DNA of 64,000 nt from Hyphomicrobium sp. 99 (GTDB lineage Bacteria > Pseudomonadota > Alphaproteobacteria > Rhizobiales > Hyphomicrobiaceae). Within the stretch, counting starts at the first letter, position 1, and each line of letters begins with the position of its first letter. Below are positions 1 through 64,000 of this stretch, in pieces. The stretch covers positions 3,359,545 through 3,423,544 of the forward strand of contig NZ_KQ031382.1 in assembly GCF_000384335.2 (NCBI RefSeq), given 5' to 3'. A model generated the notes under the pieces. It was given only the letters and a program-made list of their open reading frames with translations. It did not search any database and was not told the DNA's origin. The position numbers and the translations under genes are program-made.

Positions 1-1010
1 CTCAGGCCACCAACAGCAACGAGCTGCGGTGGGCTAAAATTCAACAGATCGCCGGCAAGCTCAAAATAGGCGCTGGCTTCCTTGAACGCAGCTCCGCTTC
101 TATCCGTGACTTGGACGCCGGCGACATGCGCGCGAACAGAAGCACGAACAGCCATGAAGAAAGGCAGGAGAGCGACACCATCATCTTCATCGGCAGCATC
201 GAAATAACGATTGAACACCCAGTTTGCCTCGGCGCGAAGTCCCCGACCCCATAAGTCCATGAGCAGAAAGGCGAGATCGTAAAGCACGTCGATGGTGGCG
301 AGATCATCATCGAATTCCAGGCAGTCGAAAAGCGTGGGAGAGCCATCAAGCAAGCAGATGTTTCGGAGGTGCAGATCTCCGTGGCAACGGCGCACTTTGC
401 CAGATCTCTCGCGCTCATCCAGTAACCACCCCAACCGATCGAGCATCGCCTTGAGCTCCATTTCAAGGGCGTACGCCTGGTCAGCGCCAAAGATTCCCGC
501 GGCCCTGATCGATTCCGAATTCATATCCAGGACAGCCGTCATGATCTCGCTACCCGATCGCCGATGATCGATTGCTGCATCTCGATGGAAGTCTGCGATC
601 GCGATTGCCGTCTTGGAGAGGAGGGTAGGACCGAGTTCGTTCCGTTCAGCGATTTGGCTGAAGAGATCTCGTTGATCGAAGCGCACCATTTCAACAACGG
701 AATCGACCAATTCTCCGTTGCCGTCGAATGTCAGGCGGCCGCTGGCTTCCCGTGTGATACGTCGCACGGCAACATAAAGGGACGGTGCGGTGCGCCGATT
801 AAGTTCTAGTTCTCGCAGGCATGCAGACAGCCGCAGGCTGGCTGTAGAGAAATCCAAATAGGGGAAGCAAACCGAACGCTTGAGCTTATAGGCGCGCTTA
901 CCACTCAGGATAATGATCGAGATATGCGTGTCATGTCGTTCGGTAACGTCCGATAGGCTCGAGAGGAAAGCAATTGCTTCGCTTTGATCTTGCCTAATCA
1001 TCATCGGCAT
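1..1010 (-). CDS. APH-like kinase / P-loop fusion protein (N-terminal part, runs off left edge)
   Basis: This partial gene reads leftward from ATG at 1010 and is still open at base 1, giving 336 codons. The protein has the aminoglycoside-phosphotransferase-like fold of COG2187: a Gly-Lys-Arg-Ala-Tyr-Lys-Leu-Lys nucleotide-binding segment near residue 35 and the catalytic loop Cys-His-Gly-Asp-Leu-His-Leu-Arg-Asn at about residue 209. A metal-binding-type Leu-Phe-Asp-Cys-Leu-Glu-Phe follows. The last visible residues (LVAVGGLS) are how the P-loop kinase domain usually begins in the bifunctional APH/ATP-binding family, so a Walker A motif probably lies just outside the window. A GGAG sits 6-7 bases before the ATG. 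A paralogue without the P-loop half lies at 35793-36917. The substrate is unknown. Confidence 0.85.
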   Translation of the reverse strand, partial: MPMMIRQDQSEAIAFLSSLSDVTERHDTHISIIILSGKRAYKLKRSVCFPYLDFSTASLRLSACLRELELNRRTAPSLYVAVRRITREASGRLTFDGNGELVDSVVEMVRFDQRDLFSQIAERNELGPTLLSKTAIAIADFHRDAAIDHRRSGSEIMTAVLDMNSESIRAAGIFGADQAYALEMELKAMLDRLGWLLDERERSGKVRRCHGDLHLRNICLLDGSPTLFDCLEFDDDLATIDVLYDLAFLLMDLWGRGLRAEANWVFNRYFDAADEDDGVALLPFFMAVRASVRAHVAGVQVTDRSGAAFKEASAYFELAGDLLNFSPPQLVAVGGL

Positions 1011-1346
1011 CCGCGCTCCGGCAGATCTTGAGGTGGAAGATTATCATTCCTTTCAGGCGGCTGGCCAGACGGCTGGCGATCTCGTTGTTTGGGAGCTTCG
1101 TCAGCGACTTCGGCGAGCACCAAGCGGTCGTATGCAGCGCTTTGCCTTCACTAGGACTCGCAAATCTCGTCTCGTGTGCTTGGCGTGGGCGGCTTCCTCG
1201 CTGGCTTTAGGAATGTTCAAACGCGGGAGATAAAGTATATTTCGCGGGAGCACGTTCCGGCTCCAGCGCTCAACAGGGCTTGACTTGCCTCAAGGCCATC
1301 GTTTGCGAACAGCACTTATTTTATTTTAATTTTGAGGATGACGGCT
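1011..1346. other. Intergenic region between kinase and cytochrome c
   Basis: This divergent spacer of about 335 bases holds no ORF that I can support. Two overlapping rightward frames at 1028-1233 are short and match no family I know. The only clear signal is an FNR/FixK-type palindrome at 1280-1293. An AT-rich stretch (1315-1333) lies just before the cytochrome gene. Confidence 0.6.
1280..1293 (+). promoter_or_regulatory. FNR/FixK-type box upstream of cytochrome c
   Basis: TTGACTTGCCTCAA matches the TTGA-N6-TCAA core bound by FNR/Anr/FixK proteins. The inner bases differ from the optimal TTGAT-N4-ATCAA. It lies 53 bases before the cytochrome c ATG, a distance that suits activation. Regulator binding is inferred from the motif alone. 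Confidence 0.55.
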
Positions 1347-1736
1347 ATGCGAGCGTCGTTGCTATTTGTTCCACTTGTTTTTCTTCCCTTGGTCAGTGCC
1401 GGTGCTGAGGAAGTAGACGCCAATCGCCTCGAGCTTGGCGAAATGCCATACATGACTTATTGCGCCTTATGTCACGGCATGGGCACAGATACGGGCATGT
1501 TTGCCGAAGCGCTGAAAAGGCCAGCTCCGGATCTTACGCTAATAGCCAAGAGAAATGGCGGGATGTTTCCTGAGGGGCGCGTCAAGGCCATTATTCGTGA
1601 CGGCGGGGTAAGCGGACATGGCACAATGCGTCTGCTGGCGTGGGAACGTTATTTCCGGAAGGACACCCCGCCGGAACACGCTGATCAGGTGATCGACGAT
1701 ATCACGTCCTATCTCGAGAAGCATCAAGCGCCCTGA
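1347..1736 (+). CDS. Small periplasmic c-type cytochrome
   Basis: A 129-residue exported monohaem cytochrome c. The N-terminus is a typical signal peptide (hydrophobic residues 4-15, probable cleavage after Ala-Gly-Ala). The mature part has one CALCH haem-binding motif, a conserved Met near Gly-Thr-Met-Arg that could be the distal ligand, and a C-terminal helix. It probably carries electrons in the periplasm, but no oxidase or dehydrogenase partner is adjacent. ATG at 1347 is preferred because GAGG lies about 8 bases upstream. The ATG at 1338 is too close to it and would lengthen the signal peptide. An FNR-like box precedes it, which suits a microaerobic respiratory role. Confidence 0.85.
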   Translation: MRASLLFVPLVFLPLVSAGAEEVDANRLELGEMPYMTYCALCHGMGTDTGMFAEALKRPAPDLTLIAKRNGGMFPEGRVKAIIRDGGVSGHGTMRLLAWERYFRKDTPPEHADQVIDDITSYLEKHQAP

Positions 1737-1973
1737 TCAGGGAAGATACTCGCGAACCATCGGAGTTCTGCCGTTGTGTAGAGCAGTCGTCGCTCTCTAC
1801 CGATTTTCGGCTTCGCAAGGCAAGGCTCGGTCGAAAGTCGCTGCGCAGCATGGCCTGCGAACGTAAATTGGCGAGTTAAAATTTCTGCTTGAGGATTGAC
1901 TCAACGCAAAGCGCTTTGTGACTTGCTGTTCCACGCAACTATTTTGTGGTGAGTTGAGTGGAAGGATACTTCA

Positions 1974-2627
1974 ATGAGCGATATCCAGCTTCGCCAGTTC
2001 GTCATCGACGAGCTTGAATTCGAACCCAGCATCGACGCAACAAATATCGGGGTCGCTGCTGATGACGGCATCGTAACCTTGACCGGCCACGTTCGAAGCT
2101 ATGCCGAGAAGATTGCCGCACTACAGGCTGTACGCCGAGTCAAAGGCGTGCGCGCCGTGGCACAGGAAATCGAGGTTCGCTATCCCGGCGAGCACAAGAC
2201 GGCGGACGAGGAAATTGCGAAGCGCGTCCTCAATGTTTTGAAATGGCACGCAATGATCCCGCACGAAGACGTTAAGGTGACCGTCGAAAAAGGATGGGTA
2301 AACCTCAGCGGCACCGTAGACTGGCACTATCAGAAGAAAGCCGTGGAAGACGCCATCAAGAAATTACTGGGTGTCATCGGCGTTACCAATTCCATATCCG
2401 TCAAGGCGTCGGTTCAGACGGCAGATATCAAGAAGAAGATCGAGGCCGCATTGGCTAGAAGCGCGCAGGTTGAGGCCAACGCCATTCGCATCAACGTCTC
2501 AAACGACAATCGAGTGAGCCTCGAAGGGGTTGTCGACAGTTGGGAAGATCACGACGTGGTCGAGAATGCAGCGTGGTCAGTCCCCGGAGTCCAGTGGGTC
2601 GATGACCGTTTGACTGTCTCGTCGTGA
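1974..2627 (+). CDS. Triple BON-domain protein
   Basis: A 217-residue protein made of three BON domains (about residues 1-70, 75-145 and 148-217). Each shows the pattern of a helix, then Val-Xaa-Leu-Xaa-Gly-Xaa-Val, then a helix and Gly-Val. There is no signal peptide, so it should stay in the cytoplasm, unlike OsmY. BON domains are thought to bind lipids or membranes, and soluble multi-BON proteins are common in stress clusters beside CBS and UspA proteins. The CBS gene starts 38 bases downstream, so the two are probably co-transcribed. A 236-base promoter region precedes it. Confidence 0.88.
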   Translation: MSDIQLRQFVIDELEFEPSIDATNIGVAADDGIVTLTGHVRSYAEKIAALQAVRRVKGVRAVAQEIEVRYPGEHKTADEEIAKRVLNVLKWHAMIPHEDVKVTVEKGWVNLSGTVDWHYQKKAVEDAIKKLLGVIGVTNSISVKASVQTADIKKKIEAALARSAQVEANAIRINVSNDNRVSLEGVVDSWEDHDVVENAAWSVPGVQWVDDRLTVSS

Positions 2628-2665
2628 GTTTAGTCGCAGTAGTCTTAGTATGTCAGGAGGAGGCC

Positions 2666-3085
2666 ATGAAGGTCAGAGATGTAATGCATAAAGGCGCCGA
2701 GTGGGTAAGTCCACAAACCCCCCTTAGCCAAGTAGCGCAGCTGATGAAGGATCTCGATATTGGTGCACTGCCAGTTGGAGAGAACGACCGGCTCGTCGGC
2801 ATGGTGACTGACCGCGATATTACCTGCAGAGCGATTGCCGGCTCCCAAGACGTTTCGAAGATGACCGCCCAGAACGTGATGTCCAAGGGAATTGTCTACT
2901 GCACCGCCGAGGAAGAACTCGAAGACGCGCTGCGGCTCATGGAAACAAAGAAAATTCGCCGTCTACCCGTCATCGACGGCAAAAAGCGCATGGTCGGTAT
3001 GCTCAGCATTGGGGATGTTTCTCACGCGGCGCCTCGTAGTGTCTCGGGAGAAGTCATAACGGCCGTATCTGCGCATCACGCGTGA
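2666..3085 (+). CDS. CBS-pair domain protein
   Basis: A 139-residue protein consisting of two CBS motifs (about residues 5-60 and 70-128). The Met-Val-Thr-Asp-Arg-Asp-Ile turn is typical of adenosyl-nucleotide-sensing CBS pairs. Such proteins bind AMP, ATP or SAM, but the partner is unknown here. The open frame extends to 2624, overlapping the BON gene, but the real start is ATG at 2666, which has an AGGAGGAGG ribosome site (2655-2663). It forms a unit with the upstream BON gene. Confidence 0.9.
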   Translation: MKVRDVMHKGAEWVSPQTPLSQVAQLMKDLDIGALPVGENDRLVGMVTDRDITCRAIAGSQDVSKMTAQNVMSKGIVYCTAEEELEDALRLMETKKIRRLPVIDGKKRMVGMLSIGDVSHAAPRSVSGEVITAVSAHHA

Positions 3086-3139
3086 TTAGAACTCTTCAGA
3101 CGCGCGCGGGCGAGTGCGAACCGCGCGCACAAGTTTATA

Positions 3140-3577
3140 TCAAAGTCTGTTGATCTCGAACTCTTCACACGAGTAACCCAGTAGCGAAAGACCTTCTTCG
3201 AGGAAATCGCCTAGCGTGGGAATGCCGAGAAGATAACGCGCCGTGTATCGATTGTGAGCGCTCGCCGCTTCCTTGCGTACCTCTAGCCAGTCAGCTGCGG
3301 TGTAGTCGCCGCGCCCGAGCCAAGCGAGAGCCACAAGATCGATCTGCTCATCTTCCGTCATGGCGTTGATGAACGACGTCAATTCCTGCAAGGAAGGATC
3401 ATCGTTGTGGTCTTCGAGAACCTCCGCCATCCGATCATCGGAGGCATTGGAGCCGGGATCGGGTTCCGTCACGACATCCTTGGCGTCGAACTCGTGAGCC
3501 TTGATAATTACGAAGCAGACTTTCTCGGGAGAAATCTGCAGCTCCACGGGCTCATTCTCAGAGATTATCCTGGTCAT
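3140..3577 (-). CDS. DUF3775 protein
   Basis: A 145-residue acidic protein matching the DUF3775 family as I know it from alphaproteobacteria: an N-terminal Ile-Ser-Pro-Glu-Lys-Val-Cys-Phe segment, a central Asp-Glu-Gln-Ile-Asp-Leu-Val-Ala-Leu-Ala-Trp-Leu-Gly-Arg-Gly helix, and a C-terminal Gly-Asp-Phe-Leu-Glu-Glu-Gly-Leu-Ser-Leu-Leu-Gly segment. It has no signal peptide or membrane helix. The function is unknown. It is 20 bases downstream of the DUF2267 gene on the same strand, so they likely form an operon. The ribosome site before ATG 3577 is weak. Confidence 0.8.
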   Translation of the reverse strand: MTRIISENEPVELQISPEKVCFVIIKAHEFDAKDVVTEPDPGSNASDDRMAEVLEDHNDDPSLQELTSFINAMTEDEQIDLVALAWLGRGDYTAADWLEVRKEAASAHNRYTARYLLGIPTLGDFLEEGLSLLGYSCEEFEINRL

Positions 3578-3597
3578 ATTGAACTAAATCCGCGTTC

Positions 3598-4062
3598 CTA
3601 GGAATCCGCACTTCTCTGCGCACGTTTGCGGAAGGTTTGCGCTGTGTCGGGCCAGAGTGCCTTCAATTCGGCCGGTAGCTGCGAAATTACATCGGCGATT
3701 TCACCTGGATCGCAATGGTGTGCGAGGAGCGCAAATACATCGCGAATCGCGCGCTCCGCCGGGACAGCATTCGGGAAGTCCCTCCCAGATATTTCTTCGA
3801 CAAATTCTTGTCTCGTGGTCACTTTGCTTGGCCCTTTTCGGGGCTGCCAGCCTTCATAGTAGATGCCGCGCACGATTATCGGAAGCTGAGCACCTAGATC
3901 GACGGCCTCTTCAAGCGTCAGGCGATCCCTGAGATGGTGGAGAACACCGCGCAAAACGCCAAGGGCTTCCTGACCATCTGCGAGATCACCTTTTTCGCTC
4001 AGCTCATTGAGCCATTCCTGAATTTTCTGGATGGCATGCGCGAGGGAGGGAGGCATTGTCAT
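3598..4062 (-). CDS. DUF2267 protein
   Basis: A 154-residue protein. The segment from about residue 10 to 140 resembles DUF2267 proteins: Leu-Arg-Gly-Val-Leu-His-His-Leu-Arg-Asp-Arg-Leu-Thr, then Ala-Val-Asp-Leu-Gly-Ala-Gln-Leu-Pro, then Ile-Val-Arg-Gly-Ile-Tyr-Tyr-Glu-Gly-Trp. The family is associated with stress clusters and has no known activity. The frame is open upstream to 4239, but that extension is Arg/Ser-rich. ATG at 4062 has GGAAG seven bases before it and starts the conserved region. It precedes the DUF3775 gene. Confidence 0.8.
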   Translation of the reverse strand: MTMPPSLAHAIQKIQEWLNELSEKGDLADGQEALGVLRGVLHHLRDRLTLEEAVDLGAQLPIIVRGIYYEGWQPRKGPSKVTTRQEFVEEISGRDFPNAVPAERAIRDVFALLAHHCDPGEIADVISQLPAELKALWPDTAQTFRKRAQRSADS

Positions 4063-4285
4063 GATCATTCTTCCGGATCTGAGGCGGCCTGAAGGCTCAA
4101 AGCCTGAACGTGATAGGCGGGCTAGCAAGCCAAATTTCCAAATACGACGCGAAGAGATGGATTTGATTAGAGTTCGTCGTGTTCTGCTAGGTGCTTTGGC
4201 ATGGCTGCGCCACTCCGCAATCACTCTTGTGTGACCCATAGCATATTTTCAGGCGCGGAGCGCCGTTAATATCTCGACGTGCCGA

Positions 4286-6031
4286 TCAGCGCTTTGCGAG
4301 TTGGGCCGGAATGAAACGCTCGCGTACCGCTTGCGCAAGCAGAGCTGGAGGTAACGGCCCCTCTTCCAGCAAGAAATTGTTGAACGCCAGTCTGTCAAAA
4401 ACATTTCCGAGCGTGAGTTCGGTTTCCATCCGTAACTCCATGATGCACGCATAACCATAGAAGTAACTGGTCGCCTGTCCAGGCATGTTGAAGGTGTAGC
4501 GATCGAGTTCCTGTCGGACCATTGCTTTCGACAACACGGCGTCGCGGGTTAGAAGATCGCTTGCCTGCTCGCGTTCGATCAATCCGAGATTCAGCATCGG
4601 ATCAAGCATCGCACGCGCTGCTCGGAAGAGGCGGAATTGCAGTGCAATTAATTGGCCATCGAGGGGTTCGTACGGCATCATCTCCGCCTCGGCGTAGAGC
4701 GCCCACCCCTCCGAATTGACTGAATTGGCGGCAAAAAGAGCGCGTGCAAGCGAGACGCCACGTTCAAGCATCGCAGTGAACTGCAGTTCATGTCCGGGGC
4801 GGCCTTCATGGGCAGCCAGAGTCCAGGCGGCCGACGGATAATTGAAATCATCGAAGGCACCATCTGCGCCGAGTGCCGGATTGTTGACGGAAAGAACAAA
4901 TGTTCCTTGCTGTCCGGTATTTCGAACCAGAGGTGCCGGCAAGAAATGCGGCGCCGGCTGAGAGGCGTTTTCAGCGTCGCTTCCAAGACGCATGGCCATC
5001 GGCCTATTTGGCGTCAGGACGATGCCTTGCTTTCGGATAATGGCCACAATCGTCTCGATCACCTTCCGGTAGTGGCTTTCGAGTTCGCTAGTGGGGATCG
5101 GCTCCTTCTTCAAAGCACGGATCACGTCGCGATAGTCCGCCGCCGGTATGCCTTTCTCGCGTGCCACCAACGGAGCGAGCTGTTGCATCGCCGCCCGCGT
5201 TTCCATGAACTCCAATTCAGCTCTTTGAATTAAAGACTGAGCGTCGATATCGACGCCGGTCCGCTTCAGGGCGTCAGCATATAACGCAGGAGGTAGCCTA
5301 GTATCCGTCCGGGCATGAGGCAGAACCTCGGAACGCAACCAAGCCGTATATTCGTTGGTCTGCTTATCAAGAGCATCGAGGGCATCCTCAGCTCCGGAGA
5401 CCTTCAAGTCGATGAATAATTTGCGGATACCGATCATATAGGTATCGGCATTCCGTAGTGCCTGTTCGACTTCCGGTCTGGACGGACGCAGTAGCGTGCC
5501 ATCGCCGACACGTTCCTCATACCGCTGTATTGCCAGCGTCATCAGAGGAACAGTGCCGGGAGCGAGACCCGCATAGCGCTTGAGACGATCAAGAGCGTGC
5601 CCTCTGCGTTCGGGGGGTGTCTGCTCCGACAAAAGACCGCGCAAACCCTCGAACACCAATTGGGACACGTCTTGCCAAGGCAAGACCAGCCGTTCCTGCA
5701 ATTCGCTGCTTTCGATGTCGTCGGTTGCCGTCGCGATCATGATTTCAAGATCTTCGCGGACGTTCGGGTCGCGCTCGGTGTTGAGCTTTTCGTGCAATTC
5801 AGATTTGGCGGCAGCAACCGCCGCACGGAACCTGCGCACATTATCGGCTCTTAAGTCCGCGACACGATCATCGTAGCCGGCAACGCCGAATTTCGAGAAC
5901 GACTCAGGTCTGAACGGCGCCTCTGCCCCGATCAGTATCTGCGCATAAGCATTGCTGCGCTCCACCCATGTTGGTTTCGTATCTACTGGAAGTGGCGAGA
6001 GATCCTGCGCAGTTGCAGGCAAGGACATCAC
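4286..6031 (-). CDS. DUF885 family protein (M32-like putative exported peptidase)
   Basis: A 581-residue DUF885 protein, a family related to zinc carboxypeptidases. The Ala-Ala-His-Glu-Gly-Arg-Pro-Gly-His-Glu-Leu-Gln segment (HEGxPGHE) near residue 410 and Asn-Ser-Glu-Gly-Trp-Ala-Leu-Tyr-Ala-Glu further on are the metal-binding and catalytic signatures. The start is a puzzle. The frame continues upstream and encodes KVRVIIAISLFVMSLPATAQ, a good signal peptide with an Ala-Xaa-Ala site. However, no ATG, GTG or TTG precedes that peptide in frame. The only usual codon is GTG at 6031, inside it. An atypical initiation codon after a GGGAG sequence near 6086 is possible. The likely site of action is the periplasm. 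Confidence 0.85.
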   Translation of the reverse strand: MMSLPATAQDLSPLPVDTKPTWVERSNAYAQILIGAEAPFRPESFSKFGVAGYDDRVADLRADNVRRFRAAVAAAKSELHEKLNTERDPNVREDLEIMIATATDDIESSELQERLVLPWQDVSQLVFEGLRGLLSEQTPPERRGHALDRLKRYAGLAPGTVPLMTLAIQRYEERVGDGTLLRPSRPEVEQALRNADTYMIGIRKLFIDLKVSGAEDALDALDKQTNEYTAWLRSEVLPHARTDTRLPPALYADALKRTGVDIDAQSLIQRAELEFMETRAAMQQLAPLVAREKGIPAADYRDVIRALKKEPIPTSELESHYRKVIETIVAIIRKQGIVLTPNRPMAMRLGSDAENASQPAPHFLPAPLVRNTGQQGTFVLSVNNPALGADGAFDDFNYPSAAWTLAAHEGRPGHELQFTAMLERGVSLARALFAANSVNSEGWALYAEAEMMPYEPLDGQLIALQFRLFRAARAMLDPMLNLGLIEREQASDLLTRDAVLSKAMVRQELDRYTFNMPGQATSYFYGYACIMELRMETELTLGNVFDRLAFNNFLLEEGPLPPALLAQAVRERFIPAQLAKR

Positions 6032-6135
6032 AAAGAGACTGATGGCGATGATGACGCGAACTTTGTTGAGGATGGCGAATTCTCCCGAGAGTTGAATTCC
6101 AAGCGGATCAACAAGACTGCACGGTCACCGTCGTG

Positions 6136-6165
6136 AGCGTTAGCTTCGGGTCCAAAGCTGACGCT
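6136..6165. terminator. Stem-loop downstream of ppsA
   Basis: An 11-base inverted repeat with one G-T pair (AGCGTTAGCTT / AAGCTGACGCT) encloses an 8-base loop, 24 bases past the ppsA stop. No T-run follows, so it may be an RNA-stabilising hairpin or a rho-assisted terminator. Confidence 0.4.
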
Positions 6166-6188
6166 TGTCCAGATTCGAGAATAATCAA

Positions 6189-8600
6189 TCAATCCGTTCG
6201 TGGCGCTTCGCTACGACTGGCCAATTTCGATAGCGATCCTTCTGCAGCGGCGATCTCTTGCTTAACGCGTATGAAGCTGTCCGGATTTACAGAAATAGAA
6301 TCGATCCCGTGCTCGATAAGGAAATGTGCAAATTCTGGATGGTCGCTCGGCGCCTGCCCGCAAATCCCGGTGTGTGTCCCGGTCTTTTGTGCTGCTGCAA
6401 GCAGATCTGAGATCATCAAGGTGACCGCCTCGTGCCGCTCGTCGAACAAGCCGCTAAGTCTTTCACTATCGCGGTCAATGCCGAGCACGAGTTGAGTGAG
6501 ATCATTTGAGCCAATCGAAAATCCATCGAAGCGTTCTGCGAACCGCTCTGCCAACCGTATGTTCGAGGGCAGCTCAGCCATGACGTAAACTTCGAGTCCT
6601 TCTTTGCCCCGCATTAGTCCATGACTTGCCATCTCGGAAAGGACGCGATCCGCTTCCTCAGGCGTGCGGCAGAATGGGATCATCATTATGATATTGGAAA
6701 GCCCGATTTCCTCGCGCGCCCGGCGGATGGCCCGGCACTCCAATGCGAAACCCTCACGATAGTCTGGATGGTAGTAACGGCTCGCTCCGCGCCAGCCCAG
6801 CATTGGATTTTCCTCTTTGGGTTCGAAACCAGCTCCCCCAATGAGTTTGGCATATTCGTTGGTCTTAAAGTCACTCATCCGAACGACAACTGGGTTGGGA
6901 TAATGCGCGGCGGCGATGAGTGCGATGCCGCGAGCAAGAGTATCGACGAAATAGTCCTGCTTCGAGTCGAAACCGTGAGTGAGACATTCAATTTGGTTGC
7001 GAACCTTTTCGTCCTTGATCTCGTCGAAGCGCACCAAGGCCATGGGATGAACCTTGATGTAGTTGCTGATGATGAATTCCATGCGCGCCAAGCCCACACC
7101 ATCGGTCGGCAGACGCCACCAGCGGAACGCTGCCGATGGATTGGCAAGATTGATCATTGCCTTGGCATGCGTCTTCGGAATCTGTGCCGTGTCGATATCA
7201 GTCACATCAAAATCTATGATGCCCTCATATACATGGCCCACTTCGCCCTCGGCGCATGAAACGGTGATCTCCTGATCGTTTTGAAGAGTCTCGGTCGCAT
7301 TCCCGGTTCCGACGATCGCTGGAAGCCCGAGTTCGCGGCTGACGATCGCTGCATGGCTCGTGCGACCACCATGGTCTGTGACAATCGCGGCTGCCCGCTT
7401 CATGATCGGCACCCAATCCGGGTCGGTGATGCCCGTGACGAGGACCGCGCCGTCTTGAAAATTCTGGATATCATCGGCGCTGGCCAACTTGCAGACCTTG
7501 CCGGCGCCGATAGCGTCGCCGACCGCGAGTCCGGAAATGATAAGCGACCCTTTTTTCCGCAGTCTATACGTCCTGAGCTGACTGGCTTCACGCCGCGACT
7601 GAACTGTTTCCGGTCGCGCCTGGACGAAGAACAGTTCGCCTGTTTGTCCGTCCTTTGCCCATTCGATGTCCATCGCTTGACCGTAATGACGCTCTATGGC
7701 AACTCCCCATCGGGCAAGCGTTAGGATCTCATCATCACTAAGGATGAATCTGCGTCGCTCATCGTTGCTGGTGTCAACCAGGGATGTTGAGCCCTTCTCC
7801 GCGTATATCAACTTGCGAACCTTGGCACCCAGTGTCTTCTCGATGATCGGTTTCCGCGATGGTTTCTCAAGGAGCGGCTTGAAGACACGATACTCGTCGG
7901 GTTCGACCATTCCTTGAACCACCGTCTCCCCTAGACCCCACGCTCCGTTGATCAAAACGGAGCGTGGAAATCCAGTTTCCGTGTCGATCGAAAACATCAC
8001 GCCTGAGCAAGCCAAGTCGGAGCGAACCATCCGCTCGACGCCAACCGAAAGTGCAATTTCAAGATTATCGATCTTATTGTTTTTGCGATAACTGATCGCC
8101 CGATCGGTGAACATAGAGGCGAAGCACTTCTTGCAAGCCTCTAGCACCTCATCCTCACCTTGTATGTTCAGGAAGGTCTCAAGCTGCCCCGCGAAACTCG
8201 CCTCAGGAAGATCTTCCGCCGTCGCACTCGAGCGCACAGCAACACCGACTGGTCCGCCGTCGCCCATTTGTCGATAAGCCCCTCGCACCGCTTGCGCCAG
8301 GGGCTCTGGAAGTTTCCCATTCAGAATAAGCTTGCGTATCGCACCACCCACTTGAGATAAATTACTCAAGTCATCATTCAGCTTTTCGAGCTCGGTGGCA
8401 ATTGGCTGACGGAGTTCGTTCGCCTCCAAGAAGAACCGATAGGCCGCTGCTGTGGTAGCGAACCCTTGTGGGACGCGAATGCCGGCATCCTTGAGCCGGC
8501 TCATCATTTCCCCAAGCGAGGCGTTCTTACCGCCGACTTTATTAATATCCGTGCGACCAATTTCCGAAAGCTGAAGGATAAGCTCTTTGTGATCGTCCAT
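6189..8600 (-). CDS. ppsA: Phosphoenolpyruvate synthase
   Basis: An 803-residue enzyme of full family length that converts pyruvate and ATP to PEP, AMP and phosphate in gluconeogenesis. The N-terminal ATP-grasp part starts at Lys-Val-Gly-Gly-Lys-Asn-Ala-Ser-Leu-Gly-Glu-Met. The phospho-histidine domain contains Thr-Asp-His-Gly-Gly-Arg-Thr-Ser-His-Ala at about residue 415. The C-terminal PEP/pyruvate barrel ends with the catalytic Gly-Ile-Cys-Gly-Gln-Ala and Ser-Ile-Ser-Val-Asn-Pro-Asp. It is the last gene of a leftward series of carbon-metabolism genes, 171 bases after gpmA, with acsA and pdh upstream. In that setting it would recycle pyruvate to PEP, or run in reverse when AMP is high. Confidence 0.97.
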   Translation of the reverse strand: MDDHKELILQLSEIGRTDINKVGGKNASLGEMMSRLKDAGIRVPQGFATTAAAYRFFLEANELRQPIATELEKLNDDLSNLSQVGGAIRKLILNGKLPEPLAQAVRGAYRQMGDGGPVGVAVRSSATAEDLPEASFAGQLETFLNIQGEDEVLEACKKCFASMFTDRAISYRKNNKIDNLEIALSVGVERMVRSDLACSGVMFSIDTETGFPRSVLINGAWGLGETVVQGMVEPDEYRVFKPLLEKPSRKPIIEKTLGAKVRKLIYAEKGSTSLVDTSNDERRRFILSDDEILTLARWGVAIERHYGQAMDIEWAKDGQTGELFFVQARPETVQSRREASQLRTYRLRKKGSLIISGLAVGDAIGAGKVCKLASADDIQNFQDGAVLVTGITDPDWVPIMKRAAAIVTDHGGRTSHAAIVSRELGLPAIVGTGNATETLQNDQEITVSCAEGEVGHVYEGIIDFDVTDIDTAQIPKTHAKAMINLANPSAAFRWWRLPTDGVGLARMEFIISNYIKVHPMALVRFDEIKDEKVRNQIECLTHGFDSKQDYFVDTLARGIALIAAAHYPNPVVVRMSDFKTNEYAKLIGGAGFEPKEENPMLGWRGASRYYHPDYREGFALECRAIRRAREEIGLSNIIMMIPFCRTPEEADRVLSEMASHGLMRGKEGLEVYVMAELPSNIRLAERFAERFDGFSIGSNDLTQLVLGIDRDSERLSGLFDERHEAVTLMISDLLAAAQKTGTHTGICGQAPSDHPEFAHFLIEHGIDSISVNPDSFIRVKQEIAAAEGSLSKLASRSEAPRTD

Positions 8601-8771
8601 GCAGCATACAACCTTGACTCGTTTGCGGGCCGGTTTTTGCAGTGCCGGTATTTGTATTTGCCGACACGACTAGCGGGCATGTTGGGCCTAGCCCTTAGTG
8701 GCTCCTGCCCATTGTGCTTGGCGATGACCGGCGACGTTTCAGAAACTGGAACGTTTCAGCACTGATCTTCG

Positions 8772-9503
8772 TCAAGTCTTCGAGTTTCGTGCAAGAGAAT
8801 CGTTCCGCTCCTTTGGCTCTAGATAGCGGCTTTGAATGGGACTGAGTTCGGCATCGAAATCATAGACGAGCGGCCTTCCGGTCGGGATTTCCAGGTCTAA
8901 AATATCGTCGTCGGCAATCTTATCGAGGTATTTCACGATGCCCCGAAGGCTATTTCCATGGGCAACGACGAGAAGATTTTGCCCCTTCGTCAGCTGCGGC
9001 TCGATATGTGTGTGCCAATATGGCAGGACGCGCGCGACCGTGTCCTGCAGACTTTCACAGCGCGGAATTTGATCGGGGCGCAGCACGGCATATTTTCGCT
9101 CGCGTCCAGGATAGCGTTCGTCAGAATCGTCCAACGGCGGCGGCCGCGTCGAATAGCTTCGGCGCCACTGACGAAACAGCTCCTCGCCGGCCACCTTACA
9201 TACTTCGTCCTTGTTTCGTCCCTGCAGGGCACCGTAGTGCCGCTCATTAAGACGCCAACTTTGCTGGACGGGCAGCCACATCAAATCCATTTCATCAAGG
9301 ACGATCCACAGTGTCCGGATTGCGCGCTTGAGAACAGAGGTGAAGCAGCGATCGAATCGGATGCCGTGCTCTGTCAGCAAGTGTGCCGCTTCTTTCGATT
9401 CCGCCATACCCCTTTCCGACAAATCGATGTCGGTCCATCCGGTGAAGATATGGTCACGATTCCAAATGCTCTCACCATGACGCAATAGAACGAGCTGGGG
9501 CAT
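8772..9503 (-). CDS. gpmA: 2,3-bisphosphoglycerate-dependent phosphoglycerate mutase
   Basis: A 243-residue dPGM that interconverts 3- and 2-phosphoglycerate. It shows the phospho-histidine motif Leu-Arg-His-Gly-Glu-Ser at residues 7-12, the Gly-Trp-Thr-Asp-Ile-Asp-Leu-Ser segment, Glu-Arg-His-Tyr-Gly-Ala-Leu-Gln-Gly, and the second catalytic His in Val-Ala-His-Gly-Asn-Ser-Leu-Arg. AAGG lies before ATG 9503. The C-terminal 20 residues (after Tyr-Leu) are longer than in E. coli. It lies between pfkB and ppsA on the same strand, consistent with a lower-glycolysis or gluconeogenesis group. Confidence 0.96.
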
Positions 9504-9656
9504 CGCGTACCTTCGTCTTCGAAAGCTTGGTCTTTTGGTCGCCGGCGTTTTTTTCTATGTGAGGTCGAGGTGGCTATCGATGTCCAGGCGTTGGCAAACC
9601 CATGCACTAACAATTTCATCGCGGGAGGCCATGTCAGGCGATGCCGATATTTTGAC

Positions 9657-10640
9657 CTACTGGCTTGTCTTAGACAATCTATCTCGCGCGCGATGCGGTA
9701 CCTCAATCGCTTCTATTGAAACTTCGCGATAAAGGCGTTCGACATCCTTACGAAGGCAAAGTTCAGTTCCCGGCGCCAGTAGCGCAGCCGCTCCGGAGGC
9801 AACGCCGTACCGAAACGCAGTCTGCAGATCGTGGCCGACGGCGATGCTCCAAACCATGGCGCCCAGAAAGCTGTCACCTGCACCCACCGAACTAACAGGC
9901 TTAATTGGAATGGCGGATGCACGCCAAACATTGTCACGCGTGACCAACAATGCGCCCCGATCGCCCAGCGTCAGCGCGACGATCACGGCTCCTCCACTCG
10001 CGACAACGCTGTAACACGCATGAATGCAAGAGTCTTGATCTGCCAGCGTCATATTCATCAATTCGCTCAATTCATTGAGATTTGGTTTGATGAGATATGC
10101 ACCTTCCCCGATCGCGTGTTTCAGCGCAGGTCCAGACGTATCAAGAATGAACCTTGCGCCCCTCTCCTTTGCCAGCCGCGAGACCTGCGCATAGAAATCT
10201 TCAGGGACCCCGGGCGGCAAGCTGCCGCTTGCAATAATGAAGTCTGGTCGACATTCGAGAGAGGCCAGCGCGTCAAAGCAGCTCCGGCATTCCGCTTCAG
10301 TCATTTGAGGTCCCGGAAGGGTGAAGCGGAATTGTTGTCCTGTCACTTCCTCGACGACCGCGAAACTTTCGCGCGTTTCGCCTCCGATCGGAATGGTCAG
10401 GCTGCGGATCCCCTCCGCATCAATGAGGCGCCGGAGTAACTGCCCGATCGATCCTCCCATCGGATAGATGGCGGTGGCGTCAAGGCCAAACCGGTGCAGC
10501 ACACGCGCGACGTTGATGCCGCCACCACCGGGATCACGCCGGACAGTCGCGCAGCGGAGCTTTTTGACCGGCACCACGTGATCAACCGACGTCGCCATGT
10601 CAACCGCCGGATTTATAGTTAGCGCCGCGATGTTTTGCAT
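9657..10640 (-). CDS. pfkB: 6-phosphofructokinase II / PfkB-family sugar kinase
   Basis: A 327-residue ribokinase-fold kinase. It resembles E. coli PfkB rather than FruK: Lys-Leu-Arg-Cys-Ala near residue 28 is followed by the PfkB signature Gly-Gly-Gly-Gly-Ile-Asn-Val-Ala-Arg. The second signature Val-Gly-Ala-Gly-Asp-Ser-Phe contains the catalytic Asp. It should phosphorylate fructose 6-phosphate, although tagatose 6-phosphate or fructose 1-phosphate cannot be excluded. The frame opens at 10694, but ATG 10640 matches the family N-terminus (MQNIAALTINP) and avoids overlap with glk, which ends 10 bases upstream. It is part of the acsA-to-pfkB operon. Confidence 0.93.
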   Translation of the reverse strand: MQNIAALTINPAVDMATSVDHVVPVKKLRCATVRRDPGGGGINVARVLHRFGLDATAIYPMGGSIGQLLRRLIDAEGIRSLTIPIGGETRESFAVVEEVTGQQFRFTLPGPQMTEAECRSCFDALASLECRPDFIIASGSLPPGVPEDFYAQVSRLAKERGARFILDTSGPALKHAIGEGAYLIKPNLNELSELMNMTLADQDSCIHACYSVVASGGAVIVALTLGDRGALLVTRDNVWRASAIPIKPVSSVGAGDSFLGAMVWSIAVGHDLQTAFRYGVASGAAALLAPGTELCLRKDVERLYREVSIEAIEVPHRARDRLSKTSQ

Positions 10641-10650
10641 ATCGTCACTT

Positions 10651-11625
10651 CTACTGGCGGAACTTCTGTCTTGCCAAACATTGCAAGCCGACAAAGCTTG
10701 GATGGGAATGAATAATCACTGCGGTGGGAATACGAGAGAGATACGCTCCAAATCGTCCCTTCGCTTCGAAGCGGCGGCGGAACGGCGAATTGACTAGAAA
10801 GTCGACGATGCGGGGCGCGATCCCGCCAGCTACATAGACGCCTCCACGCGCGGCAAATGTCAGCGCAGCGTTGCCGGCGACCGTTCCCAGCATCGCGCAG
10901 AACATATCTAAAGCCTCTATGCTGATCGGGCAGGTGCTTTCGAGTGCGGCCGCAGTTATTTCGGCCGCGCTGCGCTTCTTGATCTGCAATCGTTCAATCG
11001 AACAAATGGCTTCATAGAGATTTACGAGTCCGTCACCTGATAGCGCTCGCTCAGCGGACGCATGGTTAAAGCGTTCGCGAAGATGCGCTATGATTGCATC
11101 TTCCCGCGACGTGCCGCCGGGCAACGTCGTATGTCCCCCTTCGGACTCTAGGACAATCGCAACGTCGGGACGCGGCACAAGGCAGGCGAGCCCCAGACCT
11201 GTTCCCGGACCGAGCACCACCGCTGGCGCGGTTGGCACCGCTTGCCCCCTGCCAACCAAGCGCAGATCGGACGGCGCGAGGTGTGGCAACGACCAAGCGA
11301 TTGCTTCGAAGTCATTGATGACGCAAACATTCCAACCGAATGTCTTGCGCAACTCATCGGCATCGATGACCCATGGGCTGTTCGTCATCTTCACCCGCCC
11401 ATTTTCTACGGGTCCGGCGACGGCAAGCATAGCACCTGAAATGGACGCTCGATCAAAGTGTCGATCAAATAGCGCCTCTATTGCATCGTTAACTCGTTCA
11501 TAGTTCGCAACGGGCACCGATTCAATTCGGCCAACTCGATCTGATTCAAGGAGTGCGAATCTCGCGTTCGTCCCACCTATATCGCCCAAAACGATGCAAT
11601 CTCGTCCGAACGAATGGGCAATCAC
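10651..11625 (-). CDS. glk: Glucokinase
   Basis: A 324-residue glucokinase of the bacterial Glk (non-ROK) family. It has the ATP-binding Gly-Asp-Ile-Gly-Gly-Thr-Asn-Ala-Arg at residues 14-22, the Ala-Val-Ala-Gly-Pro-Val segment, the sugar site Ile-Asn-Asp-Phe-Glu-Ala, and Leu-Gly-Pro-Gly-Thr-Gly-Leu-Gly. It makes glucose 6-phosphate from glucose and ATP. The start is GTG at 11625, whose GTGA overlaps the stop of the acyl carrier protein gene, so translation is probably coupled. With pfkB directly downstream it supplies the upper part of glycolysis. Confidence 0.94.
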   Translation of the reverse strand: MIAHSFGRDCIVLGDIGGTNARFALLESDRVGRIESVPVANYERVNDAIEALFDRHFDRASISGAMLAVAGPVENGRVKMTNSPWVIDADELRKTFGWNVCVINDFEAIAWSLPHLAPSDLRLVGRGQAVPTAPAVVLGPGTGLGLACLVPRPDVAIVLESEGGHTTLPGGTSREDAIIAHLRERFNHASAERALSGDGLVNLYEAICSIERLQIKKRSAAEITAAALESTCPISIEALDMFCAMLGTVAGNAALTFAARGGVYVAGGIAPRIVDFLVNSPFRRRFEAKGRFGAYLSRIPTAVIIHSHPSFVGLQCLARQKFRQ

Positions 11626-11909
11626 GAAGTCATATCCTTACTGGGGGCGCCAGCACCTGACGCCGGATAGCCTTTTGCTTTGAGGTAGGCGACGCATCCC
11701 GAGAGAGTCTCGAGCTTGCTGTAATCGCGCTCCGGGATGTCGATTCCCGTTTCCTGGTGGAGTGCGATGATGAAGTTGAGCAAGTCCATCGAGTCGACTT
11801 CGAATTGTTCGCGGAAGTTCGTATCGGCCGCAAATTTTTCATTCTCTAGGTCGGGTGCAATCTTAATAAGTGTCGATTTTACGAGATCTGTCAGCTCTGC
11901 GTCCGTCAT
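11622..11909 (-). CDS. Acyl carrier protein embedded in the pdh operon
   Basis: A 95-residue acyl-carrier-type protein. Phe-Glu-Val-Asp-Ser-Met-Asp-Leu-Leu contains the DS-M motif whose Ser receives 4'-phosphopantetheine. The flanking helices are ordinary for the family. It differs from housekeeping AcpP in its longer, Ala/Gly/Pro-rich tail. ATG 11909 overlaps the pdhC stop (ATGA) and the gene also overlaps glk, so it is locked into the operon. A carrier for octanoate or lipoate feeding the E2 lipoyl domain is one idea. Cooperation with the ACP-FAAL-PlsC protein at 23946 is another. Neither is shown by the sequence. Confidence 0.9.
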   Translation of the reverse strand: MTDAELTDLVKSTLIKIAPDLENEKFAADTNFREQFEVDSMDLLNFIIALHQETGIDIPERDYSKLETLSGCVAYLKAKGYPASGAGAPSKDMTS

Positions 11910-13078
11910 AGCATCTCCGGCCTCCTTAGCAGTTGTTCGAAGCGTGAAAGGAACTGGGCCGCGCGCCGACCGTCGCTCACCCGATGATCTCCGGCGACGG
12001 AGATGGTCATGGTCCGGCGGACAACGACCTTTCCATCGGTGACCCACGGACGCTCAGAAATTTTGCCACAGCCGATGATGGCCACTTGCGGCGGGTAGAT
12101 GAGAGGAAAGACCTCGTCAGCAGTCTCCTCTCCTAGATTGGAAAAGGTGATCGTGCCTTCGGAAAGTTCGGAGCTCCTGAGGCGCCCGCCACGCACGCGG
12201 CCCACGAGGTCCCGGAGCTTGTCCATGAGGAGATCCAAATTGAGGGCCTCCACTCCGCCGATGGCCGGTGCGATGAGGCCACCGCCGCGCATGGCAATGG
12301 CTATTCCCATGTTGACGTTCTGTGCAGGCAGAAAGCATCCGTCAACGTAGTGCCCGTTGAGCTCCGGCGTTTTTGCGAGCGCGAGCGCCAAAGCGCGAAT
12401 GAGTGGCACCGCGTAAAGCAGTCGGGCGGTCACAGGCCGACGCGCGTTCTCGACCTCGAGCCAAGCGATCAGCGGCGAGACATCGATCGTCGAACTCACA
12501 TAATAGTGCGGAATCTCGCGGTGCGACTTCGCCATGGCAGCGGCGATGGCCTTTCGCATCTCATCGAATGAGATGCCGGCAGGCGCGCGCGCAGGCGCGG
12601 CGCGTTTGGTTGCGTCGACTTGATCGAGACCGATGATCCCGTCCTTGCCCGGCATGATCGTGGCAGGGTCGATGCCAAGCTCAGCCGCCCGGCGGCGGGC
12701 GGCTGGTGTAATGGCGGCGCGAACTGCGGAGATTTCCGCTGTCGACAAAGGTATGGTTTGCTTTGGCATTGTTGCGGCGGGCGCTGCTTCGGCCGACTTG
12801 GCGAATGCTTTGGGCTCTATACTGACCTCGCCAGGGCGTTCGTCTTTGCCGCGTATCGTTGCCATGATGTGACCAACGGGCACTTTCTCCCCCGGCTTGG
12901 CTAGCGTCTCGGCCAGAACGCCATCGTCAAAGACCTCGATCTCGATCGCGCCCTTCTGTGTCTCGACGACAGCGATGATGTCGCCGCGCTGCACGGGATC
13001 GCCGGGCTTTTTCATCCATTCGACAAGGGTACCCGCGTCCATATCGGCACCGAGCGACGGCATGCGGAACTCGATCAT
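11906..13078 (-). CDS. pdhC: Dihydrolipoamide acyltransferase (E2) of 2-oxoacid dehydrogenase
   Basis: A 390-residue E2 with one N-terminal lipoyl domain (residues 1-76, modified Lys in Glu-Thr-Gln-Lys-Gly-Ala), a peripheral-subunit-binding domain (about 120-157, Thr-Pro-Ala-Ala-Arg-Arg-Arg-Ala), and a catalytic domain. The active-site His lies in Ala-Gly-Asp-His-Arg-Val-Ser-Asp-Gly. It transfers the acyl group to CoA. It overlaps pdhB upstream and the acyl carrier gene downstream by four bases each. No E3 (lipoamide dehydrogenase) gene is present here, so E3 must come from another locus. Pyruvate, rather than acetoin or a branched-chain oxoacid, is the likeliest substrate from the neighbours. 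Confidence 0.92.
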
Positions 13079-14055
13079 CGCCGCAACACTCCCTTGACGG
13101 CGGCGACGATGGTCTCGGGCTGCGGAGTCGCCGCAATCTCAAGGTGCCTCGGATAAGGAATGGGCACCTCCGCGCTGCATACGCGTGCGACCGGCGCATC
13201 GAGATCATAGAACGCCTGCTCCATTATGCGGGCACTTATCTCGGCCGCGAGACTGCCCGAGCGCCAGCCCTCGTCGACGATCACGGCTCGGTGCGTTCTC
13301 CTGACCGAGGCCATAACTGCCGCGTCATCGAGAGGCCTCAGTATCCTCAAATCAATCACCTCGCACGAGATGCCTTCCGCGGCGAGCGTCTCTGCAGCGG
13401 CGAGGGCCTTCTTGAGACTGCCGCCATACGTAACAACAGTGGCGTCGCGCCCGGACCGCCTCGTCGCCGCCTTATCAAGGTCCACGGCGAGAGCGCCCTC
13501 GGCCGCGACCTGACCCTCGTCGTTGTAGAGCGTCGCGTGCTCAAAAATGATCACCGGGTCTGGTTCGCGAAGCGCGGTCGCGAGCATCCCGCGCGCATCG
13601 GCGACGGTTGCCGGGGCCACGACCCTGAGGCCCGGCACATGCGCGTACCAGCATTCGAAACTGTGGGAGTGCTGAGCGGCGAGTTGGCGGCCAGCTCCCG
13701 TCGCCATGCGGATCACGATAGGTACTGACAGCTGCCCACCCGACATATGTCGGAGGGTAGCCGCGTTGTTGACGATCTGATCGAGCGCCAAGAGACTGAA
13801 GTTGATGGTCATGATCTCGACGATTGGGCGCATCCCGCCGAGCGCCGCGCCGATACCGGCGCCGACGAAGCCAGACTCGGAGAGCGGCGTGTCGCGGATG
13901 CGCTCCTCGCCGAACTTCTCAAGCAGTCCCTTCGAGCACGCGTAGGCCCCGCCATAGCGGCCGACATCCTCGCCCATCAGGAACACGCGCGGATCCCGCT
14001 CAAGTGCTTCTATCAATGCTTCACGCACCGCATCGCGATAGGTGATGTTCCGCAT
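13075..14055 (-). CDS. pdhB: Pyruvate/2-oxoacid dehydrogenase E1 beta subunit
   Basis: A 326-residue E1 beta subunit with the transketolase pyrimidine-binding domain first ([10 protein letters not shown] near residue 30) and the C-terminal transketolase domain ([11 protein letters not shown]). It pairs with the alpha subunit encoded immediately upstream, with a 5-base gap. The frame extends to 14124 within pdhA. ATG 14055 starts the family-typical Arg-Asn-Ile-Thr-Tyr-Arg-Asp-Ala. A two-subunit E1 differs from the single-chain AceE of enteric bacteria. Confidence 0.93.
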
Positions 14056-14060
14056 TTTCG

Positions 14061-15065
14061 TCACTTGTGGACCTCGACGCGCGGAGTATGAACATCCCGG
14101 ACTAGATCCTCGATGGACTCCCATGGCGCTGCTTCGGCGAATGAGACCGCCTCGCCAATCTCGCGCTTCACGTCCTTCTCGATCGCGTCGATGTCCGCCT
14201 CATTTGCCAGGCCGACCATCTTGAGCCAGTCCTTGAACCGCTGAATGGGATCGCGCTTTTTCCATTCCTCGATTTCGGTCTTAGGGCGATAAAGATCGGG
14301 ATCGAACATGGAATGGGCGCGGAAGCGGTATGTCTTGTTCTCAAGGAACCGCGGGCTGCTGTTGGATCGGACTTCCTGCGCCAGCCGTTGCGCCGCCGCC
14401 TCGACCGCAACCACGTCCATTCCGTCGACCGCCTCGGCTGGGATGCCGTAGCTTCTCGCGTGCACGCAGATGTCGGGGACCGACTCCGAGCGCTCGATCG
14501 CGGTTCCCATGGCGTACCGGTTATTTTCGCACACGAAGAAGACGGGGAGCTTCCACAGCGCGGCCAGATTGAGCGACTCGTGGAACTCGCCCTCCGCCGC
14601 CGCACCCTCGCCGAAGAAGCAGCAGGTGACACGGTTGCGGCCCTGCATCTTGTCGGCGAGCGCGAGCCCCACGGCGAGCGGCAGGCCACCACCGACGATG
14701 GCATTGCCGCCGTAAAAGCGAGTCTTTGCATCGAAAATATGCATGGAGCCACCGTGGCCGCGGCTCACACCCGAGACCTTTCCGTACATTTCAGCCATCA
14801 CGGTCGTCATCGGAATTCCGCGTGCGAGCGCGTGGCCGTGTTCTCGGTACGTAGCGACGATGGCGTCGTCCGCGGTGAGCGCCTCGATGACACCGACCGC
14901 ATTCGCCTCCTCGCCGATGTAGAGGTGAAGAAAACCGCGGATCTTTCCGGCACCGTAAAGCTCGGCGCACGTTTCTTCGAAGCGGCGGATCAGGATCATT
15001 CGGCCGAGCAGCTTCAACGCATGCTCGCGGGTAAGGTGCACTTTGGGGCTGCGCTGAGACGTCAT
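14061..15065 (-). CDS. pdhA: Pyruvate/2-oxoacid dehydrogenase E1 alpha subunit
   Basis: A 334-residue thiamine-diphosphate-binding E1 alpha subunit. The [13 protein letters not shown] motif near residue 165, ending Glu-Asn-Asn-Arg-Tyr-Ala-Met-Gly-Thr, is the ThDP/Mg site. The phosphorylation-loop-like [10 protein letters not shown] follows. It decarboxylates the 2-oxoacid and passes the acyl group to E2. Its ATG overlaps the acsA stop (ATGA), which ties the acetate and pyruvate routes to acetyl-CoA in one transcript. Confidence 0.94.
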
Positions 15066-16804
15066 TGGGGGCCCTCGAGCGTGGAGATGTCGCCCTCAGG
15101 AAGTCCAAGCTCGCGGGCCTTCAAAAGCCGGCGCATGATTTTGCCTGAGCGCGTTTTGGGCAGACTTCCGCGGAAATCGATCTCGCGCGGCGCGACTGCA
15201 GGGCCGAGACGCTTTCGCGCGTGGGCCAGCAACTCCTTCCGCAATTCCTCGCTTTCGCTAAAGCCCTGGTTCAGGCCGACGAACGCCTTGACGACCTCGC
15301 CGGCGACTGGATCGGGGATGCCGATCACGCCGGCCTCGGCGACGGCGGGATGCTCCATGAGAATGCTTTCAACTTCGAACGGACCAATGAGATGGCCCGA
15401 TGATTTGATCACGTCGTCAGCCCGCCCGACAAACCAGAAGTAGCCATCAGAATCTCGCGTTGCGAGATCGCCGGTGAGATACCAACCGTCTGCGAAGCAT
15501 TTTGCGTAGCGCTCGTCTTCTTTGAGATAGCCGCGGAACATGGATGGCCAGCCGCCTTTCAGCGCGAGCTCCCCCTCTCGGACCGGCGCGTCGATGACGG
15601 AGATACCCCGCTCGGTGCGCGCGACGATCGCGGCTTCAATGCCCGGCAACGGCCGGCCCATGGATCCGGGCTTGATGTCCATCGACGCGAAGTTCGAGAT
15701 CATGATGCCGCCCGTCTCGGTCTGCCACCAGTTGTCGTGGATCGGAAGCTTCAGCGCTTTCTCACCCCACACAACGGCTTCAGGGTTCAAGGGCTCACCG
15801 ACGCTCGCAATGAAGCGGAGCGCCGAAAGGTCGAACTCGTGCGCCAAATCCGCCCCGGCTTTCATTAACATGCGGATCGCCGTCGGGGCCGTATACCAGA
15901 CGCTTACCTTCTCCTCGGCGAGCGTGCGGTACCATCGTTCGGCATCGAAGTCCTCCTCGTCAGAGATCATCGTCGAGCCCACTGTAAGCGGGCCGATGAT
16001 GCCATAGGACGTCCCAGTCACCCAACCGGGATCGGCGGTGCACCAAAAGATATCGTCAGCGTGGAGATCAAGCGCGAAGCGCGCCGTCATGTGATGAGCG
16101 ATGACAGCAGCGTGCACATGCATGGCGCCTTTTGGGCGCCCTGTGGTGCCGCTCGTGAAATGCAGGATCGCAAGATCCTCGGGATCGGTCGTGGGAATCT
16201 CGAATTGCGGGGAAGCATCCGAGATGAGCTGATCGAAATCGTGTCCGCTTTCACCGCCACCGACGAGGATGACATGCTTTAAAAACGGCAGTTCGGCACG
16301 GATCGGTCGGATCTTACGTTCATAATGGCGAGGTGTCGTCACGAGAACCGAGGGCTCGGCGATCGCCATGCGCGCTTTCACCGGGGCTGGACCGAATGCG
16401 GAGAATAGAGGCGACAGGACAGCGCGGCACTTCCAGGTCCCAAGCGCCGTCACGTATAGCTCTGGGACCCGGCCGAGCAACGTGAAGATGCGGTCTCCGG
16501 TGCCGATGCCGAGGGATTTCAGCGCATTGGCGAAGCGGTTGCTGAGTTGGGCGAGGTCGCTATAGCGGTAATCCTTGGTGGGCCGCCCTTTGCCGATCGA
16601 ACGCAGAGCGACGCGGTGGCCATGACCCTCGGCCACGTGCCGGTCGACTGCCTCATAGGCAATATTGAGCCCGCCGCCGGGGAGCCCGGCGAGTTCCTGT
16701 CTCGCAGTCTCCCAAGTGAAGCTCCGCCATGCTTCGTCGTAATCGGCAAGACAGGGAGGATGCGCTGCGCCTGCATGGGACTTTCGAATTACCGGCCAGT
16801 CCAT
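15062..16804 (-). CDS. acsA: Acetyl-CoA synthetase (AMP-forming, AcsA type)
   Basis: A 580-residue adenylate-forming enzyme. It has the P-loop-like [11 protein letters not shown], the Trp-Trp-Gln-Thr-Glu-Thr-Gly-Gly segment typical of acetyl/propionyl-CoA synthetases, Tyr-Leu-Thr-Gly-Asp, and the catalytic Lys in Pro-Lys-Thr-Arg-Ser-Gly-Lys-Ile-Met. It is shorter than Acs of E. coli and closer to the Bacillus AcsA type. ATG 16804 is chosen for its GGGAG six bases upstream, although the frame is open to 16834. It is the first gene of the long leftward operon, and an FNR-like site lies 57 bases before it. Its role is to activate acetate or another short acid. Confidence 0.93.
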
Positions 16805-16860
16805 CGCGTAGCTCCCAGCCATAATAAACTGCAAATGAGACCGAGTTCAGAAGCCAGTCA

Positions 16861-16874
16861 TTGATCCTCATCAT
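16861..16874 (-). promoter_or_regulatory. FNR/FixK-like box upstream of acsA operon
   Basis: TTGATCCTCATCAT matches TTGAT-N4-ATCAA with one mismatch, at the last base. It lies in the divergent region between acsA (minus) and the second BON gene (plus), 57 bases before the acsA ATG. It could serve either gene. Judged from the motif only. Confidence 0.45.
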
Positions 16875-17058
16875 GTACACGTTTCCCGAAGTGTTCTCGC
16901 TACTGATCTTTCCGCGGTTTAAGGCATGAACCTCGCGAATAGTTCATCGCCATTAGATCGAATTGAGAATGAGTTTATCGCGAATGCCGCTTTGCCTCTC
17001 CTTACTTCAGAGCTGGTACGTCGGCTGAGTATAGCTAGCTTTAATTCGGGAATTCAGC

Positions 17059-17820
17059 ATGAGTGACTTCGAGTCAAATCCCGTACCGCAACAGGACCAA
17101 TTACAGCTCCTCGCCAAGGTGCGCTCCACCTTGAGAAGCGAGCCCCTCCTCGGCCCTTCGTTCCATCTTCGCGATCTGAGGATAGAAGAAGATGGCTCGC
17201 TTATCCTCGACGGAGAAGTCCCAAGCGTTGCAGCGAAGAAACTTGCCCTCGAGCACGTCGCTGCTCTAACGCCTTCGGCCACATGTATCGTCGACCGCCT
17301 GCACGTCAAACCGGCGGTCCATATGACGGACAAGGAAATCCGAGTACATGTGCGCAACGGACTGATCGAGGAGTCGAGCTTCAGAGCCTTGGAAATCCGC
17401 GAACTCGAGAATGGGGAGCTGCGCCTCATGCGCGGTGCGCCAGAAAAGGTGCTCGGAGTGCTCGATATAGAGGTGACGGATGGCGTGGTGATCCTCAACG
17501 GCCGTGTTCCGGGTCTCACGTCGAAGCGCGTAGCTGGCGTCATCGCATGGTGGGTGCCGGGCGTGCGTGATGTCTTTAACGGTATCGAAGTCGATCCGCC
17601 CGAGGATGATAGCGCTGATCTGATCGCGGAAGCAGTCCGCGCGGTCCTGGAGAGGGACCCGTTCGTGGATGCCAGTCAGATCAATGTTGATGTGCACGCC
17701 ACGTCGGTTCGACTCGCCGGCCTCGTGCCAAATGAAACGGAACGGCTTGCCGCGGAGCGGGACGCTTGGTGCATTTTCGGCATAGATACCGTTGTCAACG
17801 AAATCAAGATCCAGCCTTGA
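17059..17820 (+). CDS. BON-domain protein
   Basis: A 253-residue soluble protein with recognisable BON units in the N-terminal (about 15-85), central (about 130-172) and C-terminal (about 185-252) thirds. They show patterns such as Gly-Val-Val-Ile-Leu-Asn-Gly-Arg-Val-Pro and Val-Arg-Leu-Ala-Gly-Leu-Val-Pro. The middle section (about 90-125) is divergent. No signal peptide is present. It is the second multi-BON gene of the region and is divergent from the acsA operon. It is followed 150 bases later by pcm on the same strand. Function unknown; probably a stress protein at membranes. Confidence 0.8.
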   Translation: MSDFESNPVPQQDQLQLLAKVRSTLRSEPLLGPSFHLRDLRIEEDGSLILDGEVPSVAAKKLALEHVAALTPSATCIVDRLHVKPAVHMTDKEIRVHVRNGLIEESSFRALEIRELENGELRLMRGAPEKVLGVLDIEVTDGVVILNGRVPGLTSKRVAGVIAWWVPGVRDVFNGIEVDPPEDDSADLIAEAVRAVLERDPFVDASQINVDVHATSVRLAGLVPNETERLAAERDAWCIFGIDTVVNEIKIQP

Positions 17821-17970
17821 AGCTATCGTTGAAGCTGAACCGGCACGGATATTTTGATGATTGGCCGCAAGGAAGTAACGCAACTCCCGACAGGCCGCGT
17901 GTATGCAGGAGGTTTTCGCCGGCCCCACGGCGAAGATGTTGGCGGTCAAGGGACGTTTGGCGCTAGCGTA

Positions 17971-18687
17971 ATGAGACGATCGATCCTAACGGCATTTGCG
18001 CTTGCAACACTTGCAACGGGTGCTGTTGCGGCGGAGGATTTCGTCACCGAGCGGCGCCTGATGGTCCAAGAAATTGAGAGTATGGCAGCGCCACTCGCTG
18101 GTGAAACGGGCATTGCAAAGTTTGACCCACGCGTGCTGAGAGCGCTAACCGAAACTCCGCGTCATGAGTTCCTGCCGAAAGAGCTGGCGGGCGTTGCATA
18201 CAAGAACCGAACGCTCTCCATCGGGCACGGCCAGACGATCTCGCAGCCTTTTATCGTCGCGCTGATGTCGGAGTTGCTGCACGTGAAAGATACGGACAGG
18301 GTCTTGGAGATCGGGACCGGCTCCGGCTACCAGACTGCCATCCTATCGGCGCTTGCGCGGGAGGTATACACGATCGAGATCATCCCAGAGCTTGCGACCA
18401 CCGCACGAAACGTCCTTGCTCGGCTTGGCTATGCCAATGTCACAGCCAAGACGGGTGATGGCTATAAGGGCTGGCGAGAGTATGCCCCATTTGATGCCAT
18501 CATCGTCACTGCGGCCCCCGATTACGTTCCGCCAGCGTTGATCGAACAGCTCAAACCAGGAGGGCGTATGGTTATTCCCGTTGGCGGTTTACTTCAGGAT
18601 CTCATGTTAATAACGAAGAAACCGGATGGCATGACGATCAGTACAGCCATCGTCCCGGTTCGGTTTGTGCCTTTTATCAGAGAGTAG
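17971..18687 (+). CDS. pcm: Exported protein-L-isoaspartate O-methyltransferase
   Basis: A 238-residue Pcm-type methyltransferase that repairs isoaspartyl residues using S-adenosylmethionine. The core has the isoaspartate-binding Ile-Gly-His-Gly-Gln-Thr-Ile-Ser-Gln-Pro, the SAM motif I Val-Leu-Glu-Ile-Gly-Thr-Gly-Ser-Gly-Tyr-Gln-Thr, and Gly-Asp-Gly-Tyr-Lys-Gly-Trp. ATG 17971 begins a clear signal peptide (Arg-Arg, hydrophobic core, Ala-Val-Ala-Ala cleavage), so it should act in the periplasm, unlike the cytoplasmic E. coli enzyme. The frame is open further upstream to 17854, but that section looks non-coding. It follows the BON gene and converges on the beta-CASP nuclease gene. Confidence 0.92.
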   Translation: MRRSILTAFALATLATGAVAAEDFVTERRLMVQEIESMAAPLAGETGIAKFDPRVLRALTETPRHEFLPKELAGVAYKNRTLSIGHGQTISQPFIVALMSELLHVKDTDRVLEIGTGSGYQTAILSALAREVYTIEIIPELATTARNVLARLGYANVTAKTGDGYKGWREYAPFDAIIVTAAPDYVPPALIEQLKPGGRMVIPVGGLLQDLMLITKKPDGMTISTAIVPVRFVPFIRE

Positions 18688-18741
18688 TGGAAGGCGCGCC
18701 GGCGCCACTAAACTCCCGCTCAGGCAATTTGCGGCTCGTCA

Positions 18742-20370
18742 TCACCGATTTTTGGGCTCTTCTATTGAGTCCGCCAGTTTATCCTCAAGCGCTCTGCGCA
18801 GCCGGCGCATGAGGATCCCCCTTGATCGGTCGTCTGCTGCCCGTTCGAACTGCTCACGCAAGTCCAACGTGAATTGCGCAAGTTCGTTGTGCCAGTCCGC
18901 GCGACTGACTACCTCCGGCGAGAGGCGGCGCGGAACAGGCTTGGGCCGACTTCCCAGACCGTTTGCCAACAACTCCAATTCGTCATCCAGGACGGGCGCA
19001 ATGACGCGGTCTTCCGGCATGCCGCCCTGAACAATCTCGTCGCGTAATGCGTTGATCTCCTCGTCCTCGCCATGAATGAGAAATAAGGCACGATTGATCG
19101 GTTGGCGTCGACGTATCCAGTCCACAAGCTCAACACTGTCAGCATGGCCGCTATAAAGGTCGGTTTGAACAATGTTGGCTCGCACCTTGACCGCGTCACC
19201 CTGGATTATCACGGCCTCAACACCATCAACCAGGAGCCGTCCGAGGGTGCCCTGAGCCTGATAACCGGTAAGCAGAACGGTTGCCTTGTCGGTCCACAAC
19301 CATCTCTTCAGATGATGACGAATGCGTCCCGCGTCGCACATGCCGCTCGCGGCCATAAGGATCGCGCCTCCGCTCACGCGGTCGATCGCCTTGCTCTCGT
19401 CGGCCGTCTCGGTGAAACGGATGTTCGGATTGGTCAGCAGAGATGGCCGAATATCGAGTTCCTCAAGCTCTTGCGCATGCTTTTGAAAGACCTTGGTTAT
19501 GCGTATCGCGAGTGGCGAGTCGAGGAAGATTGGTACACGCGGGATAGCGCCGGACTGCTGCAGCCGAGTTAGGTCGGCAATGATTTCCTGCGTGCGCTCA
19601 ACCGCAAAAAGCGGGAGCAGAAGAATGCGATCACCGCGCAGTGCCTCCTTCACTATGCGTGCCAGCAAGGCGCGCCGTTCGTCGGCCGTCGCCCGTGTCC
19701 TCTTGCGATTGCCGTAGGTGGATTCGCAAATGACGTAGTCGAAGTTGGCTGGTGCATCTGGGTCGGGCTGGAACAACTTGTGTTCAGGACCGATATCGCC
19801 AGAGAACAGAAGCCGAAGAAGCCGTTGATCATCGTGTCCTGTGGCGATTTCGATCTCGATCGAAGCCGAGCCGAGGATGTGGCCAGCGTTCCAGTACCGG
19901 ACTCGTACACCTTCGCCCACTTCGGTCCAGTCCAAGTACTCGACGGTGCGAAAATTATCCTGACAAGCCTCCGCGTCCTCCTGCGTGTAGATCGGTACCA
20001 CCTGTGCCTTTCCGCGTTGGGCATATCTCCGGTTCAGGTTTTCAACGTCCATCTCCTGGATATGCCCGCTGTCAGGCAGCATGAAAGACAGAAGGTCTTT
20101 TGTACCGCGGGTCATAAAGACCGGCCCCGTGAAGCCCGACTTCCATAGCTTCGGCAACAATCCGGCGTGGTCGATATGAGCATGGGTCTGCAGCACGAAG
20201 TCGATGAGCGAGGGATCGAACGGAAAGGGCCTGTAGTTGAGCTCCTTAAGCGTCTTGTGCCCCTGAAAAAGCCCGCAATCGACGAGGAAATTGCACTTCG
20301 GTGTGCGCACGAAAAAGCACGAACCTGTGACGGTGCGAGTCGCTCCGCAAAATCTCAGCGTGATGGTCAT
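18742..20370 (-). CDS. Beta-CASP metallo-beta-lactamase nuclease
   Basis: A 542-residue MBL-fold protein of the CPSF/beta-CASP RNase group (COG1236). It has the zinc motif Thr-His-Ala-His-Ile-Asp-His-Ala-Gly at about residue 62, a further His in Gly-His-Ile-Leu-Gly-Ser, the Phe-Ser-Gly-Asp-Ile-Gly motif, the beta-CASP insert starting Cys-Glu-Ser-Thr-Tyr-Gly-Asn-Arg, and the late His in Tyr-Ser-Gly-His-Ala-Asp. It probably cleaves RNA as an endo- or exonuclease. It lies 62 bases downstream of the PRPP synthetase gene, in one leftward group with the nucleotide phosphorylase, which hints at RNA breakdown feeding nucleotide reuse. Confidence 0.92.
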   Translation of the reverse strand: MTITLRFCGATRTVTGSCFFVRTPKCNFLVDCGLFQGHKTLKELNYRPFPFDPSLIDFVLQTHAHIDHAGLLPKLWKSGFTGPVFMTRGTKDLLSFMLPDSGHIQEMDVENLNRRYAQRGKAQVVPIYTQEDAEACQDNFRTVEYLDWTEVGEGVRVRYWNAGHILGSASIEIEIATGHDDQRLLRLLFSGDIGPEHKLFQPDPDAPANFDYVICESTYGNRKRTRATADERRALLARIVKEALRGDRILLLPLFAVERTQEIIADLTRLQQSGAIPRVPIFLDSPLAIRITKVFQKHAQELEELDIRPSLLTNPNIRFTETADESKAIDRVSGGAILMAASGMCDAGRIRHHLKRWLWTDKATVLLTGYQAQGTLGRLLVDGVEAVIIQGDAVKVRANIVQTDLYSGHADSVELVDWIRRRQPINRALFLIHGEDEEINALRDEIVQGGMPEDRVIAPVLDDELELLANGLGSRPKPVPRRLSPEVVSRADWHNELAQFTLDLREQFERAADDRSRGILMRRLRRALEDKLADSIEEPKNR

Positions 20371-20432
20371 CGCGTTTTCTCCTGCGGACTTGGCATAACC
20401 CAGCCAAGCAGGGGTTAGGCGTCAATAAATGG

Positions 20433-21335
20433 TCAGCCGGCCGCCATGATTTCCCTGTGCAATGCGTCCATCAGGACATCGTCGAGCATGATCGCATTCG
20501 TTGGGTGCGGAACGCTATGTGTCGAGCGGACGGATCGTATGCCCACAGAAGCAAACGAGGGAAGAGCATCTGGCGAGAAAAGTGCATGCGTGATGATGAC
20601 ATCGATTGCCGACGCGCCGGCCGACACAAGTGCCGATGCGCAAGCGATCAGCGTGCCACCGGATGAAACGATGTCGTCGACAATAAGAACAGGGCGGCCC
20701 GCAAATATGCTTAAATCGGTGAACGAAATCGCGACAGAGCGGTCGCTACGGCGCACTTTCTGCCCAACCGCATAGGCTCGTCCCAACCGACTTGCCAGGT
20801 CGCCAACCCAGCAACGGGATTCTTCGTCGGGACCAACTACAATCGTTCCAGGAGCGATACCGGTTGCGCGAAGCGCGTCGGCAATGGCAGGCACAGCAGA
20901 AACATTCTCGGCCTCGATGCCTGGAAATACGCTTCGGATGTCCCTCGTGCGATGAAGATGGGCGTCTACGGTTATGACGCGGTCGAAAGTGCCTGCGAGC
21001 AACCGGCCGATCGCTCGCTGGCTGATCCCCTCATTGGCATGGAACGCAGTATCTTGCCGCATATAGCACATGTACGGTGCAACTAAAACGAGCCGCTCGG
21101 CACCGTTACGCCGCAACGCCTCGCAAGCAATCAGGATACCGACAAGCTTGTCATTTGGATTATCAAGTGGCGCATAGACGATCGTGACCGGCGCGGCAGG
21201 TCCCACCGTGACCCGTAACTCTCCATCAGGAAACCGATGAAATCCGATCTCGTATCCCGCTACGCCGAGCTTCGTCGCCAACCTTTTCGCATCGATGATC
21301 CCCGACGTGAGACTCTGGATCGCAACCCGCATCAT
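20433..21335 (-). CDS. prs: Ribose-phosphate pyrophosphokinase-like protein (first copy)
   Basis: A 300-residue PRPP synthetase homologue (ribose 5-phosphate + ATP to PRPP + AMP). It has the ATP-binding Tyr-Met-Arg-Gln-Asp, the metal-binding His in Val-Asp-Ala-His-Leu-His, and the PRPP loop Val-Asp-Asp-Ile-Val-Ser-Ser-Gly-Gly-Thr. The flexible catalytic loop is Val-Arg-Arg-Ser-Asp-Arg instead of the usual Lys-Arg-Arg arrangement. The protein is more like archaeal/class III than E. coli Prs. The frame is open to TTG 21362, which overlaps the phosphorylase stop. ATG 21335 starts the family-like N-terminus. It is coupled with the AMP-phosphorylase-like gene directly upstream. Confidence 0.85.
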   Translation of the reverse strand: MMRVAIQSLTSGIIDAKRLATKLGVAGYEIGFHRFPDGELRVTVGPAAPVTIVYAPLDNPNDKLVGILIACEALRRNGAERLVLVAPYMCYMRQDTAFHANEGISQRAIGRLLAGTFDRVITVDAHLHRTRDIRSVFPGIEAENVSAVPAIADALRATGIAPGTIVVGPDEESRCWVGDLASRLGRAYAVGQKVRRSDRSVAISFTDLSIFAGRPVLIVDDIVSSGGTLIACASALVSAGASAIDVIITHALFSPDALPSFASVGIRSVRSTHSVPHPTNAIMLDDVLMDALHREIMAAG

Positions 21336-21358
21336 GCCATCATCCCGCTGCTCTACGA

Positions 21359-22876
21359 TCAATGTCCATCAATGAGATATCCGGTATTCACTTTGGCCGC
21401 TGCTACCGCGAGATCGAACTCTGACCGGTCCAAAGCGTAGATGCGATAGAGAGGTTCGCCTTTCTCCGCGCGGTCTCCAATCTTCTTGAGTATCTTGATA
21501 CCGGCACCCTTGTCGATCGGTGCGCCTGCTGTGCGGGCGAGACGGTTGAGGCACAAACAATCGATGCTAGAGACGATACCATCGTTGGCAGCAGGAATAT
21601 CGACAGTTAAAGTTCCAAGGTCAGCCCGGCATGGAGAGGGTCCTTGCGCGTCGATGATCTTGTGCATCTGTTTGAGGGCTGCGCCGCTATCCAGAAGTGC
21701 CCGCGCTCGAGCATACCCGGCACCCCCTCGGAGCTCGGGATCATATTCAAGCAACCTGGCGGCCAGCCGGAGAGACTTTTCACGCAGGTCTTGGGGCGCA
21801 TCCGGATGACATGCGAGGACTGCCATCGCGTCTTGGGCTTCGAGGGCCGGCCCGATTCCTCGACCGATTGGCTGCCGGCCATCGGTCGTAGCGACTTCCA
21901 CAGTTATTCCGAAACGATCGCCGACGAATTCGAAGAGCTTGCGGAGTCGCATCGCGTCCGCGCCGGTCGTCACCTTGGCTGTTGGCCCAACGGGGATGTC
22001 GATCAGCAGATGACTCGAGCCGGCTGCCAGCTTCTTTGACATGATCGACGCGACCATCTGCTCGCGAGTATCGAGGCTGAGCGGTCGCTCCACTGAGATG
22101 AGTATGTCGTCAGCGGGTGAGAGATTGACATGACCGCCCCAGATGAGACAGCCGTGACAAGCCGATACGACTTCTTTCATTTCTTCGACGCCGAGGTCGA
22201 CACGTGCGAGCACCTCCATCGTGTCGGCTGTACCTGCCGGTGACGTGATTGCGCGAGACGATGTCTTCGGGATCATCAAACCATGGGCGGCCACGATCGG
22301 CACGATGATCATCGATGTTCGGTTACCGGGAATTCCGCCAATACTGTGCTTGTCGACGACAATCGGTCGTTCCCAAGTTAGCCGTGTTCCGGCTTGCGCC
22401 ATTGCCTTTGCCAATGCGAGCAACTCGTCAGTCGTCGTAAAGCTGGCAGATCCGATCAGGAATGCTGCTATCTCCATATCGGAGTAACGATAGTGGGTCA
22501 GATCATCGACGATTGCGTTGATCTCCAAATCGCTGAGTGTATGCCCCTGGATCTTGGAGCGCACCGAATCCAGACTGGCAGGTGGCGCTGCTGGTGTGAT
22601 GGTCACGAGAGTACCAGCGGATTGTGCGAAACGGTGAAACGCAGGTTCGGCCAATCCGAGATCTTCGGGGCACACTAGCGAATCGTCATCCGTAACAAGC
22701 AGTGTGGCGAGGAGCACCTTGGCCCCGAAACGCAGCTCTACTCGGCTGAACGCGCGAAAGACTTCGGCTCGCAGGGCCGTGGACCGTCGTGAGATGACAG
22801 CCACATTCTCGCGCCCGGTGTCGAGACTAATACGGCGGATCTTGAGCCGCGGGCGTGAATCTTCGACGGGGTTCAT
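21359..22876 (-). CDS. AMP/NMP phosphorylase (thymidine phosphorylase superfamily)
   Basis: A 505-residue member of the nucleoside phosphorylase II family. It is closer in length and motifs to archaeal AMP phosphorylase than to DeoA. It has an extra N-terminal domain of about 85 residues, then [12 protein letters not shown] and [15 protein letters not shown]. The known reaction of the family is NMP + phosphate to free base + ribose 1,5-bisphosphate. Annotation as thymidine phosphorylase would be misleading. ATG 22876 is preferred over TTG 22894. It is the first gene of the phosphorylase-prs-nuclease group. No RuBisCO or ribose-1,5-bisphosphate isomerase is in the window. Confidence 0.85.
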
Positions 22877-22908
22877 ACGGTTGTCCAATGGCAATGAGGA
22901 GGAAGGAT

Positions 22909-23079
22909 TTATTCTGCAACGCTCAGACGTCCCTCAACCCCGCAGAATTCGCGGATGACCGGCAATACCTCCCTGCGCCAAATCTCACCACGGAATAGCG
23001 AAAAGTGACCTGAGCGTGCCACAATGATTTGCCGGTGCATATGCTGAGAAAGTGAAGTGCAAAGAGCATGCGCGGCGTT
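22909..23079 (-). pseudogene. C-terminal remnant of an intracellular PHB depolymerase-like gene
   Basis: The last 56 codons of a leftward frame read like the end of PhaZ-type poly-hydroxybutyrate depolymerases: Ala-Leu-Cys-Thr-Ser-Leu, then Ser-Gly-His-Phe-Ser-Leu-Phe-Arg-Gly with the catalytic-type His, then Trp-Arg-Arg-Glu-Val-Leu-Pro-Val-Ile-Arg-Glu-Phe. Upstream of about 23080 the similarity stops and the frame runs into the PEBP gene, so the front of the gene is missing. This suggests a deletion when the PEBP/lipid section was joined to the phosphorylase operon. The match is from memory of family motifs. Confidence 0.55.
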
Positions 23080-23211
23080 CGTCTGCCACCTCTCATTGCT
23101 TAACAATCGTGCCTTTTTTACGCAGTGACTTGATCGCCTCGACTTCATCAATGCGCGCAACGTTCGTGATAGGATCAGATTTCGATCGCCAGACTGCAAG
23201 TGGAGATTTGG

Positions 23212-23676
23212 ATGGCTATCATATTGGCATCGCCAGCCTTTCGTCACGGCGAAACAATACCCAAGATACATACTTGCGACGGGATCAACGTATCGCCGCC
23301 GCTCGAATGGTCTGGCCTACCCTCTGGCACGCGAAGCTTGGTCGTTGTCTGCTTGGATCCCGATGCACCTGGCGGCACCTTCCACCATTGGGCTGCCTAT
23401 AACATTTCGCCCGAGGAGACGGGCCTTAAGGCGAAATACAAGTCCGGCATGCGTGACCCGCGATTCATGCAGGCCATTAACGACTTCGGTACCTATGGTT
23501 ACGGTGGTCCGTGCCCTCCCCGCGGGAGCAAGCCACACGCCTATCATTTTCGGCTCAGCGCACTGAATGGGCGCCTCGACGAGATTTCTGCGACGTCGAC
23601 ATGCGATGAGATCATTAGACGTGCCAAAGGCCTTGAGATCGGCGCTGCCGATCTCGTCGGCTACTATGGGCGTTAG
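23212..23676 (+). CDS. YbhB/YbcL (PEBP) family protein
   Basis: A 154-residue phosphatidylethanolamine-binding-like protein. The ligand-site segments Asp-Gly-Ile-Asn-Val-Ser-Pro-Pro-Leu-Glu-Trp, Asp-Pro-Asp-Ala-Pro-Gly-Gly-Thr-Phe-His-His-Trp, and Gly-Gly-Pro-Cys-Pro-Pro-Arg-Gly-Ser-Lys-Pro-His-Ala-Tyr are all present, so the fold should be intact. There is no signal peptide. GTG 23200 is in frame, but ATG 23212 has TGGAG six bases before it. Ligand and role are unknown for bacterial members. It lies just upstream of the ACP-FAAL-PlsC gene, which could link it to lipid metabolism. Confidence 0.9.
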   Translation: MAIILASPAFRHGETIPKIHTCDGINVSPPLEWSGLPSGTRSLVVVCLDPDAPGGTFHHWAAYNISPEETGLKAKYKSGMRDPRFMQAINDFGTYGYGGPCPPRGSKPHAYHFRLSALNGRLDEISATSTCDEIIRRAKGLEIGAADLVGYYGR

Positions 23677-23867
23677 CCACCATCGGCAGGGCAATGGCCA
23701 TGCGGCCCCCGGCCTCCAATTTGACTGCCGCAAGTGCCGTTCGGGATTTGATGCGCCGATGCAGTAATCGAACTCACGATACGCAACGGCACTCGGAGTG
23801 CAGTGCACTCGTTCGCGGAACAATCCGGCGCCCTCAAACCTAATTGCCTTAGTGGCCGTTCGGTGAA

Positions 23868-23881
23868 TTGATCCCCGTCAT
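23868..23881 (+). promoter_or_regulatory. FNR/FixK-like box upstream of the ACP-FAAL-PlsC gene
   Basis: TTGATCCCCGTCAT fits TTGA-N6-TCAA with one mismatch, at the last base. It closely resembles the stronger box at 31147 (TTGATCGGCGTCAA). It lies 65 bases before the TTG start. Motif-based only. Confidence 0.4.
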
Positions 23882-23945
23882 AGCGGTCTCTTCGGCCCCG
23901 TAGAGAGTATATTTTTGATTAAAGATCCTTCTACGGAGAGTTCCG

Positions 23946-26804
23946 TTGAAGAACGGCACCAGTCACCATCCGAGCGTGGGAGCGGCCAGCCCTGGCGGCC
24001 GAACTGAGGCCGAAGCGCGCCTTCTAGCGATCGTGCGTGAGCTGGCACAGGAGCTTCAGCCTCGCAAAGGAATGCAGCTCGACGTAGGTCTTGATAGTAA
24101 TCTCGATCGTGACCTAGGCCTGGATAGCCTGGGCCGTGCCGAACTCATGCTCCGCCTCGACCAAGCATTCAAAGTCCGTCTGCCGGAGCAGTTGATCAGC
24201 GATGCTGCAACATCGAGAGATCTTCTCAATGCAGTGCTGACCGCCAAACCAGGAGGTTTCAAATTTACCGGCGAGTTCGATCTTCGACGCACCCAGCTGC
24301 CTGAGGTCGTCGAGCCGTCGCATGCCCGCACACTTCTCGAGGTACTCGAAGCGCATGTCCGCGCGCATGGCTCTCGCCCCCACATCCGCCTTTGGGTGAG
24401 TGACGAGGAGGAACGGATCGTCACTTATGATGATCTCGATCGTCGTGCGCGCCGCGCGGCCTTTGGCCTGCTCGATCTCGGACTGCAACCTGGCGAGCGA
24501 GCGGCCATCATGCTGCCGACGAGCGCCGACTTCTTTCTGGCTTTCTTCGGCGTGTTGATGGCGGGCGGCGTACCGGTTCCAATCTATCCACCATTCCGGC
24601 GTGCCCAGATCGAGGACCACTTGAAGCGTCAAGCGGGCATCCTGCGCAACGCGCAGGCACGACTCATCATCACTGATGCGGAAATCCGTCCGCTCGGTGG
24701 TCTCTTGATGGGGCTTGCCGAGGACTTGTGCTGGGTCACGACCATTGCCGACCTGAGCCGCGCTGACGAACTGGCAACCCCAGTGCCTGCGTCGTCTGAG
24801 ACGACAGCGCTTATCCAATACACGTCCGGCAGCACCGGAGACCCAAAGGGCGTCGTGCTCAGTCACGCCAATCTGCTAGCAAATATCCGAGCCATGGGTG
24901 AGACGATCGAAGCCAGCTCGCGCGACGTATTCGTCAGTTGGCTACCGCTCTATCACGACATGGGACTCATAGGTGCTTGGCTCGGCAGCCTTTATTTCGG
25001 TGCGCCAACCGCCATCATGCCGCCCCTTGCCTTCCTCGCCAATCCGGGACGCTGGCTCTGGAGCATCCACCGCCATCGCGCAACATTGTCCGCAGCTCCA
25101 AACTTCGCCTTCGAGCTGTGCATGAAAAGCTTGCGCGATGAAGATCTCCGAGGTCTCGACCTCAGCTCACTGCGCATGGTTGTCAATGGCGCCGAAGCCG
25201 TCAGCCCGGGCACGATCAAGCGGTTCACGGAGCGGTTTCATGCCTTCGGCTTCCGGCCCGAGGCGATGGCGCCGGTCTATGGCCTTGCAGAGTGCTCGGT
25301 CGGGCTGGCATTTCCGCCCGCCAACCGCGCTCCGATCGTCGATCGTGTACAGAGGGTCGCGTTGACGGTCGATGGCGAGGCTGCCCCGGCGGCACGCGAT
25401 GATGCAACCGCCCTTGAGTTCGTCGCCTGCGGTCATCCCTTGCCCGGGCATCAGATCCGAATTGTCGACGATGCAGGCCGCGAAGTCGCTGATCGCCATG
25501 AAGGACGGTTAGAGTTCAAGGGGCCTTCAGTCACGAAAGGTTACTTTCGGAATCCAGAAAAGACGCTCTTACTGTTCGACGGTGACTGGTTGGACAGCGG
25601 TGATCTCGCCTATGTCGCGGGCGGCGACGTTTTTCTGACGGGCCGCGTGAAGGATATAATCATCCGCGCCGGCCGCCACATCTATCCGCACGAACTTGAG
25701 GAGGCCGTGGGCAACATCGAGGGTGTGCGCAAGGGCTGCGTCGTGGCGTTCGCCAGCCATGATGAGCGCACCGGCACCGAGCGGCTTGTCGTAATGGCCG
25801 AAACCCGCCTCAAGGAAGAGCTGCAGAAAGCACAACTGAGGGAAAGAATTCAGCAATATTCGCTCGAACTCCTCGAAACTCCGCCCGATGAAATCGTGCT
25901 CGTGCCGCCCCGAACCGTGCCGAAGACCTCGAGCGGTAAAATCCGCCGGTCTGCAGCGCGGGCCCTCTATGAGGAGGGAACGACTGCCGAGAACAGAGCA
26001 CTTTGGTTGCAGCTGACTAGGCTGACGCTTCAAGGAATCCTGCATCGCGTCCGCCGCACTTCCAGGCGCGGCGCCGAGCTTGTCTACGCCGGTTATTGGT
26101 GGGCGCTGCTGGCAGTCTTTGGCCTTGTGCTATGGCCACTTGTAGTTCTCTTGCCAAGACCGCGGCTGCGTCATGCGCTCCTTGGTGCTGGAGGACACGC
26201 GTTCCTGCGCCTCACGGGTATTCCGCTCGACGTGAAGGGCCAGTCCAAGATTCCCGAGGAGCGTGCGATGATAATCTCTAATCACGCGAGCTATCTTGAC
26301 GGTCTCGTTCTTATTGCTGCAATTCCCGGCGAGTTCAGCTTCGTCGCAAAGCATGAACTTAGCCAGAAGTTCGTGGCCGGCACATTTCTGAAGCGCCTTG
26401 GAACAATTTTCGTCCGTCGGGTCGACCCGAAAGGCGGTATCGAGGATACCGAGGCCGTAGTACGCGCTGCTAATCGGGGAGTACGCCTCGTAATCCTTCC
26501 CGAGGGAACATTCTCGCGGATGCCGGGGCTGCTACCGTTTCGCCTGGGAGCTTTCCTGGCCGCTACCCAAGCCGGGATCCCCGTGGTGCCGGTGACGATC
26601 CGCGGCACGCGCATGATCTTTCGATCCGATCAATGGTTCCCACGCCGTGGTCGCATCTCAGTGGACGTTGGCGAGCCGCTCTTTCCAGATGGCAACGACT
26701 TCGCCGCTGCGGTGCGCCTGCGCGATCGCTGCCGCGCCGTCATCTTAGAGCGATCGGGCGAACCTGATCTGGCCCGCGAACGCGTTGAGCTGTCACCGGA
26801 TTAA
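23946..26804 (+). CDS. ACP - fatty acyl-AMP ligase - PlsC acyltransferase fusion
   Basis: A 952-residue three-part protein. Residues about 24-97 form an acyl carrier domain with the phosphopantetheine Ser in Gly-Leu-Asp-Ser-Leu-Gly. Residues about 120-690 are an adenylate-forming ligase with Tyr-Thr-Ser-Gly-Ser-Thr-Gly-Asp-Pro-Lys-Gly and the Trp-Leu-Pro-Leu-Tyr-His-Asp-Met-Gly-Leu-Ile hallmark of fatty acyl-AMP ligases. A hydrophobic helix (about 711-738) precedes a PlsC/LPLAT domain with Asn-His-Ala-Ser-Tyr-Leu-Asp (about 778) and Glu-Gly-Thr-Phe-Ser (about 853). It probably activates a fatty acid, loads it on its own carrier, and transfers it to a lysophospholipid-like acceptor at the inner membrane. 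Start is TTG 23946 with GGAG about 8 bases upstream. Confidence 0.9.
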   Translation: MKNGTSHHPSVGAASPGGRTEAEARLLAIVRELAQELQPRKGMQLDVGLDSNLDRDLGLDSLGRAELMLRLDQAFKVRLPEQLISDAATSRDLLNAVLTAKPGGFKFTGEFDLRRTQLPEVVEPSHARTLLEVLEAHVRAHGSRPHIRLWVSDEEERIVTYDDLDRRARRAAFGLLDLGLQPGERAAIMLPTSADFFLAFFGVLMAGGVPVPIYPPFRRAQIEDHLKRQAGILRNAQARLIITDAEIRPLGGLLMGLAEDLCWVTTIADLSRADELATPVPASSETTALIQYTSGSTGDPKGVVLSHANLLANIRAMGETIEASSRDVFVSWLPLYHDMGLIGAWLGSLYFGAPTAIMPPLAFLANPGRWLWSIHRHRATLSAAPNFAFELCMKSLRDEDLRGLDLSSLRMVVNGAEAVSPGTIKRFTERFHAFGFRPEAMAPVYGLAECSVGLAFPPANRAPIVDRVQRVALTVDGEAAPAARDDATALEFVACGHPLPGHQIRIVDDAGREVADRHEGRLEFKGPSVTKGYFRNPEKTLLLFDGDWLDSGDLAYVAGGDVFLTGRVKDIIIRAGRHIYPHELEEAVGNIEGVRKGCVVAFASHDERTGTERLVVMAETRLKEELQKAQLRERIQQYSLELLETPPDEIVLVPPRTVPKTSSGKIRRSAARALYEEGTTAENRALWLQLTRLTLQGILHRVRRTSRRGAELVYAGYWWALLAVFGLVLWPLVVLLPRPRLRHALLGAGGHAFLRLTGIPLDVKGQSKIPEERAMIISNHASYLDGLVLIAAIPGEFSFVAKHELSQKFVAGTFLKRLGTIFVRRVDPKGGIEDTEAVVRAANRGVRLVILPEGTFSRMPGLLPFRLGAFLAATQAGIPVVPVTIRGTRMIFRSDQWFPRRGRISVDVGEPLFPDGNDFAAAVRLRDRCRAVILERSGEPDLARERVELSPD

Positions 26805-26882
26805 GCCCATCAGATCGCCCTGCATGCATTCATTTCGCTAAGTCCCGCTCAAGGCTCAATGGATTCAACCTTTACGGGCGCG

Positions 26883-27374
26883 TCAACGACTGCGGGGCTT
26901 CCTTAGTGCCTCGGCAAAAGCGGAAACTTGCGCACCGGCTTCGCCAGAGGCCACCTGCCGGGCGGTGATGGCGCATGTCGTGCGAGGAGGCCTGCCGACG
27001 ATGTCTTGCATCTGGGCAAAGGCCGTTTCGCTGCCTCCCCCGCCGAAGGTGCAGAAGAATGCAACATCCGGTAGGCGAGCCTTATTCATGGCGAGATAGG
27101 CCCGAACCGGGGACGAGACAGACCACGCCCAGACCGGTGATCCAATAATCACCAAGTCGAAGAGCGAAGGATCGTTCTTTGCCGGTAAAATATTGGCAGG
27201 CTGCTTTCGGCGCGCCTCTATAATCGACCTCCAATATCCGAGAAAGCCGGCCCGGCCCTTTGGTTCGACGATTTCCTCGATACTGCAGTTGAGTTTTGCC
27301 GAAAGGACTTTTGCTATCCCCTGCGTCGTTCCGGATCGCGAATAGTAAACTACAAGAATTTTCGGCGCAGGCAT
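26883..27374 (-). CDS. Flavodoxin family protein
   Basis: A 163-residue flavodoxin-like protein. The FMN phosphate loop Tyr-Tyr-Ser-Arg-Ser-Gly-Thr-Thr-Gln is at residues 10-18, followed by Ile-Gly-Ser-Pro-Val-Trp-Ala-Trp (about residue 78) and Thr-Phe-Gly-Gly-Gly-Gly-Ser, both contacts for the flavin ring. This class usually includes NAD(P)H:quinone-type reductases or electron carriers. ATG 27374 has GGAGG eight bases upstream. It stands alone between the convergent FAAL fusion gene and the BCAM0308 gene. Confidence 0.9.
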   Translation of the reverse strand: MPAPKILVVYYSRSGTTQGIAKVLSAKLNCSIEEIVEPKGRAGFLGYWRSIIEARRKQPANILPAKNDPSLFDLVIIGSPVWAWSVSSPVRAYLAMNKARLPDVAFFCTFGGGGSETAFAQMQDIVGRPPRTTCAITARQVASGEAGAQVSAFAEALRKPRSR

Positions 27375-27426
27375 GATGATCGCCTCCATGTTGGAAATTC
27401 ATCGTAGAGCGCCGATCAAGTTCGAA

Positions 27427-27942
27427 TCACGTGTCCCGCTTCCAATGCATTCGAATGAAGTATTCTTCGTCATTATAGTGCGTATCAAGCTCGCCTTTGA
27501 AGGCACTTTCGAGCGCATGTCCGATACGCCGCGGGAGGTGTATGTCCGTCGTCGTCACCACTGTCTTGTCTGGCGTCTCGGTGATGTCGATGATGCGGGA
27601 CAGCGGGTGTTCCGTGTTCTGCATTTCTTGAGTGTTGCGGATAAGTGCGAGAATCTCTGTTTGGTGAGCTTTCGAGAATGACCCAGCTATAGTGATTTCG
27701 CCGGCTGGGAATTTATCGTTGGTGCGGTGACAGGCAGGGCAGAGTTCCTCGCATGCTCCCTCTGCGACCCGCTCGACCCACTGCCATCGTCCATTCTGAA
27801 AGACCGCGCCGCACTGCGGACACACAGCAGGCTCGGTCAGCTTATGGCGGGCCTTGTAAGGATCGTGACGGTGCTCCTCGATATGATGCGATTTAATGCT
27901 GTCATGACGCCGCTCGGCGCGATGAACGTCTCGATCCTTCAT
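27427..27942 (-). CDS. BCAM0308 family zinc-ribbon protein
   Basis: A 171-residue protein that I recognise as BCAM0308-like. A basic, His-rich N-terminus is followed by two Cys pairs (Cys-Pro-Gln-Cys near residue 42 and Cys-Pro-Ala-Cys near residue 69) that should bind one zinc, then an alpha/beta domain related to the start of the ribosome export factor NMD3. Its job in bacteria is unknown; an RNA or ribosome connection is plausible given the hibernation factor in this region. It begins 7 bases after the upstream MBL gene ends, so the two are likely co-expressed. AGGTGA precedes ATG 27942. Confidence 0.8.
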   Translation of the reverse strand: MKDRDVHRAERRHDSIKSHHIEEHRHDPYKARHKLTEPAVCPQCGAVFQNGRWQWVERVAEGACEELCPACHRTNDKFPAGEITIAGSFSKAHQTEILALIRNTQEMQNTEHPLSRIIDITETPDKTVVTTTDIHLPRRIGHALESAFKGELDTHYNDEEYFIRMHWKRDT

Positions 27943-27948
27943 GATCAA

Positions 27949-28824
27949 TCACCTAGAATTTAGAGCCGATCCAATTTTTCTAAAGTTCGCGGGAATTTCC
28001 AAGCAGCCCCGGCGTGACGGCCGACTGGGTTCCAGCTCCGGAAAGCAGAGTCTGTCGCCGTCCAATGCGATATGAGCATCAATGCCGTGCTCGCGACCAA
28101 GTTCTCGGAGCTTTGCGTTCAACTTGCGAGCATCGCCTCGTACTATCCCAGATCCGCAATGGGTGAAAATCGCTCGGCGAATGCCTGCATGTTTGCACCA
28201 AGCGAGTTGATTAACAATGGGTGCATGGCCAATTAGATTCCCGTCTCTCCTGCGCACCATCGAGCGTGTCATGGTTGCCCCGTCGCCAATAAAGAGATCG
28301 ATCCCACGAAGTGCGCGCTTTGCGTCGAGGACCCTGGCAACATCGGGCACGTAGAAGAAGGATTTGCCATCCGTCGCCACCCGAAAACCAACGGTCGGAG
28401 CTCGGATTGAGTGCTCGACTGGGAAAGCTGTGAAGCGCGCTCCTTCAATACTAAAGGCCTTTTTCGCTGTCAGCGTGCGCCGTTCCCGAATGGGAAAGCG
28501 GTGGATGAAGTTCCATGTCTCGCTGGTCGCGTAAACCGGACACGGCGCGCCCGCCGCAAGTCCCGCGGCGTGATCCGGATGCGCATGCGTAAGAACAACT
28601 GCCGTCGGCGCAATAAGCTTCAACGTGCCCAACCAGTCCGCCCCGCAATCAATCATAATGCGAGCGTTGCCACGCTGAACAAGCAACGCGCTATGGCGCC
28701 GATGCCGGCGAGAGCGAATATTGATCTCGCCGCGTGTGCCAAGAAACGTCAATGTCAATGCTCCGACCGTCGACTCGACGCTTGCCACGATGTGATCACC
28801 GAGAACGGGTGGCCACCGGCTCAA
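27949..28824 (-). CDS. MBL-fold metallohydrolase (RNase Z/PhnP-like)
   Basis: A 291-residue metallo-beta-lactamase-fold protein. It begins Leu-Thr-Phe-Leu-Gly-Thr-Arg-Gly-Glu, as in RNase Z/PhnP relatives, and has the zinc motif Leu-Thr-His-Ala-His-Pro-Asp-His-Ala-Ala-Gly at about residue 78 and further metal ligands in Val-Glu-His-Ser and Asp-Gly-Ala. A substrate of cyclic phosphate or RNA type is possible but not indicated. The start is uncertain: TTG 28824 is the frame's first start, but a TTG about 27 codons later lies 8 bases after GGAG and would start exactly at the conserved core. It forms a pair with the BCAM0308 gene. Confidence 0.82.
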   Translation of the reverse strand: MSRWPPVLGDHIVASVESTVGALTLTFLGTRGEINIRSRRHRRHSALLVQRGNARIMIDCGADWLGTLKLIAPTAVVLTHAHPDHAAGLAAGAPCPVYATSETWNFIHRFPIRERRTLTAKKAFSIEGARFTAFPVEHSIRAPTVGFRVATDGKSFFYVPDVARVLDAKRALRGIDLFIGDGATMTRSMVRRRDGNLIGHAPIVNQLAWCKHAGIRRAIFTHCGSGIVRGDARKLNAKLRELGREHGIDAHIALDGDRLCFPELEPSRPSRRGCLEIPANFRKIGSALNSR

Positions 28825-28858
28825 AAGCCTAGCGTGCTCAACACGAATTTCATTTCAC

Positions 28859-28892
28859 GCATCAAAAGTGCTGTGTAATCAGCCTTTGATGC
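28859..28892. promoter_or_regulatory. Perfect 8-base inverted repeat in a divergent promoter region
   Basis: GCATCAAA (28859-28866) is repeated inverted as TTTGATGC (28885-28892), with 18 bases between. It lies just upstream of the leftward MBL gene and about 160 bases before the rightward hydrolase gene. The half-sites resemble FNR half-sites (TTGAT), but the spacing is wrong for one dimer. Confidence 0.35.
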
Positions 28893-29051
28893 AAATTAGT
28901 TCGCAGGTGATTTCCGTTCGACTGCTAACATTAACGTGCTGGCTCATAATGACCTTAAGTGGCACGCATCATTCGGCGGTTTGATCCTCCACAATGTCGC
29001 CCCTCCGATACCAATTACGTGGTAACAATTAGTGTGCGGAGTTGGTCGAAT

Positions 29052-29696
29052 ATGATGCGATCATCCATGGTGCGAGAAATCGAGATCTTGCCTAGGAGAC
29101 TTGGCGGCTTTCTTGCTGTGCCCAAAGCCGCGATGGGAGTTGTCGTTTTTGTGCACGGGAGTGGTTCGAGTCGATTCAGTCCACGCAACACGTCGGTTTC
29201 TCACGCCCTCAATCGAGCCGGTCTTGCCACTCTTCTCTTCGATCTTCTGTTGCCCGAGGAAGCCGAGGACCGGCAAAATGTCTTCGATATTCCCCTGCTT
29301 GTAGGCCGGGTTGAGGAGTCGCTGGATTGGATCCAAGCGGAAGAAGCAGTCGCTCACCTTCCAGTGGGGCTGTTTGGCGCGAGTACCGGTGCCGCCGCAG
29401 CTCTGATGGCGGCGGCGCGCCAGCCGGACCAGGTATCAGCGGTGGTATCTCGTGGCGGGAGACCCGATCTTGCCGGTGAAGCGCTAGCCGGAGTGAAGGC
29501 TCCCACGCTTCTGATTGTCGGCGGGCGCGACGAGCTTGTGATTGAGTTAAATAGGGCTGCGCTGACTAAATTAAGATGCGAGAAGCGCCTCGATATTGTC
29601 CCCGGAGCTTCGCACCTGTTTGAGGAACCTGGCACCTTAGATGCGGTTGTTTCGCTAGCATCTGCTTGGTTCCGGCAATTTTTTAAAAAGGACTAA
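29052..29696 (+). CDS. Dienelactone-hydrolase-like alpha/beta hydrolase
   Basis: A 214-residue alpha/beta hydrolase. The oxyanion segment Val-His-Gly-Ser-Gly-Ser-Ser (about residue 36), the nucleophile elbow Gly-Ala-Ser-Thr-Gly-Ala-Ala, the acid Asp in Gly-Gly-Arg-Asp-Glu, and the late His in Gly-Ala-Ser-His-Leu-Phe are in order. Similar proteins often sit fused to or beside phosphoribosyltransferases, and here the PRTase gene starts 4 bases after this stop. ATG 29052 (GGAG ten bases upstream) is taken; another ATG follows at 29067. Substrate unknown. Confidence 0.9.
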   Translation: MMRSSMVREIEILPRRLGGFLAVPKAAMGVVVFVHGSGSSRFSPRNTSVSHALNRAGLATLLFDLLLPEEAEDRQNVFDIPLLVGRVEESLDWIQAEEAVAHLPVGLFGASTGAAAALMAAARQPDQVSAVVSRGGRPDLAGEALAGVKAPTLLIVGGRDELVIELNRAALTKLRCEKRLDIVPGASHLFEEPGTLDAVVSLASAWFRQFFKKD

Positions 29697-29700
29697 GCGC

Positions 29701-30369
29701 GTGGGAACGATAATCTTTCAGAACCGCCAGTATGCGGGCCAACTCCTGGCCGCAGAGGTTGCTCGACGTGGGTACACGGATCCCGTTGTGCTTGGTTTGC
29801 CGCGCGGCGGCGTTCCCGTCGCTGCAGAGGTGGCAGCAAAACTGAAGGCGCCTCTCGACATAATTCTCGTTCGCAAAATTGGAGCACCTATGCAGCCGGA
29901 GCTTGCTATCGGTGCAGTGGTTGATGGCGGCGCACCTGAGTTTGTTCGCAACGAAACGCTCATCCGCGCGCTTGGGCTGACTGACGACGAGTTTCGCGAA
30001 GAAGCGGAACGTCAGCTCGCCATTATCGAGGCGCGACGCAAGTTGTGGGTCGAGGGACGTCCCCGTATTCCCCTGAAGGGCAAGACCGCGATCATAGTCG
30101 ATGATGGCATCGCAACAGGTGCAACGGTGCTGGCATCCTTGCATGCATTGAAGAGGCAAGGTCCGAAGCGGACGGTTGTGGCGGTACCGGTCGCATCATC
30201 GGAGGCCGTCGAAGCTCTGACGGCAGAAGCGGACGATATTATCTGTCTCGAAGCCCCCTGGGACTTTGGCGCAGTTGGTTCATTTTACGCTGATTTTTCG
30301 GAAACAAGTGATGCTGAAGTGTCTCGGCTGCTCGATATCGCTCGCGTCGCGGAAGGCACCCGCACATGA
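29701..30369 (+). CDS. Phosphoribosyltransferase family protein
   Basis: A 222-residue type I phosphoribosyltransferase-fold protein (COG1926 group). Leu-Pro-Arg-Gly-Gly-Val-Pro-Val at about residue 33 and the PRPP-binding loop Val-Asp-Asp-Gly-Ile-Ala-Thr-Gly-Ala-Thr at about 137 are clear. The base acceptor cannot be deduced. The gene starts with GTG 29701 and is probably translated with the alpha/beta hydrolase gene in front. With two PRPP synthetases and the NMP phosphorylase it adds to the strong PRPP-linked theme of this region. Confidence 0.92.
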   Translation: MGTIIFQNRQYAGQLLAAEVARRGYTDPVVLGLPRGGVPVAAEVAAKLKAPLDIILVRKIGAPMQPELAIGAVVDGGAPEFVRNETLIRALGLTDDEFREEAERQLAIIEARRKLWVEGRPRIPLKGKTAIIVDDGIATGATVLASLHALKRQGPKRTVVAVPVASSEAVEALTAEADDIICLEAPWDFGAVGSFYADFSETSDAEVSRLLDIARVAEGTRT

Positions 30370-30591
30370 TGCCGCGGCAAGATAAATCGGTATGAATGTT
30401 CTCGTGGGGTCGCCGCGCTAACGCTCATCGTTTGAGCGGTCGTCGAGTTCATCGTTCGACAGGATGTCGGAAACGAGGGCCGCCTCATGACCGCGCTCAC
30501 AAGCCATGACGCCCTCGCGAGCGGCAATCGTCATGTCGAGGAACGACCAGATCTGGCCTAGTCGCCGAAAACTGGCAGGAAGCGAGATTGT
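30370..30591. other. Gap between phosphoribosyltransferase and uspA
   Basis: This 222-base convergent gap has no supported gene. A leftward frame ending at 30419 could encode 37 residues from ATG (MTIAAREGVMACERG...), and the frame is open further upstream without a usual start. It reads protein-like and may be a remnant or a very small gene, but I cannot support it. Confidence 0.3.
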
Positions 30592-31029
30592 TCAGCGACA
30601 GATCAAAACCGACGTCGTGCTCTGCGTTACAACGCGATGAGCTTGGCTGCCGAGCACGAGGCGCATCAGGCCCCTGTGGCCATGCGATGCCATCACGATC
30701 AAATCGCAGCCGTGTGTGCTTGCAGTTTCTACGATGGCCTCGGCGGGATACTGGTCTTTGACATGAACGGTCTGGCAAGCAATCTGTAATTTCATGCCAG
30801 CGGCTGACGCGTCGTCCAGGATTTTTCTGGCGTTCGCCGCTGCAGCCCGCTCGTATTCTTCGACCGGATAGACTATCGCGACTTCGGCCGGAGCATCCAT
30901 TCCCCAAGGTTCCGTCACGGTTAAGATTGTCACTTTCGCATTGACCGCCTTCGCCAGGGCGAACCCCTGTTCGACAGCCTTCCCGGCGAGCTCCGAACCG
31001 TCTGTCGCAATAAGCAAATGTTTGTACAT
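30592..31029 (-). CDS. Universal stress protein UspA family
   Basis: A 145-residue single-domain UspA protein. It begins Lys-His-Leu-Leu-Ile-Ala-Thr-Asp-Gly-Ser, has Val-Asp-Ala-type ATP site features, and ends with the nucleotide-binding signature Gly-Ser-His-Gly-His-Arg-Gly-Leu followed by Gly-Ser-Gln-Ala-His-Arg-Val (G-2X-G-9X-G(S/T)-like). It is likely an ATP-binding stress protein of the cytoplasm. Its own promoter region holds the best-placed FNR/FixK box of the island, 118 bases before the start. Confidence 0.95.
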   Translation of the reverse strand: MYKHLLIATDGSELAGKAVEQGFALAKAVNAKVTILTVTEPWGMDAPAEVAIVYPVEEYERAAAANARKILDDASAAGMKLQIACQTVHVKDQYPAEAIVETASTHGCDLIVMASHGHRGLMRLVLGSQAHRVVTQSTTSVLICR

Positions 31030-31146
31030 GTTTTCAATTCACATAGAGATAAGCTGGCGAACGTGCGTTTGAGCGCTGCGCCACTGCCAAGTACCCGGGA
31101 GAAAAATAATCCCTTTCCTTGATCCCATGATGATAGATCAACGACC

Positions 31147-31160
31147 TTGATCGGCGTCAA
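31147..31160 (-). promoter_or_regulatory. FNR/FixK box upstream of uspA
   Basis: TTGATCGGCGTCAA fits TTGA-N6-TCAA exactly and TTGAT-N4-ATCAA with a single change. It stands in the divergent region between uspA (minus) and a membrane-protein gene (plus). It is one of the two strongest boxes in the window. Confidence 0.65.
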
Positions 31161-31324
31161 GAGATCGTCGTTCATGTTAATTGATAACAAACACGCAAGA
31201 GATATTCGCGGCCGGCGATTTTACCCGGCACGACAGCGGTCGCGGCGATTGCAGCAGTCTTTTGGGCATCTTCACTATGGCTCAACGGTGAAACGGGCGA
31301 CCACCAATACGTGCGAGGCAAGCT

Positions 31325-31861
31325 TTGGCAAGGGAGAATGCGGTTATCGAAATTCGAATTCGAGAGCTTGCGCAGCTCTTCAATTCACTCGATCCTTCAC
31401 CATTCCACGAACGTGACCTCGATCGCGATGCTGAAGAATACATCGTCGGCTGGGCGCGTGAACTTCCTTCGGACGCATCGCTTCGCATTATCGTGCATCT
31501 TCCGGAAGAAGAAGCTCGCAAAGCACAGGAGCGAGGGCTTAGCGCTGCGCTGGCCAACTACTTCGCGGAACGCGCCTCGATGCAACAGCGTGAACTCAAC
31601 GAACTTTTCCGGATAGGTCGCCGCTACTTGCTGATCGGCTCCATAGTGCTCGTCGTTTGCCTCCTTGGCAGCCAGCTCGCGCGCATGCATTTGGGTACTG
31701 GACCGATGGCGAGCATTATCGCCGAGAGCCTGATTCTGGTTGGCTGGGTCGCAAATTGGAAGCCGATTGAGACGTTTCTGTATGACTGGTGGCCATTGAA
31801 ACGGCGGCGTGACCTCTACCAGCGATTGGCGCAAGCGTCAGTAGAAATCAAGTCATTCTAG
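31325..31861 (+). CDS. Membrane protein of unknown function
   Basis: A 178-residue protein with an N-terminal soluble part (about 1-90, acidic, with Ser-Leu-Asp-Pro-Ser-Pro-Phe-His-Glu-Arg-Asp-Leu-Asp), then two hydrophobic helices (about 100-118 and 125-142), then a basic C-terminus (Lys-Arg-Arg-Arg). I do not recognise a named family, although I have the impression that such proteins occur near stress clusters. There is no ATG in frame before the conserved-looking part. TTG 31325 is chosen because GAGG lies six bases upstream. It converges with the HPF gene, ending 7 bases from it. Confidence 0.7.
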   Translation: MARENAVIEIRIRELAQLFNSLDPSPFHERDLDRDAEEYIVGWARELPSDASLRIIVHLPEEEARKAQERGLSAALANYFAERASMQQRELNELFRIGRRYLLIGSIVLVVCLLGSQLARMHLGTGPMASIIAESLILVGWVANWKPIETFLYDWWPLKRRRDLYQRLAQASVEIKSF

Positions 31862-31868
31862 AGGATAC

Positions 31869-32426
31869 CTACCGCGAGCGAACCGGCTGGACGAACGTTG
31901 CCTGGGGCCCTTTGTCCCCCATCGTTTCAGCGAACTGCACTTCCTGTCCAACTTCCAGATCATCGAACTTATCGCCAACGACACTATTGCGATGAAAGTA
32001 GATTTCGCGACCGTCTGCAGAACTGATAAACCCGTGATCACGCGCAGACTCGAGTGAACTCACAGTCCCGTGGGGAGGCTGCTCATGTGTTTTGATCTGT
32101 CCCTGCCTCCGTCGCACGAGATCCTGTAGCTGCCGGCGCGCAGCAGCAAAGGCATCCGAGATCGTAACATTAACGTCCTCATGTCGTCCCGTTGCAGCCG
32201 GATCCCGGCTTATCGCAATATCGGCGGCGCCGGGGATCGTGAAATGGAGATGGACACTATAGGTGTCCCCCTTATGGTGCCGATGTTGCGGCCGCCCTAT
32301 TACGATGCGTGCGGATGTGATGCGGTCGTAGAACTGCTCGAGCTTTTTGGCTTCTTCGCGTACGCGCTCATCGATGTAGTCAACGGGCTTGATATGTTCG
32401 AAAACAACCTGGATAGGAACCTGCAT
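31869..32426 (-). CDS. Ribosome hibernation factor with C-terminal cold-shock domain
   Basis: A 185-residue fusion. Residues 1-105 are the HPF/RaiA fold (Ile-Asp-Glu-Arg-Val-Arg-Glu, His-Leu-His-Phe-Thr-Ile-Pro, Asp-Val-Asn-Val-Thr-Ile-Ser-Asp-Ala-Phe). Residues about 115-182 are a cold-shock domain with RNP-like Asp-His-Gly-Phe-Ile and Glu-Ile-Tyr-Phe-His-Arg-Asn. The usual long HPF has a different, dimerising tail, so this one may bind RNA while the N-domain occupies the decoding site of idle ribosomes. ATG 32426 is taken rather than GTG 32429. It fits a starvation or hypoxia island. Confidence 0.9.
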   Translation of the reverse strand: MQVPIQVVFEHIKPVDYIDERVREEAKKLEQFYDRITSARIVIGRPQHRHHKGDTYSVHLHFTIPGAADIAISRDPAATGRHEDVNVTISDAFAAARRQLQDLVRRRQGQIKTHEQPPHGTVSSLESARDHGFISSADGREIYFHRNSVVGDKFDDLEVGQEVQFAETMGDKGPQATFVQPVRSR

Positions 32427-32713
32427 CACAGTAAAATCTCATATCTTAAGTTGCTGAAACCTGTCTCTTCCTCGCGCCTGGATCAGAGCTAACATTGCCT
32501 CACGACGACATCGAGGTTCCCGCCGCTGGCCCCCGGATCTTTCAAGCATGCGAAACGCACACATCATAACATCGTTCCAAGTCCCGTTCCGCCTGCAGTG
32601 CATTGACCGATAATAAAGACCGAGAATAAATTTCATCATTGTCAGCAACCACGAACCTGCGCTCTGCGGACACTGATTAATCTTTGGGTTCTATATGTCG
32701 GCTCATTCTTGCG

Positions 32714-33832
32714 TCACCATTTGAGCTTCAAGGTGTTATCCGTTTCAATAAGCACTTCGGTACCGAAGACCTTGCCTTCCCGGTTCAAAATCCTTGCGAG
32801 ATGTTCCACATCTGTCCTCGCGGCTCGATTGAGCCGCATGTTCCGGATCTGCAGTGGAGTCATTTCTAGCCCAGCAAGTGAGCCGTCCGTCGTGCGGATG
32901 GCCGGGAAATACATGAGCGCCAGATCGCTTCTGTACTGTTCCCAGCCTTCGATACCTTCGTAGTCGTTGATCAGATCACCGCAGCCATAAAGAATGAGCT
33001 TACCCCGATAAACTTCAATTCCCTTGGCGTGATGTGAAGAATGACCATGGATTACATCTACGCAGCCGGCGTCTATGAGCCGGTACGCAAAGAGCCTGTG
33101 CTGCTCCGGTACGGGATAGCCCCAGTTTCCTCCCCAGTGAATTGAGACAATAACTGGGTGCTTCTTCCCGACCGCTGTGTGGATGCGCTCGATGATTTCT
33201 TCTGCTGCATCGCCCGACAGTGCGGGCACGAGATTAATACCCGGCCTCTCGGAGCCAGCTGCCCATTCGTGAGGAACTCCGGAATCGACGCAGGCGAGGG
33301 AAAAAACAAATAGCCGCGAGTTACCGCGATCCACTATTGCTGGTGCTGTCGCGCGAGCGGCGTCACAACCTGCGCCCGTGAACTGCACACCTACTCGATT
33401 TAGGGTGTGAAGCGTTTCGAGCAAACCGGAGGGACCCCAATCGAGGATATGATTGTTTGCAAGCACGCAACAGTCGATCCCCGCCGTGCGGATGACGCCG
33501 ACGTTCGCTGGACTCATTTTGTAGTTGATGCCCTTCGGCTCCGCGCTGGCACTGTTTGTAATCGCAGTTTCAAGATTGATTATTCGGGCGTCGAGCCGAC
33601 GGCGGTTCAGCTCATCAAGGGCATCGCCCCAGACGTACTCAAAGGAAACCGGCTGCGGAATGGGCCCATTGCGTCGCTCCGCTAGTAGCACGTAATCTTT
33701 TGCCGACCTCACGTAACTTTCGTAAATATGCGGGTCCGCGGGATGCGGTAATATCTGGTCTATGCCTCGTCCCGTCATGACATCGCCAGCGAGAAAAAGC
33801 GTAACCGCTTCAGGAGATCGGGTAGGCGTCAT
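32714..33832 (-). CDS. CapA family protein (PGA_cap metallophosphatase-like)
   Basis: A 372-residue protein of the CapA/PgsA family. It has Leu-Ala-Gly-Asp-Val-Met-Thr-Gly-Arg-Gly at residue 13, Asn-Leu-Glu-Thr-Ala, Leu-Ala-Asn-Asn-His-Ile-Leu-Asp-Trp-Gly, Ile-His-Trp-Gly, and Gly-His-Ser-Ser-His-His, the set of metal-ligand motifs of the calcineurin-like CapA fold. Poly-gamma-glutamate capsule genes are absent here, and no membrane anchor is visible, so a phosphatase or other role is as likely as capsule synthesis. It follows cysQ by 6 bases on the same strand. Confidence 0.9.
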   Translation of the reverse strand: MTPTRSPEAVTLFLAGDVMTGRGIDQILPHPADPHIYESYVRSAKDYVLLAERRNGPIPQPVSFEYVWGDALDELNRRRLDARIINLETAITNSASAEPKGINYKMSPANVGVIRTAGIDCCVLANNHILDWGPSGLLETLHTLNRVGVQFTGAGCDAARATAPAIVDRGNSRLFVFSLACVDSGVPHEWAAGSERPGINLVPALSGDAAEEIIERIHTAVGKKHPVIVSIHWGGNWGYPVPEQHRLFAYRLIDAGCVDVIHGHSSHHAKGIEVYRGKLILYGCGDLINDYEGIEGWEQYRSDLALMYFPAIRTTDGSLAGLEMTPLQIRNMRLNRAARTDVEHLARILNREGKVFGTEVLIETDNTLKLKW

Positions 33833-33838
33833 TCCTGT

Positions 33839-34666
33839 TCACCCTGATGCTGTGATTGCAAGAATGACTCTGCTCATCGCAGGATTACCCAGAGCAATGA
33901 ACGCTGGCACGATGAATTCATTATCGGCGCGGCCGTAAACGAGCGGGTTGCCGTCTGGTGCGATCACCACACCTCCTGCTGCCGCGACGATCGCGTGTCC
34001 GGCGGCGATATCCCACTCGTGGGTCGGCGCGAGTCGCGGGTATATGTCCACGCTTCCCTCCGCGATGCGGCAAAACTTGATCGATGAGCCGCACGATGTC
34101 TCATTGTCGACCTGCAACAGGGAAAGCATGGCTGCGGTTCTTGAATCGAAGTGGGAGCGGCTGACCGCAGCTACAAGGCCATCCTCGGGCAGCCGCCGGC
34201 GCGTATTGAGAGGTATTCTCTGCGTCGCTTCACTGACGTTTGCGCCTGGCGAAAGACAGAATCGTTCCGCACCTCGTGTGGCGACCCCGCGCCACACGAG
34301 CGCGCGCGCAGGCGCAATGATGACGCCTACGAGTGGGGCGCCGTCTACCAGCAGCGCAATGTTGACGGTAAACTCATTTCGGGATGCGAGAAACTCTCGT
34401 GTGCCGTCGAGCGGATCGACAAGGGCAAAACACGAGGTAAGAGCCGAAGAAGCTCCTTTGGAAAGGGCGCTTTCCTCGGATACAATTGGTACATTTGGAA
34501 GAAGACGAGACAGCTCCTCGATGATGATGGCATTCGCTGCCTCATCTGCTGCGGTAACGGGCGAGCCATCGCTTTTAAAGCGTCTCGAGGCTGCTGCTGG
34601 ATCAAAACGCAAGATCGCCTCCGCTGCATGAGATGCAATGGTGGTAACTTCGTCAACGCAATGCAT
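33839..34666 (-). CDS. cysQ: 3'(2'),5'-bisphosphate nucleotidase CysQ / inositol-monophosphatase family
   Basis: A 275-residue Mg-dependent phosphatase. It has Glu-Glu-Ser-Ala near residue 74, the metal motif Val-Asp-Pro-Leu-Asp-Gly-Thr-Arg-Glu-Phe that fits CysQ (pAp hydrolysis to AMP), and Trp-Asp-Ile-Ala-Ala-Gly-His-Ala. In a stress island, a role in removing pAp from RNA decay or sulfate assimilation would make sense. The frame is open to 34771. ATG 34666 fits the family length best, but its ribosome site is poor and a GTG 12 codons upstream is possible. It precedes capA. Confidence 0.9.
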   Translation of the reverse strand: MHCVDEVTTIASHAAEAILRFDPAAASRRFKSDGSPVTAADEAANAIIIEELSRLLPNVPIVSEESALSKGASSALTSCFALVDPLDGTREFLASRNEFTVNIALLVDGAPLVGVIIAPARALVWRGVATRGAERFCLSPGANVSEATQRIPLNTRRRLPEDGLVAAVSRSHFDSRTAAMLSLLQVDNETSCGSSIKFCRIAEGSVDIYPRLAPTHEWDIAAGHAIVAAAGGVVIAPDGNPLVYGRADNEFIVPAFIALGNPAMSRVILAITASG

Positions 34667-34801
34667 TTCCGCTAATTTTGAGATGTCCAGATTGCTTGCC
34701 ACATCACAGATCCAGCGTTTGCTGTCATCTATGATAAGAGAAAACGTTGACGACGCATTGATATTCCGCAACGCCGACGATCCAGGCCGCGCTTATTGAA
34801 A

Positions 34802-34820
34802 GCTGCCACATGATGGCAGC
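34802..34820. promoter_or_regulatory. Hairpin upstream of second prs
   Basis: GCTGCCA and TGGCAGC form a perfect 7-base stem with a 5-base loop. It ends 23 bases before the ATG of the second PRPP synthetase gene, so it would lie in the leader or operator of that gene. No T-run follows. Confidence 0.4.
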
Positions 34821-34843
34821 GTCAAAGCCGAGAGGGCATGCTT

Positions 34844-35875
34844 ATGACTGCCGATTTCCGACTCTGGAGTCCGTGCGACGCTCATCCGCCGATGAATTCG
34901 GATCAGACTCGATTGTTCGCCCTCCAGGCCTCAGCTGACCTCGGGAAGGCGGTTGCGGCGGCTTTAGAGTTGCCCCTTTGTGCGCATGAAGAGCGCGAGT
35001 TTGAAGATGGGGAACACAAGGCGCGTCCACTCGTTCCCGTTTCGGGTATGGACGTCTATGTCATCCAGAGCCTTCACAGTGGGCCGACGGCTAGCGCCAA
35101 TGATAAACTTTGTCGGCTATTGTTTTTTGTGGGAGCGCTGAAAGATGCCGGCGCCGCCAGCGTAACCGTTGTGGCGCCCTATCTATGCTATGCGCGAAAA
35201 GATCGTCGGACCAAGCCGAACGACCCGGTAACCACACGCTACGTGGCGGAGATACTCGAGGCTGTCGGCGTGGATGCGATCGTTACTCTCGACGTTCACA
35301 ACCCCATGGCTTTTGAAAACGCGTTTCGCTGCCGGACTGTCACGCTTACGGCCGCGCCCCTGTTCGCTGATTATGCGAGGAAGTTCAAGGGTGAGAAACT
35401 TTGCATCGTTTCTCCCGACACTGGCGGAGCGAAGCGAGCCGAACTTCTGCGTGAGACGTTGGAGGTGGCTTTCGGTCAGCCCATTGGCAAAGCCTTTGCC
35501 GATAAGCACCGGAGTGCTGGCGTCGTCTCAGGCGATCTTTTTGTCGGCGATGTCGAGGGAGCGACCGCTCTTATCGTTGATGATCTTATTAGTTCGGGAG
35601 GTACACTCCTGCGGGCGGCGCGCGCTGCGCGCAAAGCCGGCGCGCGTCGCGTACTGGCGCTGGTAACACACGGACTGTTCATGGCTGGCGCTTCCGAGGT
35701 ACTTGCAGAACCCGCAATCGAGTTCGTGGCCGTTACAGATACAATACCGCCATTTCGACTCGATCTCCGGCTAGCTGCGCAAAAAGTGCACGTCATTTCT
35801 TCAGCCTCCCTGCTTGCCGAGGCGGTAGCCTGTTTGGCAAATGGGCAACCGCTAACGCACCTTGTCGTTTTTTGA
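34844..35875 (+). CDS. prs: Ribose-phosphate pyrophosphokinase (second copy)
   Basis: A 343-residue PRPP synthetase-like protein. It contains Tyr-Ala-Arg-Lys-Asp-Arg-Arg (ATP site), Thr-Leu-Asp-Val-His-Asn (metal His), Ala-Asp-Lys-His-Arg (catalytic loop with Lys and Arg), and Val-Asp-Asp-Leu-Ile-Ser-Ser-Gly-Gly-Thr (PRPP loop). It diverges clearly from the copy at 20433 (Lys instead of Gln in the ATP site, different loop) and has an N-terminal extension of about 16 residues if ATG 34844 is right; ATG 34892 is an alternative start. It is divergent from cysQ and overlaps the end of the kinase gene by 83 bases tail to tail. Confidence 0.9.
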   Translation: MTADFRLWSPCDAHPPMNSDQTRLFALQASADLGKAVAAALELPLCAHEEREFEDGEHKARPLVPVSGMDVYVIQSLHSGPTASANDKLCRLLFFVGALKDAGAASVTVVAPYLCYARKDRRTKPNDPVTTRYVAEILEAVGVDAIVTLDVHNPMAFENAFRCRTVTLTAAPLFADYARKFKGEKLCIVSPDTGGAKRAELLRETLEVAFGQPIGKAFADKHRSAGVVSGDLFVGDVEGATALIVDDLISSGGTLLRAARAARKAGARRVLALVTHGLFMAGASEVLAEPAIEFVAVTDTIPPFRLDLRLAAQKVHVISSASLLAEAVACLANGQPLTHLVVF

Positions 35876-36917
35876 TGAAGCGCTGCAGGTGGGTCGCGTC
35901 GGCCGCCGCGATGTCCAGATATGCTTTCGCGACTCGCGGCCATTTCTCCGGAGTTCGCGGATTAGGCTCCAATAAGTGAGCGATCGCCAACCTTGCCCGC
36001 AGCATTGCCCGGTGACAGCGATAGAAGCGATATAGCGCTTCCGGCGGATCATCGTGCAATCCTTGCGCGATTTTGCGGTGGCAGTAGTCGCCTATCCATG
36101 CGGCGCCAAGACGTTCGCACTCGACACTGAGATACGCCAATTCGTCGAACGGATCGACGGCTCTCAGTCGTGCGTTGAACTCCAGGCAGTCGATAATTCT
36201 GATGCCATCGGTGAGCCATACGTGCTCCGGACGCAAATCTCCATGCCCGTCAAGAATGCGGCGTTTGCGAACGCGCTCCTCCAGCGTCCGAGCGCAATGG
36301 GTGAGAAATGCGCGCTGAGCATGATCTACCCTGCGTACGGTGGCCGAAGAGAGCCCAAGACGCGCATTGAGGAGGATGCGAGAGTTTTCGTTGAGGCTTC
36401 GCTGCCATTCGCGTATTTGCACGGCGGGAGGGATAAAGACGCGTTGAGTGCGGCGATAGAACCCGACGAGGGTCGACACGAGCCGATCGAGCTGCTGTGT
36501 TTCAACTCTTGAGTTGGTGAGTGCGTGTTCAAGCGTCAACTGCTCATCGAGACGCCTCATAACCACGAGCCAATCGACGATGGTGCCGGTGCCGCCGATT
36601 GAGAGACGATCGCGCGAAATAACCAGGGGCTCCACGTTTAGGTAAATGTCGCGAGCGAGCCGCCTGTTCAAACGGAGTTCGGCTCGACAAGCAGCTTCGC
36701 GTTGCGCGAGCGTCGAGAAATCGAGATAGGGAAAGCGAACGGGCTTCTTTAATTTGTAGGCTTTGTCGCCGGCTAGGAAGACCCATGACATGTGAGTCTC
36801 GCGAACGGAAACGACCTCGCCAGCGTTGAGATGATAAGTGGATGCTCGAGTGAGAAACGAGACTTTTTCCGCAAACGGAAGGCGCTCCTCGACCCGTCTT
36901 GGCGATAATGGTTCCAC
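35793..36917 (-). CDS. APH-like kinase (COG2187-type, without P-loop domain)
   Basis: A 374-residue protein similar in plan to the first gene of the window. It has Ala-Tyr-Lys-Leu-Lys-Lys-Pro (about residue 55), the catalytic Gly-His-Gly-Asp-Leu-Arg-Pro-Glu-His (about 223), and Ile-Ile-Asp-Cys-Leu-Glu-Phe-Asn. The ATPase half found in fused family members is missing, and the stop falls in a Lys-rich tail. The last 80 bases overlap the end of the second prs gene on the other strand. The start is GTG 36917 with a poor ribosome site. A perfect FNR/FixK palindrome lies 112 bases upstream. The substrate is unknown. Confidence 0.88.
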   Translation of the reverse strand: MEPLSPRRVEERLPFAEKVSFLTRASTYHLNAGEVVSVRETHMSWVFLAGDKAYKLKKPVRFPYLDFSTLAQREAACRAELRLNRRLARDIYLNVEPLVISRDRLSIGGTGTIVDWLVVMRRLDEQLTLEHALTNSRVETQQLDRLVSTLVGFYRRTQRVFIPPAVQIREWQRSLNENSRILLNARLGLSSATVRRVDHAQRAFLTHCARTLEERVRKRRILDGHGDLRPEHVWLTDGIRIIDCLEFNARLRAVDPFDELAYLSVECERLGAAWIGDYCHRKIAQGLHDDPPEALYRFYRCHRAMLRARLAIAHLLEPNPRTPEKWPRVAKAYLDIAAADATHLQRFIKKRQGALAVAHLPNRLPPRQAGRLKK

Positions 36918-36979
36918 CTTATTCCATCTCGAGACTGTTGCTCACCTTGGACCGGGAGCCGCTATAGACTGGCTGGATT

Positions 36980-37055
36980 TCAACCCTTCCAGATAAATAA
37001 ATTGCAGCCAAATGGGTCGCCGAATATCTTGATGCACATCAACGCTACGAGCGAG
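36980..37055 (-). pseudogene. Possible C-terminal tail of a glyoxalase/VOC gene
   Basis: The last 24 codons of a leftward frame end in Phe-Gly-Asp-Pro-Phe-Gly-Cys-Asn-Leu-Phe-Ile-Trp-Lys-Gly. This resembles the closing strand of VOC-family proteins (Asp-Pro-Phe-Gly). The front is not recognisable. It overlaps the FNR palindrome, so one of the two readings may be coincidental. Weak evidence. Confidence 0.25.
37029..37042. promoter_or_regulatory. Perfect FNR/FixK palindrome
   Basis: TTGATGCACATCAA is an exact match to the FNR consensus TTGAT-N4-ATCAA. It lies 112 bases before the kinase start on the minus strand and 185 bases before the EEP gene on the plus strand. It is the best match in the window. 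Confidence 0.7.
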
Positions 37056-37226
37056 CCGCTCTGCGCGATTTTGCTCTGTAAGAGCGGCCAGATTTCCAAA
37101 TATGATTTAATTTGTGTGCTTTTCTGTCTTCGTAATCCCATCGTCCCATTTAGGTCACGGGTGTAGGGTGGCGTCGGATTCGACGTCCAGCTAGCATGCA
37201 ATAAACGCGAAGGCGGGCCTAAAGCC

Positions 37227-38210
37227 ATGCGGATTGCGACATTCAACTTGGAGAGCTTGGATCTGCCTCCCAAAGCGCATGTTCCGCTGGAAGTTCGTGC
37301 GGAGATATTAAGACCGGCGCTTGCCCGGCTTGAGGCTGATGTGCTCTGCTTGCAGGAGGTCAATGGCCAACCAGTGCGTGGACAGGCGGAGCGCGCGCTT
37401 GTTGCGCTCGACCAGTTGTTGGCCGGAACACCGTACGCTGAGTACCACCGCGTCTCGACTACGGGTCCAGATGGGCACGGCGTCGCCGATGTCCATAATC
37501 TGGTAACGCTCTCCCGCTTGCCTCTACTTTCGACACGCGAGGTGCGCCATAGCCTCGTGCCGCCCCTGCAGCATTCTGTGCAGACGGCCGAGCCCGCCGA
37601 CACCGACTATAAGCCTCTGCGCTTTGATCGCCCCATACTCGTCACCGATCTTGACGCTGGCAACGGACGGCGCCTCACCGTTGTCAATCTGCATCTTCGT
37701 GCGCCCCTGGCTGCCACCATCGCCGGTCAGAAACTCGCACCTTTCATTTGGAAAACTGTATCGGCGTGGGCCGAAGGCTACTTTCTGGCCGCCGTTCGAC
37801 GAGCGGCACAGGCCCTCGAACTGCGCCTTCTCATAGATCAAATGCTCTCCGAGGATCCGCACCTATTGATAGCAGTCGCAGGTGACTTTAACGCCGAGGA
37901 TCATGAAACGCCGCTCAAGATCGCGATGGGCGCGGAGGAAGACACCGGCAACGGGCAGCTTAGCGGGCAGAGCCTCATCGTGCTCGACCGCGCGATTGCC
38001 GCCGACCGGCGATGGAGCGTATTGCACCATGGCCGCCAGCAAATGCTGGACCACATCCTCGCTAGCCATACGCTCTATGGCTACTTCCGATCGATTGAAG
38101 TCCACAACGAGTCGCTCGGCGACGAGGCGGTAGCCTATTCTAAGATCAGCAATCCGCCGGGGTCCTATCACGCCGCTGTCGTAGCGCAATTTGCGCTCGG
38201 CTTCGGGTGA
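37227..38210 (+). CDS. Endonuclease/exonuclease/phosphatase family protein
   Basis: A 327-residue EEP-fold protein. It begins Ile-Ala-Thr-Phe-Asn-Leu-Glu-Ser, has Val-Leu-Cys-Leu-Gln-Glu-Val-Asn (metal Glu), Val-Val-Asn-Leu-His-Leu-Arg-Ala, Ala-Gly-Asp-Phe-Asn-Ala-Glu-Asp, and a late Asp-His-Ile-Leu-Ala-Ser and Ser-Tyr-His-Ala-Ala (catalytic His). No signal peptide is seen. The substrate could be nucleic acid, phospholipid or inositol phosphate. It is the last intact gene before the integrase fragment and the tRNA. Confidence 0.92.
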   Translation: MRIATFNLESLDLPPKAHVPLEVRAEILRPALARLEADVLCLQEVNGQPVRGQAERALVALDQLLAGTPYAEYHRVSTTGPDGHGVADVHNLVTLSRLPLLSTREVRHSLVPPLQHSVQTAEPADTDYKPLRFDRPILVTDLDAGNGRRLTVVNLHLRAPLAATIAGQKLAPFIWKTVSAWAEGYFLAAVRRAAQALELRLLIDQMLSEDPHLLIAVAGDFNAEDHETPLKIAMGAEEDTGNGQLSGQSLIVLDRAIAADRRWSVLHHGRQQMLDHILASHTLYGYFRSIEVHNESLGDEAVAYSKISNPPGSYHAAVVAQFALGFG

Positions 38211-38234
38211 AAGTCTGCCTCTGAAGCGGCGTCA

Positions 38235-38420
38235 TCAACGGGCCTGGGCGCTCGATCGTAGATAACAAGTAACAATACGAAAGCAGTCTCGGCGTATTTC
38301 CCAGGAGCGCGACCCGCTCGGCTTCACCCTAAGATAGAGCCCGGCGCCATCCGGGTAGAGGCCCGGCTTCTTGATATTCGAGGCAGTGATTGCGGTGAGG
38401 CGATGAGTTGTTTTCGGCAT
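38235..38420 (-). pseudogene. Truncated tyrosine integrase (arm-binding N-terminus)
   Basis: From ATG 38420 the leftward frame encodes Leu-Thr-Ala-Ile-Thr-Ala-Ser-Asn-Ile-Lys-Lys-Pro-Gly, then Asp-Gly-Ala-Gly-Leu-Tyr-Leu-Arg-Val, then Gly-Ser-Arg-Ser-Trp. This is the DUF4102 arm-type DNA-binding start of P4-like integrases. After about 44 residues the similarity ends and the frame stops. The catalytic domain is missing. It lies 136 bases from the 3' end of tRNA-Ser and points away from it, the usual place of an island integrase, so this is the scar of an integrated element. Confidence 0.75.
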
Positions 38421-38555
38421 CCCCGGGTCCACAAACGCGAGGCCGATGGTAGGCGATTTGCGCCGACGTCCATAGTCGTCAGATGGGGCTTTGCCCTGAT
38501 TTTATTACGGCAATTTTCTCAGACCGCCGTCAATAGACACCGACAGACAGGGGGT

Positions 38556-38645
38556 TGGCGGAGAGGGTGGGATTCGAACCCACGAGACCCTTACGAGCCT
38601 ACACGCGTTCCAGGCGAGCGCCTTCAACCACTCGGCCACCTCTCC
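38556..38645 (-). tRNA. tRNA-Ser (GGA)
   Basis: A 90-base tRNA on the minus strand: acceptor GGAGAGG pairing with CCTCTCC, anticodon loop CTGGAAC (anticodon GGA), a long class II variable arm, TTCGAAT in the T loop, and an encoded CCA end. It is intact. It likely served as the attachment site for the element to the left. Confidence 0.97.
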
Positions 38646-38800
38646 AACGCAATCGCGAAGCAGCGCACTTAACCCATCCGCGCCTCAAGCGCAACGCTGC
38701 TCGACAAAGTCTCTGCACTTGACCGCCGTCGGCCCCGGCCACACAAAGGTGCCACTCAAGGCACCCGGTTAACGAACCCGGCGAACGAGCAAGCGCGAAT

Positions 38801-39298
38801 ATGACCTCGTCAGTGCTACTGAAAATCTTTGCCGGATTGGCCGCATTAAGCGCAACAGCCTACTGTTGCCTATGGTATGCGGCTGGCGAGCCTAACAACG
38901 GCTGGTTGCTGCGCCTGGCTCTGGCTGCCTTCCTGATCGCGGTCGTCATGAGCGTGGTGAACCCCGAAACCCGCCCCAGATTGATGCTGCGGTTTCTCGC
39001 CGCGCTCTTTGCCTTGTGCACGCTCATCGCCTTCGCAGCCGATATTTCACGGGCTCCCGTCGATGGAGCGTCCCCTGGCGCCATCTCCTTGATGCAGCAC
39101 CTGCAAAGCTGGGCCCCTGCCTTTCTGGCGGCGCTGCAGCGGTCGGTCACGGCCTCGAGCGAGCCGTTCCTTTGGGACCCCGTTCTGACCTCGGTTTTGT
39201 CGCTGCCGGGAACGCTGATCTTCCTGCTGCTCGCTATTGCCTGCGGCTATCTCGGACGACCCCGCCGCCGGGTCCGCATTTTCGCGAACGACTATTGA
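38801..39298 (+). CDS. Small hydrophobic membrane protein
   Basis: A 165-residue protein with four hydrophobic segments (about residues 5-27, 34-52, 62-82 and 132-155) and a basic C-terminus. The region 86-130 is probably an extracytoplasmic loop. I do not recognise a family. A short gap of 155 bases separates it from tRNA-Ser, and msrA follows on the same strand after 114 bases. Function unknown. Confidence 0.75.
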   Translation: MTSSVLLKIFAGLAALSATAYCCLWYAAGEPNNGWLLRLALAAFLIAVVMSVVNPETRPRLMLRFLAALFALCTLIAFAADISRAPVDGASPGAISLMQHLQSWAPAFLAALQRSVTASSEPFLWDPVLTSVLSLPGTLIFLLLAIACGYLGRPRRRVRIFANDY

Positions 39299-39412
39299 AA
39301 TAGCCAAAATTGCACCGCCTCCGGGCGCAACGGCAGCCCGTTAGGACTGAAACGAAATGGGATAGGCTATCGTATACTGGGCATCATCCCAATAATAAGA
39401 AGGAGCCAATCC

Positions 39413-40066
39413 ATGTTTGCCAGGAAGCAGGTCGCGATGCCATCTGCCGAGCAGGCGCCGAAGGGGCGCCCGGCCCCAATTCTCGGCGCGGACGCCGAGC
39501 ACTATCTCTTTTCGCGGCCGTTGCAGCCGCCTTACCCTGAGGGTCTCGAGGTCGCGATATTCGGCCTCGGATGCTTCTGGGGTGCCGAACGGCTGTTTTG
39601 GCAACTGGGCGACGGCATTTGGATAACGGCCGCCGGCTACGCGGGCGGCTACACACCGAACCCGACGTATGAGGAGGTCTGCTCCGGCCGCACCGGACAT
39701 ACCGAAATCGTCGTCGTCGTCTTCGACCCGAAAACCATTTCCTACGACGCGCTTCTGAAGACGTTTTGGGAAGCTCACGATCCAACCCAAGGCTTCCGCC
39801 AGGGCAACGACATCGGCACGCAGTACCGCTCGGCGATCTACACGACGACGCCGGAGCAGTTCGCGGCGGCCGAGGCATCACGAAAGGCCTACGAGCAAGC
39901 CATCGCCCACAAAGGCTATGGCCCGATCACAACCGAGATCAAGCCAACCGGTCCGATCTATCTGGCCGAAGGCTATCACCAGCAGTACCTGGCCAAGGTT
40001 CCGCACGGCTACTGCGGCTTGGCCGGAACCGGAGTGACCTGCCCGAAGCCGGCTTCCGTCTCCTAG
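39413..40066 (+). CDS. msrA: Peptide methionine (S)-sulfoxide reductase
   Basis: A 217-residue MsrA that repairs oxidised methionine with thioredoxin. Gly-Cys-Phe-Trp-Gly at about residue 53 carries the catalytic Cys, and [10 protein letters not shown] and Tyr-His-Gln-Gln-Tyr-Leu follow. The C-terminal [12 protein letters not shown] has recycling Cys residues, as in the long E. coli type. AAGGAG precedes the ATG. A strong hairpin follows. Confidence 0.96.
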
Positions 40067-40076
40067 GCGGCTAACG

Positions 40077-40115
40077 CGTCGGGCGGCCGGCTCCCCGTAG
40101 GGGAGTCGCCCGACG
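40077..40115. terminator. Bidirectional terminator between msrA and mepA
   Basis: CGTCGGGCG pairs with CGCCCGACG over 9 bases. An inner stem CTCCCC-GTA-GGGGAG makes a long hairpin followed by an AT-rich run. It lies between two convergent genes. Confidence 0.75.
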
Positions 40116-40125
40116 CAATCAAAAA

Positions 40126-41628
40126 TTATTTAGGATCGGCCAATTTCGGATCGGTCGTTGCGGCCTTGTGCAAATGCGGACGAAGAGCCGGACTATTTGC
40201 CAAATGCGATGGCAACGCCTTTGCGCCCGGAACAGCCGCGGCGCTGGCGATCGCTGAGTGAACGGCGGCAGCCTTCGCCAACGTCCGCTTGACTTGCAGA
40301 GGCGTCAGCAGCGCTTCCCGCGGCACCGGCACCGGATCGGGACCGGAGGCCAGAACCGCTTGGCATTCCTTCGGCAGCTCGGCCAGCATGAGAGGCGGCT
40401 TCGGCGGTTTCACACCCGCAACCGGAGGAGGCGCGGGCTCGAGCGGTGTCTTGGACGGAACCACTTTTGCCAGCCACTGATCGACTTCCTTCCCGCAACC
40501 GTCATCACCTGTCGGCGGCACTTGCGGCGCACATCCGGCAAAGCCCTCGGGACATTTGATACGCATGTGAAAGTGATAGTAATGCCCAAACCAAGGCCTG
40601 ACTTTTCCGAGCCACTTGCGGTCAGGATCACCAACCTTGCACAGCGCTTTCTTGATCGCCGGATGGACAAAGATCCGTTCGACTTGCGGATACGACGCTG
40701 CCCGCTTGATGAGGGCGACCTGCTTCTCGGAGAAGACAGCCGGATCGACGGCAAGCCCCGTGCTGTCGAGCATCGACGTCGCCTGCAGGTCTTCGCGCTC
40801 CTTGTTGCTGAGACGGCGATCCGGCATCGGCGTCAGCCAGATATCGGCATCGAGCCCGATTTGATGGCTCGCATGTCCCGTGATCATCGGACCGCCGCGC
40901 GGCTGCGCGATATCTCCGACGAGAAGACCCGGCCAGCCATCGAGCTTCTGCGCGTCCTTGGCAAACTGTTGGACGAGCGCGATGAGCTTCGGATGACCCC
41001 AATTGCGATTGCGCGATAAGCGCATCTCCTGCCAAGCCGGACCATCGATCGGCAGCGGCACCGCGCCTGAGAGGCAACCTCGTGAATACGATCCGATAGC
41101 CCGCGCCTCGAGCGGCGCCGGAACCTTGGCCGCACCGAAGAGCGTCTTGGCTCCGATGAATTTTGGCCAGACGGGCTCTTTGGTCGGTACGGAAGCTTCG
41201 GTCCCCGGAATAGGTTCAACCTTGATTGAGATCGGCCGCGCTGTCGAAGCGGCTGCAGGAGCCGCCGCTCCTGTCTGATGCTCCGTCGTCACCGAGCCCG
41301 TAGTCGTGGCGGCGTCTGCAGGTGCCGGGCTTTGTGCTTGCGCCGCACTGCCCGGCTCCTCGCCCTGTGGTCCGCTCTCATCCGAATTCGTCAGCAGGCC
41401 GTTCCTGGGAACGAAATCCGGCAGCGCCGGGTGCTTGCCTGCGTCGGGATGCGCGGGATCGGGTGAAACGGGAACACCGCTCGAATCGTCGACCGGTCGT
41501 GGGTCGGCGCGAAGCGGTCCGATGAAATTCAGCGCTGCCAGCGGCGCACCCGGCGATTGGAGCCACGAAGCACCAACCAAGGCCATCGCACAGAAGACCG
41601 CGAGCACCAGTAACCTTGCGGCCCTCAT
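40126..41628 (-). CDS. mepA: Penicillin-insensitive murein endopeptidase
   Basis: A 500-residue exported peptidoglycan hydrolase. A signal peptide (residues 1-21) is followed by a Pro/Ala/Ser-rich linker to about 150. The MepA domain (about 165-375) has Gly-His-Ala-Ser-His-Gln-Ile-Gly-Leu-Asp-Ala-Asp-Ile-Trp and Gly-His-Tyr-Tyr-His-Phe-His-Met-Arg, the zinc ligands of the LAS family. The C-terminal 110 residues are Pro/Ala-rich. It is nearly twice the length of E. coli MepA because of the two linkers. It cuts D-Ala-meso-DAP cross-links in the periplasm. Confidence 0.93.
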   Translation of the reverse strand: MRAARLLVLAVFCAMALVGASWLQSPGAPLAALNFIGPLRADPRPVDDSSGVPVSPDPAHPDAGKHPALPDFVPRNGLLTNSDESGPQGEEPGSAAQAQSPAPADAATTTGSVTTEHQTGAAAPAAASTARPISIKVEPIPGTEASVPTKEPVWPKFIGAKTLFGAAKVPAPLEARAIGSYSRGCLSGAVPLPIDGPAWQEMRLSRNRNWGHPKLIALVQQFAKDAQKLDGWPGLLVGDIAQPRGGPMITGHASHQIGLDADIWLTPMPDRRLSNKEREDLQATSMLDSTGLAVDPAVFSEKQVALIKRAASYPQVERIFVHPAIKKALCKVGDPDRKWLGKVRPWFGHYYHFHMRIKCPEGFAGCAPQVPPTGDDGCGKEVDQWLAKVVPSKTPLEPAPPPVAGVKPPKPPLMLAELPKECQAVLASGPDPVPVPREALLTPLQVKRTLAKAAAVHSAIASAAAVPGAKALPSHLANSPALRPHLHKAATTDPKLADPK

Positions 41629-41794
41629 GCTTGTCCCCGTTTTTTGACTCGCGCCATCTTAGACCATTCTCGGGCGAAATTCTGATCCTACATCGATTTC
41701 CAGTTGCGGTGTTGCCTAGCGCCACATAATCGAACCGGAGCCATTGCATCCCGCCCGGCACATCCGCTTCATCAGCACCATTGCGAACCCAATT

Positions 41795-42505
41795 ATGACA
41801 CGCCTTCAAAAGGTTACCGAACCGGCCGCCAAAAATGCAGCGACGGACGCTAAACCCGTCTTTCGCATCGACAACGGCATAACCGGTGCCAAATCTCGAC
41901 TGATTTTAGCTCATGGAGCGGGCGCGGGGATTACTTCTTCGTATATGGAAGCGATTGCCGCACTCCTCACTGAACGGGATATCGCGCTCACGCTTTTCGA
42001 GTTCGGCTACATGTCGGCCAGACGCGACGGTGGCGCGAAACGCCCGCCGCCGAAAGCCGAGAAGCTGATCCCCGAATTCCAGGACATCGTAACCACGGCA
42101 GCCGGCGAAAATCCGCGCCAAAAGCTCTTCATCGGCGGCAAGTCCATGGGCGGGCGCGTTGCGAGCATGCTGGCCGATGAACTCTACGAGCAAAACGTGA
42201 TCAGCGGCCTCGTCTGTCTCGGTTATCCGTTCCATGCGCCGGGAACCCCCGACAAACTGCGCACCGATCATCTGACGAAGCTTCGCTGTCCCGCCCTCAT
42301 TGTCCAAGGCGAGCGCGATCCGTTCGGAAGCCTTAGCGAAATCGAAGAAATCCAGCTTTCCAAGAAAATCACGTTCGCCTGGATGAGCGACGGCGACCAT
42401 GATTTCGGTCCGCGCGGAAATTCGGGTTTCACGCGAAAGGGTAATCTCAAAGCCGCCGCCGATGCCGTTGCGGCATTTATCGCGAAGCATTCGGGCCCGC
42501 GTTGA
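41795..42505 (+). CDS. Alpha/beta hydrolase of the KANL3/Tex30 family
   Basis: A 236-residue hydrolase (COG3571). The oxyanion hole is Ala-His-Gly-Ala-Gly-Ala-Gly, the nucleophile elbow Gly-Gly-Lys-Ser-Met-Gly-Gly-Arg, the acid is in Gln-Gly-Glu-Arg-Asp-Pro-Phe-Gly, and the His in Gly-Asp-His-Asp-Phe. ATG 41795 is preferred over TTG 41744. No signal peptide is seen. Substrate unknown. lysK follows after 87 bases on the same strand. Confidence 0.9.
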   Translation: MTRLQKVTEPAAKNAATDAKPVFRIDNGITGAKSRLILAHGAGAGITSSYMEAIAALLTERDIALTLFEFGYMSARRDGGAKRPPPKAEKLIPEFQDIVTTAAGENPRQKLFIGGKSMGGRVASMLADELYEQNVISGLVCLGYPFHAPGTPDKLRTDHLTKLRCPALIVQGERDPFGSLSEIEEIQLSKKITFAWMSDGDHDFGPRGNSGFTRKGNLKAAADAVAAFIAKHSGPR

Positions 42506-42592
42506 CGCTGACCCCCGAGCCACCTACGGTGCGCGCCTTCGTCTCAAAACAAGCCTTTGCAATACCAACCTCACCGACCGTAGCAGCACCCG

Positions 42593-44245
42593 ATGACCGC
42601 ACTCGTCTTCACGCCTGAGCAGGCCGCCGCCAGCAAAGATTCCAAGGCTTGGCCATTCGAAGAAGCGCGCCGGCTCATCAAGCGGTTGGAGCGCCTGCCC
42701 GATGGCGCGACGAAGACAGTGCTTTTCGAAACCGGCTATGGCCCGTCGGGCCTTCCACACATCGGCACGTTCGGTGAAGTCGCCCGCACGACGATGGTGC
42801 GCCACGCCTTCGAGGTTCTGACGGAAGGCAAACGCAAGACGCGCCTCCTTTGCTTTTCCGACGACATGGACGGCATGCGCAAAATTCCGGAGAATGTTCC
42901 GGATCGCAAGGCGCTCGAGCCCTATTTGCAAATGCCGCTGACCACCGTTCCGAACCCATTCGGCGGCGATTACAAGAGCTTCGGCGACCACAACAATGCA
43001 ATGTTGCGGCGCTTCCTCGATACGTTCGGCTTCGAGTACGAATTCGCCAGTGCCACCGAATACTACAAGGCCGGCCGCTTCGATGAGGTCTTGCTGCGCG
43101 CCGTCGAACGCTACGACGACATCATGAAGGTCATGCTGCCGACGCTCGGCGCGGAACGTCAGGCGACCTACAGTCCGTTCCTGCCGATCTCTCCGAAGTC
43201 CGGCCGCGTCCTCTACGTCCCCATGAAACAGGTGGACCCGAAGTCCGGCACGATCACGTTCGCCGATGAAGACGGCGAGGACATCACCCTTTCGGTCACC
43301 GGCGGCCAGGTCAAACTGCAGTGGAAGCCGGATTTCGGCATGCGTTGGGTTGCCCTCGGCGTCGACTTCGAAATGTTCGGCAAAGACCACCAGACGAACG
43401 CGCCGATCTACGACAAGATCTGCGAAATCCTCGGCGGCGTCGCGCCCGAGCACTACGTCTACGAGCTATTCCTCGACGACAAGGGCGAGAAGATTTCGAA
43501 GTCGCGCGGCAACGGCCTGACCATCGACGAATGGCTGACGTACGCCTCGCCCGAAAGCCTGTCGCTTTTCATGTATCAGAAGCCGAGAAGCGCGAAGCGG
43601 CTCTATTTCGATGTCATTCCCCGCGCCGTCGATGAATACCTGCAGTTCCTGTCAGGATACCCGAAGCAGGAACCGAAGCAGCAACTCGACAATCCGGTTT
43701 GGCACATCCACTCGGGCACGCCGCCTAAGCCGCAAATCCCCGTCACGTTCGGGTTGCTGCTCAATCTCGTTTCGGTTTCCCACGCGCACACGAAGGACGT
43801 CCTGTGGGGCTTCCTCGACCGTTACACGCACGGAGCAAAGCCGGAAGACAATCCGATCATCGATCAGCTGGCGGGTTATGCGATCCGCTACTACGAAGAT
43901 TTCGTGAAGCCGACGAAGAAGTTTCGGACGCCCGACGACGTCGAGATCGCAGCCCTCGAAAGTCTCGACAAAGCGCTCGCAGCGCTTCCTGCGGACAGCG
44001 ACGGCGACACGATCCAGAACGCATTGCTGGACGTCGGCCGCGCTATCCCGCGCTATCAGGATCCGACGAAAACGAGCCCAACGGGGGGACCGGGCGTCAA
44101 ACTCGACTGGTTCCAGGCAATCTACGAAATCCTGCTCGGCCAGGAGCGCGGACCGCGTCTCGGCACGTTCGTCGCGCTCTATGGAATTCCTGAAACGCGT
44201 GCCTTGATCGCCAAGGCACTCACCGGTGCCCTCGCCAACGCCTGA
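42593..44245 (+). CDS. lysK: Lysyl-tRNA synthetase, class I
   Basis: A 550-residue class I LysRS (archaeal type, also standard in many alphaproteobacteria). The HIGH-like motif is Pro-His-Ile-Gly-Thr near residue 55, and the KMSKS-like motif is Lys-Ile-Ser-Lys-Ser at about 300. The C-terminal alpha-helix-cage anticodon domain follows. It charges tRNA-Lys in the cytoplasm. No class II lysS is in the window. The start at 42593 has a poor ribosome site but matches the family N-terminus. Confidence 0.96.
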
Positions 44246-44282
44246 CCCCCCGCCGATCGGCGGCGAAAATGCGGAGCCGAGG

Positions 44283-46058
44283 TCAGACGAGCGGGCTCAC
44301 AGCCTCGGTTTCCTCAGGTGCTCTCACGGTCCGTGCACCGGACTTTTGGCCGAGAAGGTCGACGCGCCAGATCCGGTCGATCAACCCGACGAGCCGCTGC
44401 TCGCGCGCCTCGATCTGCCCGCGCAGCCATTCGCGCTCCTCGATGACATCGCGCGTGATTGCGAGCATCGGCGTCTGGCTCGAACCTTTCGAGTAGATCT
44501 GTTTCTTATCGTCCCAGGACGCATTGCGCGCGCGGTCGTTCTCTTGCTGCGTGATGAGCACGAGATTGCCGAGGCTCTCGACGAGCTGCGCCCGCTCCTC
44601 CGCACTCGGGAATGATTGCCGCCACGTACTCGAGGCTGCAGGCCGCTGCGGCAATACATGCTCGATCGTATAGAGATCGGGATCGACGGCATCCATCGAC
44701 CCCGCCAGCTCATCGCCGAGGCGAAGCAGAAGCAGCTTGCAGACCTTCGGATTGCGTTTGTGAAAATCCTTGAGGTGAAATGCGATGCCGCGCACCTCGT
44801 CTCTCGTCAATTGTAAAACCGGGTGCGATTTGTCGATCGGCTCACCCGACCGGATGACCTTGATCAGGTCCGCAAAACGGCGGACGCGCTTTCCAGATCC
44901 AGCGCACAACAGCCGGGTCAACATGGCCAACCGTTCGATCTCGGCGAGCAGGAATTGCGAGCGTGCAGGATCGCGTTTCCAATCCTTGAGCGCTAAAATC
45001 GCGGCCGGTGCCCAGTCTGCCTCCGGCAAGCGATTGAGATAAGCAAGCGACCGCTGTATCTCTGGCGGCAACACGTCCCTGCCCCCGCCCCGAATGAGCG
45101 CATACGATTTCGCAAGCGGCACGAAGACGTCCTTGAAAAACGGTTCCGAGCCGCCGGCATCACGAATGACCTGACGTACGCCCGAGACGATCTGCAAGCG
45201 CCCGTGACCGTAGATCGTTCTGAGATGCGCGAAAAACGGCTCGAACCCTTCCCCGAGTTCCGCGCTCATCTCGTCCCACGTGGCGACGGCCCACTTGGCA
45301 TCGCCCGCGGACATGCGCGCGAGAATGTCCGACTTCAGGATGTCATTGCGCTGTAGCTTTCTTCCGCGCTCGTTCAGAACGACGAACATCTGGTGAGACC
45401 GGTCGATATCGTTTCCGACGATGACGACGACGAAGCATCGGTCCGCGATGAAGTCGGCTAACTTCGCACGAGCCGTGTTTGTCAGTTCCGCAAGTACGGT
45501 TTTGAAGCGATCACGGACTTCAAGAAGCGTCGCCTCCGGGAGGGACGGTGCCGCGATATTGGCCGGCAACACAGAGCTTCCAGACAGCAACACGTTGTCT
45601 TCGAAAACCGCGCGCTCGCGCGTCGAGAGGTGCAACCGGAAGCGCTCCGTCCGGAAAAAGCGCGTGCCCAACTGCGCGACGAGCATACTATGAACGCGTT
45701 TCGAAATGGCCTTCTTCGGATCGGTTTCGAGATCGCGCAGCACAGCCAGCAGCGTCATCAGTGTGACAAGGCGTTGCTGCCCGTCGATCACTCCGAACTC
45801 ACGGGCTGTCATCTTGGGTGACAGCTTCAACGTCTCGGCCCCAGGCGCATCCATCAGGACGACGGCGCCGAGGAAGTAAGCCGGCTCAGCTTCATCGTCC
45901 GATGAGATGCCGGCAGCTTCAAGAAGATCGTCGAGAAGCTGCTCCGCCTGCTCGCGTCCCCAAGAATAGGGCCGTTGAAAAAGCGGAATGTTCAGCAGGT
46001 AAGGACCGGACAACAATTCTGAAATGCTTAGCGATGCCGTAGGATACACGAATGCCAC
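44283..46058 (-). CDS. GmrSD-like DUF262/DUF1524 protein (type IV restriction)
   Basis: A 591-residue single-chain protein. The DUF262 half has Ile-Pro-Leu-Phe-Gln-Arg-Pro-Tyr-Ser-Trp-Gly (residue 24) and Ile-Asp-Gly-Gln-Gln-Arg-Leu (about 90), the nucleotide-using ParB-like site. Phe-Val-Val-Leu-Asn-Glu-Arg-Gly-Arg-Lys-Leu lies near residue 225. The C-terminal DUF1524 has Thr-Ile-Glu-His-Val-Leu-Pro-Gln and Asn-Leu-Val-Leu-Ile, an HNH-type nuclease. This is the plan of GmrSD enzymes that cut modified phage DNA. It stands alone between lysK and DUF952. The start is GTG 46058. Confidence 0.9.
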   Translation of the reverse strand: MAFVYPTASLSISELLSGPYLLNIPLFQRPYSWGREQAEQLLDDLLEAAGISSDDEAEPAYFLGAVVLMDAPGAETLKLSPKMTAREFGVIDGQQRLVTLMTLLAVLRDLETDPKKAISKRVHSMLVAQLGTRFFRTERFRLHLSTRERAVFEDNVLLSGSSVLPANIAAPSLPEATLLEVRDRFKTVLAELTNTARAKLADFIADRCFVVVIVGNDIDRSHQMFVVLNERGRKLQRNDILKSDILARMSAGDAKWAVATWDEMSAELGEGFEPFFAHLRTIYGHGRLQIVSGVRQVIRDAGGSEPFFKDVFVPLAKSYALIRGGGRDVLPPEIQRSLAYLNRLPEADWAPAAILALKDWKRDPARSQFLLAEIERLAMLTRLLCAGSGKRVRRFADLIKVIRSGEPIDKSHPVLQLTRDEVRGIAFHLKDFHKRNPKVCKLLLLRLGDELAGSMDAVDPDLYTIEHVLPQRPAASSTWRQSFPSAEERAQLVESLGNLVLITQQENDRARNASWDDKKQIYSKGSSQTPMLAITRDVIEEREWLRGQIEAREQRLVGLIDRIWRVDLLGQKSGARTVRAPEETEAVSPLV

Positions 46059-46232
46059 AACCCTCTTGACTGCTATTCCTGGGCCTAAGTATTTCGCCTC
46101 TGGCTAAAAACGAACGCCCTGCAAAACAGTTTCACCCCTAGCCATTCGGAATTAGCGACCATAATGCATCGCCCCGAAGACATATGTAATGGATGATATC
46201 TTTTCGAGCGCATCATCAAAGTTCAAAATGAA

Positions 46233-46586
46233 ATGAAAAAAATCGTCTACAAAATTGTCACGGCAGCCGATTGGTCGGAGGCGGCCGGAAAAGGTCAGTA
46301 TGACGGATCGCCCGACGACAAGCGAGATGGTTTCATCCACCTGTCGGAACGCCATCAGGTGCGTGGCACATTAGAAAAACATTTCAAGGGGAAGCGCGAT
46401 CTGCTTCTGATCGCGGTCGAGGCATCGAAGCTAGGCGCCGATCTCAAATGGGAACAATCCCGTGGAGGCGATCTTTTTCCCCACCTCTACGCGCCCCTGA
46501 ATGTTTCTGTGGCTTTATGGGAGCGGCCGCTGCCAAACGCGAACGACGGCGTTCATTATCTCGATGAGGAATTGTTCTCGTGCTGA
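46233..46586 (+). CDS. DUF952 protein
   Basis: A 117-residue DUF952 protein. The Asp-Gly-Phe-Ile-His-Leu-Ser segment near residue 32 and the late Phe-Pro-His-Leu-Tyr-Ala-Pro-Leu-Asn are the family hallmarks. The fold is related to ADP-ribosyltransferase-like proteins, but no activity is known. The end overlaps the pyrD start by 7 bases, an arrangement that suggests translational coupling with pyrimidine synthesis. Confidence 0.93.
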   Translation: MKKIVYKIVTAADWSEAAGKGQYDGSPDDKRDGFIHLSERHQVRGTLEKHFKGKRDLLLIAVEASKLGADLKWEQSRGGDLFPHLYAPLNVSVALWERPLPNANDGVHYLDEELFSC

Positions 46587-47668
46587 AAAGCATTTACCGC
46601 CTGACACGACCTGCGCTTTTCGCACTTTCTCCTGAGGAAGCACACGAACTCACCGTGCGCGCGCTCGAATGCGGAGTTTATCCGCGGTCCACCGCAGCCG
46701 ATGATCGCGCGCTCTCGCAATCGGTATTCGGCCTCGAGTTCAAAAATCCCATTGGCATCGCGGCGGGCTACGATAAGGACGCTCGTGTCCCCGATGCCGT
46801 GCTCGGTATGGGCTGCGGCTTCGCCGAGATCGGCACCGTCACGCCGCATCCGCAAAGTGGCAATCCGAAACCGCGCATTTTCCGCCTCGTCGAAGACAAC
46901 GCTCTCATCAACCGGCTCGGATTCAACAACGGCGGTCACGAGGCAGCGCTCGCCCGTCTCGAAGCGCGGAAAGATCGCGGCGGCATCGTCGGCGTCAACA
47001 TCGGAGCCAACAAAGACAGCGTCGACCGTGGCGAAGACTACGTGCTGGGCCTGCTGCGGTTCAATTCGGTCGCCAGCTACTTCACCGTCAACATCTCGTC
47101 TCCGAACACGCCAGGCCTCCGGGATCTACAAGCCCCCGCAGCGCTCGAAGCTCTTCTCGCCCGCGTCATGGCTGCGCGAACCCGTCTGATCAACGATGGC
47201 GCCCAGAAGCGTCCGATCGTCGTCAAGATCTCCCCCGACATCGCGGCCGACGACATCGCACCGATCGTCGAGAAACTCATGGCGTATGACGTTGACGCCA
47301 TCGCAGTCTCGAACACGACCCTGTCACGCGATGGATTGAAGTCATCCGACTCGCGCGAAGCCGGTGGCGTTTCCGGGCGGCCCCTCTTCCAGCGCTCGAC
47401 TGCCATGCTCGCCCGCATTTTCAAGCAGACGGAAGGCAGGATTCCGCTCATCGGCATCGGAGGCATCGACAGCGGGCCGCGCGCGCTCGAAAAAATCGAG
47501 GCGGGCGCCACATTGTTGCAGCTTTATACCGGTCTCATTTACGAAGGGCCGAGCCTGATCGGAGAGATCAAGTCACACCTCACGAAAACGCTCCACGAGG
47601 GCAGACAAACCAACCTCGCCGCAATCCGGGGTCGCCACGCCGACGTCTGGGCGAAACAGCCGCTCTAA
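46580..47668 (+). CDS. pyrD: Dihydroorotate dehydrogenase (quinone), class 2
   Basis: A 362-residue PyrD of the membrane-associated, quinone-using class. The N-terminal amphipathic part (Leu-Lys-Ser-Ile-Tyr-Arg-Leu-Thr-Arg-Pro) is typical, followed by Ile-Ala-Ala-Gly-Tyr-Asp-Lys-Asp, the catalytic Ser region Val-Asn-Ile-Ser-Ser-Pro-Asn-Thr-Pro-Gly, and the FMN loop Gly-Ile-Gly-Gly-Ile. It oxidises dihydroorotate in pyrimidine synthesis. The start is GTG 46580. Confidence 0.96.
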   Translation: MLKSIYRLTRPALFALSPEEAHELTVRALECGVYPRSTAADDRALSQSVFGLEFKNPIGIAAGYDKDARVPDAVLGMGCGFAEIGTVTPHPQSGNPKPRIFRLVEDNALINRLGFNNGGHEAALARLEARKDRGGIVGVNIGANKDSVDRGEDYVLGLLRFNSVASYFTVNISSPNTPGLRDLQAPAALEALLARVMAARTRLINDGAQKRPIVVKISPDIAADDIAPIVEKLMAYDVDAIAVSNTTLSRDGLKSSDSREAGGVSGRPLFQRSTAMLARIFKQTEGRIPLIGIGGIDSGPRALEKIEAGATLLQLYTGLIYEGPSLIGEIKSHLTKTLHEGRQTNLAAIRGRHADVWAKQPL

Positions 47669-47758
47669 CGACGACGTTTTTTTCGAGGTCTTCCGAGCCG
47701 CTGCAGGTATAACGTCCAAGTTGCCCATAAAAGCGATTAGATCGACCTGAGCCAATCC

Positions 47759-50407
47759 TTGGACGCGCCACGCAAATCCACCAAGAACTCGGGATCGGCC
47801 CCTCGCCAATCCGCTAAGGCTGGCGCACGCAAAAAACCACGCAGCGCCCCTCTCGTCGCATCGACGGCGGAGAAGAAAACGCGCCGTGCTCGATCCGCTC
47901 CCGCGACCGAGGCGCTGCCACCCGAGATCGCGGCTTGGTTCGCGCGGCGCGGATGGAAGCCGCGTCCTCATCAGCTCGCGCTTCTGGATGCCGCTCGTGA
48001 GCGGCGCTCGACGCTGCTGATCGCTCCGACCGGCGCCGGCAAAACGCTCGCGGGCTTCCTGCCGAGCTTGATCTCGATCCACAACGGTCAAAAAAAGAAA
48101 ATCGGCGCCGGACTTTTCACGCTCTACGTCTCCCCACTGAAAGCGCTCGCCGCCGACGTCGAACGGAACCTGACGAACCCCATCGAGGAAATGGGTCTCA
48201 AGGTGCGCACCGAAACGCGCACCGGCGATACCTCCGTTGCACGACGACAGCGCCAGCGCGTGAAGCCGCCGCACATCATGCTGACGACGCCGGAGCAGGT
48301 CGCTCTCCTCCTCAGCCACCCCGACGCCCCCTACCTGTTCGCCGATCTCGACACGATCATCCTCGATGAACTGCACGCGCTTGCGGCTTCAAAGCGCGGC
48401 GATCTCCTCGCGCTCGATCTCGCCCGCCTGCGCAAGCTAGCGCCGAACGTGATGACGATCGGATTGTCGGCGACGGTCGCGCGACCGACCGAGCTTCGCG
48501 GCTACCTCGTTGCGCAAACCGAACCGGAAACCGAAACGCGCCTGTCCGACATTGTCACCGTCAAAGGCGGCGCCAAGCCGGTGATCGAAATCCTCGAAGC
48601 CGAAAACGAAATTCCCTGGACCGGCCACACCGCCCGCTACGCGATGCGCGAAGTTTACGAGGCGATCGGCAGACACAAGCTGTCGCTCGTTTTCGTCAAT
48701 ACGCGCATGCAGGCTGAATTTGCATTCCAGGAGCTTTGGCGGATCAATGACGACAATCTGCCGATCGGCTTGCATCACGGATCGCTCGAAGCGGCCCAGC
48801 GCAAGAAGGTCGAAGCCGCAATGGCTGAAGGCCGGCTCCGCGCCGTCGTCGCGACCTCCACGCTCGACCTCGGCATCGACTGGGGCGATGTCGATCTCGT
48901 CATTCATCTCGGAGCGCCGAAAGGCGCGAGCCGGCTCTTGCAGCGGATAGGCCGCGCAAACCATCGGCTCGACGAGCCGTCACAGGCGATTTTGGTTCCG
49001 GGAAATCGTTTCGAGGTGCTCGAATGCCGGGCCGCCCAACAGGCGGCGGAAGCCGGAGATCAGGACGCCACGCTCTCGCGCGTCGGCGCGCTCGACGTTC
49101 TGGCTCAGCACGTTCTCGGCATGGCCTGCCAGGCGCCGTTCGATCCCGATGCGCTATTCGATGAAGTGCGCTCGGCTCTTCCCTATGCGGGACTGACGCG
49201 AACCCAGTTCGACCGGACAGTCGACTTCGTCTCGACGGGTGGTTACGCGCTGAAGTCATATGAACGCTTTGCCAAACTAAGACCGGCGGAGAACGGCAAG
49301 CTGCGCGTAGCCAATCCGCGCATCGTCCAGCAATACCGCTTGAACATCGGCACGATCGTCGACGCCCCTCACCTCAAGGTGCGCCTCGTCTCCGGGCGCG
49401 GCGGAAAGAAAAATATCGCCCGAATGGGCGGCAGCGTCCTCGGCGAGGTCGAGGAACATTTCGCCGAGCAGCTGACGCCGGGCGATACATTCGTCTTCGC
49501 AGGTCAGGTCCTTCGCTTTGAAGGCATCCGCGATACCGAAGTCTTCGTCTCGCGCGCGACGGCAGAAGATCCGATGGTGCCGAGCTACGACGGCGGCAAA
49601 TTTCCGCTGTCCACGCACTTGGCCGGCCGCGTGCGCGCCATGCTCGCCGATCCGAGCGTCTGGTCGGGCCTGCCAAATCCCGTCGCCAATTGGCTCGAGC
49701 TCCAGACCGAACGCTCCGTCGTCCCAGCGCCCGATGAAGTCCTCATCGAAACATTTCCACGCGGCAACCGGAACTTCCTTGTCGCCTACCCGTTCGAGGG
49801 ACGACTCGCGCATCAGACGCTCGGCATGCTGCTGACGCGCCGCCTCGATCGGATCGGAGCCAAGCCCGTGGGCTTCGTCGCCAACGACTATGCGTTGGCC
49901 GTATGGGCGCACGGAGACATCTCAAACCTGATCTCGGACGGCCGGCTTTCGCTCGCCGAACTCTTCGACGAGGACATGCTGGGCGACGACCTCGACGCAT
50001 GGCTCGCCGAGAGCGCGCTCATGAAGCGCACCTTCCGCTTGGCCGCCGTCATCGCCGGACTGATCGAGCGGCGGCACCCCGGCAAAGTCAAATCCGGTCG
50101 CCAGGTGACGATCTCGACGGATCTCATCTACGACGTGCTGCGACGGCATGATCCGGGGCATCTGCTGCTCGAAGCCGCATGGGCCGACGCCGCCACGGGC
50201 CTGCTCGATATCAAACGCCTCGGTGCGTTTCTGGCTCGCATTAAAGAGCGAATCAGACATCAAACTCTTGATCACGTATCTCCGCTTGCCGTGCCGGTGC
50301 TGCTGGAGATCGGAGTTGAACTGGTTTACGGCCAAGACCGTGACGCAATTTTGCGCGATGCCGCAGACGAACTGATCCGCGAAGCAACGGGGGACATGCG
50401 GACATGA
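47759..50407 (+). CDS. Ligase-associated DEXH-box helicase (Lhr-like)
   Basis: An 882-residue superfamily 2 helicase. A basic disordered lead (residues 1-55) precedes Trp-Lys-Pro-Arg-Pro-His-Gln, Walker A Ala-Pro-Thr-Gly-Ala-Gly-Lys-Thr, the Asp-Glu-Leu-His box, Ser-Ala-Thr, and the C-lobe Arg-Ile-Gly-Arg-Ala-Asn-His. It carries the Lhr-core C-terminal region. It belongs to the family encoded with PdeM-type phosphoesterases and ATP-dependent ligases in bacterial repair clusters. The pdeM start overlaps its stop. The start is TTG 47759, which is uncertain within the unconserved lead. Confidence 0.92.
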   Translation: MDAPRKSTKNSGSAPRQSAKAGARKKPRSAPLVASTAEKKTRRARSAPATEALPPEIAAWFARRGWKPRPHQLALLDAARERRSTLLIAPTGAGKTLAGFLPSLISIHNGQKKKIGAGLFTLYVSPLKALAADVERNLTNPIEEMGLKVRTETRTGDTSVARRQRQRVKPPHIMLTTPEQVALLLSHPDAPYLFADLDTIILDELHALAASKRGDLLALDLARLRKLAPNVMTIGLSATVARPTELRGYLVAQTEPETETRLSDIVTVKGGAKPVIEILEAENEIPWTGHTARYAMREVYEAIGRHKLSLVFVNTRMQAEFAFQELWRINDDNLPIGLHHGSLEAAQRKKVEAAMAEGRLRAVVATSTLDLGIDWGDVDLVIHLGAPKGASRLLQRIGRANHRLDEPSQAILVPGNRFEVLECRAAQQAAEAGDQDATLSRVGALDVLAQHVLGMACQAPFDPDALFDEVRSALPYAGLTRTQFDRTVDFVSTGGYALKSYERFAKLRPAENGKLRVANPRIVQQYRLNIGTIVDAPHLKVRLVSGRGGKKNIARMGGSVLGEVEEHFAEQLTPGDTFVFAGQVLRFEGIRDTEVFVSRATAEDPMVPSYDGGKFPLSTHLAGRVRAMLADPSVWSGLPNPVANWLELQTERSVVPAPDEVLIETFPRGNRNFLVAYPFEGRLAHQTLGMLLTRRLDRIGAKPVGFVANDYALAVWAHGDISNLISDGRLSLAELFDEDMLGDDLDAWLAESALMKRTFRLAAVIAGLIERRHPGKVKSGRQVTISTDLIYDVLRRHDPGHLLLEAAWADAATGLLDIKRLGAFLARIKERIRHQTLDHVSPLAVPVLLEIGVELVYGQDRDAILRDAADELIREATGDMRT

Positions 50408-51126
50408 ACATGCTGAAACCGGAACGCATAGGGCTCGACGATTTCGCCGATCAGCCCGTGCACGTGTGCGGCAAAGCTTTCGTCGCACACAAATCCGGCG
50501 CACTTTTCTGGCCCGCCGAGCGCGCGTTGATCGTTTCAGATCTTCATCTCGAAAAGGGCTCGTCCTACGCCGCTTACGGACAAATGCTGCCGCCCTACGA
50601 TACGCGCGACACACTTCAGAAACTCGCGGCCCTGATCGACAGGTACGATCCCGAAACCGTCATCTGCCTCGGCGACAGCCTGCATGATCAGGACGGCGCC
50701 GCCCGAATGGACCCGAGCGACGTCGATAGCCTTCGCGTGCTGCAGGAAGATCGCGACTGGATCTGGATCACCGGCAACCACGATCCGAAAATCGATCGCA
50801 TGCTCGCAGGCTATGTGATGCCCGAGATCGTCGTCGGCGGCATCGCGTTGCGCCATGAGCCGCGGCCCGGAGCCCGCACGCACGAAATCGCCGGACACTT
50901 CCATCCGGCAGCCCGCCTTGTGTTCCACGGAACTTCGTTGCGCCGTCCGTGCTTCGTCGGCAATCGCCTTCGTCTCGTGATGCCCGCGTTCGGCGCGTTC
51001 ACTGGAGGATTGAACATTCTCAACGCCGCCTTCGAGCCGCTGTTCGGCGACGACGGGCTCGACGTCTGGATGCTCGGCCACGAAGGCCTTTATCCGGTTG
51101 CGCCGCGTCTCCTTCGCGACGACTGA
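50404..51126 (+). CDS. pdeM: Ligase-associated metallophosphoesterase PdeM
   Basis: A 240-residue calcineurin-like phosphoesterase. Its metal motifs are in order: Val-Ser-Asp-Leu-His-Leu-Glu-Lys-Gly, Cys-Leu-Gly-Asp-Ser-Leu-His-Asp, Thr-Gly-Asn-His-Asp-Pro, and Ile-Ala-Gly-His-Phe-His-Pro. It works with the helicase in the same operon (ATGA overlap), probably as a DNA-repair nuclease. The ATP-dependent ligase and MBL exonuclease that complete this group in other genomes are not adjacent. Confidence 0.93.
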   Translation: MNMLKPERIGLDDFADQPVHVCGKAFVAHKSGALFWPAERALIVSDLHLEKGSSYAAYGQMLPPYDTRDTLQKLAALIDRYDPETVICLGDSLHDQDGAARMDPSDVDSLRVLQEDRDWIWITGNHDPKIDRMLAGYVMPEIVVGGIALRHEPRPGARTHEIAGHFHPAARLVFHGTSLRRPCFVGNRLRLVMPAFGAFTGGLNILNAAFEPLFGDDGLDVWMLGHEGLYPVAPRLLRDD

Positions 51127-51128
51127 AT

Positions 51129-51917
51129 TCAGGCAGGCTTGCGGAAGGCAAAAGCGGCCGCGAGCCCCGCCGCTACCGCCATCAGCACCGTGCTCACGCC
51201 ATAGGCGAGCGGCTGCGAGATCGCGAAATTATGGATGAAGCGCTCGATCCCTTCACGCGTCAGGTTCACACGGCTCTCGTATTGCCCGAGCAGCTTGCCT
51301 TCCTTGAAAAGATAAACCCGAGCGGTCAGCGGACCGACAGGCACGTTCGGCGGTAACGCAATCGTCGCGCGGAAAAGGCTCCGTCCGATGAACGTCGCGC
51401 CGAAGTCCCGTCTGACGTAAACCCTCTGCTGCTCCTTCAGCCGGATGAGCGCCTCCCTTGAGGTTTGAAGAGAGGCGGCGTCGGCCTCGTCCGCTCCCAC
51501 GGGTGCCATGCTGATATGATCGAAGCCGATCTGCTTCGCATCGAGAAGCGCCTTGTCGGCGATCTCGTCGATCGGACGCGTCGAGGCGATGGCGTAATAG
51601 CTCGGAACCGCCTCGAAATGCACTGACGATGTATTGATCCAGATGCCCGCAACGCGTGATTTTTCTCTGACCACCGCGGGAGCCGGCTGCCCTTCGACGA
51701 CAACGATGATGTCGTAGGTCCCCGCTTCAGGACTGGGCTGCACGCTGTTCTCGACCGTGCCGAAAACAAGGATCTCGGTTCCCGTGAAGCTCGATGTGAT
51801 CGCGACCTGACGTGTCGATGCGTCGGCTTCCACGTTCTCTTTCGGCCGGTCGGCAGCACGCGCGCCGCTCACCATCGCGAGCATCAGAACGATCGCTGCG
51901 CCAAGGAGCTTCCGCAT
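51129..51917 (-). CDS. TIGR02186 (Alph_Pro_TM) membrane protein
   Basis: A 262-residue protein with a signal peptide (residues 1-21), an extracytoplasmic beta-rich region (Phe-Thr-Gly-Thr-Glu-Ile-Leu-Val-Phe-Gly), and one C-terminal membrane helix (about 233-255) ending Arg-Lys. It is the family Alph_Pro_TM, usually encoded next to a TauE/SafE transporter as here; the two genes abut with a 1-base overlap. It probably forms a unit with the transporter. ATG 51917 is used rather than GTG 51920. Confidence 0.88.
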   Translation of the reverse strand: MRKLLGAAIVLMLAMVSGARAADRPKENVEADASTRQVAITSSFTGTEILVFGTVENSVQPSPEAGTYDIIVVVEGQPAPAVVREKSRVAGIWINTSSVHFEAVPSYYAIASTRPIDEIADKALLDAKQIGFDHISMAPVGADEADAASLQTSREALIRLKEQQRVYVRRDFGATFIGRSLFRATIALPPNVPVGPLTARVYLFKEGKLLGQYESRVNLTREGIERFIHNFAISQPLAYGVSTVLMAVAAGLAAAFAFRKPA

Positions 51918-52843
51918 CACCGCGCTCCCGGGGTCGATGCGAGCGAAAAGAGATCGCTCGGCTTGATCGCCAAATCGACAGCCATGCGCGCGGCGACGAG
52001 CAGGATCAGCACGCCGAGCAGCACGCGCAGATGCTCGCTGCGAATTTTTTCGCCGGCCATCGTTCCGAATTGCGCACCCAACACGCCACCCGCGATAAGG
52101 ATCGCCGCGAGAACGATATCGACCGATTTATTCTCCACCGCATGCAGCACCGTCGCCGTTGCCGAAACGAACACGATTTGAAAAAGCGATGTCCCGATGA
52201 CCAGCGCGGTCGGGACGCGCAACAGGTAGATCATCGCCGGGATCATGACGAAGCCGCCGCCGATGCCCATGATCGCCGAGAGGAAGCCGACGAACATGCC
52301 GATGACGATGGGTGGCACCGCGCTCATGTAAAGCTTCGAACGCGGAAACCGCATCTTGAACGGCAAGCGCTCCATCCAGCTGTGCTGTCCCGGCTTGCGG
52401 CCCGAAGCGCTTCCCGCCGTCCGCGTTTTTCGCGAGGTATTGATGCCTTCGATCAAGATGATCGTACCGACCACGCCGAGAAAAATGACGTACGTCAGCG
52501 ATACCGTCAGCTCGAATAGCCCTCTCGCCGTCAGCACCTTCACGAAGGCGACGCCGACGTAACTTCCTGCGATGCCACCCGCCAGCATGACGAGCGCCAG
52601 CTTAATGTCGATATTACCGCGCCGGTACTGCGTCATCGCCCCGGAAACCGACGACGCGGCGACATGAGACGTGCTCGTCGCAATGGCCACTCCCGGCGGA
52701 ATTCCCAGGAACGTCAACAGCGGAGCCAGTAGAAATCCGCCGCCGACACCGAACAGGCCGGAAAGAAAACCCACCGTCGCACCGAGTGCCAGAAAGGCGA
52801 TGACGGAAACCGACATCTCGGCAATCGGCAGATAGAGGGTCAT
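51917..52843 (-). CDS. TauE/SafE family sulfite/organosulfonate exporter
   Basis: A 308-residue membrane transporter with about eight helices and the paired Gly-Xaa-Gly-Gly-Gly-Phe-Leu and Gly-Ile-Gly-Gly-Gly-Phe-Val motifs that mark the two TauE/SafE repeats. A polar cytoplasmic loop (about 140-180) divides them. The frame is open to 52930, but ATG 52843 gives the normal N-terminus. Substrate by family: sulfite, sulfoacetate or related anions. Confidence 0.92.
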   Translation of the reverse strand: MTLYLPIAEMSVSVIAFLALGATVGFLSGLFGVGGGFLLAPLLTFLGIPPGVAIATSTSHVAASSVSGAMTQYRRGNIDIKLALVMLAGGIAGSYVGVAFVKVLTARGLFELTVSLTYVIFLGVVGTIILIEGINTSRKTRTAGSASGRKPGQHSWMERLPFKMRFPRSKLYMSAVPPIVIGMFVGFLSAIMGIGGGFVMIPAMIYLLRVPTALVIGTSLFQIVFVSATATVLHAVENKSVDIVLAAILIAGGVLGAQFGTMAGEKIRSEHLRVLLGVLILLVAARMAVDLAIKPSDLFSLASTPGAR

Positions 52844-53022
52844 CCGGCGGTCCTGAGCGGCAAGCGGCGCAAAGAAGAAGGTCTCTTGGAAAGGCTGCGC
52901 TAAGGGACACCAATCGGCGGGACGCGGCAAGCACCGCGCCGTTCATGATAGCCGCACCCCGTCACAAAAATGCGTCAATCCCGTCTGCTGGAGGGAATGA
53001 CCCTCCGGCGGGAAGAACCCCT

Positions 53023-55887
53023 TTAGCCGTTGACGCCGTTCTTCGGGTTGTTCTTCCACATTTCGCCCGCCGTCCGTGCGTCGTTCACCGTGCGCGTCGA
53101 CTGCGTGGGCTTCCAAGCCGCGATCATCTTGTTGGCAGCCGTCACCTCGTCGGCAGTCAGCTTGCCGCGAAGGATGTCGCGGCGCCTGACGGCATCCGCG
53201 TCGCCGCCACGAGCCGCGATCGAAAGCCACATGAACGCGCGGCTCATGTCCCGCTTCACGCCGAGGCCGTTTTCATAAAGCACCGCGAGATTGAATTGGC
53301 TGTCGGAGAGACCGCGCTGCGCGGCTTCCTCGAACCACCGCGCCGCCGTCATATAGTCGGGCGATTGATCGCTTTGATTGGCGCTGAGCACGGCAAGATT
53401 ATGCATCGCCTTGATGTTGCCCTGCTCCGCCGCGCGCTGATACCACATCGCCGCCTGCGCCCGGTCTGGCTTCAGCCCGAGCCCACGCTCATAGAGTGTG
53501 CCGAGACGGTACTGAGATTGCGCAAAACCCTGATCCGCCGAACGCTGATACCACTTAGCGGCATCCGAGAAGCTTTGTGCCGTACCTTTGCCTTCCGCGA
53601 GACGCGCGCCCACTTCGAACTCCGCCGAAGGATCGCCATTCGCCGCCGCGAGACGCAGCGACAACGGACCGACCGTCGCGGCCGGCATATCGAGCGGCGC
53701 TGGCTTCGACGAAGCGGCCGTCGAGACCGATCCCGTCGTCAAGCTGGATTTCGTGCCTTCCGTTTCTGCTTCACTCGGCACCATCGACGCGGGAACAGCG
53801 GGGCCGTCGCCAGACCTCGCCGCCGCGTTGCCAAGCTCGCCCGACATCGCGGCCATGGCCTGACGGCGTCTCGCTTGCTCGAGCTGCGCCGCCGTAACCG
53901 GCTGATCGAGATCGACAGCTACGCCAAGCATCGGCAAGGCCGTGGTGCGCTGAGGCGCTACATCGGATGCAGTCTTCTCGACTTCGCTGTTCGTGGGAGC
54001 GAGATCGCCGCGCGGGCCGCTGCCATCAAGCGACGGGTCAGCCGATTTGTCCGAATTCTTCGTCGGAGCTGAAGCATCCGGGCCAGACTTAGCGGCATCC
54101 GACGACCCGCTTTGCCCAGCGCCGTTCGCCTGCGGTGACGGCAGGGACTGCGTCGCTTGTCCGTTGGATGACGATCCGACATGCGCTTTGCCGAATCCGA
54201 ACGTGTACCAGAGGCTACCAAGCGCAATGAGAGCAACCGCGGCAATCACCATGAGCCGTGGCGACGGCGCCGATGGGCCAGACGTCTTTTTCTGCGCCAC
54301 TGCCGCCGGACGAATGGGCCGGCTGCCCGCGGTGGGCGCACCCAGCGCGCCGTCCGGGCCCGACGTTGAAATCGAGACAGACGGTCCGACGACAACGTCA
54401 TTCTGTTCGGAAAGACGCTGCTTGGCGCGCCGGGCCTCGGCAACGAAGTCCTGGCGGGTCTTCTCACCTTGGCGTGCGGTTTCTTCAGACACTTCATTGA
54501 GCGCGCGCGGCCGTGCAAGAACCGACGCAATAGCAGGCTTCGAAGACGGGAGTTCCGCAAAGGCCGCGTCGAATGACCCACCGGTCTCGTCGTCGAACGT
54601 TTCCGAGGCATTGACCGCTTCGCGACCGAACATACCCGCATGATAGGCGCCGCTTCCGGCCACCGTCGATGTTGCCGCCGCCTGTTGGCTGAATTCGATC
54701 GAGTCCACACGATCCAAAAGACGGATCATGGCTTGCTGCATCGTGTCGAGCAAAGCCGCCGTCTGCTCTTCTCCTTGGCGATTTTGCGACATCAGCCGCT
54801 CGATCAGCGGACGCAGCTCGTCCGCAGCAGAATGGCGATCTTCGGCGCGAAGATCCGCCATGCGCCGTGCCGTCTGCTCGGCCGCCGCGCGTGCGATCGC
54901 ATCGTAATCGAGACCACCCGCCACGGGCGGCGCGACGCTGCTTCCATCGGCCGGGACGCCCTGCACATCGGCGAGCGTATGCGAAATGCTCGCAAGTTGC
55001 GCCTCGATGACATTCAGCCGTTCGAGCTGATCTTGCGTCTGCACGAGATGATTGACCACCTCTGCGACATGCGACTCGATCAGATGAACCGCGGCCAGAT
55101 CGTCATGCGTAGCGACACCCTCGAACAGTTTCGCAAACTGGCGCTCAAACTGATCGAGTCGTTGGCTGATCTGCGAAATGCCGTTGTCGGGTCGCATCGC
55201 CGCGAGCGACTGCTCGATGCCCTGCGCAATCTCGGCGAACTTGTTGTCCAGCCACGCCTCATCGATGCCGGGACTGACGGCCGCCCGGCCCTGCGCGTGC
55301 GCAACCGGGTTGGCGGCGGAATGCGCCTTCGGGGCGAAGTTCACATCGTCCGTTTCATACAGCTCGGCCAAGGCATTGGCCGCCGCGCGGTCCCAGGGCT
55401 CGGGCGCATCGTCCGATGGGCCCCCGATTACGTCGAACGTATCGACGATGCCCGGCGCGCGCTTCGAAAACTCGTCATGCACGTCGTTATGAGCTGAGCG
55501 AAGCGCCATCGGCGTCGAGGACCTGTAGGGATCGTTGGAAGAAGAACCACGTCGCGCGGAGGCGGAAACCGGGCGCTTATCGTTGGCGCCAAACTTCGCC
55601 TCGACCGGATCCGACAATCGGTGCGCCAGTTCGGCCATCGCCGTCTCGATCCGCCCAAACGCTGGCGCGAACTCTTCCGGCACGCGAGGACGCAGCGCAT
55701 CCGCTTCGCGTCCCATTCCGTTGATGCGCTCCTGCATTTCAGCGAGTGCTGCTGTATGGCGACGGTCCGCATCCACGAGCTGAGCCGCAATCACATCGAG
55801 CATTGCTCTGAGATCGGCGCGATTGTCACCGCCGGTGCTCGCGTGCTCGCTTTCCGGATAGTCAGCGCTCAATTCCGAATTGGACAT
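53023..55887 (-). CDS. PodJ-like polar localisation protein with SEL1 repeats
   Basis: A 954-residue protein. Residues 1-540 are cytoplasmic, with coiled-coil-prone segments and charged linkers. One membrane helix lies at about 545-568 (Leu-Met-Val-Ile-Ala-Ala-Val-Ala-Leu-Ile). A Ser/Asp/Ala-rich periplasmic linker follows, then four to five SEL1 repeats at about 750-915 (for example Trp-Tyr-Gln-Arg-Ser-Ala-Asp-Gln-Gly). This is the layout of Caulobacter PodJ, a polar scaffold, but without a visible peptidoglycan-binding end. ATG 55887 has GAGGGG five bases upstream. Confidence 0.85.
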   Translation of the reverse strand: MSNSELSADYPESEHASTGGDNRADLRAMLDVIAAQLVDADRRHTAALAEMQERINGMGREADALRPRVPEEFAPAFGRIETAMAELAHRLSDPVEAKFGANDKRPVSASARRGSSSNDPYRSSTPMALRSAHNDVHDEFSKRAPGIVDTFDVIGGPSDDAPEPWDRAAANALAELYETDDVNFAPKAHSAANPVAHAQGRAAVSPGIDEAWLDNKFAEIAQGIEQSLAAMRPDNGISQISQRLDQFERQFAKLFEGVATHDDLAAVHLIESHVAEVVNHLVQTQDQLERLNVIEAQLASISHTLADVQGVPADGSSVAPPVAGGLDYDAIARAAAEQTARRMADLRAEDRHSAADELRPLIERLMSQNRQGEEQTAALLDTMQQAMIRLLDRVDSIEFSQQAAATSTVAGSGAYHAGMFGREAVNASETFDDETGGSFDAAFAELPSSKPAIASVLARPRALNEVSEETARQGEKTRQDFVAEARRAKQRLSEQNDVVVGPSVSISTSGPDGALGAPTAGSRPIRPAAVAQKKTSGPSAPSPRLMVIAAVALIALGSLWYTFGFGKAHVGSSSNGQATQSLPSPQANGAGQSGSSDAAKSGPDASAPTKNSDKSADPSLDGSGPRGDLAPTNSEVEKTASDVAPQRTTALPMLGVAVDLDQPVTAAQLEQARRRQAMAAMSGELGNAAARSGDGPAVPASMVPSEAETEGTKSSLTTGSVSTAASSKPAPLDMPAATVGPLSLRLAAANGDPSAEFEVGARLAEGKGTAQSFSDAAKWYQRSADQGFAQSQYRLGTLYERGLGLKPDRAQAAMWYQRAAEQGNIKAMHNLAVLSANQSDQSPDYMTAARWFEEAAQRGLSDSQFNLAVLYENGLGVKRDMSRAFMWLSIAARGGDADAVRRRDILRGKLTADEVTAANKMIAAWKPTQSTRTVNDARTAGEMWKNNPKNGVNG

Positions 55888-56236
55888 TTTCCCCTCGAGG
55901 CAACGCAATGCTGACGGTCCGGGAGAACGCAATGTCAGCGGGATAGGGACATCGGAGGCGTCCTACCGCGCGGGGCAAATGCGAACATGGGGACGCGGCA
56001 CTAGTCATGGCTCGCTGCCACAATCGGGGCATCCCAGTAAACGCGGGGTTAAGGCCCGTGCTAAAATGATAAAATTTTTAGATTACAATGTCTTATTGTG
56101 TTGGCCTTCCGTCGACTGACCAATGAATTCGACCCCTCAGCGAGCGCCGATTCGGCAATTACGAGCACAACGCTGCCTTGTGATGCAGCTGCACCGAGAC
56201 CATTTCCGGTCTTAGGGCAATGCGGAGGACTCGAAA

Positions 56237-56863
56237 ATGACACTAGGGATGAAGCGAGCGGCGGCTCTCGGATTGCTGATCTTGCCCACACTCGCAACCT
56301 TTGCGGCAGCACAGCCGGCACCGGATTCGACTGCGAAGTCGGACGCGGACGCAAACTCGAAGGGGCGCTATCAGATGTCTCCCATCGAAGGCGGCGTGAT
56401 ACGCCTCGATAGGGAAACGGGTGCCATCGTAGTATGCTCGCGTATCGGCAATGAACTGGCTTGTAGGAGCATCGAAGAGAGAACAAACGTTCCGTCAGCT
56501 GATGAACTTGCGGCGCTCAGAGCCGAGAACAGGCAATTGAAGCAGCGCATCAAGGAGATGATGGAGGATATAGAAAGCGAACCTCGCACCAGCCCATACG
56601 GCTCCGGTCCGCCCGGTGGCCCGCAGGGTGAATTCCATGGCGGGCCTCCTGGCGGGAACTTTCAATTGCCGACGGACGAAGAAGTGGATCAGGCGCTCGA
56701 CTACCTCACGCGCGTCTACAAAAAGATCCGCGACCACGTGAAAGACATCGATAAGGACACGGCTGCTCCAGGCCAAGCTCCAGCACCACCGGCGCCTTTG
56801 CAGCAGCCCCCTTCGGCGCAGCCATCTACGCCGACCAATCCTCCTCCAAAGCTCAGCCCCTGA
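56237..56863 (+). CDS. Exported protein with coiled coil and Pro-rich tail
   Basis: A 208-residue secreted or periplasmic protein of unknown function. The signal peptide is residues 1-24 (Ala-Ala-Ala-Gln cleavage). A small conserved-looking part (Gly-Val-Ile-Arg-Leu-Asp-Arg-Glu-Thr-Gly-Ala-Ile-Val-Val-Cys) contains two Cys residues that could pair. A short coiled coil (about 88-112) and a Gly/Pro-rich stretch follow, and the last 35 residues are Pro/Ala/Gln. GGAGG lies before the ATG. It stands alone between podJ-like and pip. Confidence 0.8.
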   Translation: MTLGMKRAAALGLLILPTLATFAAAQPAPDSTAKSDADANSKGRYQMSPIEGGVIRLDRETGAIVVCSRIGNELACRSIEERTNVPSADELAALRAENRQLKQRIKEMMEDIESEPRTSPYGSGPPGGPQGEFHGGPPGGNFQLPTDEEVDQALDYLTRVYKKIRDHVKDIDKDTAAPGQAPAPPAPLQQPPSAQPSTPTNPPPKLSP

Positions 56864-56901
56864 GACGCCGCACAACCCGGCTGACGGCCGCTAAGAGGAC
56901 G

Positions 56902-57873
56902 CTATGCCGAGCGTCCCGACGAAAACTTCCGCGTTGCGCGAATAAGCTCATGAACGATGCCGGGTTCCGTCATCGCATGCCCGGCATCGGCGACGACGCG
57001 CAAATCCGAACCGGGCCATGCCTTGTTGAGAAGGACCGCGTTCTTCACGGGCGTCACGACATCGTAGCGCCCGTGCACAATGACACCCGGGATATCCTTC
57101 AACCGGTCGGCCTCAAGCAGCAGTTCGCCGTCGCGGCGTAAAAATCCTGCGTTGACGAAATAGTGGCTCTCGATACGCGCAAATGCCAGAGCATAGTGAT
57201 CTGCTCCAAAGCGCGCGACGCGCTCTGGCTCGGGAATGAGGGAAAGCGTCGTGCCTTCCCAGATGCTCCAGGCGCGGGCCGCAGCATAGCGCACGCTGAG
57301 ATCTGGAGATGTCAAACGGCGATGATAAGCTGCGATCATATCGCTGCGTTCGTCAGGTGGGATGATCCGCTGAAATTCCGCGAAAGCTTCCGGATAGATC
57401 CAGCTGCAGCCGTCTTGATAGAACCAACGCAGCTCGGCCTGCGTCAGCAGGAAGATGCCGCGCAGGATCATCGCGCTCACGCGTTCGGGATGCGTCTCCG
57501 CATACGCGAGCGCGAGCGTCGATCCCCACGACCCGCCGAAAAGCTGGAAACGCCCGATACCAAGTTCGATCCGAATGCGTTCGATATCCGCGACGAGATC
57601 CGGCGTTGTGTTGTTATCGAGCGACGCGTTCGGTGTCGAGCGGCCGCAACCGCGCTGATCGAAGAGCACGATGCGGTATCGCTCGGGGTCGTGAAAGCGC
57701 CGCATGGTCGGATTGCTGCCACCGCCCGGTCCGCCGTGCAGGATGATGACGGGCTGCCCGTCCGGATTACCGCATTCCTCGACGTACAGCGTATGCCCAC
57801 CGCCAACCGGCAGCCGATGCTCGCGATAAGGCGCGAGAGGCGGATAGAGATCCAATCGATCGCGGACGGTCAT
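56902..57873 (-). CDS. pip: Proline iminopeptidase
   Basis: A 323-residue alpha/beta hydrolase of peptidase family S33. Its HGGPGGG oxyanion motif is at residue 44, with Asp-Gln-Arg-Gly-Cys-Gly-Arg-Ser, the nucleophile elbow Gly-Gly-Ser-Trp-Gly-Ser-Thr-Leu, and the late Asp/His in Gly-Arg-Tyr-Asp and Asp-Ala-Gly-His. It removes N-terminal proline from peptides in the cytoplasm. Full length. Confidence 0.95.
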   Translation of the reverse strand: MTVRDRLDLYPPLAPYREHRLPVGGGHTLYVEECGNPDGQPVIILHGGPGGGSNPTMRRFHDPERYRIVLFDQRGCGRSTPNASLDNNTTPDLVADIERIRIELGIGRFQLFGGSWGSTLALAYAETHPERVSAMILRGIFLLTQAELRWFYQDGCSWIYPEAFAEFQRIIPPDERSDMIAAYHRRLTSPDLSVRYAAARAWSIWEGTTLSLIPEPERVARFGADHYALAFARIESHYFVNAGFLRRDGELLLEADRLKDIPGVIVHGRYDVVTPVKNAVLLNKAWPGSDLRVVADAGHAMTEPGIVHELIRATRKFSSGRSA

Positions 57874-57943
57874 GACGGCTCTTCAGCTTGCTGGAGGGTT
57901 CAAGCCATCCTAGCCGATGGCGTCCGATGGTGGGCACAAGGAC

Positions 57944-59779
57944 TTATGTGCGAGCATGCTTCCTGAGCTGCAACCGCTGCATCTCGCGATCGTAAATAAT
58001 CTCTCCCCCCGGAACCCGCATATCCCGCACAATCGCGAGCGCGTGCCGGTTGGCTTCGGGCCGCATCATGCTCGTCATGAGGGCCAAGCCGAACGAAACC
58101 GGAAGACCGAGGATGCCGGCGATAGGGCTCGGCGTCGAGAGCGTGCCCATCTCGCTCATGAGAATGGCCAGCGACGCCGCGACGAACCCGGAAATGACCC
58201 CGGCGATGGCCCCGCCGACGGTCAGCCTCTTCCACCAGATCGATAGCAGCATCACCGGAAACAGGCTCGCCCCCGTGATGGAGAGCGCCCAGAGCACCAG
58301 CCGCAGCGGATCGGTCGGGGCCGCAATCGAAAGCGCCGCACCGCACATGGCGACGACGCCGATGAAGCCGCGCACCACCCACACGCGGTTGGAAGGCGAC
58401 GGCGGTTCCCACGACATACCTTGAACCACGTCTTCGCCGAGTACTGTCGCCAGCGAAACAGTGGTCGCGCTTGCCGTGACGAGAGCCGCCGCAAGCGCTC
58501 CGGCAAGCAGAAGGTACACAAAAGCCGAAGGCAACCCGACCGCGATCGGAAGAGAGAAGAGAACGCCGTCCCGATCGAACTTCAAGCCGTCGAAGCCAAG
58601 CTTCGTAGCAGCCTGATCGAAAGCGACGAAATGGTTGGCCGCCGCTTGAAACAGCCATTGCGGCAATGGTCCGAGCCGCTCTGCCCTCACCGCATCGAGC
58701 GTGAAATCGCGCATGAACACTGCGACCGATGAGATCGTCAGCAGTGCGAGCCCCGAAAACACGACCGCCCAGCCGAGAGACTTCCGCGCTTCATAAACTC
58801 CAGGTGACGCGGCGACCCGCGGCAACAGCCAGGGAGCCGTGCTGATGCCCGTCGCGATCGCAAACGTCCCGATGATGAAGGCCAACGGACCAATCGCCCC
58901 AAACGGTTGGGTATAAGGCTTCGTCAGCAGCGAGAAGCCTTCGGGCGGCAGCTGAAAGGCCAACGGCCAGACACGAACCAGTTGCAAACCCTCGTTCACC
59001 TCATTGCGCACCAGCCCGCGCACCATCGGCCCATTGGCGAGCTGCGGGATCGGCAGGCTCGTCACGATGACGCTGACGGTCGTCGCGACCGCCAGCAACG
59101 CCAGGAAAAGGGCAATCGATTGCGCCACGCCCGACCATGTGAACGAGCGCTTGCCACCGCCGGCGGTGGAGATCGCAATGGTCAGCGCGATAAGACAGAT
59201 GAGACCGCTTTGGCTGCCGCCGATCAGATTTTCGGCGATACTGCCACCCATCCGAAGTTCGGCAGAGAGAACCAAAAGCATCGGAACGGCAGCGACGGCG
59301 GCTGTCACCACCCTGAGAGACCGGCTCTCGAAACGTCGCCCGAGATAGCTCGGAACCGTGAAGGCGCCGAACTTTCGATAAAAGGGCGCAAGCGCAATTG
59401 CCATGATGACAAAGCCGGTGAGCATGCCGATCAGCAGCACGAGCGCATCGAATCCGGCGAAAAAGAACGCCCCCGTTCCAGCGACGATCAAAGTCCCGCC
59501 AAGCGCGGACGCCGCCAGCAGCAGCCCTGTGTAGGCAGCCGGCACGCGACGCCCCGCTGCAAAAAAGCAAAGCGTCTCGTTCGTCGCAACAGATAGCCCC
59601 ATCGCGCCATAGATGAGAATGGGCCCGGCGAAGATCGCCAATCTCAGAAGATGGTCATCGAGACTGAGCTGCTCGAAAATCAAAACGAGCAGAAAGAGCG
59701 CGGTGTAGAGAGCCGCGAAGATGCTGAAATACGTGCCGAGGCGGGGATTGACCATCCTCGCACGTGCGCCGAACGCCAT
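57944..59779 (-). CDS. Sodium:solute symporter, VC_2705 subfamily
   Basis: A 611-residue SSS-family transporter with about 13 membrane helices. It includes the family's Ala-Gly-Arg-Arg-Val-Pro-Ala-Ala-Tyr-Thr-Gly segment and a large loop in the middle with no transport motif. It pairs with the small DUF4212 protein upstream, which is how acetate/lactate-type symporters of this subgroup are found. GTG 59791 is open, but ATG 59779 has GAGGCGG before it. Confidence 0.9.
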   Translation of the reverse strand: MAFGARARMVNPRLGTYFSIFAALYTALFLLVLIFEQLSLDDHLLRLAIFAGPILIYGAMGLSVATNETLCFFAAGRRVPAAYTGLLLAASALGGTLIVAGTGAFFFAGFDALVLLIGMLTGFVIMAIALAPFYRKFGAFTVPSYLGRRFESRSLRVVTAAVAAVPMLLVLSAELRMGGSIAENLIGGSQSGLICLIALTIAISTAGGGKRSFTWSGVAQSIALFLALLAVATTVSVIVTSLPIPQLANGPMVRGLVRNEVNEGLQLVRVWPLAFQLPPEGFSLLTKPYTQPFGAIGPLAFIIGTFAIATGISTAPWLLPRVAASPGVYEARKSLGWAVVFSGLALLTISSVAVFMRDFTLDAVRAERLGPLPQWLFQAAANHFVAFDQAATKLGFDGLKFDRDGVLFSLPIAVGLPSAFVYLLLAGALAAALVTASATTVSLATVLGEDVVQGMSWEPPSPSNRVWVVRGFIGVVAMCGAALSIAAPTDPLRLVLWALSITGASLFPVMLLSIWWKRLTVGGAIAGVISGFVAASLAILMSEMGTLSTPSPIAGILGLPVSFGLALMTSMMRPEANRHALAIVRDMRVPGGEIIYDREMQRLQLRKHART

Positions 59780-59787
59780 ATTCCGCC

Positions 59788-60048
59788 TCACATGTCTTCA
59801 TGGGCGCCATGCCAATGATCGATGGCATTCTGGCGATTGACGTAGCTCGCAACCGTTATGAGCGCGACCACAAAGAACCCGTGGGCCGCGAGAAAATATC
59901 CTAACGGAAAGCCGAGAAACCTGTTGGCGTTCAGCTGCTCTGCATAAAGTGGCAAAATGATAACAAGAGCGATGAACGGAATGGCGCTCGCCAGAACTTG
60001 CCATTTGGTGTGCCGCCAATAAGGCTTGCGTTCCTTGCGTTCGATCAT
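59788..60048 (-). CDS. DUF4212 small subunit of the symporter
   Basis: An 86-residue membrane protein with two helices (about 18-36 and 48-67). It is the companion of VC_2705-type symporters and lies 8 bases upstream of the symporter ATG. It probably stabilises or regulates the transporter. Confidence 0.9.
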   Translation of the reverse strand: MIERKERKPYWRHTKWQVLASAIPFIALVIILPLYAEQLNANRFLGFPLGYFLAAHGFFVVALITVASYVNRQNAIDHWHGAHEDM

Positions 60049-60321
60049 TCGGCTTAGTCCCCCATCGTCGCTCGGCGGACCCCCAAAACCAGTCCTGAGC
60101 TGCCGCCATTATGCCCGGCAGGCACGGTCCTTGTCCAACGATCCGAACGGCAAAAACAGCTTTCGTTCCACGTTGTCCTGGGGAACGCCATCCCGTAAAT
60201 TCCCTAAGAATCGTCGCTACGCCGCAGAGACCGTTGCCTTCGCCTCGTCGTGACGACAACTTAGATCGTGACTAGCGACGCCTGAGACTGGTTCGAAACA
60301 TCAGCTGAGAAGGACATCGCA

Positions 60322-60711
60322 ATGGGCGTACTAAACGAGTTCAAAGAATTCGCGATGCGAGGCAACGTTATCGACCTCGCCGTCGGCGTAATCATCGGCG
60401 CCGCATTTGCACCGATCGTTTCCACGCTCGTCGACAATATCATCATGCCGCCGATTGGTTATCTGATGGCCGGTGTCGACTTCTCAAGCTTGGCTGTTAA
60501 GATTCCGACGCCGACCGACCCCGTTCTGATCAGGTACGGCATATTTCTGAACGCGCTGGTCAAATTCCTCATCACGGCGTTCGCGATCTTCCTTCTCATC
60601 AAGGCCATTTCCGTCATCCAGAAGCCGAAGCCTGCCGCTGCTCCGGCGCCTACGCCGACTGAGATCTACCTCAAGGAAATTCGTGACCTTCTCGAAAAAA
60701 GAACGCCCTGA
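60322..60711 (+). CDS. mscL: Large-conductance mechanosensitive channel
   Basis: A 129-residue MscL. It has Phe-Lys-Glu-Phe-Ala-Met-Arg-Gly-Asn-Val-Ile-Asp-Leu-Ala-Val-Gly-Val at residues 5-21, two membrane helices, and the C-terminal Glu-Ile-Tyr-Leu-Lys-Glu-Ile-Arg-Asp-Leu-Leu bundle. It opens under membrane tension to release solutes on hypo-osmotic shock. Confidence 0.97.
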   Translation: MGVLNEFKEFAMRGNVIDLAVGVIIGAAFAPIVSTLVDNIIMPPIGYLMAGVDFSSLAVKIPTPTDPVLIRYGIFLNALVKFLITAFAIFLLIKAISVIQKPKPAAAPAPTPTEIYLKEIRDLLEKRTP

Positions 60712-60738
60712 CCCTGCGATCCAGGAAGAATCCATCGC

Positions 60739-60768
60739 GAAAGGCCACTCTTTGAACGAAGGCCTTTC
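60739..60768. terminator. Hairpin downstream of mscL
   Basis: GAAAGGCC and GGCCTTTC form a perfect 8-base stem around a 14-base loop, 27 bases past the mscL stop. No T-run follows, so it may only be a transcript-end hairpin. Confidence 0.4.
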
Positions 60769-60845
60769 CGCTCAAAAGGCGCGCATCCGCTGACGTGACC
60801 GCCACGGCGCGCAAACTGCGCCGAAGCCATCCGCGATGCGTTGCG

Positions 60846-61157
60846 TTACTGCTTGACGTTGTATTGAACTTGCTGGCTGACCCACCCGCTCACGCTCAGG
60901 CTGATCGCAGGCGTCTTGCGCTCGTCGACGGCTGCGCGCGACGCTTCCAGATCCCTGATCTGCGCCTCGACATCGGCGGACGGCTTTTCGACAGCGATGC
61001 CCGCAGCAGCATTGATATCGCGACTGAGCTTCGCAGATAGCGCCGTATCCTGCGAGGGGCTCGGCAAGCTCATATCCTCAGCGCGAGCCGGAGCGCCGAG
61101 TAGGCAAGCCGCGACGGCAGCGGCGATGCAGAGAGTTGCAGTAGCGGCCTTCATCAT
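60846..61157 (-). CDS. Small exported protein of unknown function
   Basis: A 103-residue protein with a clean signal peptide (residues 1-26, Ala-Arg-Ala cleavage). The mature part is short, Ala/Asp/Ser-rich, and ends in a stretch with alternating polar and hydrophobic residues (Ser-Leu-Ser-Val-Ser-Gly-Trp-Val). GGGGGAG precedes the ATG. I do not recognise a family. Confidence 0.7.
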   Translation of the reverse strand: MMKAATATLCIAAAVAACLLGAPARAEDMSLPSPSQDTALSAKLSRDINAAAGIAVEKPSADVEAQIRDLEASRAAVDERKTPAISLSVSGWVSQQVQYNVKQ

Positions 61158-61402
61158 CTCTCCCCCGATGAGTTCTCGCCTTTTATCACGCTTCTGAACG
61201 TCAATTCCAAAAATTTCCGCCGCTGCCGCCGGCGAAAAGTCTGAACACCCGTTAGGCTCGCCGGGAGACTTTGGCGGACGATCGGACAGCCCGCCGCCCT
61301 CACATATGGTAAGCTCTCTACGCGGGCGTCACGCCGAGTGCGTAGGCGTTCAAATCTGACATGAAGCTCGTCGCCTCAGCGAGCGACCTTTTCGTCTTCA
61401 AA

Positions 61403-62107
61403 TCAAAACTTGAGGCTGCGCAAATAGCCAATCATGCCAAGCTTGCGCACGTTGAAGATCGTCCGCGTAAACCGGTAATTTGAGCGCTTCCTGGTCCGCG
61501 TCACGATCGTCGACGGAAAGAGCTCGCGGCTGAGCTCGGTCACAGGTGGCGGGTCTATGCCATAGACGTTGAGGTCGAGGCTCCAAGGCCGGCGGACTTC
61601 ATGATCGATAGCGTCGACGATGGACCGTTGGGTCAAGAGCTTCTTCGCGCCGCTCGCGCTGACGATGATGGCAGCGGTCCCATACGGAACGTAAGGATAG
61701 CGGATCAGGTTGTGGGTGGCATCAATCTTGTCGATGACGAGGCAACCGCGAGTAGGACGGCGCACCATGCGGATTATGTCCCAGTCGCTCGGCACGACGG
61801 CAAGTGCCGCACGGACGATTTCGAGAAAACCGATGGGGAGAATGGCGTCGTCCTCAAGGACAACGGCGCAAGGCAGCTTTTCATCGCGAATACGGGCGCA
61901 AATCGAGAGATGGCTCGCCGAGCACCCGACCTCACCGGGCGTCAGGCGCGAGTCTCGGTAATATGGAACGAGCCAGTCAGGGACTCTGACGCCATCGACG
62001 GCACTCAGCCGCGTCGCCTGAATGCCCGCCCTCGCTAATTCCGCTTCGATATGGTTGCGCCGATCGTGATCGCAGTCACGGTTGATGTAGTACACGGCAA
62101 CCGACAT
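61403..62107 (-). CDS. Glycosyltransferase family 25 protein
   Basis: A 234-residue GT25 (LPS beta-galactosyltransferase-like) protein. It has Tyr-Tyr-Ile-Asn-Arg-Asp at residue 6, Leu-Thr-Pro-Gly-Glu-Val-Gly-Cys-Ser-Ala-Ser-His (about 55), Val-Leu-Glu-Asp-Asp-Ala (the donor/metal site), and a late Asp-His-Glu-Val. It probably adds a sugar to lipopolysaccharide or another surface glycan. It has no membrane helix and stands alone. Confidence 0.92.
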   Translation of the reverse strand: MSVAVYYINRDCDHDRRNHIEAELARAGIQATRLSAVDGVRVPDWLVPYYRDSRLTPGEVGCSASHLSICARIRDEKLPCAVVLEDDAILPIGFLEIVRAALAVVPSDWDIIRMVRRPTRGCLVIDKIDATHNLIRYPYVPYGTAAIIVSASGAKKLLTQRSIVDAIDHEVRRPWSLDLNVYGIDPPPVTELSRELFPSTIVTRTRKRSNYRFTRTIFNVRKLGMIGYLRSLKF

Positions 62108-62332
62108 ACGCCCCCCGACGAAAATTAAAACCGCACTCTAATTATCGGCAGACGGAGCGTTATGCTAGTGTGGATGGCGCATATTGATGGGACGGCAGAA
62201 ATTGAACTCGACCTGAGGTTGAAACTCGGCGCTTTTGTCCGCTCAGCTACGTGACCATTCGAAAGAACGACTGCGTTCGGATTCGAACCGTTCAAGAGTC
62301 CGCATCGGGCCCGTATCCGTTGTGCGCGGCCC

Positions 62333-63193
62333 TCACACCTGTGTGGCAAGCCGCGCGAACACCTCATGCGATAATTTGAGTTCGGCCGCAGCCAAGTTCT
62401 CACCGAGATGCGCGAGCGACGACGTGCCGGGGATCAGCAGAATGTGCGGCCCGCGACGCAACAGCCACGCGAGAGCCGTCTGCATCGGCGTAGCGCCGAG
62501 TTCCGCCGCGATCGCGGAAAGCGCCGACGACTGCAAAGGCGTGAAGCCACCGAGCGGAAAGAACGGCACGTAGGCGATGCCAAGGCTTTCCAGTTCGTCG
62601 ATCAGCGCGTCGTCATCACGACGCGCCAGGTTGTAGAGGTTCTGAACGCAAACAATATCGGCAAAGGTCCGCGCCTGCCTGAGCTGGTTCGACGTCACGT
62701 TGCTGAGACCGATGTGCCGGACCAGTCCTTTGCGCTGAAGCTCGGCCAGCGCATTCATCTGCGGCTCGAGCGAACTCTCGACCGGCCGGTCAAAGCCGCC
62801 GACGCGCAGGTTCACCACGTCCAGCTTATCGACCTTGAGGTTGCGAAGGTTGTCGTGCACCGCGCGTGTGAGGTCATCCGGAGAGAGGGCCGGAATCCAC
62901 GAGGCATCCGCCCCGCGCACGGCCCCGACCTTCGTCACGATCACCAAGTCATCAGGATACGGGTGCAGCGCCTCGGCGATGATCTGGTTGGTCACATACG
63001 GGCCATAGTAATCGCTCGTGTCGATGTGATTGACGCCACGCGCAACGGCTTCCCTCAACACGGCGAGCGCGGCGCCCCGATCCTTCGGCGGTCCGAACAC
63101 ACCCGGCCCCGCGAGTTGCATGGCGCCATAACCCATCCGGTTCACGGTGCGGTCGCCCAACCCGTAAGTTCCGGCGGCAGTGATATCGGTCAT
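62333..63193 (-). CDS. Aldo/keto reductase
   Basis: A 286-residue aldo/keto reductase (oxidoreductase of the YajO/pyridoxal-reductase-like group). It has Met-Gly-Tyr-Gly-Ala-Met-Gln-Leu, the catalytic Asp-Thr-Ser-Asp-Tyr-Tyr-Gly (Asp and Tyr), Val-Thr-Lys-Val-Gly (Lys), Gly-Leu-Ser-Asn-Val, and the NADPH segment Ile-Pro-Gly-Thr-Ser. GGGAG is before ATG 63193. The substrate is not defined. Confidence 0.93.
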   Translation of the reverse strand: MTDITAAGTYGLGDRTVNRMGYGAMQLAGPGVFGPPKDRGAALAVLREAVARGVNHIDTSDYYGPYVTNQIIAEALHPYPDDLVIVTKVGAVRGADASWIPALSPDDLTRAVHDNLRNLKVDKLDVVNLRVGGFDRPVESSLEPQMNALAELQRKGLVRHIGLSNVTSNQLRQARTFADIVCVQNLYNLARRDDDALIDELESLGIAYVPFFPLGGFTPLQSSALSAIAAELGATPMQTALAWLLRRGPHILLIPGTSSLAHLGENLAAAELKLSHEVFARLATQV

Positions 63194-63272
63194 GGCGAGA
63201 TCTCCCGGATAGGACGCCCTTCGAAGCAGTTGCGGGACCGTCGAGAAAGTGTCAAAAACCCGCTTCACGGTC

Positions 63273-63311
63273 GCGGGCGTAGTTCAATGGTAGAACGGCA
63301 GCTTCCCAAGC
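63273..63311 (+). pseudogene. tRNA-Gly (CCC), 5' half only
   Basis: The first 39 bases are a normal tRNA-Gly: acceptor GCGGGCG, D arm with AGTTCAATGGTAGAAC, and anticodon loop TTCCCAA (CCC). The sequence breaks two bases into the 3' strand of the anticodon stem (GC then AAC, where GCTGC is expected), and no matching 3' half follows. It lies 79 bases upstream of the aldo/keto reductase start. Probable attachment-site remnant. Confidence 0.75.
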
Positions 63312-63702
63312 AACGCTCGCTCCAATCTAAGCATATAAACTTCGAGGCATTTTCCTGATCTATGCTTCGGTGCGTAGCTCATGCGTAGCACGGCGTCGGC
63401 TGCGTTCGATCAAGACGTAACGACGACTTAACAATCCGCCTCAAAGCCAAAGCGACGGTAGAATGCCCGACTAGCTTCGGGACTCAGGTCATCAGCGCAC
63501 GTCTGGCGGAAATCTCCGACGCGTTCACTCTTAGGCTGTCTCCACCAGGGCTAGTCAGCTCGGTGTCCGAAGGCCCGCCAGCGCTTCCCGCGTCACCTTC
63601 CAGCAACACAAGTTCGTAGAAACGACCGTCGTGAAACTACGTGTCCACGGTCTGCGGGTCGCCCAAACGTATATTTGTATGAGACTAAGTTAAGCAACAA
63701 AA

Positions 63703-63801
63703 GTCTCGTGTACAGACCTTTGTTCCTCGGTGGTCTGCAAAACCATCGGCTTTGAAATTGAGGGATGGTGCCGCGAGGTTCGACTCCTCCGCGACACACC
63801 A
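63703..63801 (+). other. tRNA-like element 1 with CCA end
   Basis: The 3' end has a T loop TTCGACT closed by GAGG/CCTC, then CGCGACAC-A-CCA. GTCTCGTG at 63703 can pair with CGCGACAC over 7 of 8 positions, counting one G-T pair. AGACC/GGTCT and ACCATC/GATGGT give two more perfect stems. The loops are too large for a usual cloverleaf. It may be a decayed tRNA or an unusual tRNA-like RNA. Confidence 0.4.
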
Positions 63802-63810
63802 CTTTTCGCG

Positions 63811-63904
63811 AGGGCATCCGCAAGCGGCAAAGCCGAGCGTGTGGTACTCGAGGCTACGCACGCTGGTTTAACTTCGCAGGTTCGAGTCCTGCCCCCTCCC
63901 ACCA
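63811..63904 (+). other. tRNA-like element 2 with CCA end
   Basis: GCAGG-TTCGAGT-CCTGC makes a perfect T arm, followed by CCCCTCCC-A-CCA. That leaves 13 paired positions between T loop and discriminator, as in tRNA-Sec rather than the usual 12. A 6-base stem AGCGTG/CACGCT (63836-63864) precedes it. The 5' strand (GAGGG near 63809) pairs only partly. No normal anticodon loop is visible. Confidence 0.4.
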
Positions 63905-63919
63905 ACCAAAGAGACGAGA

Positions 63920-64000
63920 GTGTCGAACGACTTCATGAGCGACCCGGCCAACAAGAAACTCGACGTCGATCTGACGAAGATCACGCGCTTCGAGCTATTG
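63920..64000 (+). CDS. Start of an unidentified gene (runs off right edge)
   Basis: From GTG 63920 an open frame of 27 codons reaches the window end (SNDFMSDPANKKLDVDLTK...). ATG 63935 is an alternative start. A GAGACGAGAG sequence precedes it. Acidic and lysine-rich with no recognisable motif. It is too short to name. Confidence 0.35.
   Translation, partial: MSNDFMSDPANKKLDVDLTKITRFELL

Follow-up and report, generated by a model that had tools for sequence, protein, structure and literature searches.

The window, a stretch of 64,000 nucleotides from Hyphomicrobium sp. 99, carries an intact tRNA-Ser(GGA) gene (38556-38645, minus strand) with an assortment of stress and metabolism genes to its left, and the question raised by this locus is whether these genes arrived together and, if so, what binds them to one another. 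In the initial annotation the region was described as a horizontally acquired energy-stress island of 38 kb that had lost its integrase. Acquisition of an island is well supported by the analyses described below, although its size and theme needed revision. The locus is, with good probability, a transferred and now immobile island of approximately 42-43 kb, carrying a regulon for survival at low oxygen (FNR/FixK-type, a term that fits better than energy stress) that plugs into the FixK/FNR system of the host.

The 3' end of the tRNA gene (38556) forms the right edge of the island. Approximately 0.12 kb past this end lies the broken integrase that had been annotated (38235-38432, minus strand), a P4-type tyrosine integrase remnant oriented away from the tRNA, in which residues 14-48 alone match the N-terminal arm domain Arm-DNA-bind_3 (PF13356), at 25.8 bits and thus just below the cut-off of 27. 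Since only this first domain is left, the island would be immobile by the integrase route, and besides the remnant no mobility genes were recognized among the scanned island proteins. At least one congener (G007) holds a full integrase at the same site, approximately 170 bp past the tRNA, where this genome has the remnant only. A remnant common to other congener flanks was rejected, the search returning a single doubtful match of 28 residues (G003, E 0.14). A P4-type integrase probably put the island, or some earlier occupant, at tRNA-Ser(GGA), and the remnant may stem from a different insertion event. Islands anchored at tRNA genes by P4-type integrases share with this locus the insertion at a tRNA 3' end, the atypical composition and the absence in relatives, but differ from it in that the integrase next to the tRNA is here cut to its first domain and the distal repeat was not found. 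The repeat of the tRNA 3' end that had been suggested earlier did not materialize: neither the island nor the 80 kb that precede the window contain an exact 14-mer, and the 57 approximate matches (15-16/20) lie at dispersed positions in the stretch, including one close to the left edge.

Homology of the right flank with close congeners ends at 38555/38556. In four of these congeners it breaks at the tRNA 3' end and picks up again to the left of the window, where the genomes are colinear, so that the block is absent from their tRNA-Ser(GGA) site. Colinearity resumes at -4856 (relative to the window) in G016 and at -4846 in G014, the two closest congeners, and the insert therefore measures approximately 42-43 kb instead of 38 kb; positions 1-38555 are the part within the window, and the remainder extends to about -4856 or, alternatively, -3396. 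This excludes an island that ends at base 1. More generally, tRNA-Ser(GGA) is a site where congeners hold different DNA: alignments reached the tRNA 3' end in 153/153 pairs from 18 genomes, with a median overrun of 0 bp and a maximum of 33 bp, and the overrun was likewise 0-33 bp in the six pairs with at least 88% identity over more than 300 bp. An alignment that breaks off where a tRNA ends is not in itself exceptional, because in a control comparison of two other tRNAs between this genome and G001 the alignment ran through tRNA-Tyr but stopped 2 bp past tRNA-Thr.

Identical gene content at this tRNA in every close relative, together with a uniform composition, had been named as the outcome that would make the region core genome, and it was not observed. 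A core-genome reading was rejected on the absence of the block in the four close congeners and on the lack of full-length relatives of the phosphorylase, the PGA_cap protein and ppsA among 21 congeners. Loss of an ancestral Hyphomicrobium block in the other species is highly improbable given this lack of full-length relatives, and would also have to accommodate the atypical dinucleotides of the block and the finding that, among named genomes, the 80 top-ranking phosphorylase loci (74-80%) belong to Bradyrhizobium, Pseudolabrys, Rhodopseudomonas and others not named Hyphomicrobium; what room is left for such loss derives from the scope of the congener searches, which comprised one genome per species and, for the cargo, three proteins and one DNA block.

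The composition of the island is atypical, as its two halves have dinucleotide distances of 45 and 61 against 12-57 in 20 control stretches of the genome, thereby exceeding 19/20 and 20/20 of these controls, respectively. The lower G+C content noted earlier for the left side holds in direction (56.9% in the island, 60.9% in the right flank and 59.5 +/- 1.6% in 20 control stretches of 20 kb), and tiles of 2 kb differ with P = 1.2e-5, but the difference is modest and not uniform: the two 20-kb island halves are at 57.1%, 2/20 controls are lower still, and one group of genes within the island reaches 61-64%. G+C content by itself was set aside as too weak to serve as evidence for an island.

Domain matches confirmed the stress gene content that had been listed (two BON proteins, CBS, Usp, HPF, ppsA, two prs-like genes, beta-CASP/MBL, PGA_cap and a lipid fusion). 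From left to right, the cargo opens with a gene that had been named cytochrome c (1332-1736); its translation has no match in Pfam or NCBIfam, but the name is plausible because a CALCH (CXXCH) motif follows a hydrophobic start. Next are a BON-domain and a CBS-domain protein (1974-3085, plus strand; PF04972, PF00571), followed on the minus strand by ppsA, a 2,3-BPG-dependent phosphoglycerate mutase, a PfkB-type hexose kinase and a glucokinase (6189-11625, by domain matches), and by pyruvate dehydrogenase-type E2, E1-beta and E1-alpha with an acetate-CoA ligase (11906-16834, the pdh/acs genes with the higher G+C content). The second BON protein and a protein-L-isoaspartate methyltransferase (PIMT) are encoded on the plus strand (17059-18687), and a conserved three-gene operon on the minus strand (18742-22894) encodes a beta-CASP MBL hydrolase, a PRPP-synthetase-like protein and a protein of the AMP/thymidine-phosphorylase family, which were found in 78, 70 and 82 of 83 fetched loci, respectively. 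The phosphorylase scores below the curated cut-off of TIGR03327 (AMP phosphorylase; 496 vs 535 bits) and above that of TIGR02645 (705 vs 434.6). An ACP - fatty acyl-AMP ligase - acyltransferase fusion (23946-26804, plus strand), of which at least 80% of the length is covered in 9 plasmid records, precedes a group (27949-34771) comprising an MBL hydrolase, an alpha/beta hydrolase, a phosphoribosyltransferase, Usp, a protein in which an HPF-type domain is joined to a cold-shock domain, PGA_cap and a CysQ-type phosphatase. The second prs, an uncharacterized 374-aa protein and an endonuclease/exonuclease/phosphatase-family protein (34838-38210) complete the cargo.

These genes need not have arrived in one event, and repeated insertion into a single site, with the pdh/acs block and the left end as independent arrivals, is a possibility to which we assign somewhat less than even chances. 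It would account for the G+C content of the pdh/acs block, against approximately 57% for the whole island, for an MFS gene at the left end (-4535 to -3396) that is also matched in G001 and G020 in another order, and for the rarity of other island genes in loci that bear the phosphorylase operon; nevertheless, the acs promoter bears a box like those of the other units, and a second integrase was not recognized among the scanned proteins.

These boxes suggest what binds the cargo together. FNR/FixK-type sites, all given on the plus strand, occur upstream of the 1332 gene (1280-1293, TTGACTTGCCTCAA, an exact palindrome with a matrix score of 17.0), upstream of the first BON gene (1896-1909, score 10.4), 162 bp upstream of the called ppsA start (8762-8775, score 12.4, overlapping the end of the phosphoglycerate mutase gene), between acs and the divergently oriented second BON gene (16861-16874, score 12.1), upstream of the acyl ligase fusion (23868-23881, score 11.8), in the divergent promoter of the MBL and alpha/beta hydrolase genes (28981-28994, score 11.4), upstream of usp (31147-31160, TTGATCGGCGTCAA, exact, score 17.7), upstream of the second prs (34758-34771, score 11.1), and between two genes that diverge from starts at 36917 and 37227 (37029-37042, TTGATGCACATCAA, exact, score 19.8). 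The site at 28981 sits 22 bp within the longest hydrolase frame, the true start of which is probably further in, with Pfam matches beginning at residues 49-62 in most families. Nine distinct promoter boxes were thus found where 1.15 were expected from 20 control stretches of the genome (P = 3.5e-6), and none of 400 permuted matrices reached nine. Moreover, 15/27 island leaders exceed the 95th percentile of the controls, compared with 14/264 control leaders, and the 17 leaders of the right flank show no box excess. Two more high-scoring island sites fall outside promoters, and the hsp20 leader scores only 6.4. With boxes preceding many of its transcription units, the cargo is best read as a putative single regulon and not as a loose theme.

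The host encodes a CRP/FNR-type regulator with a matching recognition motif. Seven PF13545 matches in the host exceed the cut-off, and one of these, with cNMP_binding and Crp domains and an ETVSR motif, adjoins genes for Usp, CBS-BON, PhaC, MlaE and cytochrome c, among which four exact boxes occur, making it the predicted cognate regulator. It is unlikely that the boxes are donor leftovers, idle in the host, within a transferred island of mixed stress and metabolism genes, given that nine sites have been retained at promoter positions and that the host has this FixK-like regulator with a box-bearing cluster of its own. Such idleness would nonetheless agree with the deviation of six of the nine boxes from the exact palindrome, with the absence in the island of a good box directly upstream of its most conserved operon, that of the phosphorylase, and with the weak enrichment of exact palindromes (3 in the island, where approximately 0.86 would be expected by arithmetic from 81 genome-wide), counts that were not accepted as evidence on their own.

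The preferred reading, a transferred kit for surviving oxygen lack, is based on the absence of the block in related species, its position at a serine tRNA and the boxes before many of its genes. Falling oxygen would lead the FixK-like protein of the host to bind and activate the island genes together with its resident cluster. The genes activated in this way would be those for ribosome hibernation (the HPF/cold-shock fusion), for stress proteins and the repair of proteins (PIMT, Usp, BON, Hsp20), for RNA and nucleotide recycling (beta-CASP, phosphorylase and prs), and for the metabolism of sugar, pyruvate and acetate, presumably to the benefit of the host.

Comparable genes respond to oxygen in Bradyrhizobium diazoefficiens, according to two reports and with genes matched by name and family, not protein by protein. 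Expression of bll3117 and bll3115 (both in the phosphorylase-prs-MBL operon), ppsA and a usp gene is decreased in a fixK2 deletion mutant (PMC9104804), and the operon, ppsA, glucokinase, hexose kinase, PIMT and CBS proteins are increased in microoxia (PMC6515984). The FixK2 regulon thus has in common with the island the phosphorylase-prs-MBL operon, ppsA, glucokinase and hexose kinase, as well as PIMT, Usp, CBS and Hsp20 types, part of which are FixK2-dependent, the rest being listed just as microoxia-induced. In the table of PMC6515984, PIMT is marked as a direct FixK2 target, and the operon, ppsA, glucokinase and hexose kinase are unmarked. Both systems also share the box TTGA/C-N6-T/GCAA, which is listed for the Bradyrhizobium counterpart of the phosphorylase operon (PMC9104804). 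In Bradyrhizobium, FixK2 additionally activates fixNOQP and further genes of symbiosis and respiration, whereas the island is a block at a Hyphomicrobium tRNA in which no fixNOQP or nitrogen-fixation genes were recognized.

Chances appear evenly balanced that low-oxygen survival regulons travel between bacteria as promoter-marked packages, carried by plasmids or inserted at tRNA sites, and that this island is one of them, fixed in a methylotroph. On this reading, such a package would work on arrival because the FixK/FNR protein of the recipient reads the boxes brought along. The island offers a testable case of an entire stress regulon moved with its control sites as a unit, the new element being FNR/FixK-type boxes that hold the cargo together. 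If so, tolerance of oxygen lack could spread among soil and water bacteria without transfer of a regulator, and tRNA-Ser(GGA) would be one place to seek such cargo across Hyphomicrobium. Literature searches returned no paper title on this island or on islands made up of comparable gene sets. Stress-gene stretches with repertoires that overlap that of the island are present on plasmids in Agrobacterium tumefaciens FPH-AT4, Bosea sp. F3-2 and Bradyrhizobium septentrionale, taken together sharing BON, CBS, Usp, ppsA, glucokinase, MBL, prs, Hsp20 and cytochrome c. Unlike the island, these stretches are plasmid-borne, have another gene order and hold GroEL, MgtA, RbbA or alcohol dehydrogenase genes, none of which was recognized in the island; like the island, they are dense in FNR/FixK-type boxes. 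Among nine plasmid stretches that bear related genes, seven hold five to twelve exact boxes where at most one is expected (Bradyrhizobium 12 vs 0.4, Bosea 11 vs 0.3, Agrobacterium 9 vs 1.0, Sinorhizobium 9 vs 0.6), and 28/31 of the boxes examined fall between genes, with a start less than 250 bp away. No box occurs in an Azospirillum plasmid stretch that encodes a phosphorylase of the same family, and two occur in a Methylocystis plasmid stretch that encodes ppsA.

The acquisition of an island of approximately 42-43 kb at tRNA-Ser(GGA) (gene call, 38556-38645, minus strand) is well supported by comparison with congeners. The right flank is 88% and 87% identical to the Hyphomicrobium genomes G016 and G014, respectively, as far as the tRNA 3' end, past which these genomes carry 1.3 and 1.7 kb of different DNA in place of the island before colinearity returns from -4856 and -4846 (negative positions lie left of the window) and continues through the whole fetched stretch at 76-87% identity. 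The initial annotation had proposed a 38-kb survival island left of the tRNA; an acquired block is indeed found there, but its left end lies beyond base 1. In congeners G001 and G020, different inserts of ~9 and ~13 kb separate the tRNA from the next matches; the transporter gene found at -4535..-3396 is also present there, in a different order, so that the left edge may lie anywhere from -4856 to -3396. G003, which matches G001 at 94% identity in the right flank, gave zero alignments above the length filters with either G001 or the host in the 38 kb fetched past the tRNA. All 153 pairs of 18 genomes align to the tRNA 3' end with an overrun of 0-33 bp (median 0). Many of these alignments cover little beyond the tRNA itself, as only 79 of the 153 exceed 300 bp, and the argument for the insertion rests on the six pairs with at least 88% identity, which overrun the tRNA end by 0, 1, 1, 2, 5, and 33 bp. 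Among control tRNAs compared between host and G001, the alignment passes through tRNA-Tyr, yet ends 2 bp beyond tRNA-Thr(TGT) (16747-16823 of host stretch L046, against L049 of G001), indicating that a stop at a tRNA is not unique to the tRNA-Ser site; the tRNA-Thr locus may be another insertion site.

The window occupies bases 3359545-3423544 of contig C3 in a genome of 4.1 Mb, and the lysyl-tRNA synthetase at 42593 in the right flank is 90% identical to its Hyphomicrobium sp. MC1 counterpart; the host is assigned to Hyphomicrobium. Between the lysyl-tRNA synthetase gene and that of dihydroorotate dehydrogenase, a GmrSD-type restriction protein with both domains is encoded (44283-46058). The integrase beside the tRNA is broken: the remnant (38235-38432, minus strand) matches the start of the tyrosine integrase arm-binding domain only, just under the Pfam cut-off, in agreement with the broken P4-like integrase reported beside tRNA-Ser(GGA) in the initial annotation. 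G007 encodes a complete 409-aa, three-domain integrase ~170 bp beyond the same tRNA, oriented as the remnant; more integrases at this site are possible, because the other congener flanks were listed for long frames within the first 5 kb only. A far-side repeat of the tRNA-Ser 3' end, sought as had been proposed, was not found in the island or the 80 kb left of the window. A second, similar broken integrase start adjoins tRNA-Tyr(GTA) (L046, 9642-9770; C3 ~2611700 of the host genome), and an open frame of ~400 codons is present at the corresponding integrase positions of G016 (L048) and G001 (L049).

Composition only partly follows the lower G+C content noticed earlier on the left: the island averages 56.9%, the right flank 60.9%, and the left flank 58.8%, but 2 of the 20 control stretches (59.5 ± 1.6%) fall below the island's 20-kb halves. 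The pdh/acs genes (11906-16834, minus strand) have 61-64% G+C, and the island may therefore be composite. Dinucleotide distances were 45 and 61 in the island halves, compared with 12-57 in controls and 22 in the right flank; the codon adaptation check proposed earlier was made as G+C by codon position only. Searches of 21 congeners covered the phosphorylase, PGA_cap, and ppsA proteins and the pdh/acs DNA. No full-length relative of the phosphorylase (21359) was found in these congeners, partial hits of low significance appearing in four (E 5e-5 to 1.4e-4), and the PGA_cap protein had a single weak match (E 2e-6). Partial ppsA matches occurred in all 21, the best (37%) being split in G012 between residues 21-348 and residues 356-454, and the host genome has its own partial ppsA paralogue similar to these. 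The pdh/acs DNA gave short matches in 17 of the 21, the longest 329 bp at 66%.

The cargo includes a gene at 1332 whose product has a CXXCH motif, an hsp20 gene (-1590..-1063), and a frame (-513..1010) resembling an annotated AAA-family ATPase on a Bradyrhizobium plasmid. The operon encoding a beta-CASP MBL hydrolase, a PRPP-synthetase-like protein (prs), and a phosphorylase (18742-22894, minus strand) is conserved: among 83 fetched loci, of which phosphorylase had served to pick 80 and plasmid hits 3, phosphorylase, prs, and beta-CASP were detected in 82, 70, and 78, respectively. Other island genes were rarely near the operon in these loci. The phosphorylase scores above the TIGR02645 cut-off and below that of the AMP phosphorylase model; the best 80 of its 165 named-genome loci belong to Bradyrhizobium, Pseudolabrys, Rhodopseudomonas, and others (74-80%), and metagenome proteins reach 91%. 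The island also encodes a 186-aa fusion of a ribosome-hibernation-type domain to a cold-shock domain (31869-32429).

The common theme of the cargo is best explained by oxygen control, predicted for the host from FNR/FixK-type boxes. Exact TTGA-N6-TCAA palindromes occur at 1280, 31147, and 37029, all between called genes. With a matrix trained on 180 exact sites, all from loci outside the host genome (87 in number), and a threshold of 9.7 (control 95th percentile), 9 distinct sites were found in 6,166 island promoter bases versus 13 in 69,493 control promoter bases from 20 controls, i.e., nine against 1.15 expected (P = 3.5e-6), for gene starts taken as uncurated first-in-frame calls. None of 400 column-permuted palindromic matrices reached nine, the largest count being three. 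Counted by leader, 15 of 27 exceed the threshold in the island, compared with 14 of 264 in controls; because divergent genes share boxes, the tally of nine sites is the fairer measure. No excess was seen in the 17 right-flank leaders, or in non-promoter DNA (2 sites in 37,245 island bases versus 50 in 330,507 control bases). In the matrix scan, the phosphorylase operon lacked a good upstream box and hsp20 had a poor one only.

The whole host genome contains 81 exact boxes versus 31 for the reversed pattern, and nine CRP-type HTH matches, seven over the cut-off. The protein at C3:1190869, a candidate FixK-like regulator, combines cNMP-binding and Crp domains with ETVSR, an FNR/FixK recognition motif. 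Its gene adjoins those of a Usp protein, a response regulator, and a PAS kinase, and the surrounding ~13 kb (a resident stress cluster, 1997-15517 of host stretch L225) contains PhaC, CBS-BON, MlaE, cytochrome c, alcohol dehydrogenase, and PIMT-type genes with four exact boxes.

Nine plasmid stretches, each picked for carrying relatives of island genes, contained 12 (L178), 9, 6, 5, 11, 5, and 9 (L205-L210), 0 (L179), and 2 (L180) exact boxes, where first-order simulations predict 0.1-1.0. Gene tables were checked for three of the stretches, and there 28 of the 31 boxes were intergenic and at most 250 bp from a start. The 80 genome loci picked by phosphorylase contained 123 exact box palindromes versus 0-15 for eight other palindromes. 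The island's ACP/acyl-AMP ligase/acyltransferase fusion (23946-26804) is at least 80% covered in 9 plasmid records, and its Methylobacterium nodulans plasmid copy has two exact boxes ~80 and ~150 bp upstream.

Finally, the island resembles the FixK2 and microoxia genes of Bradyrhizobium diazoefficiens, by name and family rather than by protein comparison. According to the excerpted part of Table 2 of PMC6515984, microoxia raises expression of the operon bll3117-bll3116-bll3115, ppsA, glucokinase, a hexose kinase, PIMT, and CBS proteins; among them, PIMT and one CBS protein carry the mark of direct FixK2 targets, which the operon, ppsA, glucokinase, and the hexose kinase lack. In the excerpt of Table 2 of PMC9104804, fixK2 deletion lowers expression of bll3117 and bll3115, ppsA, and a usp gene, with boxes listed for bll3117, ppsA, and usp.
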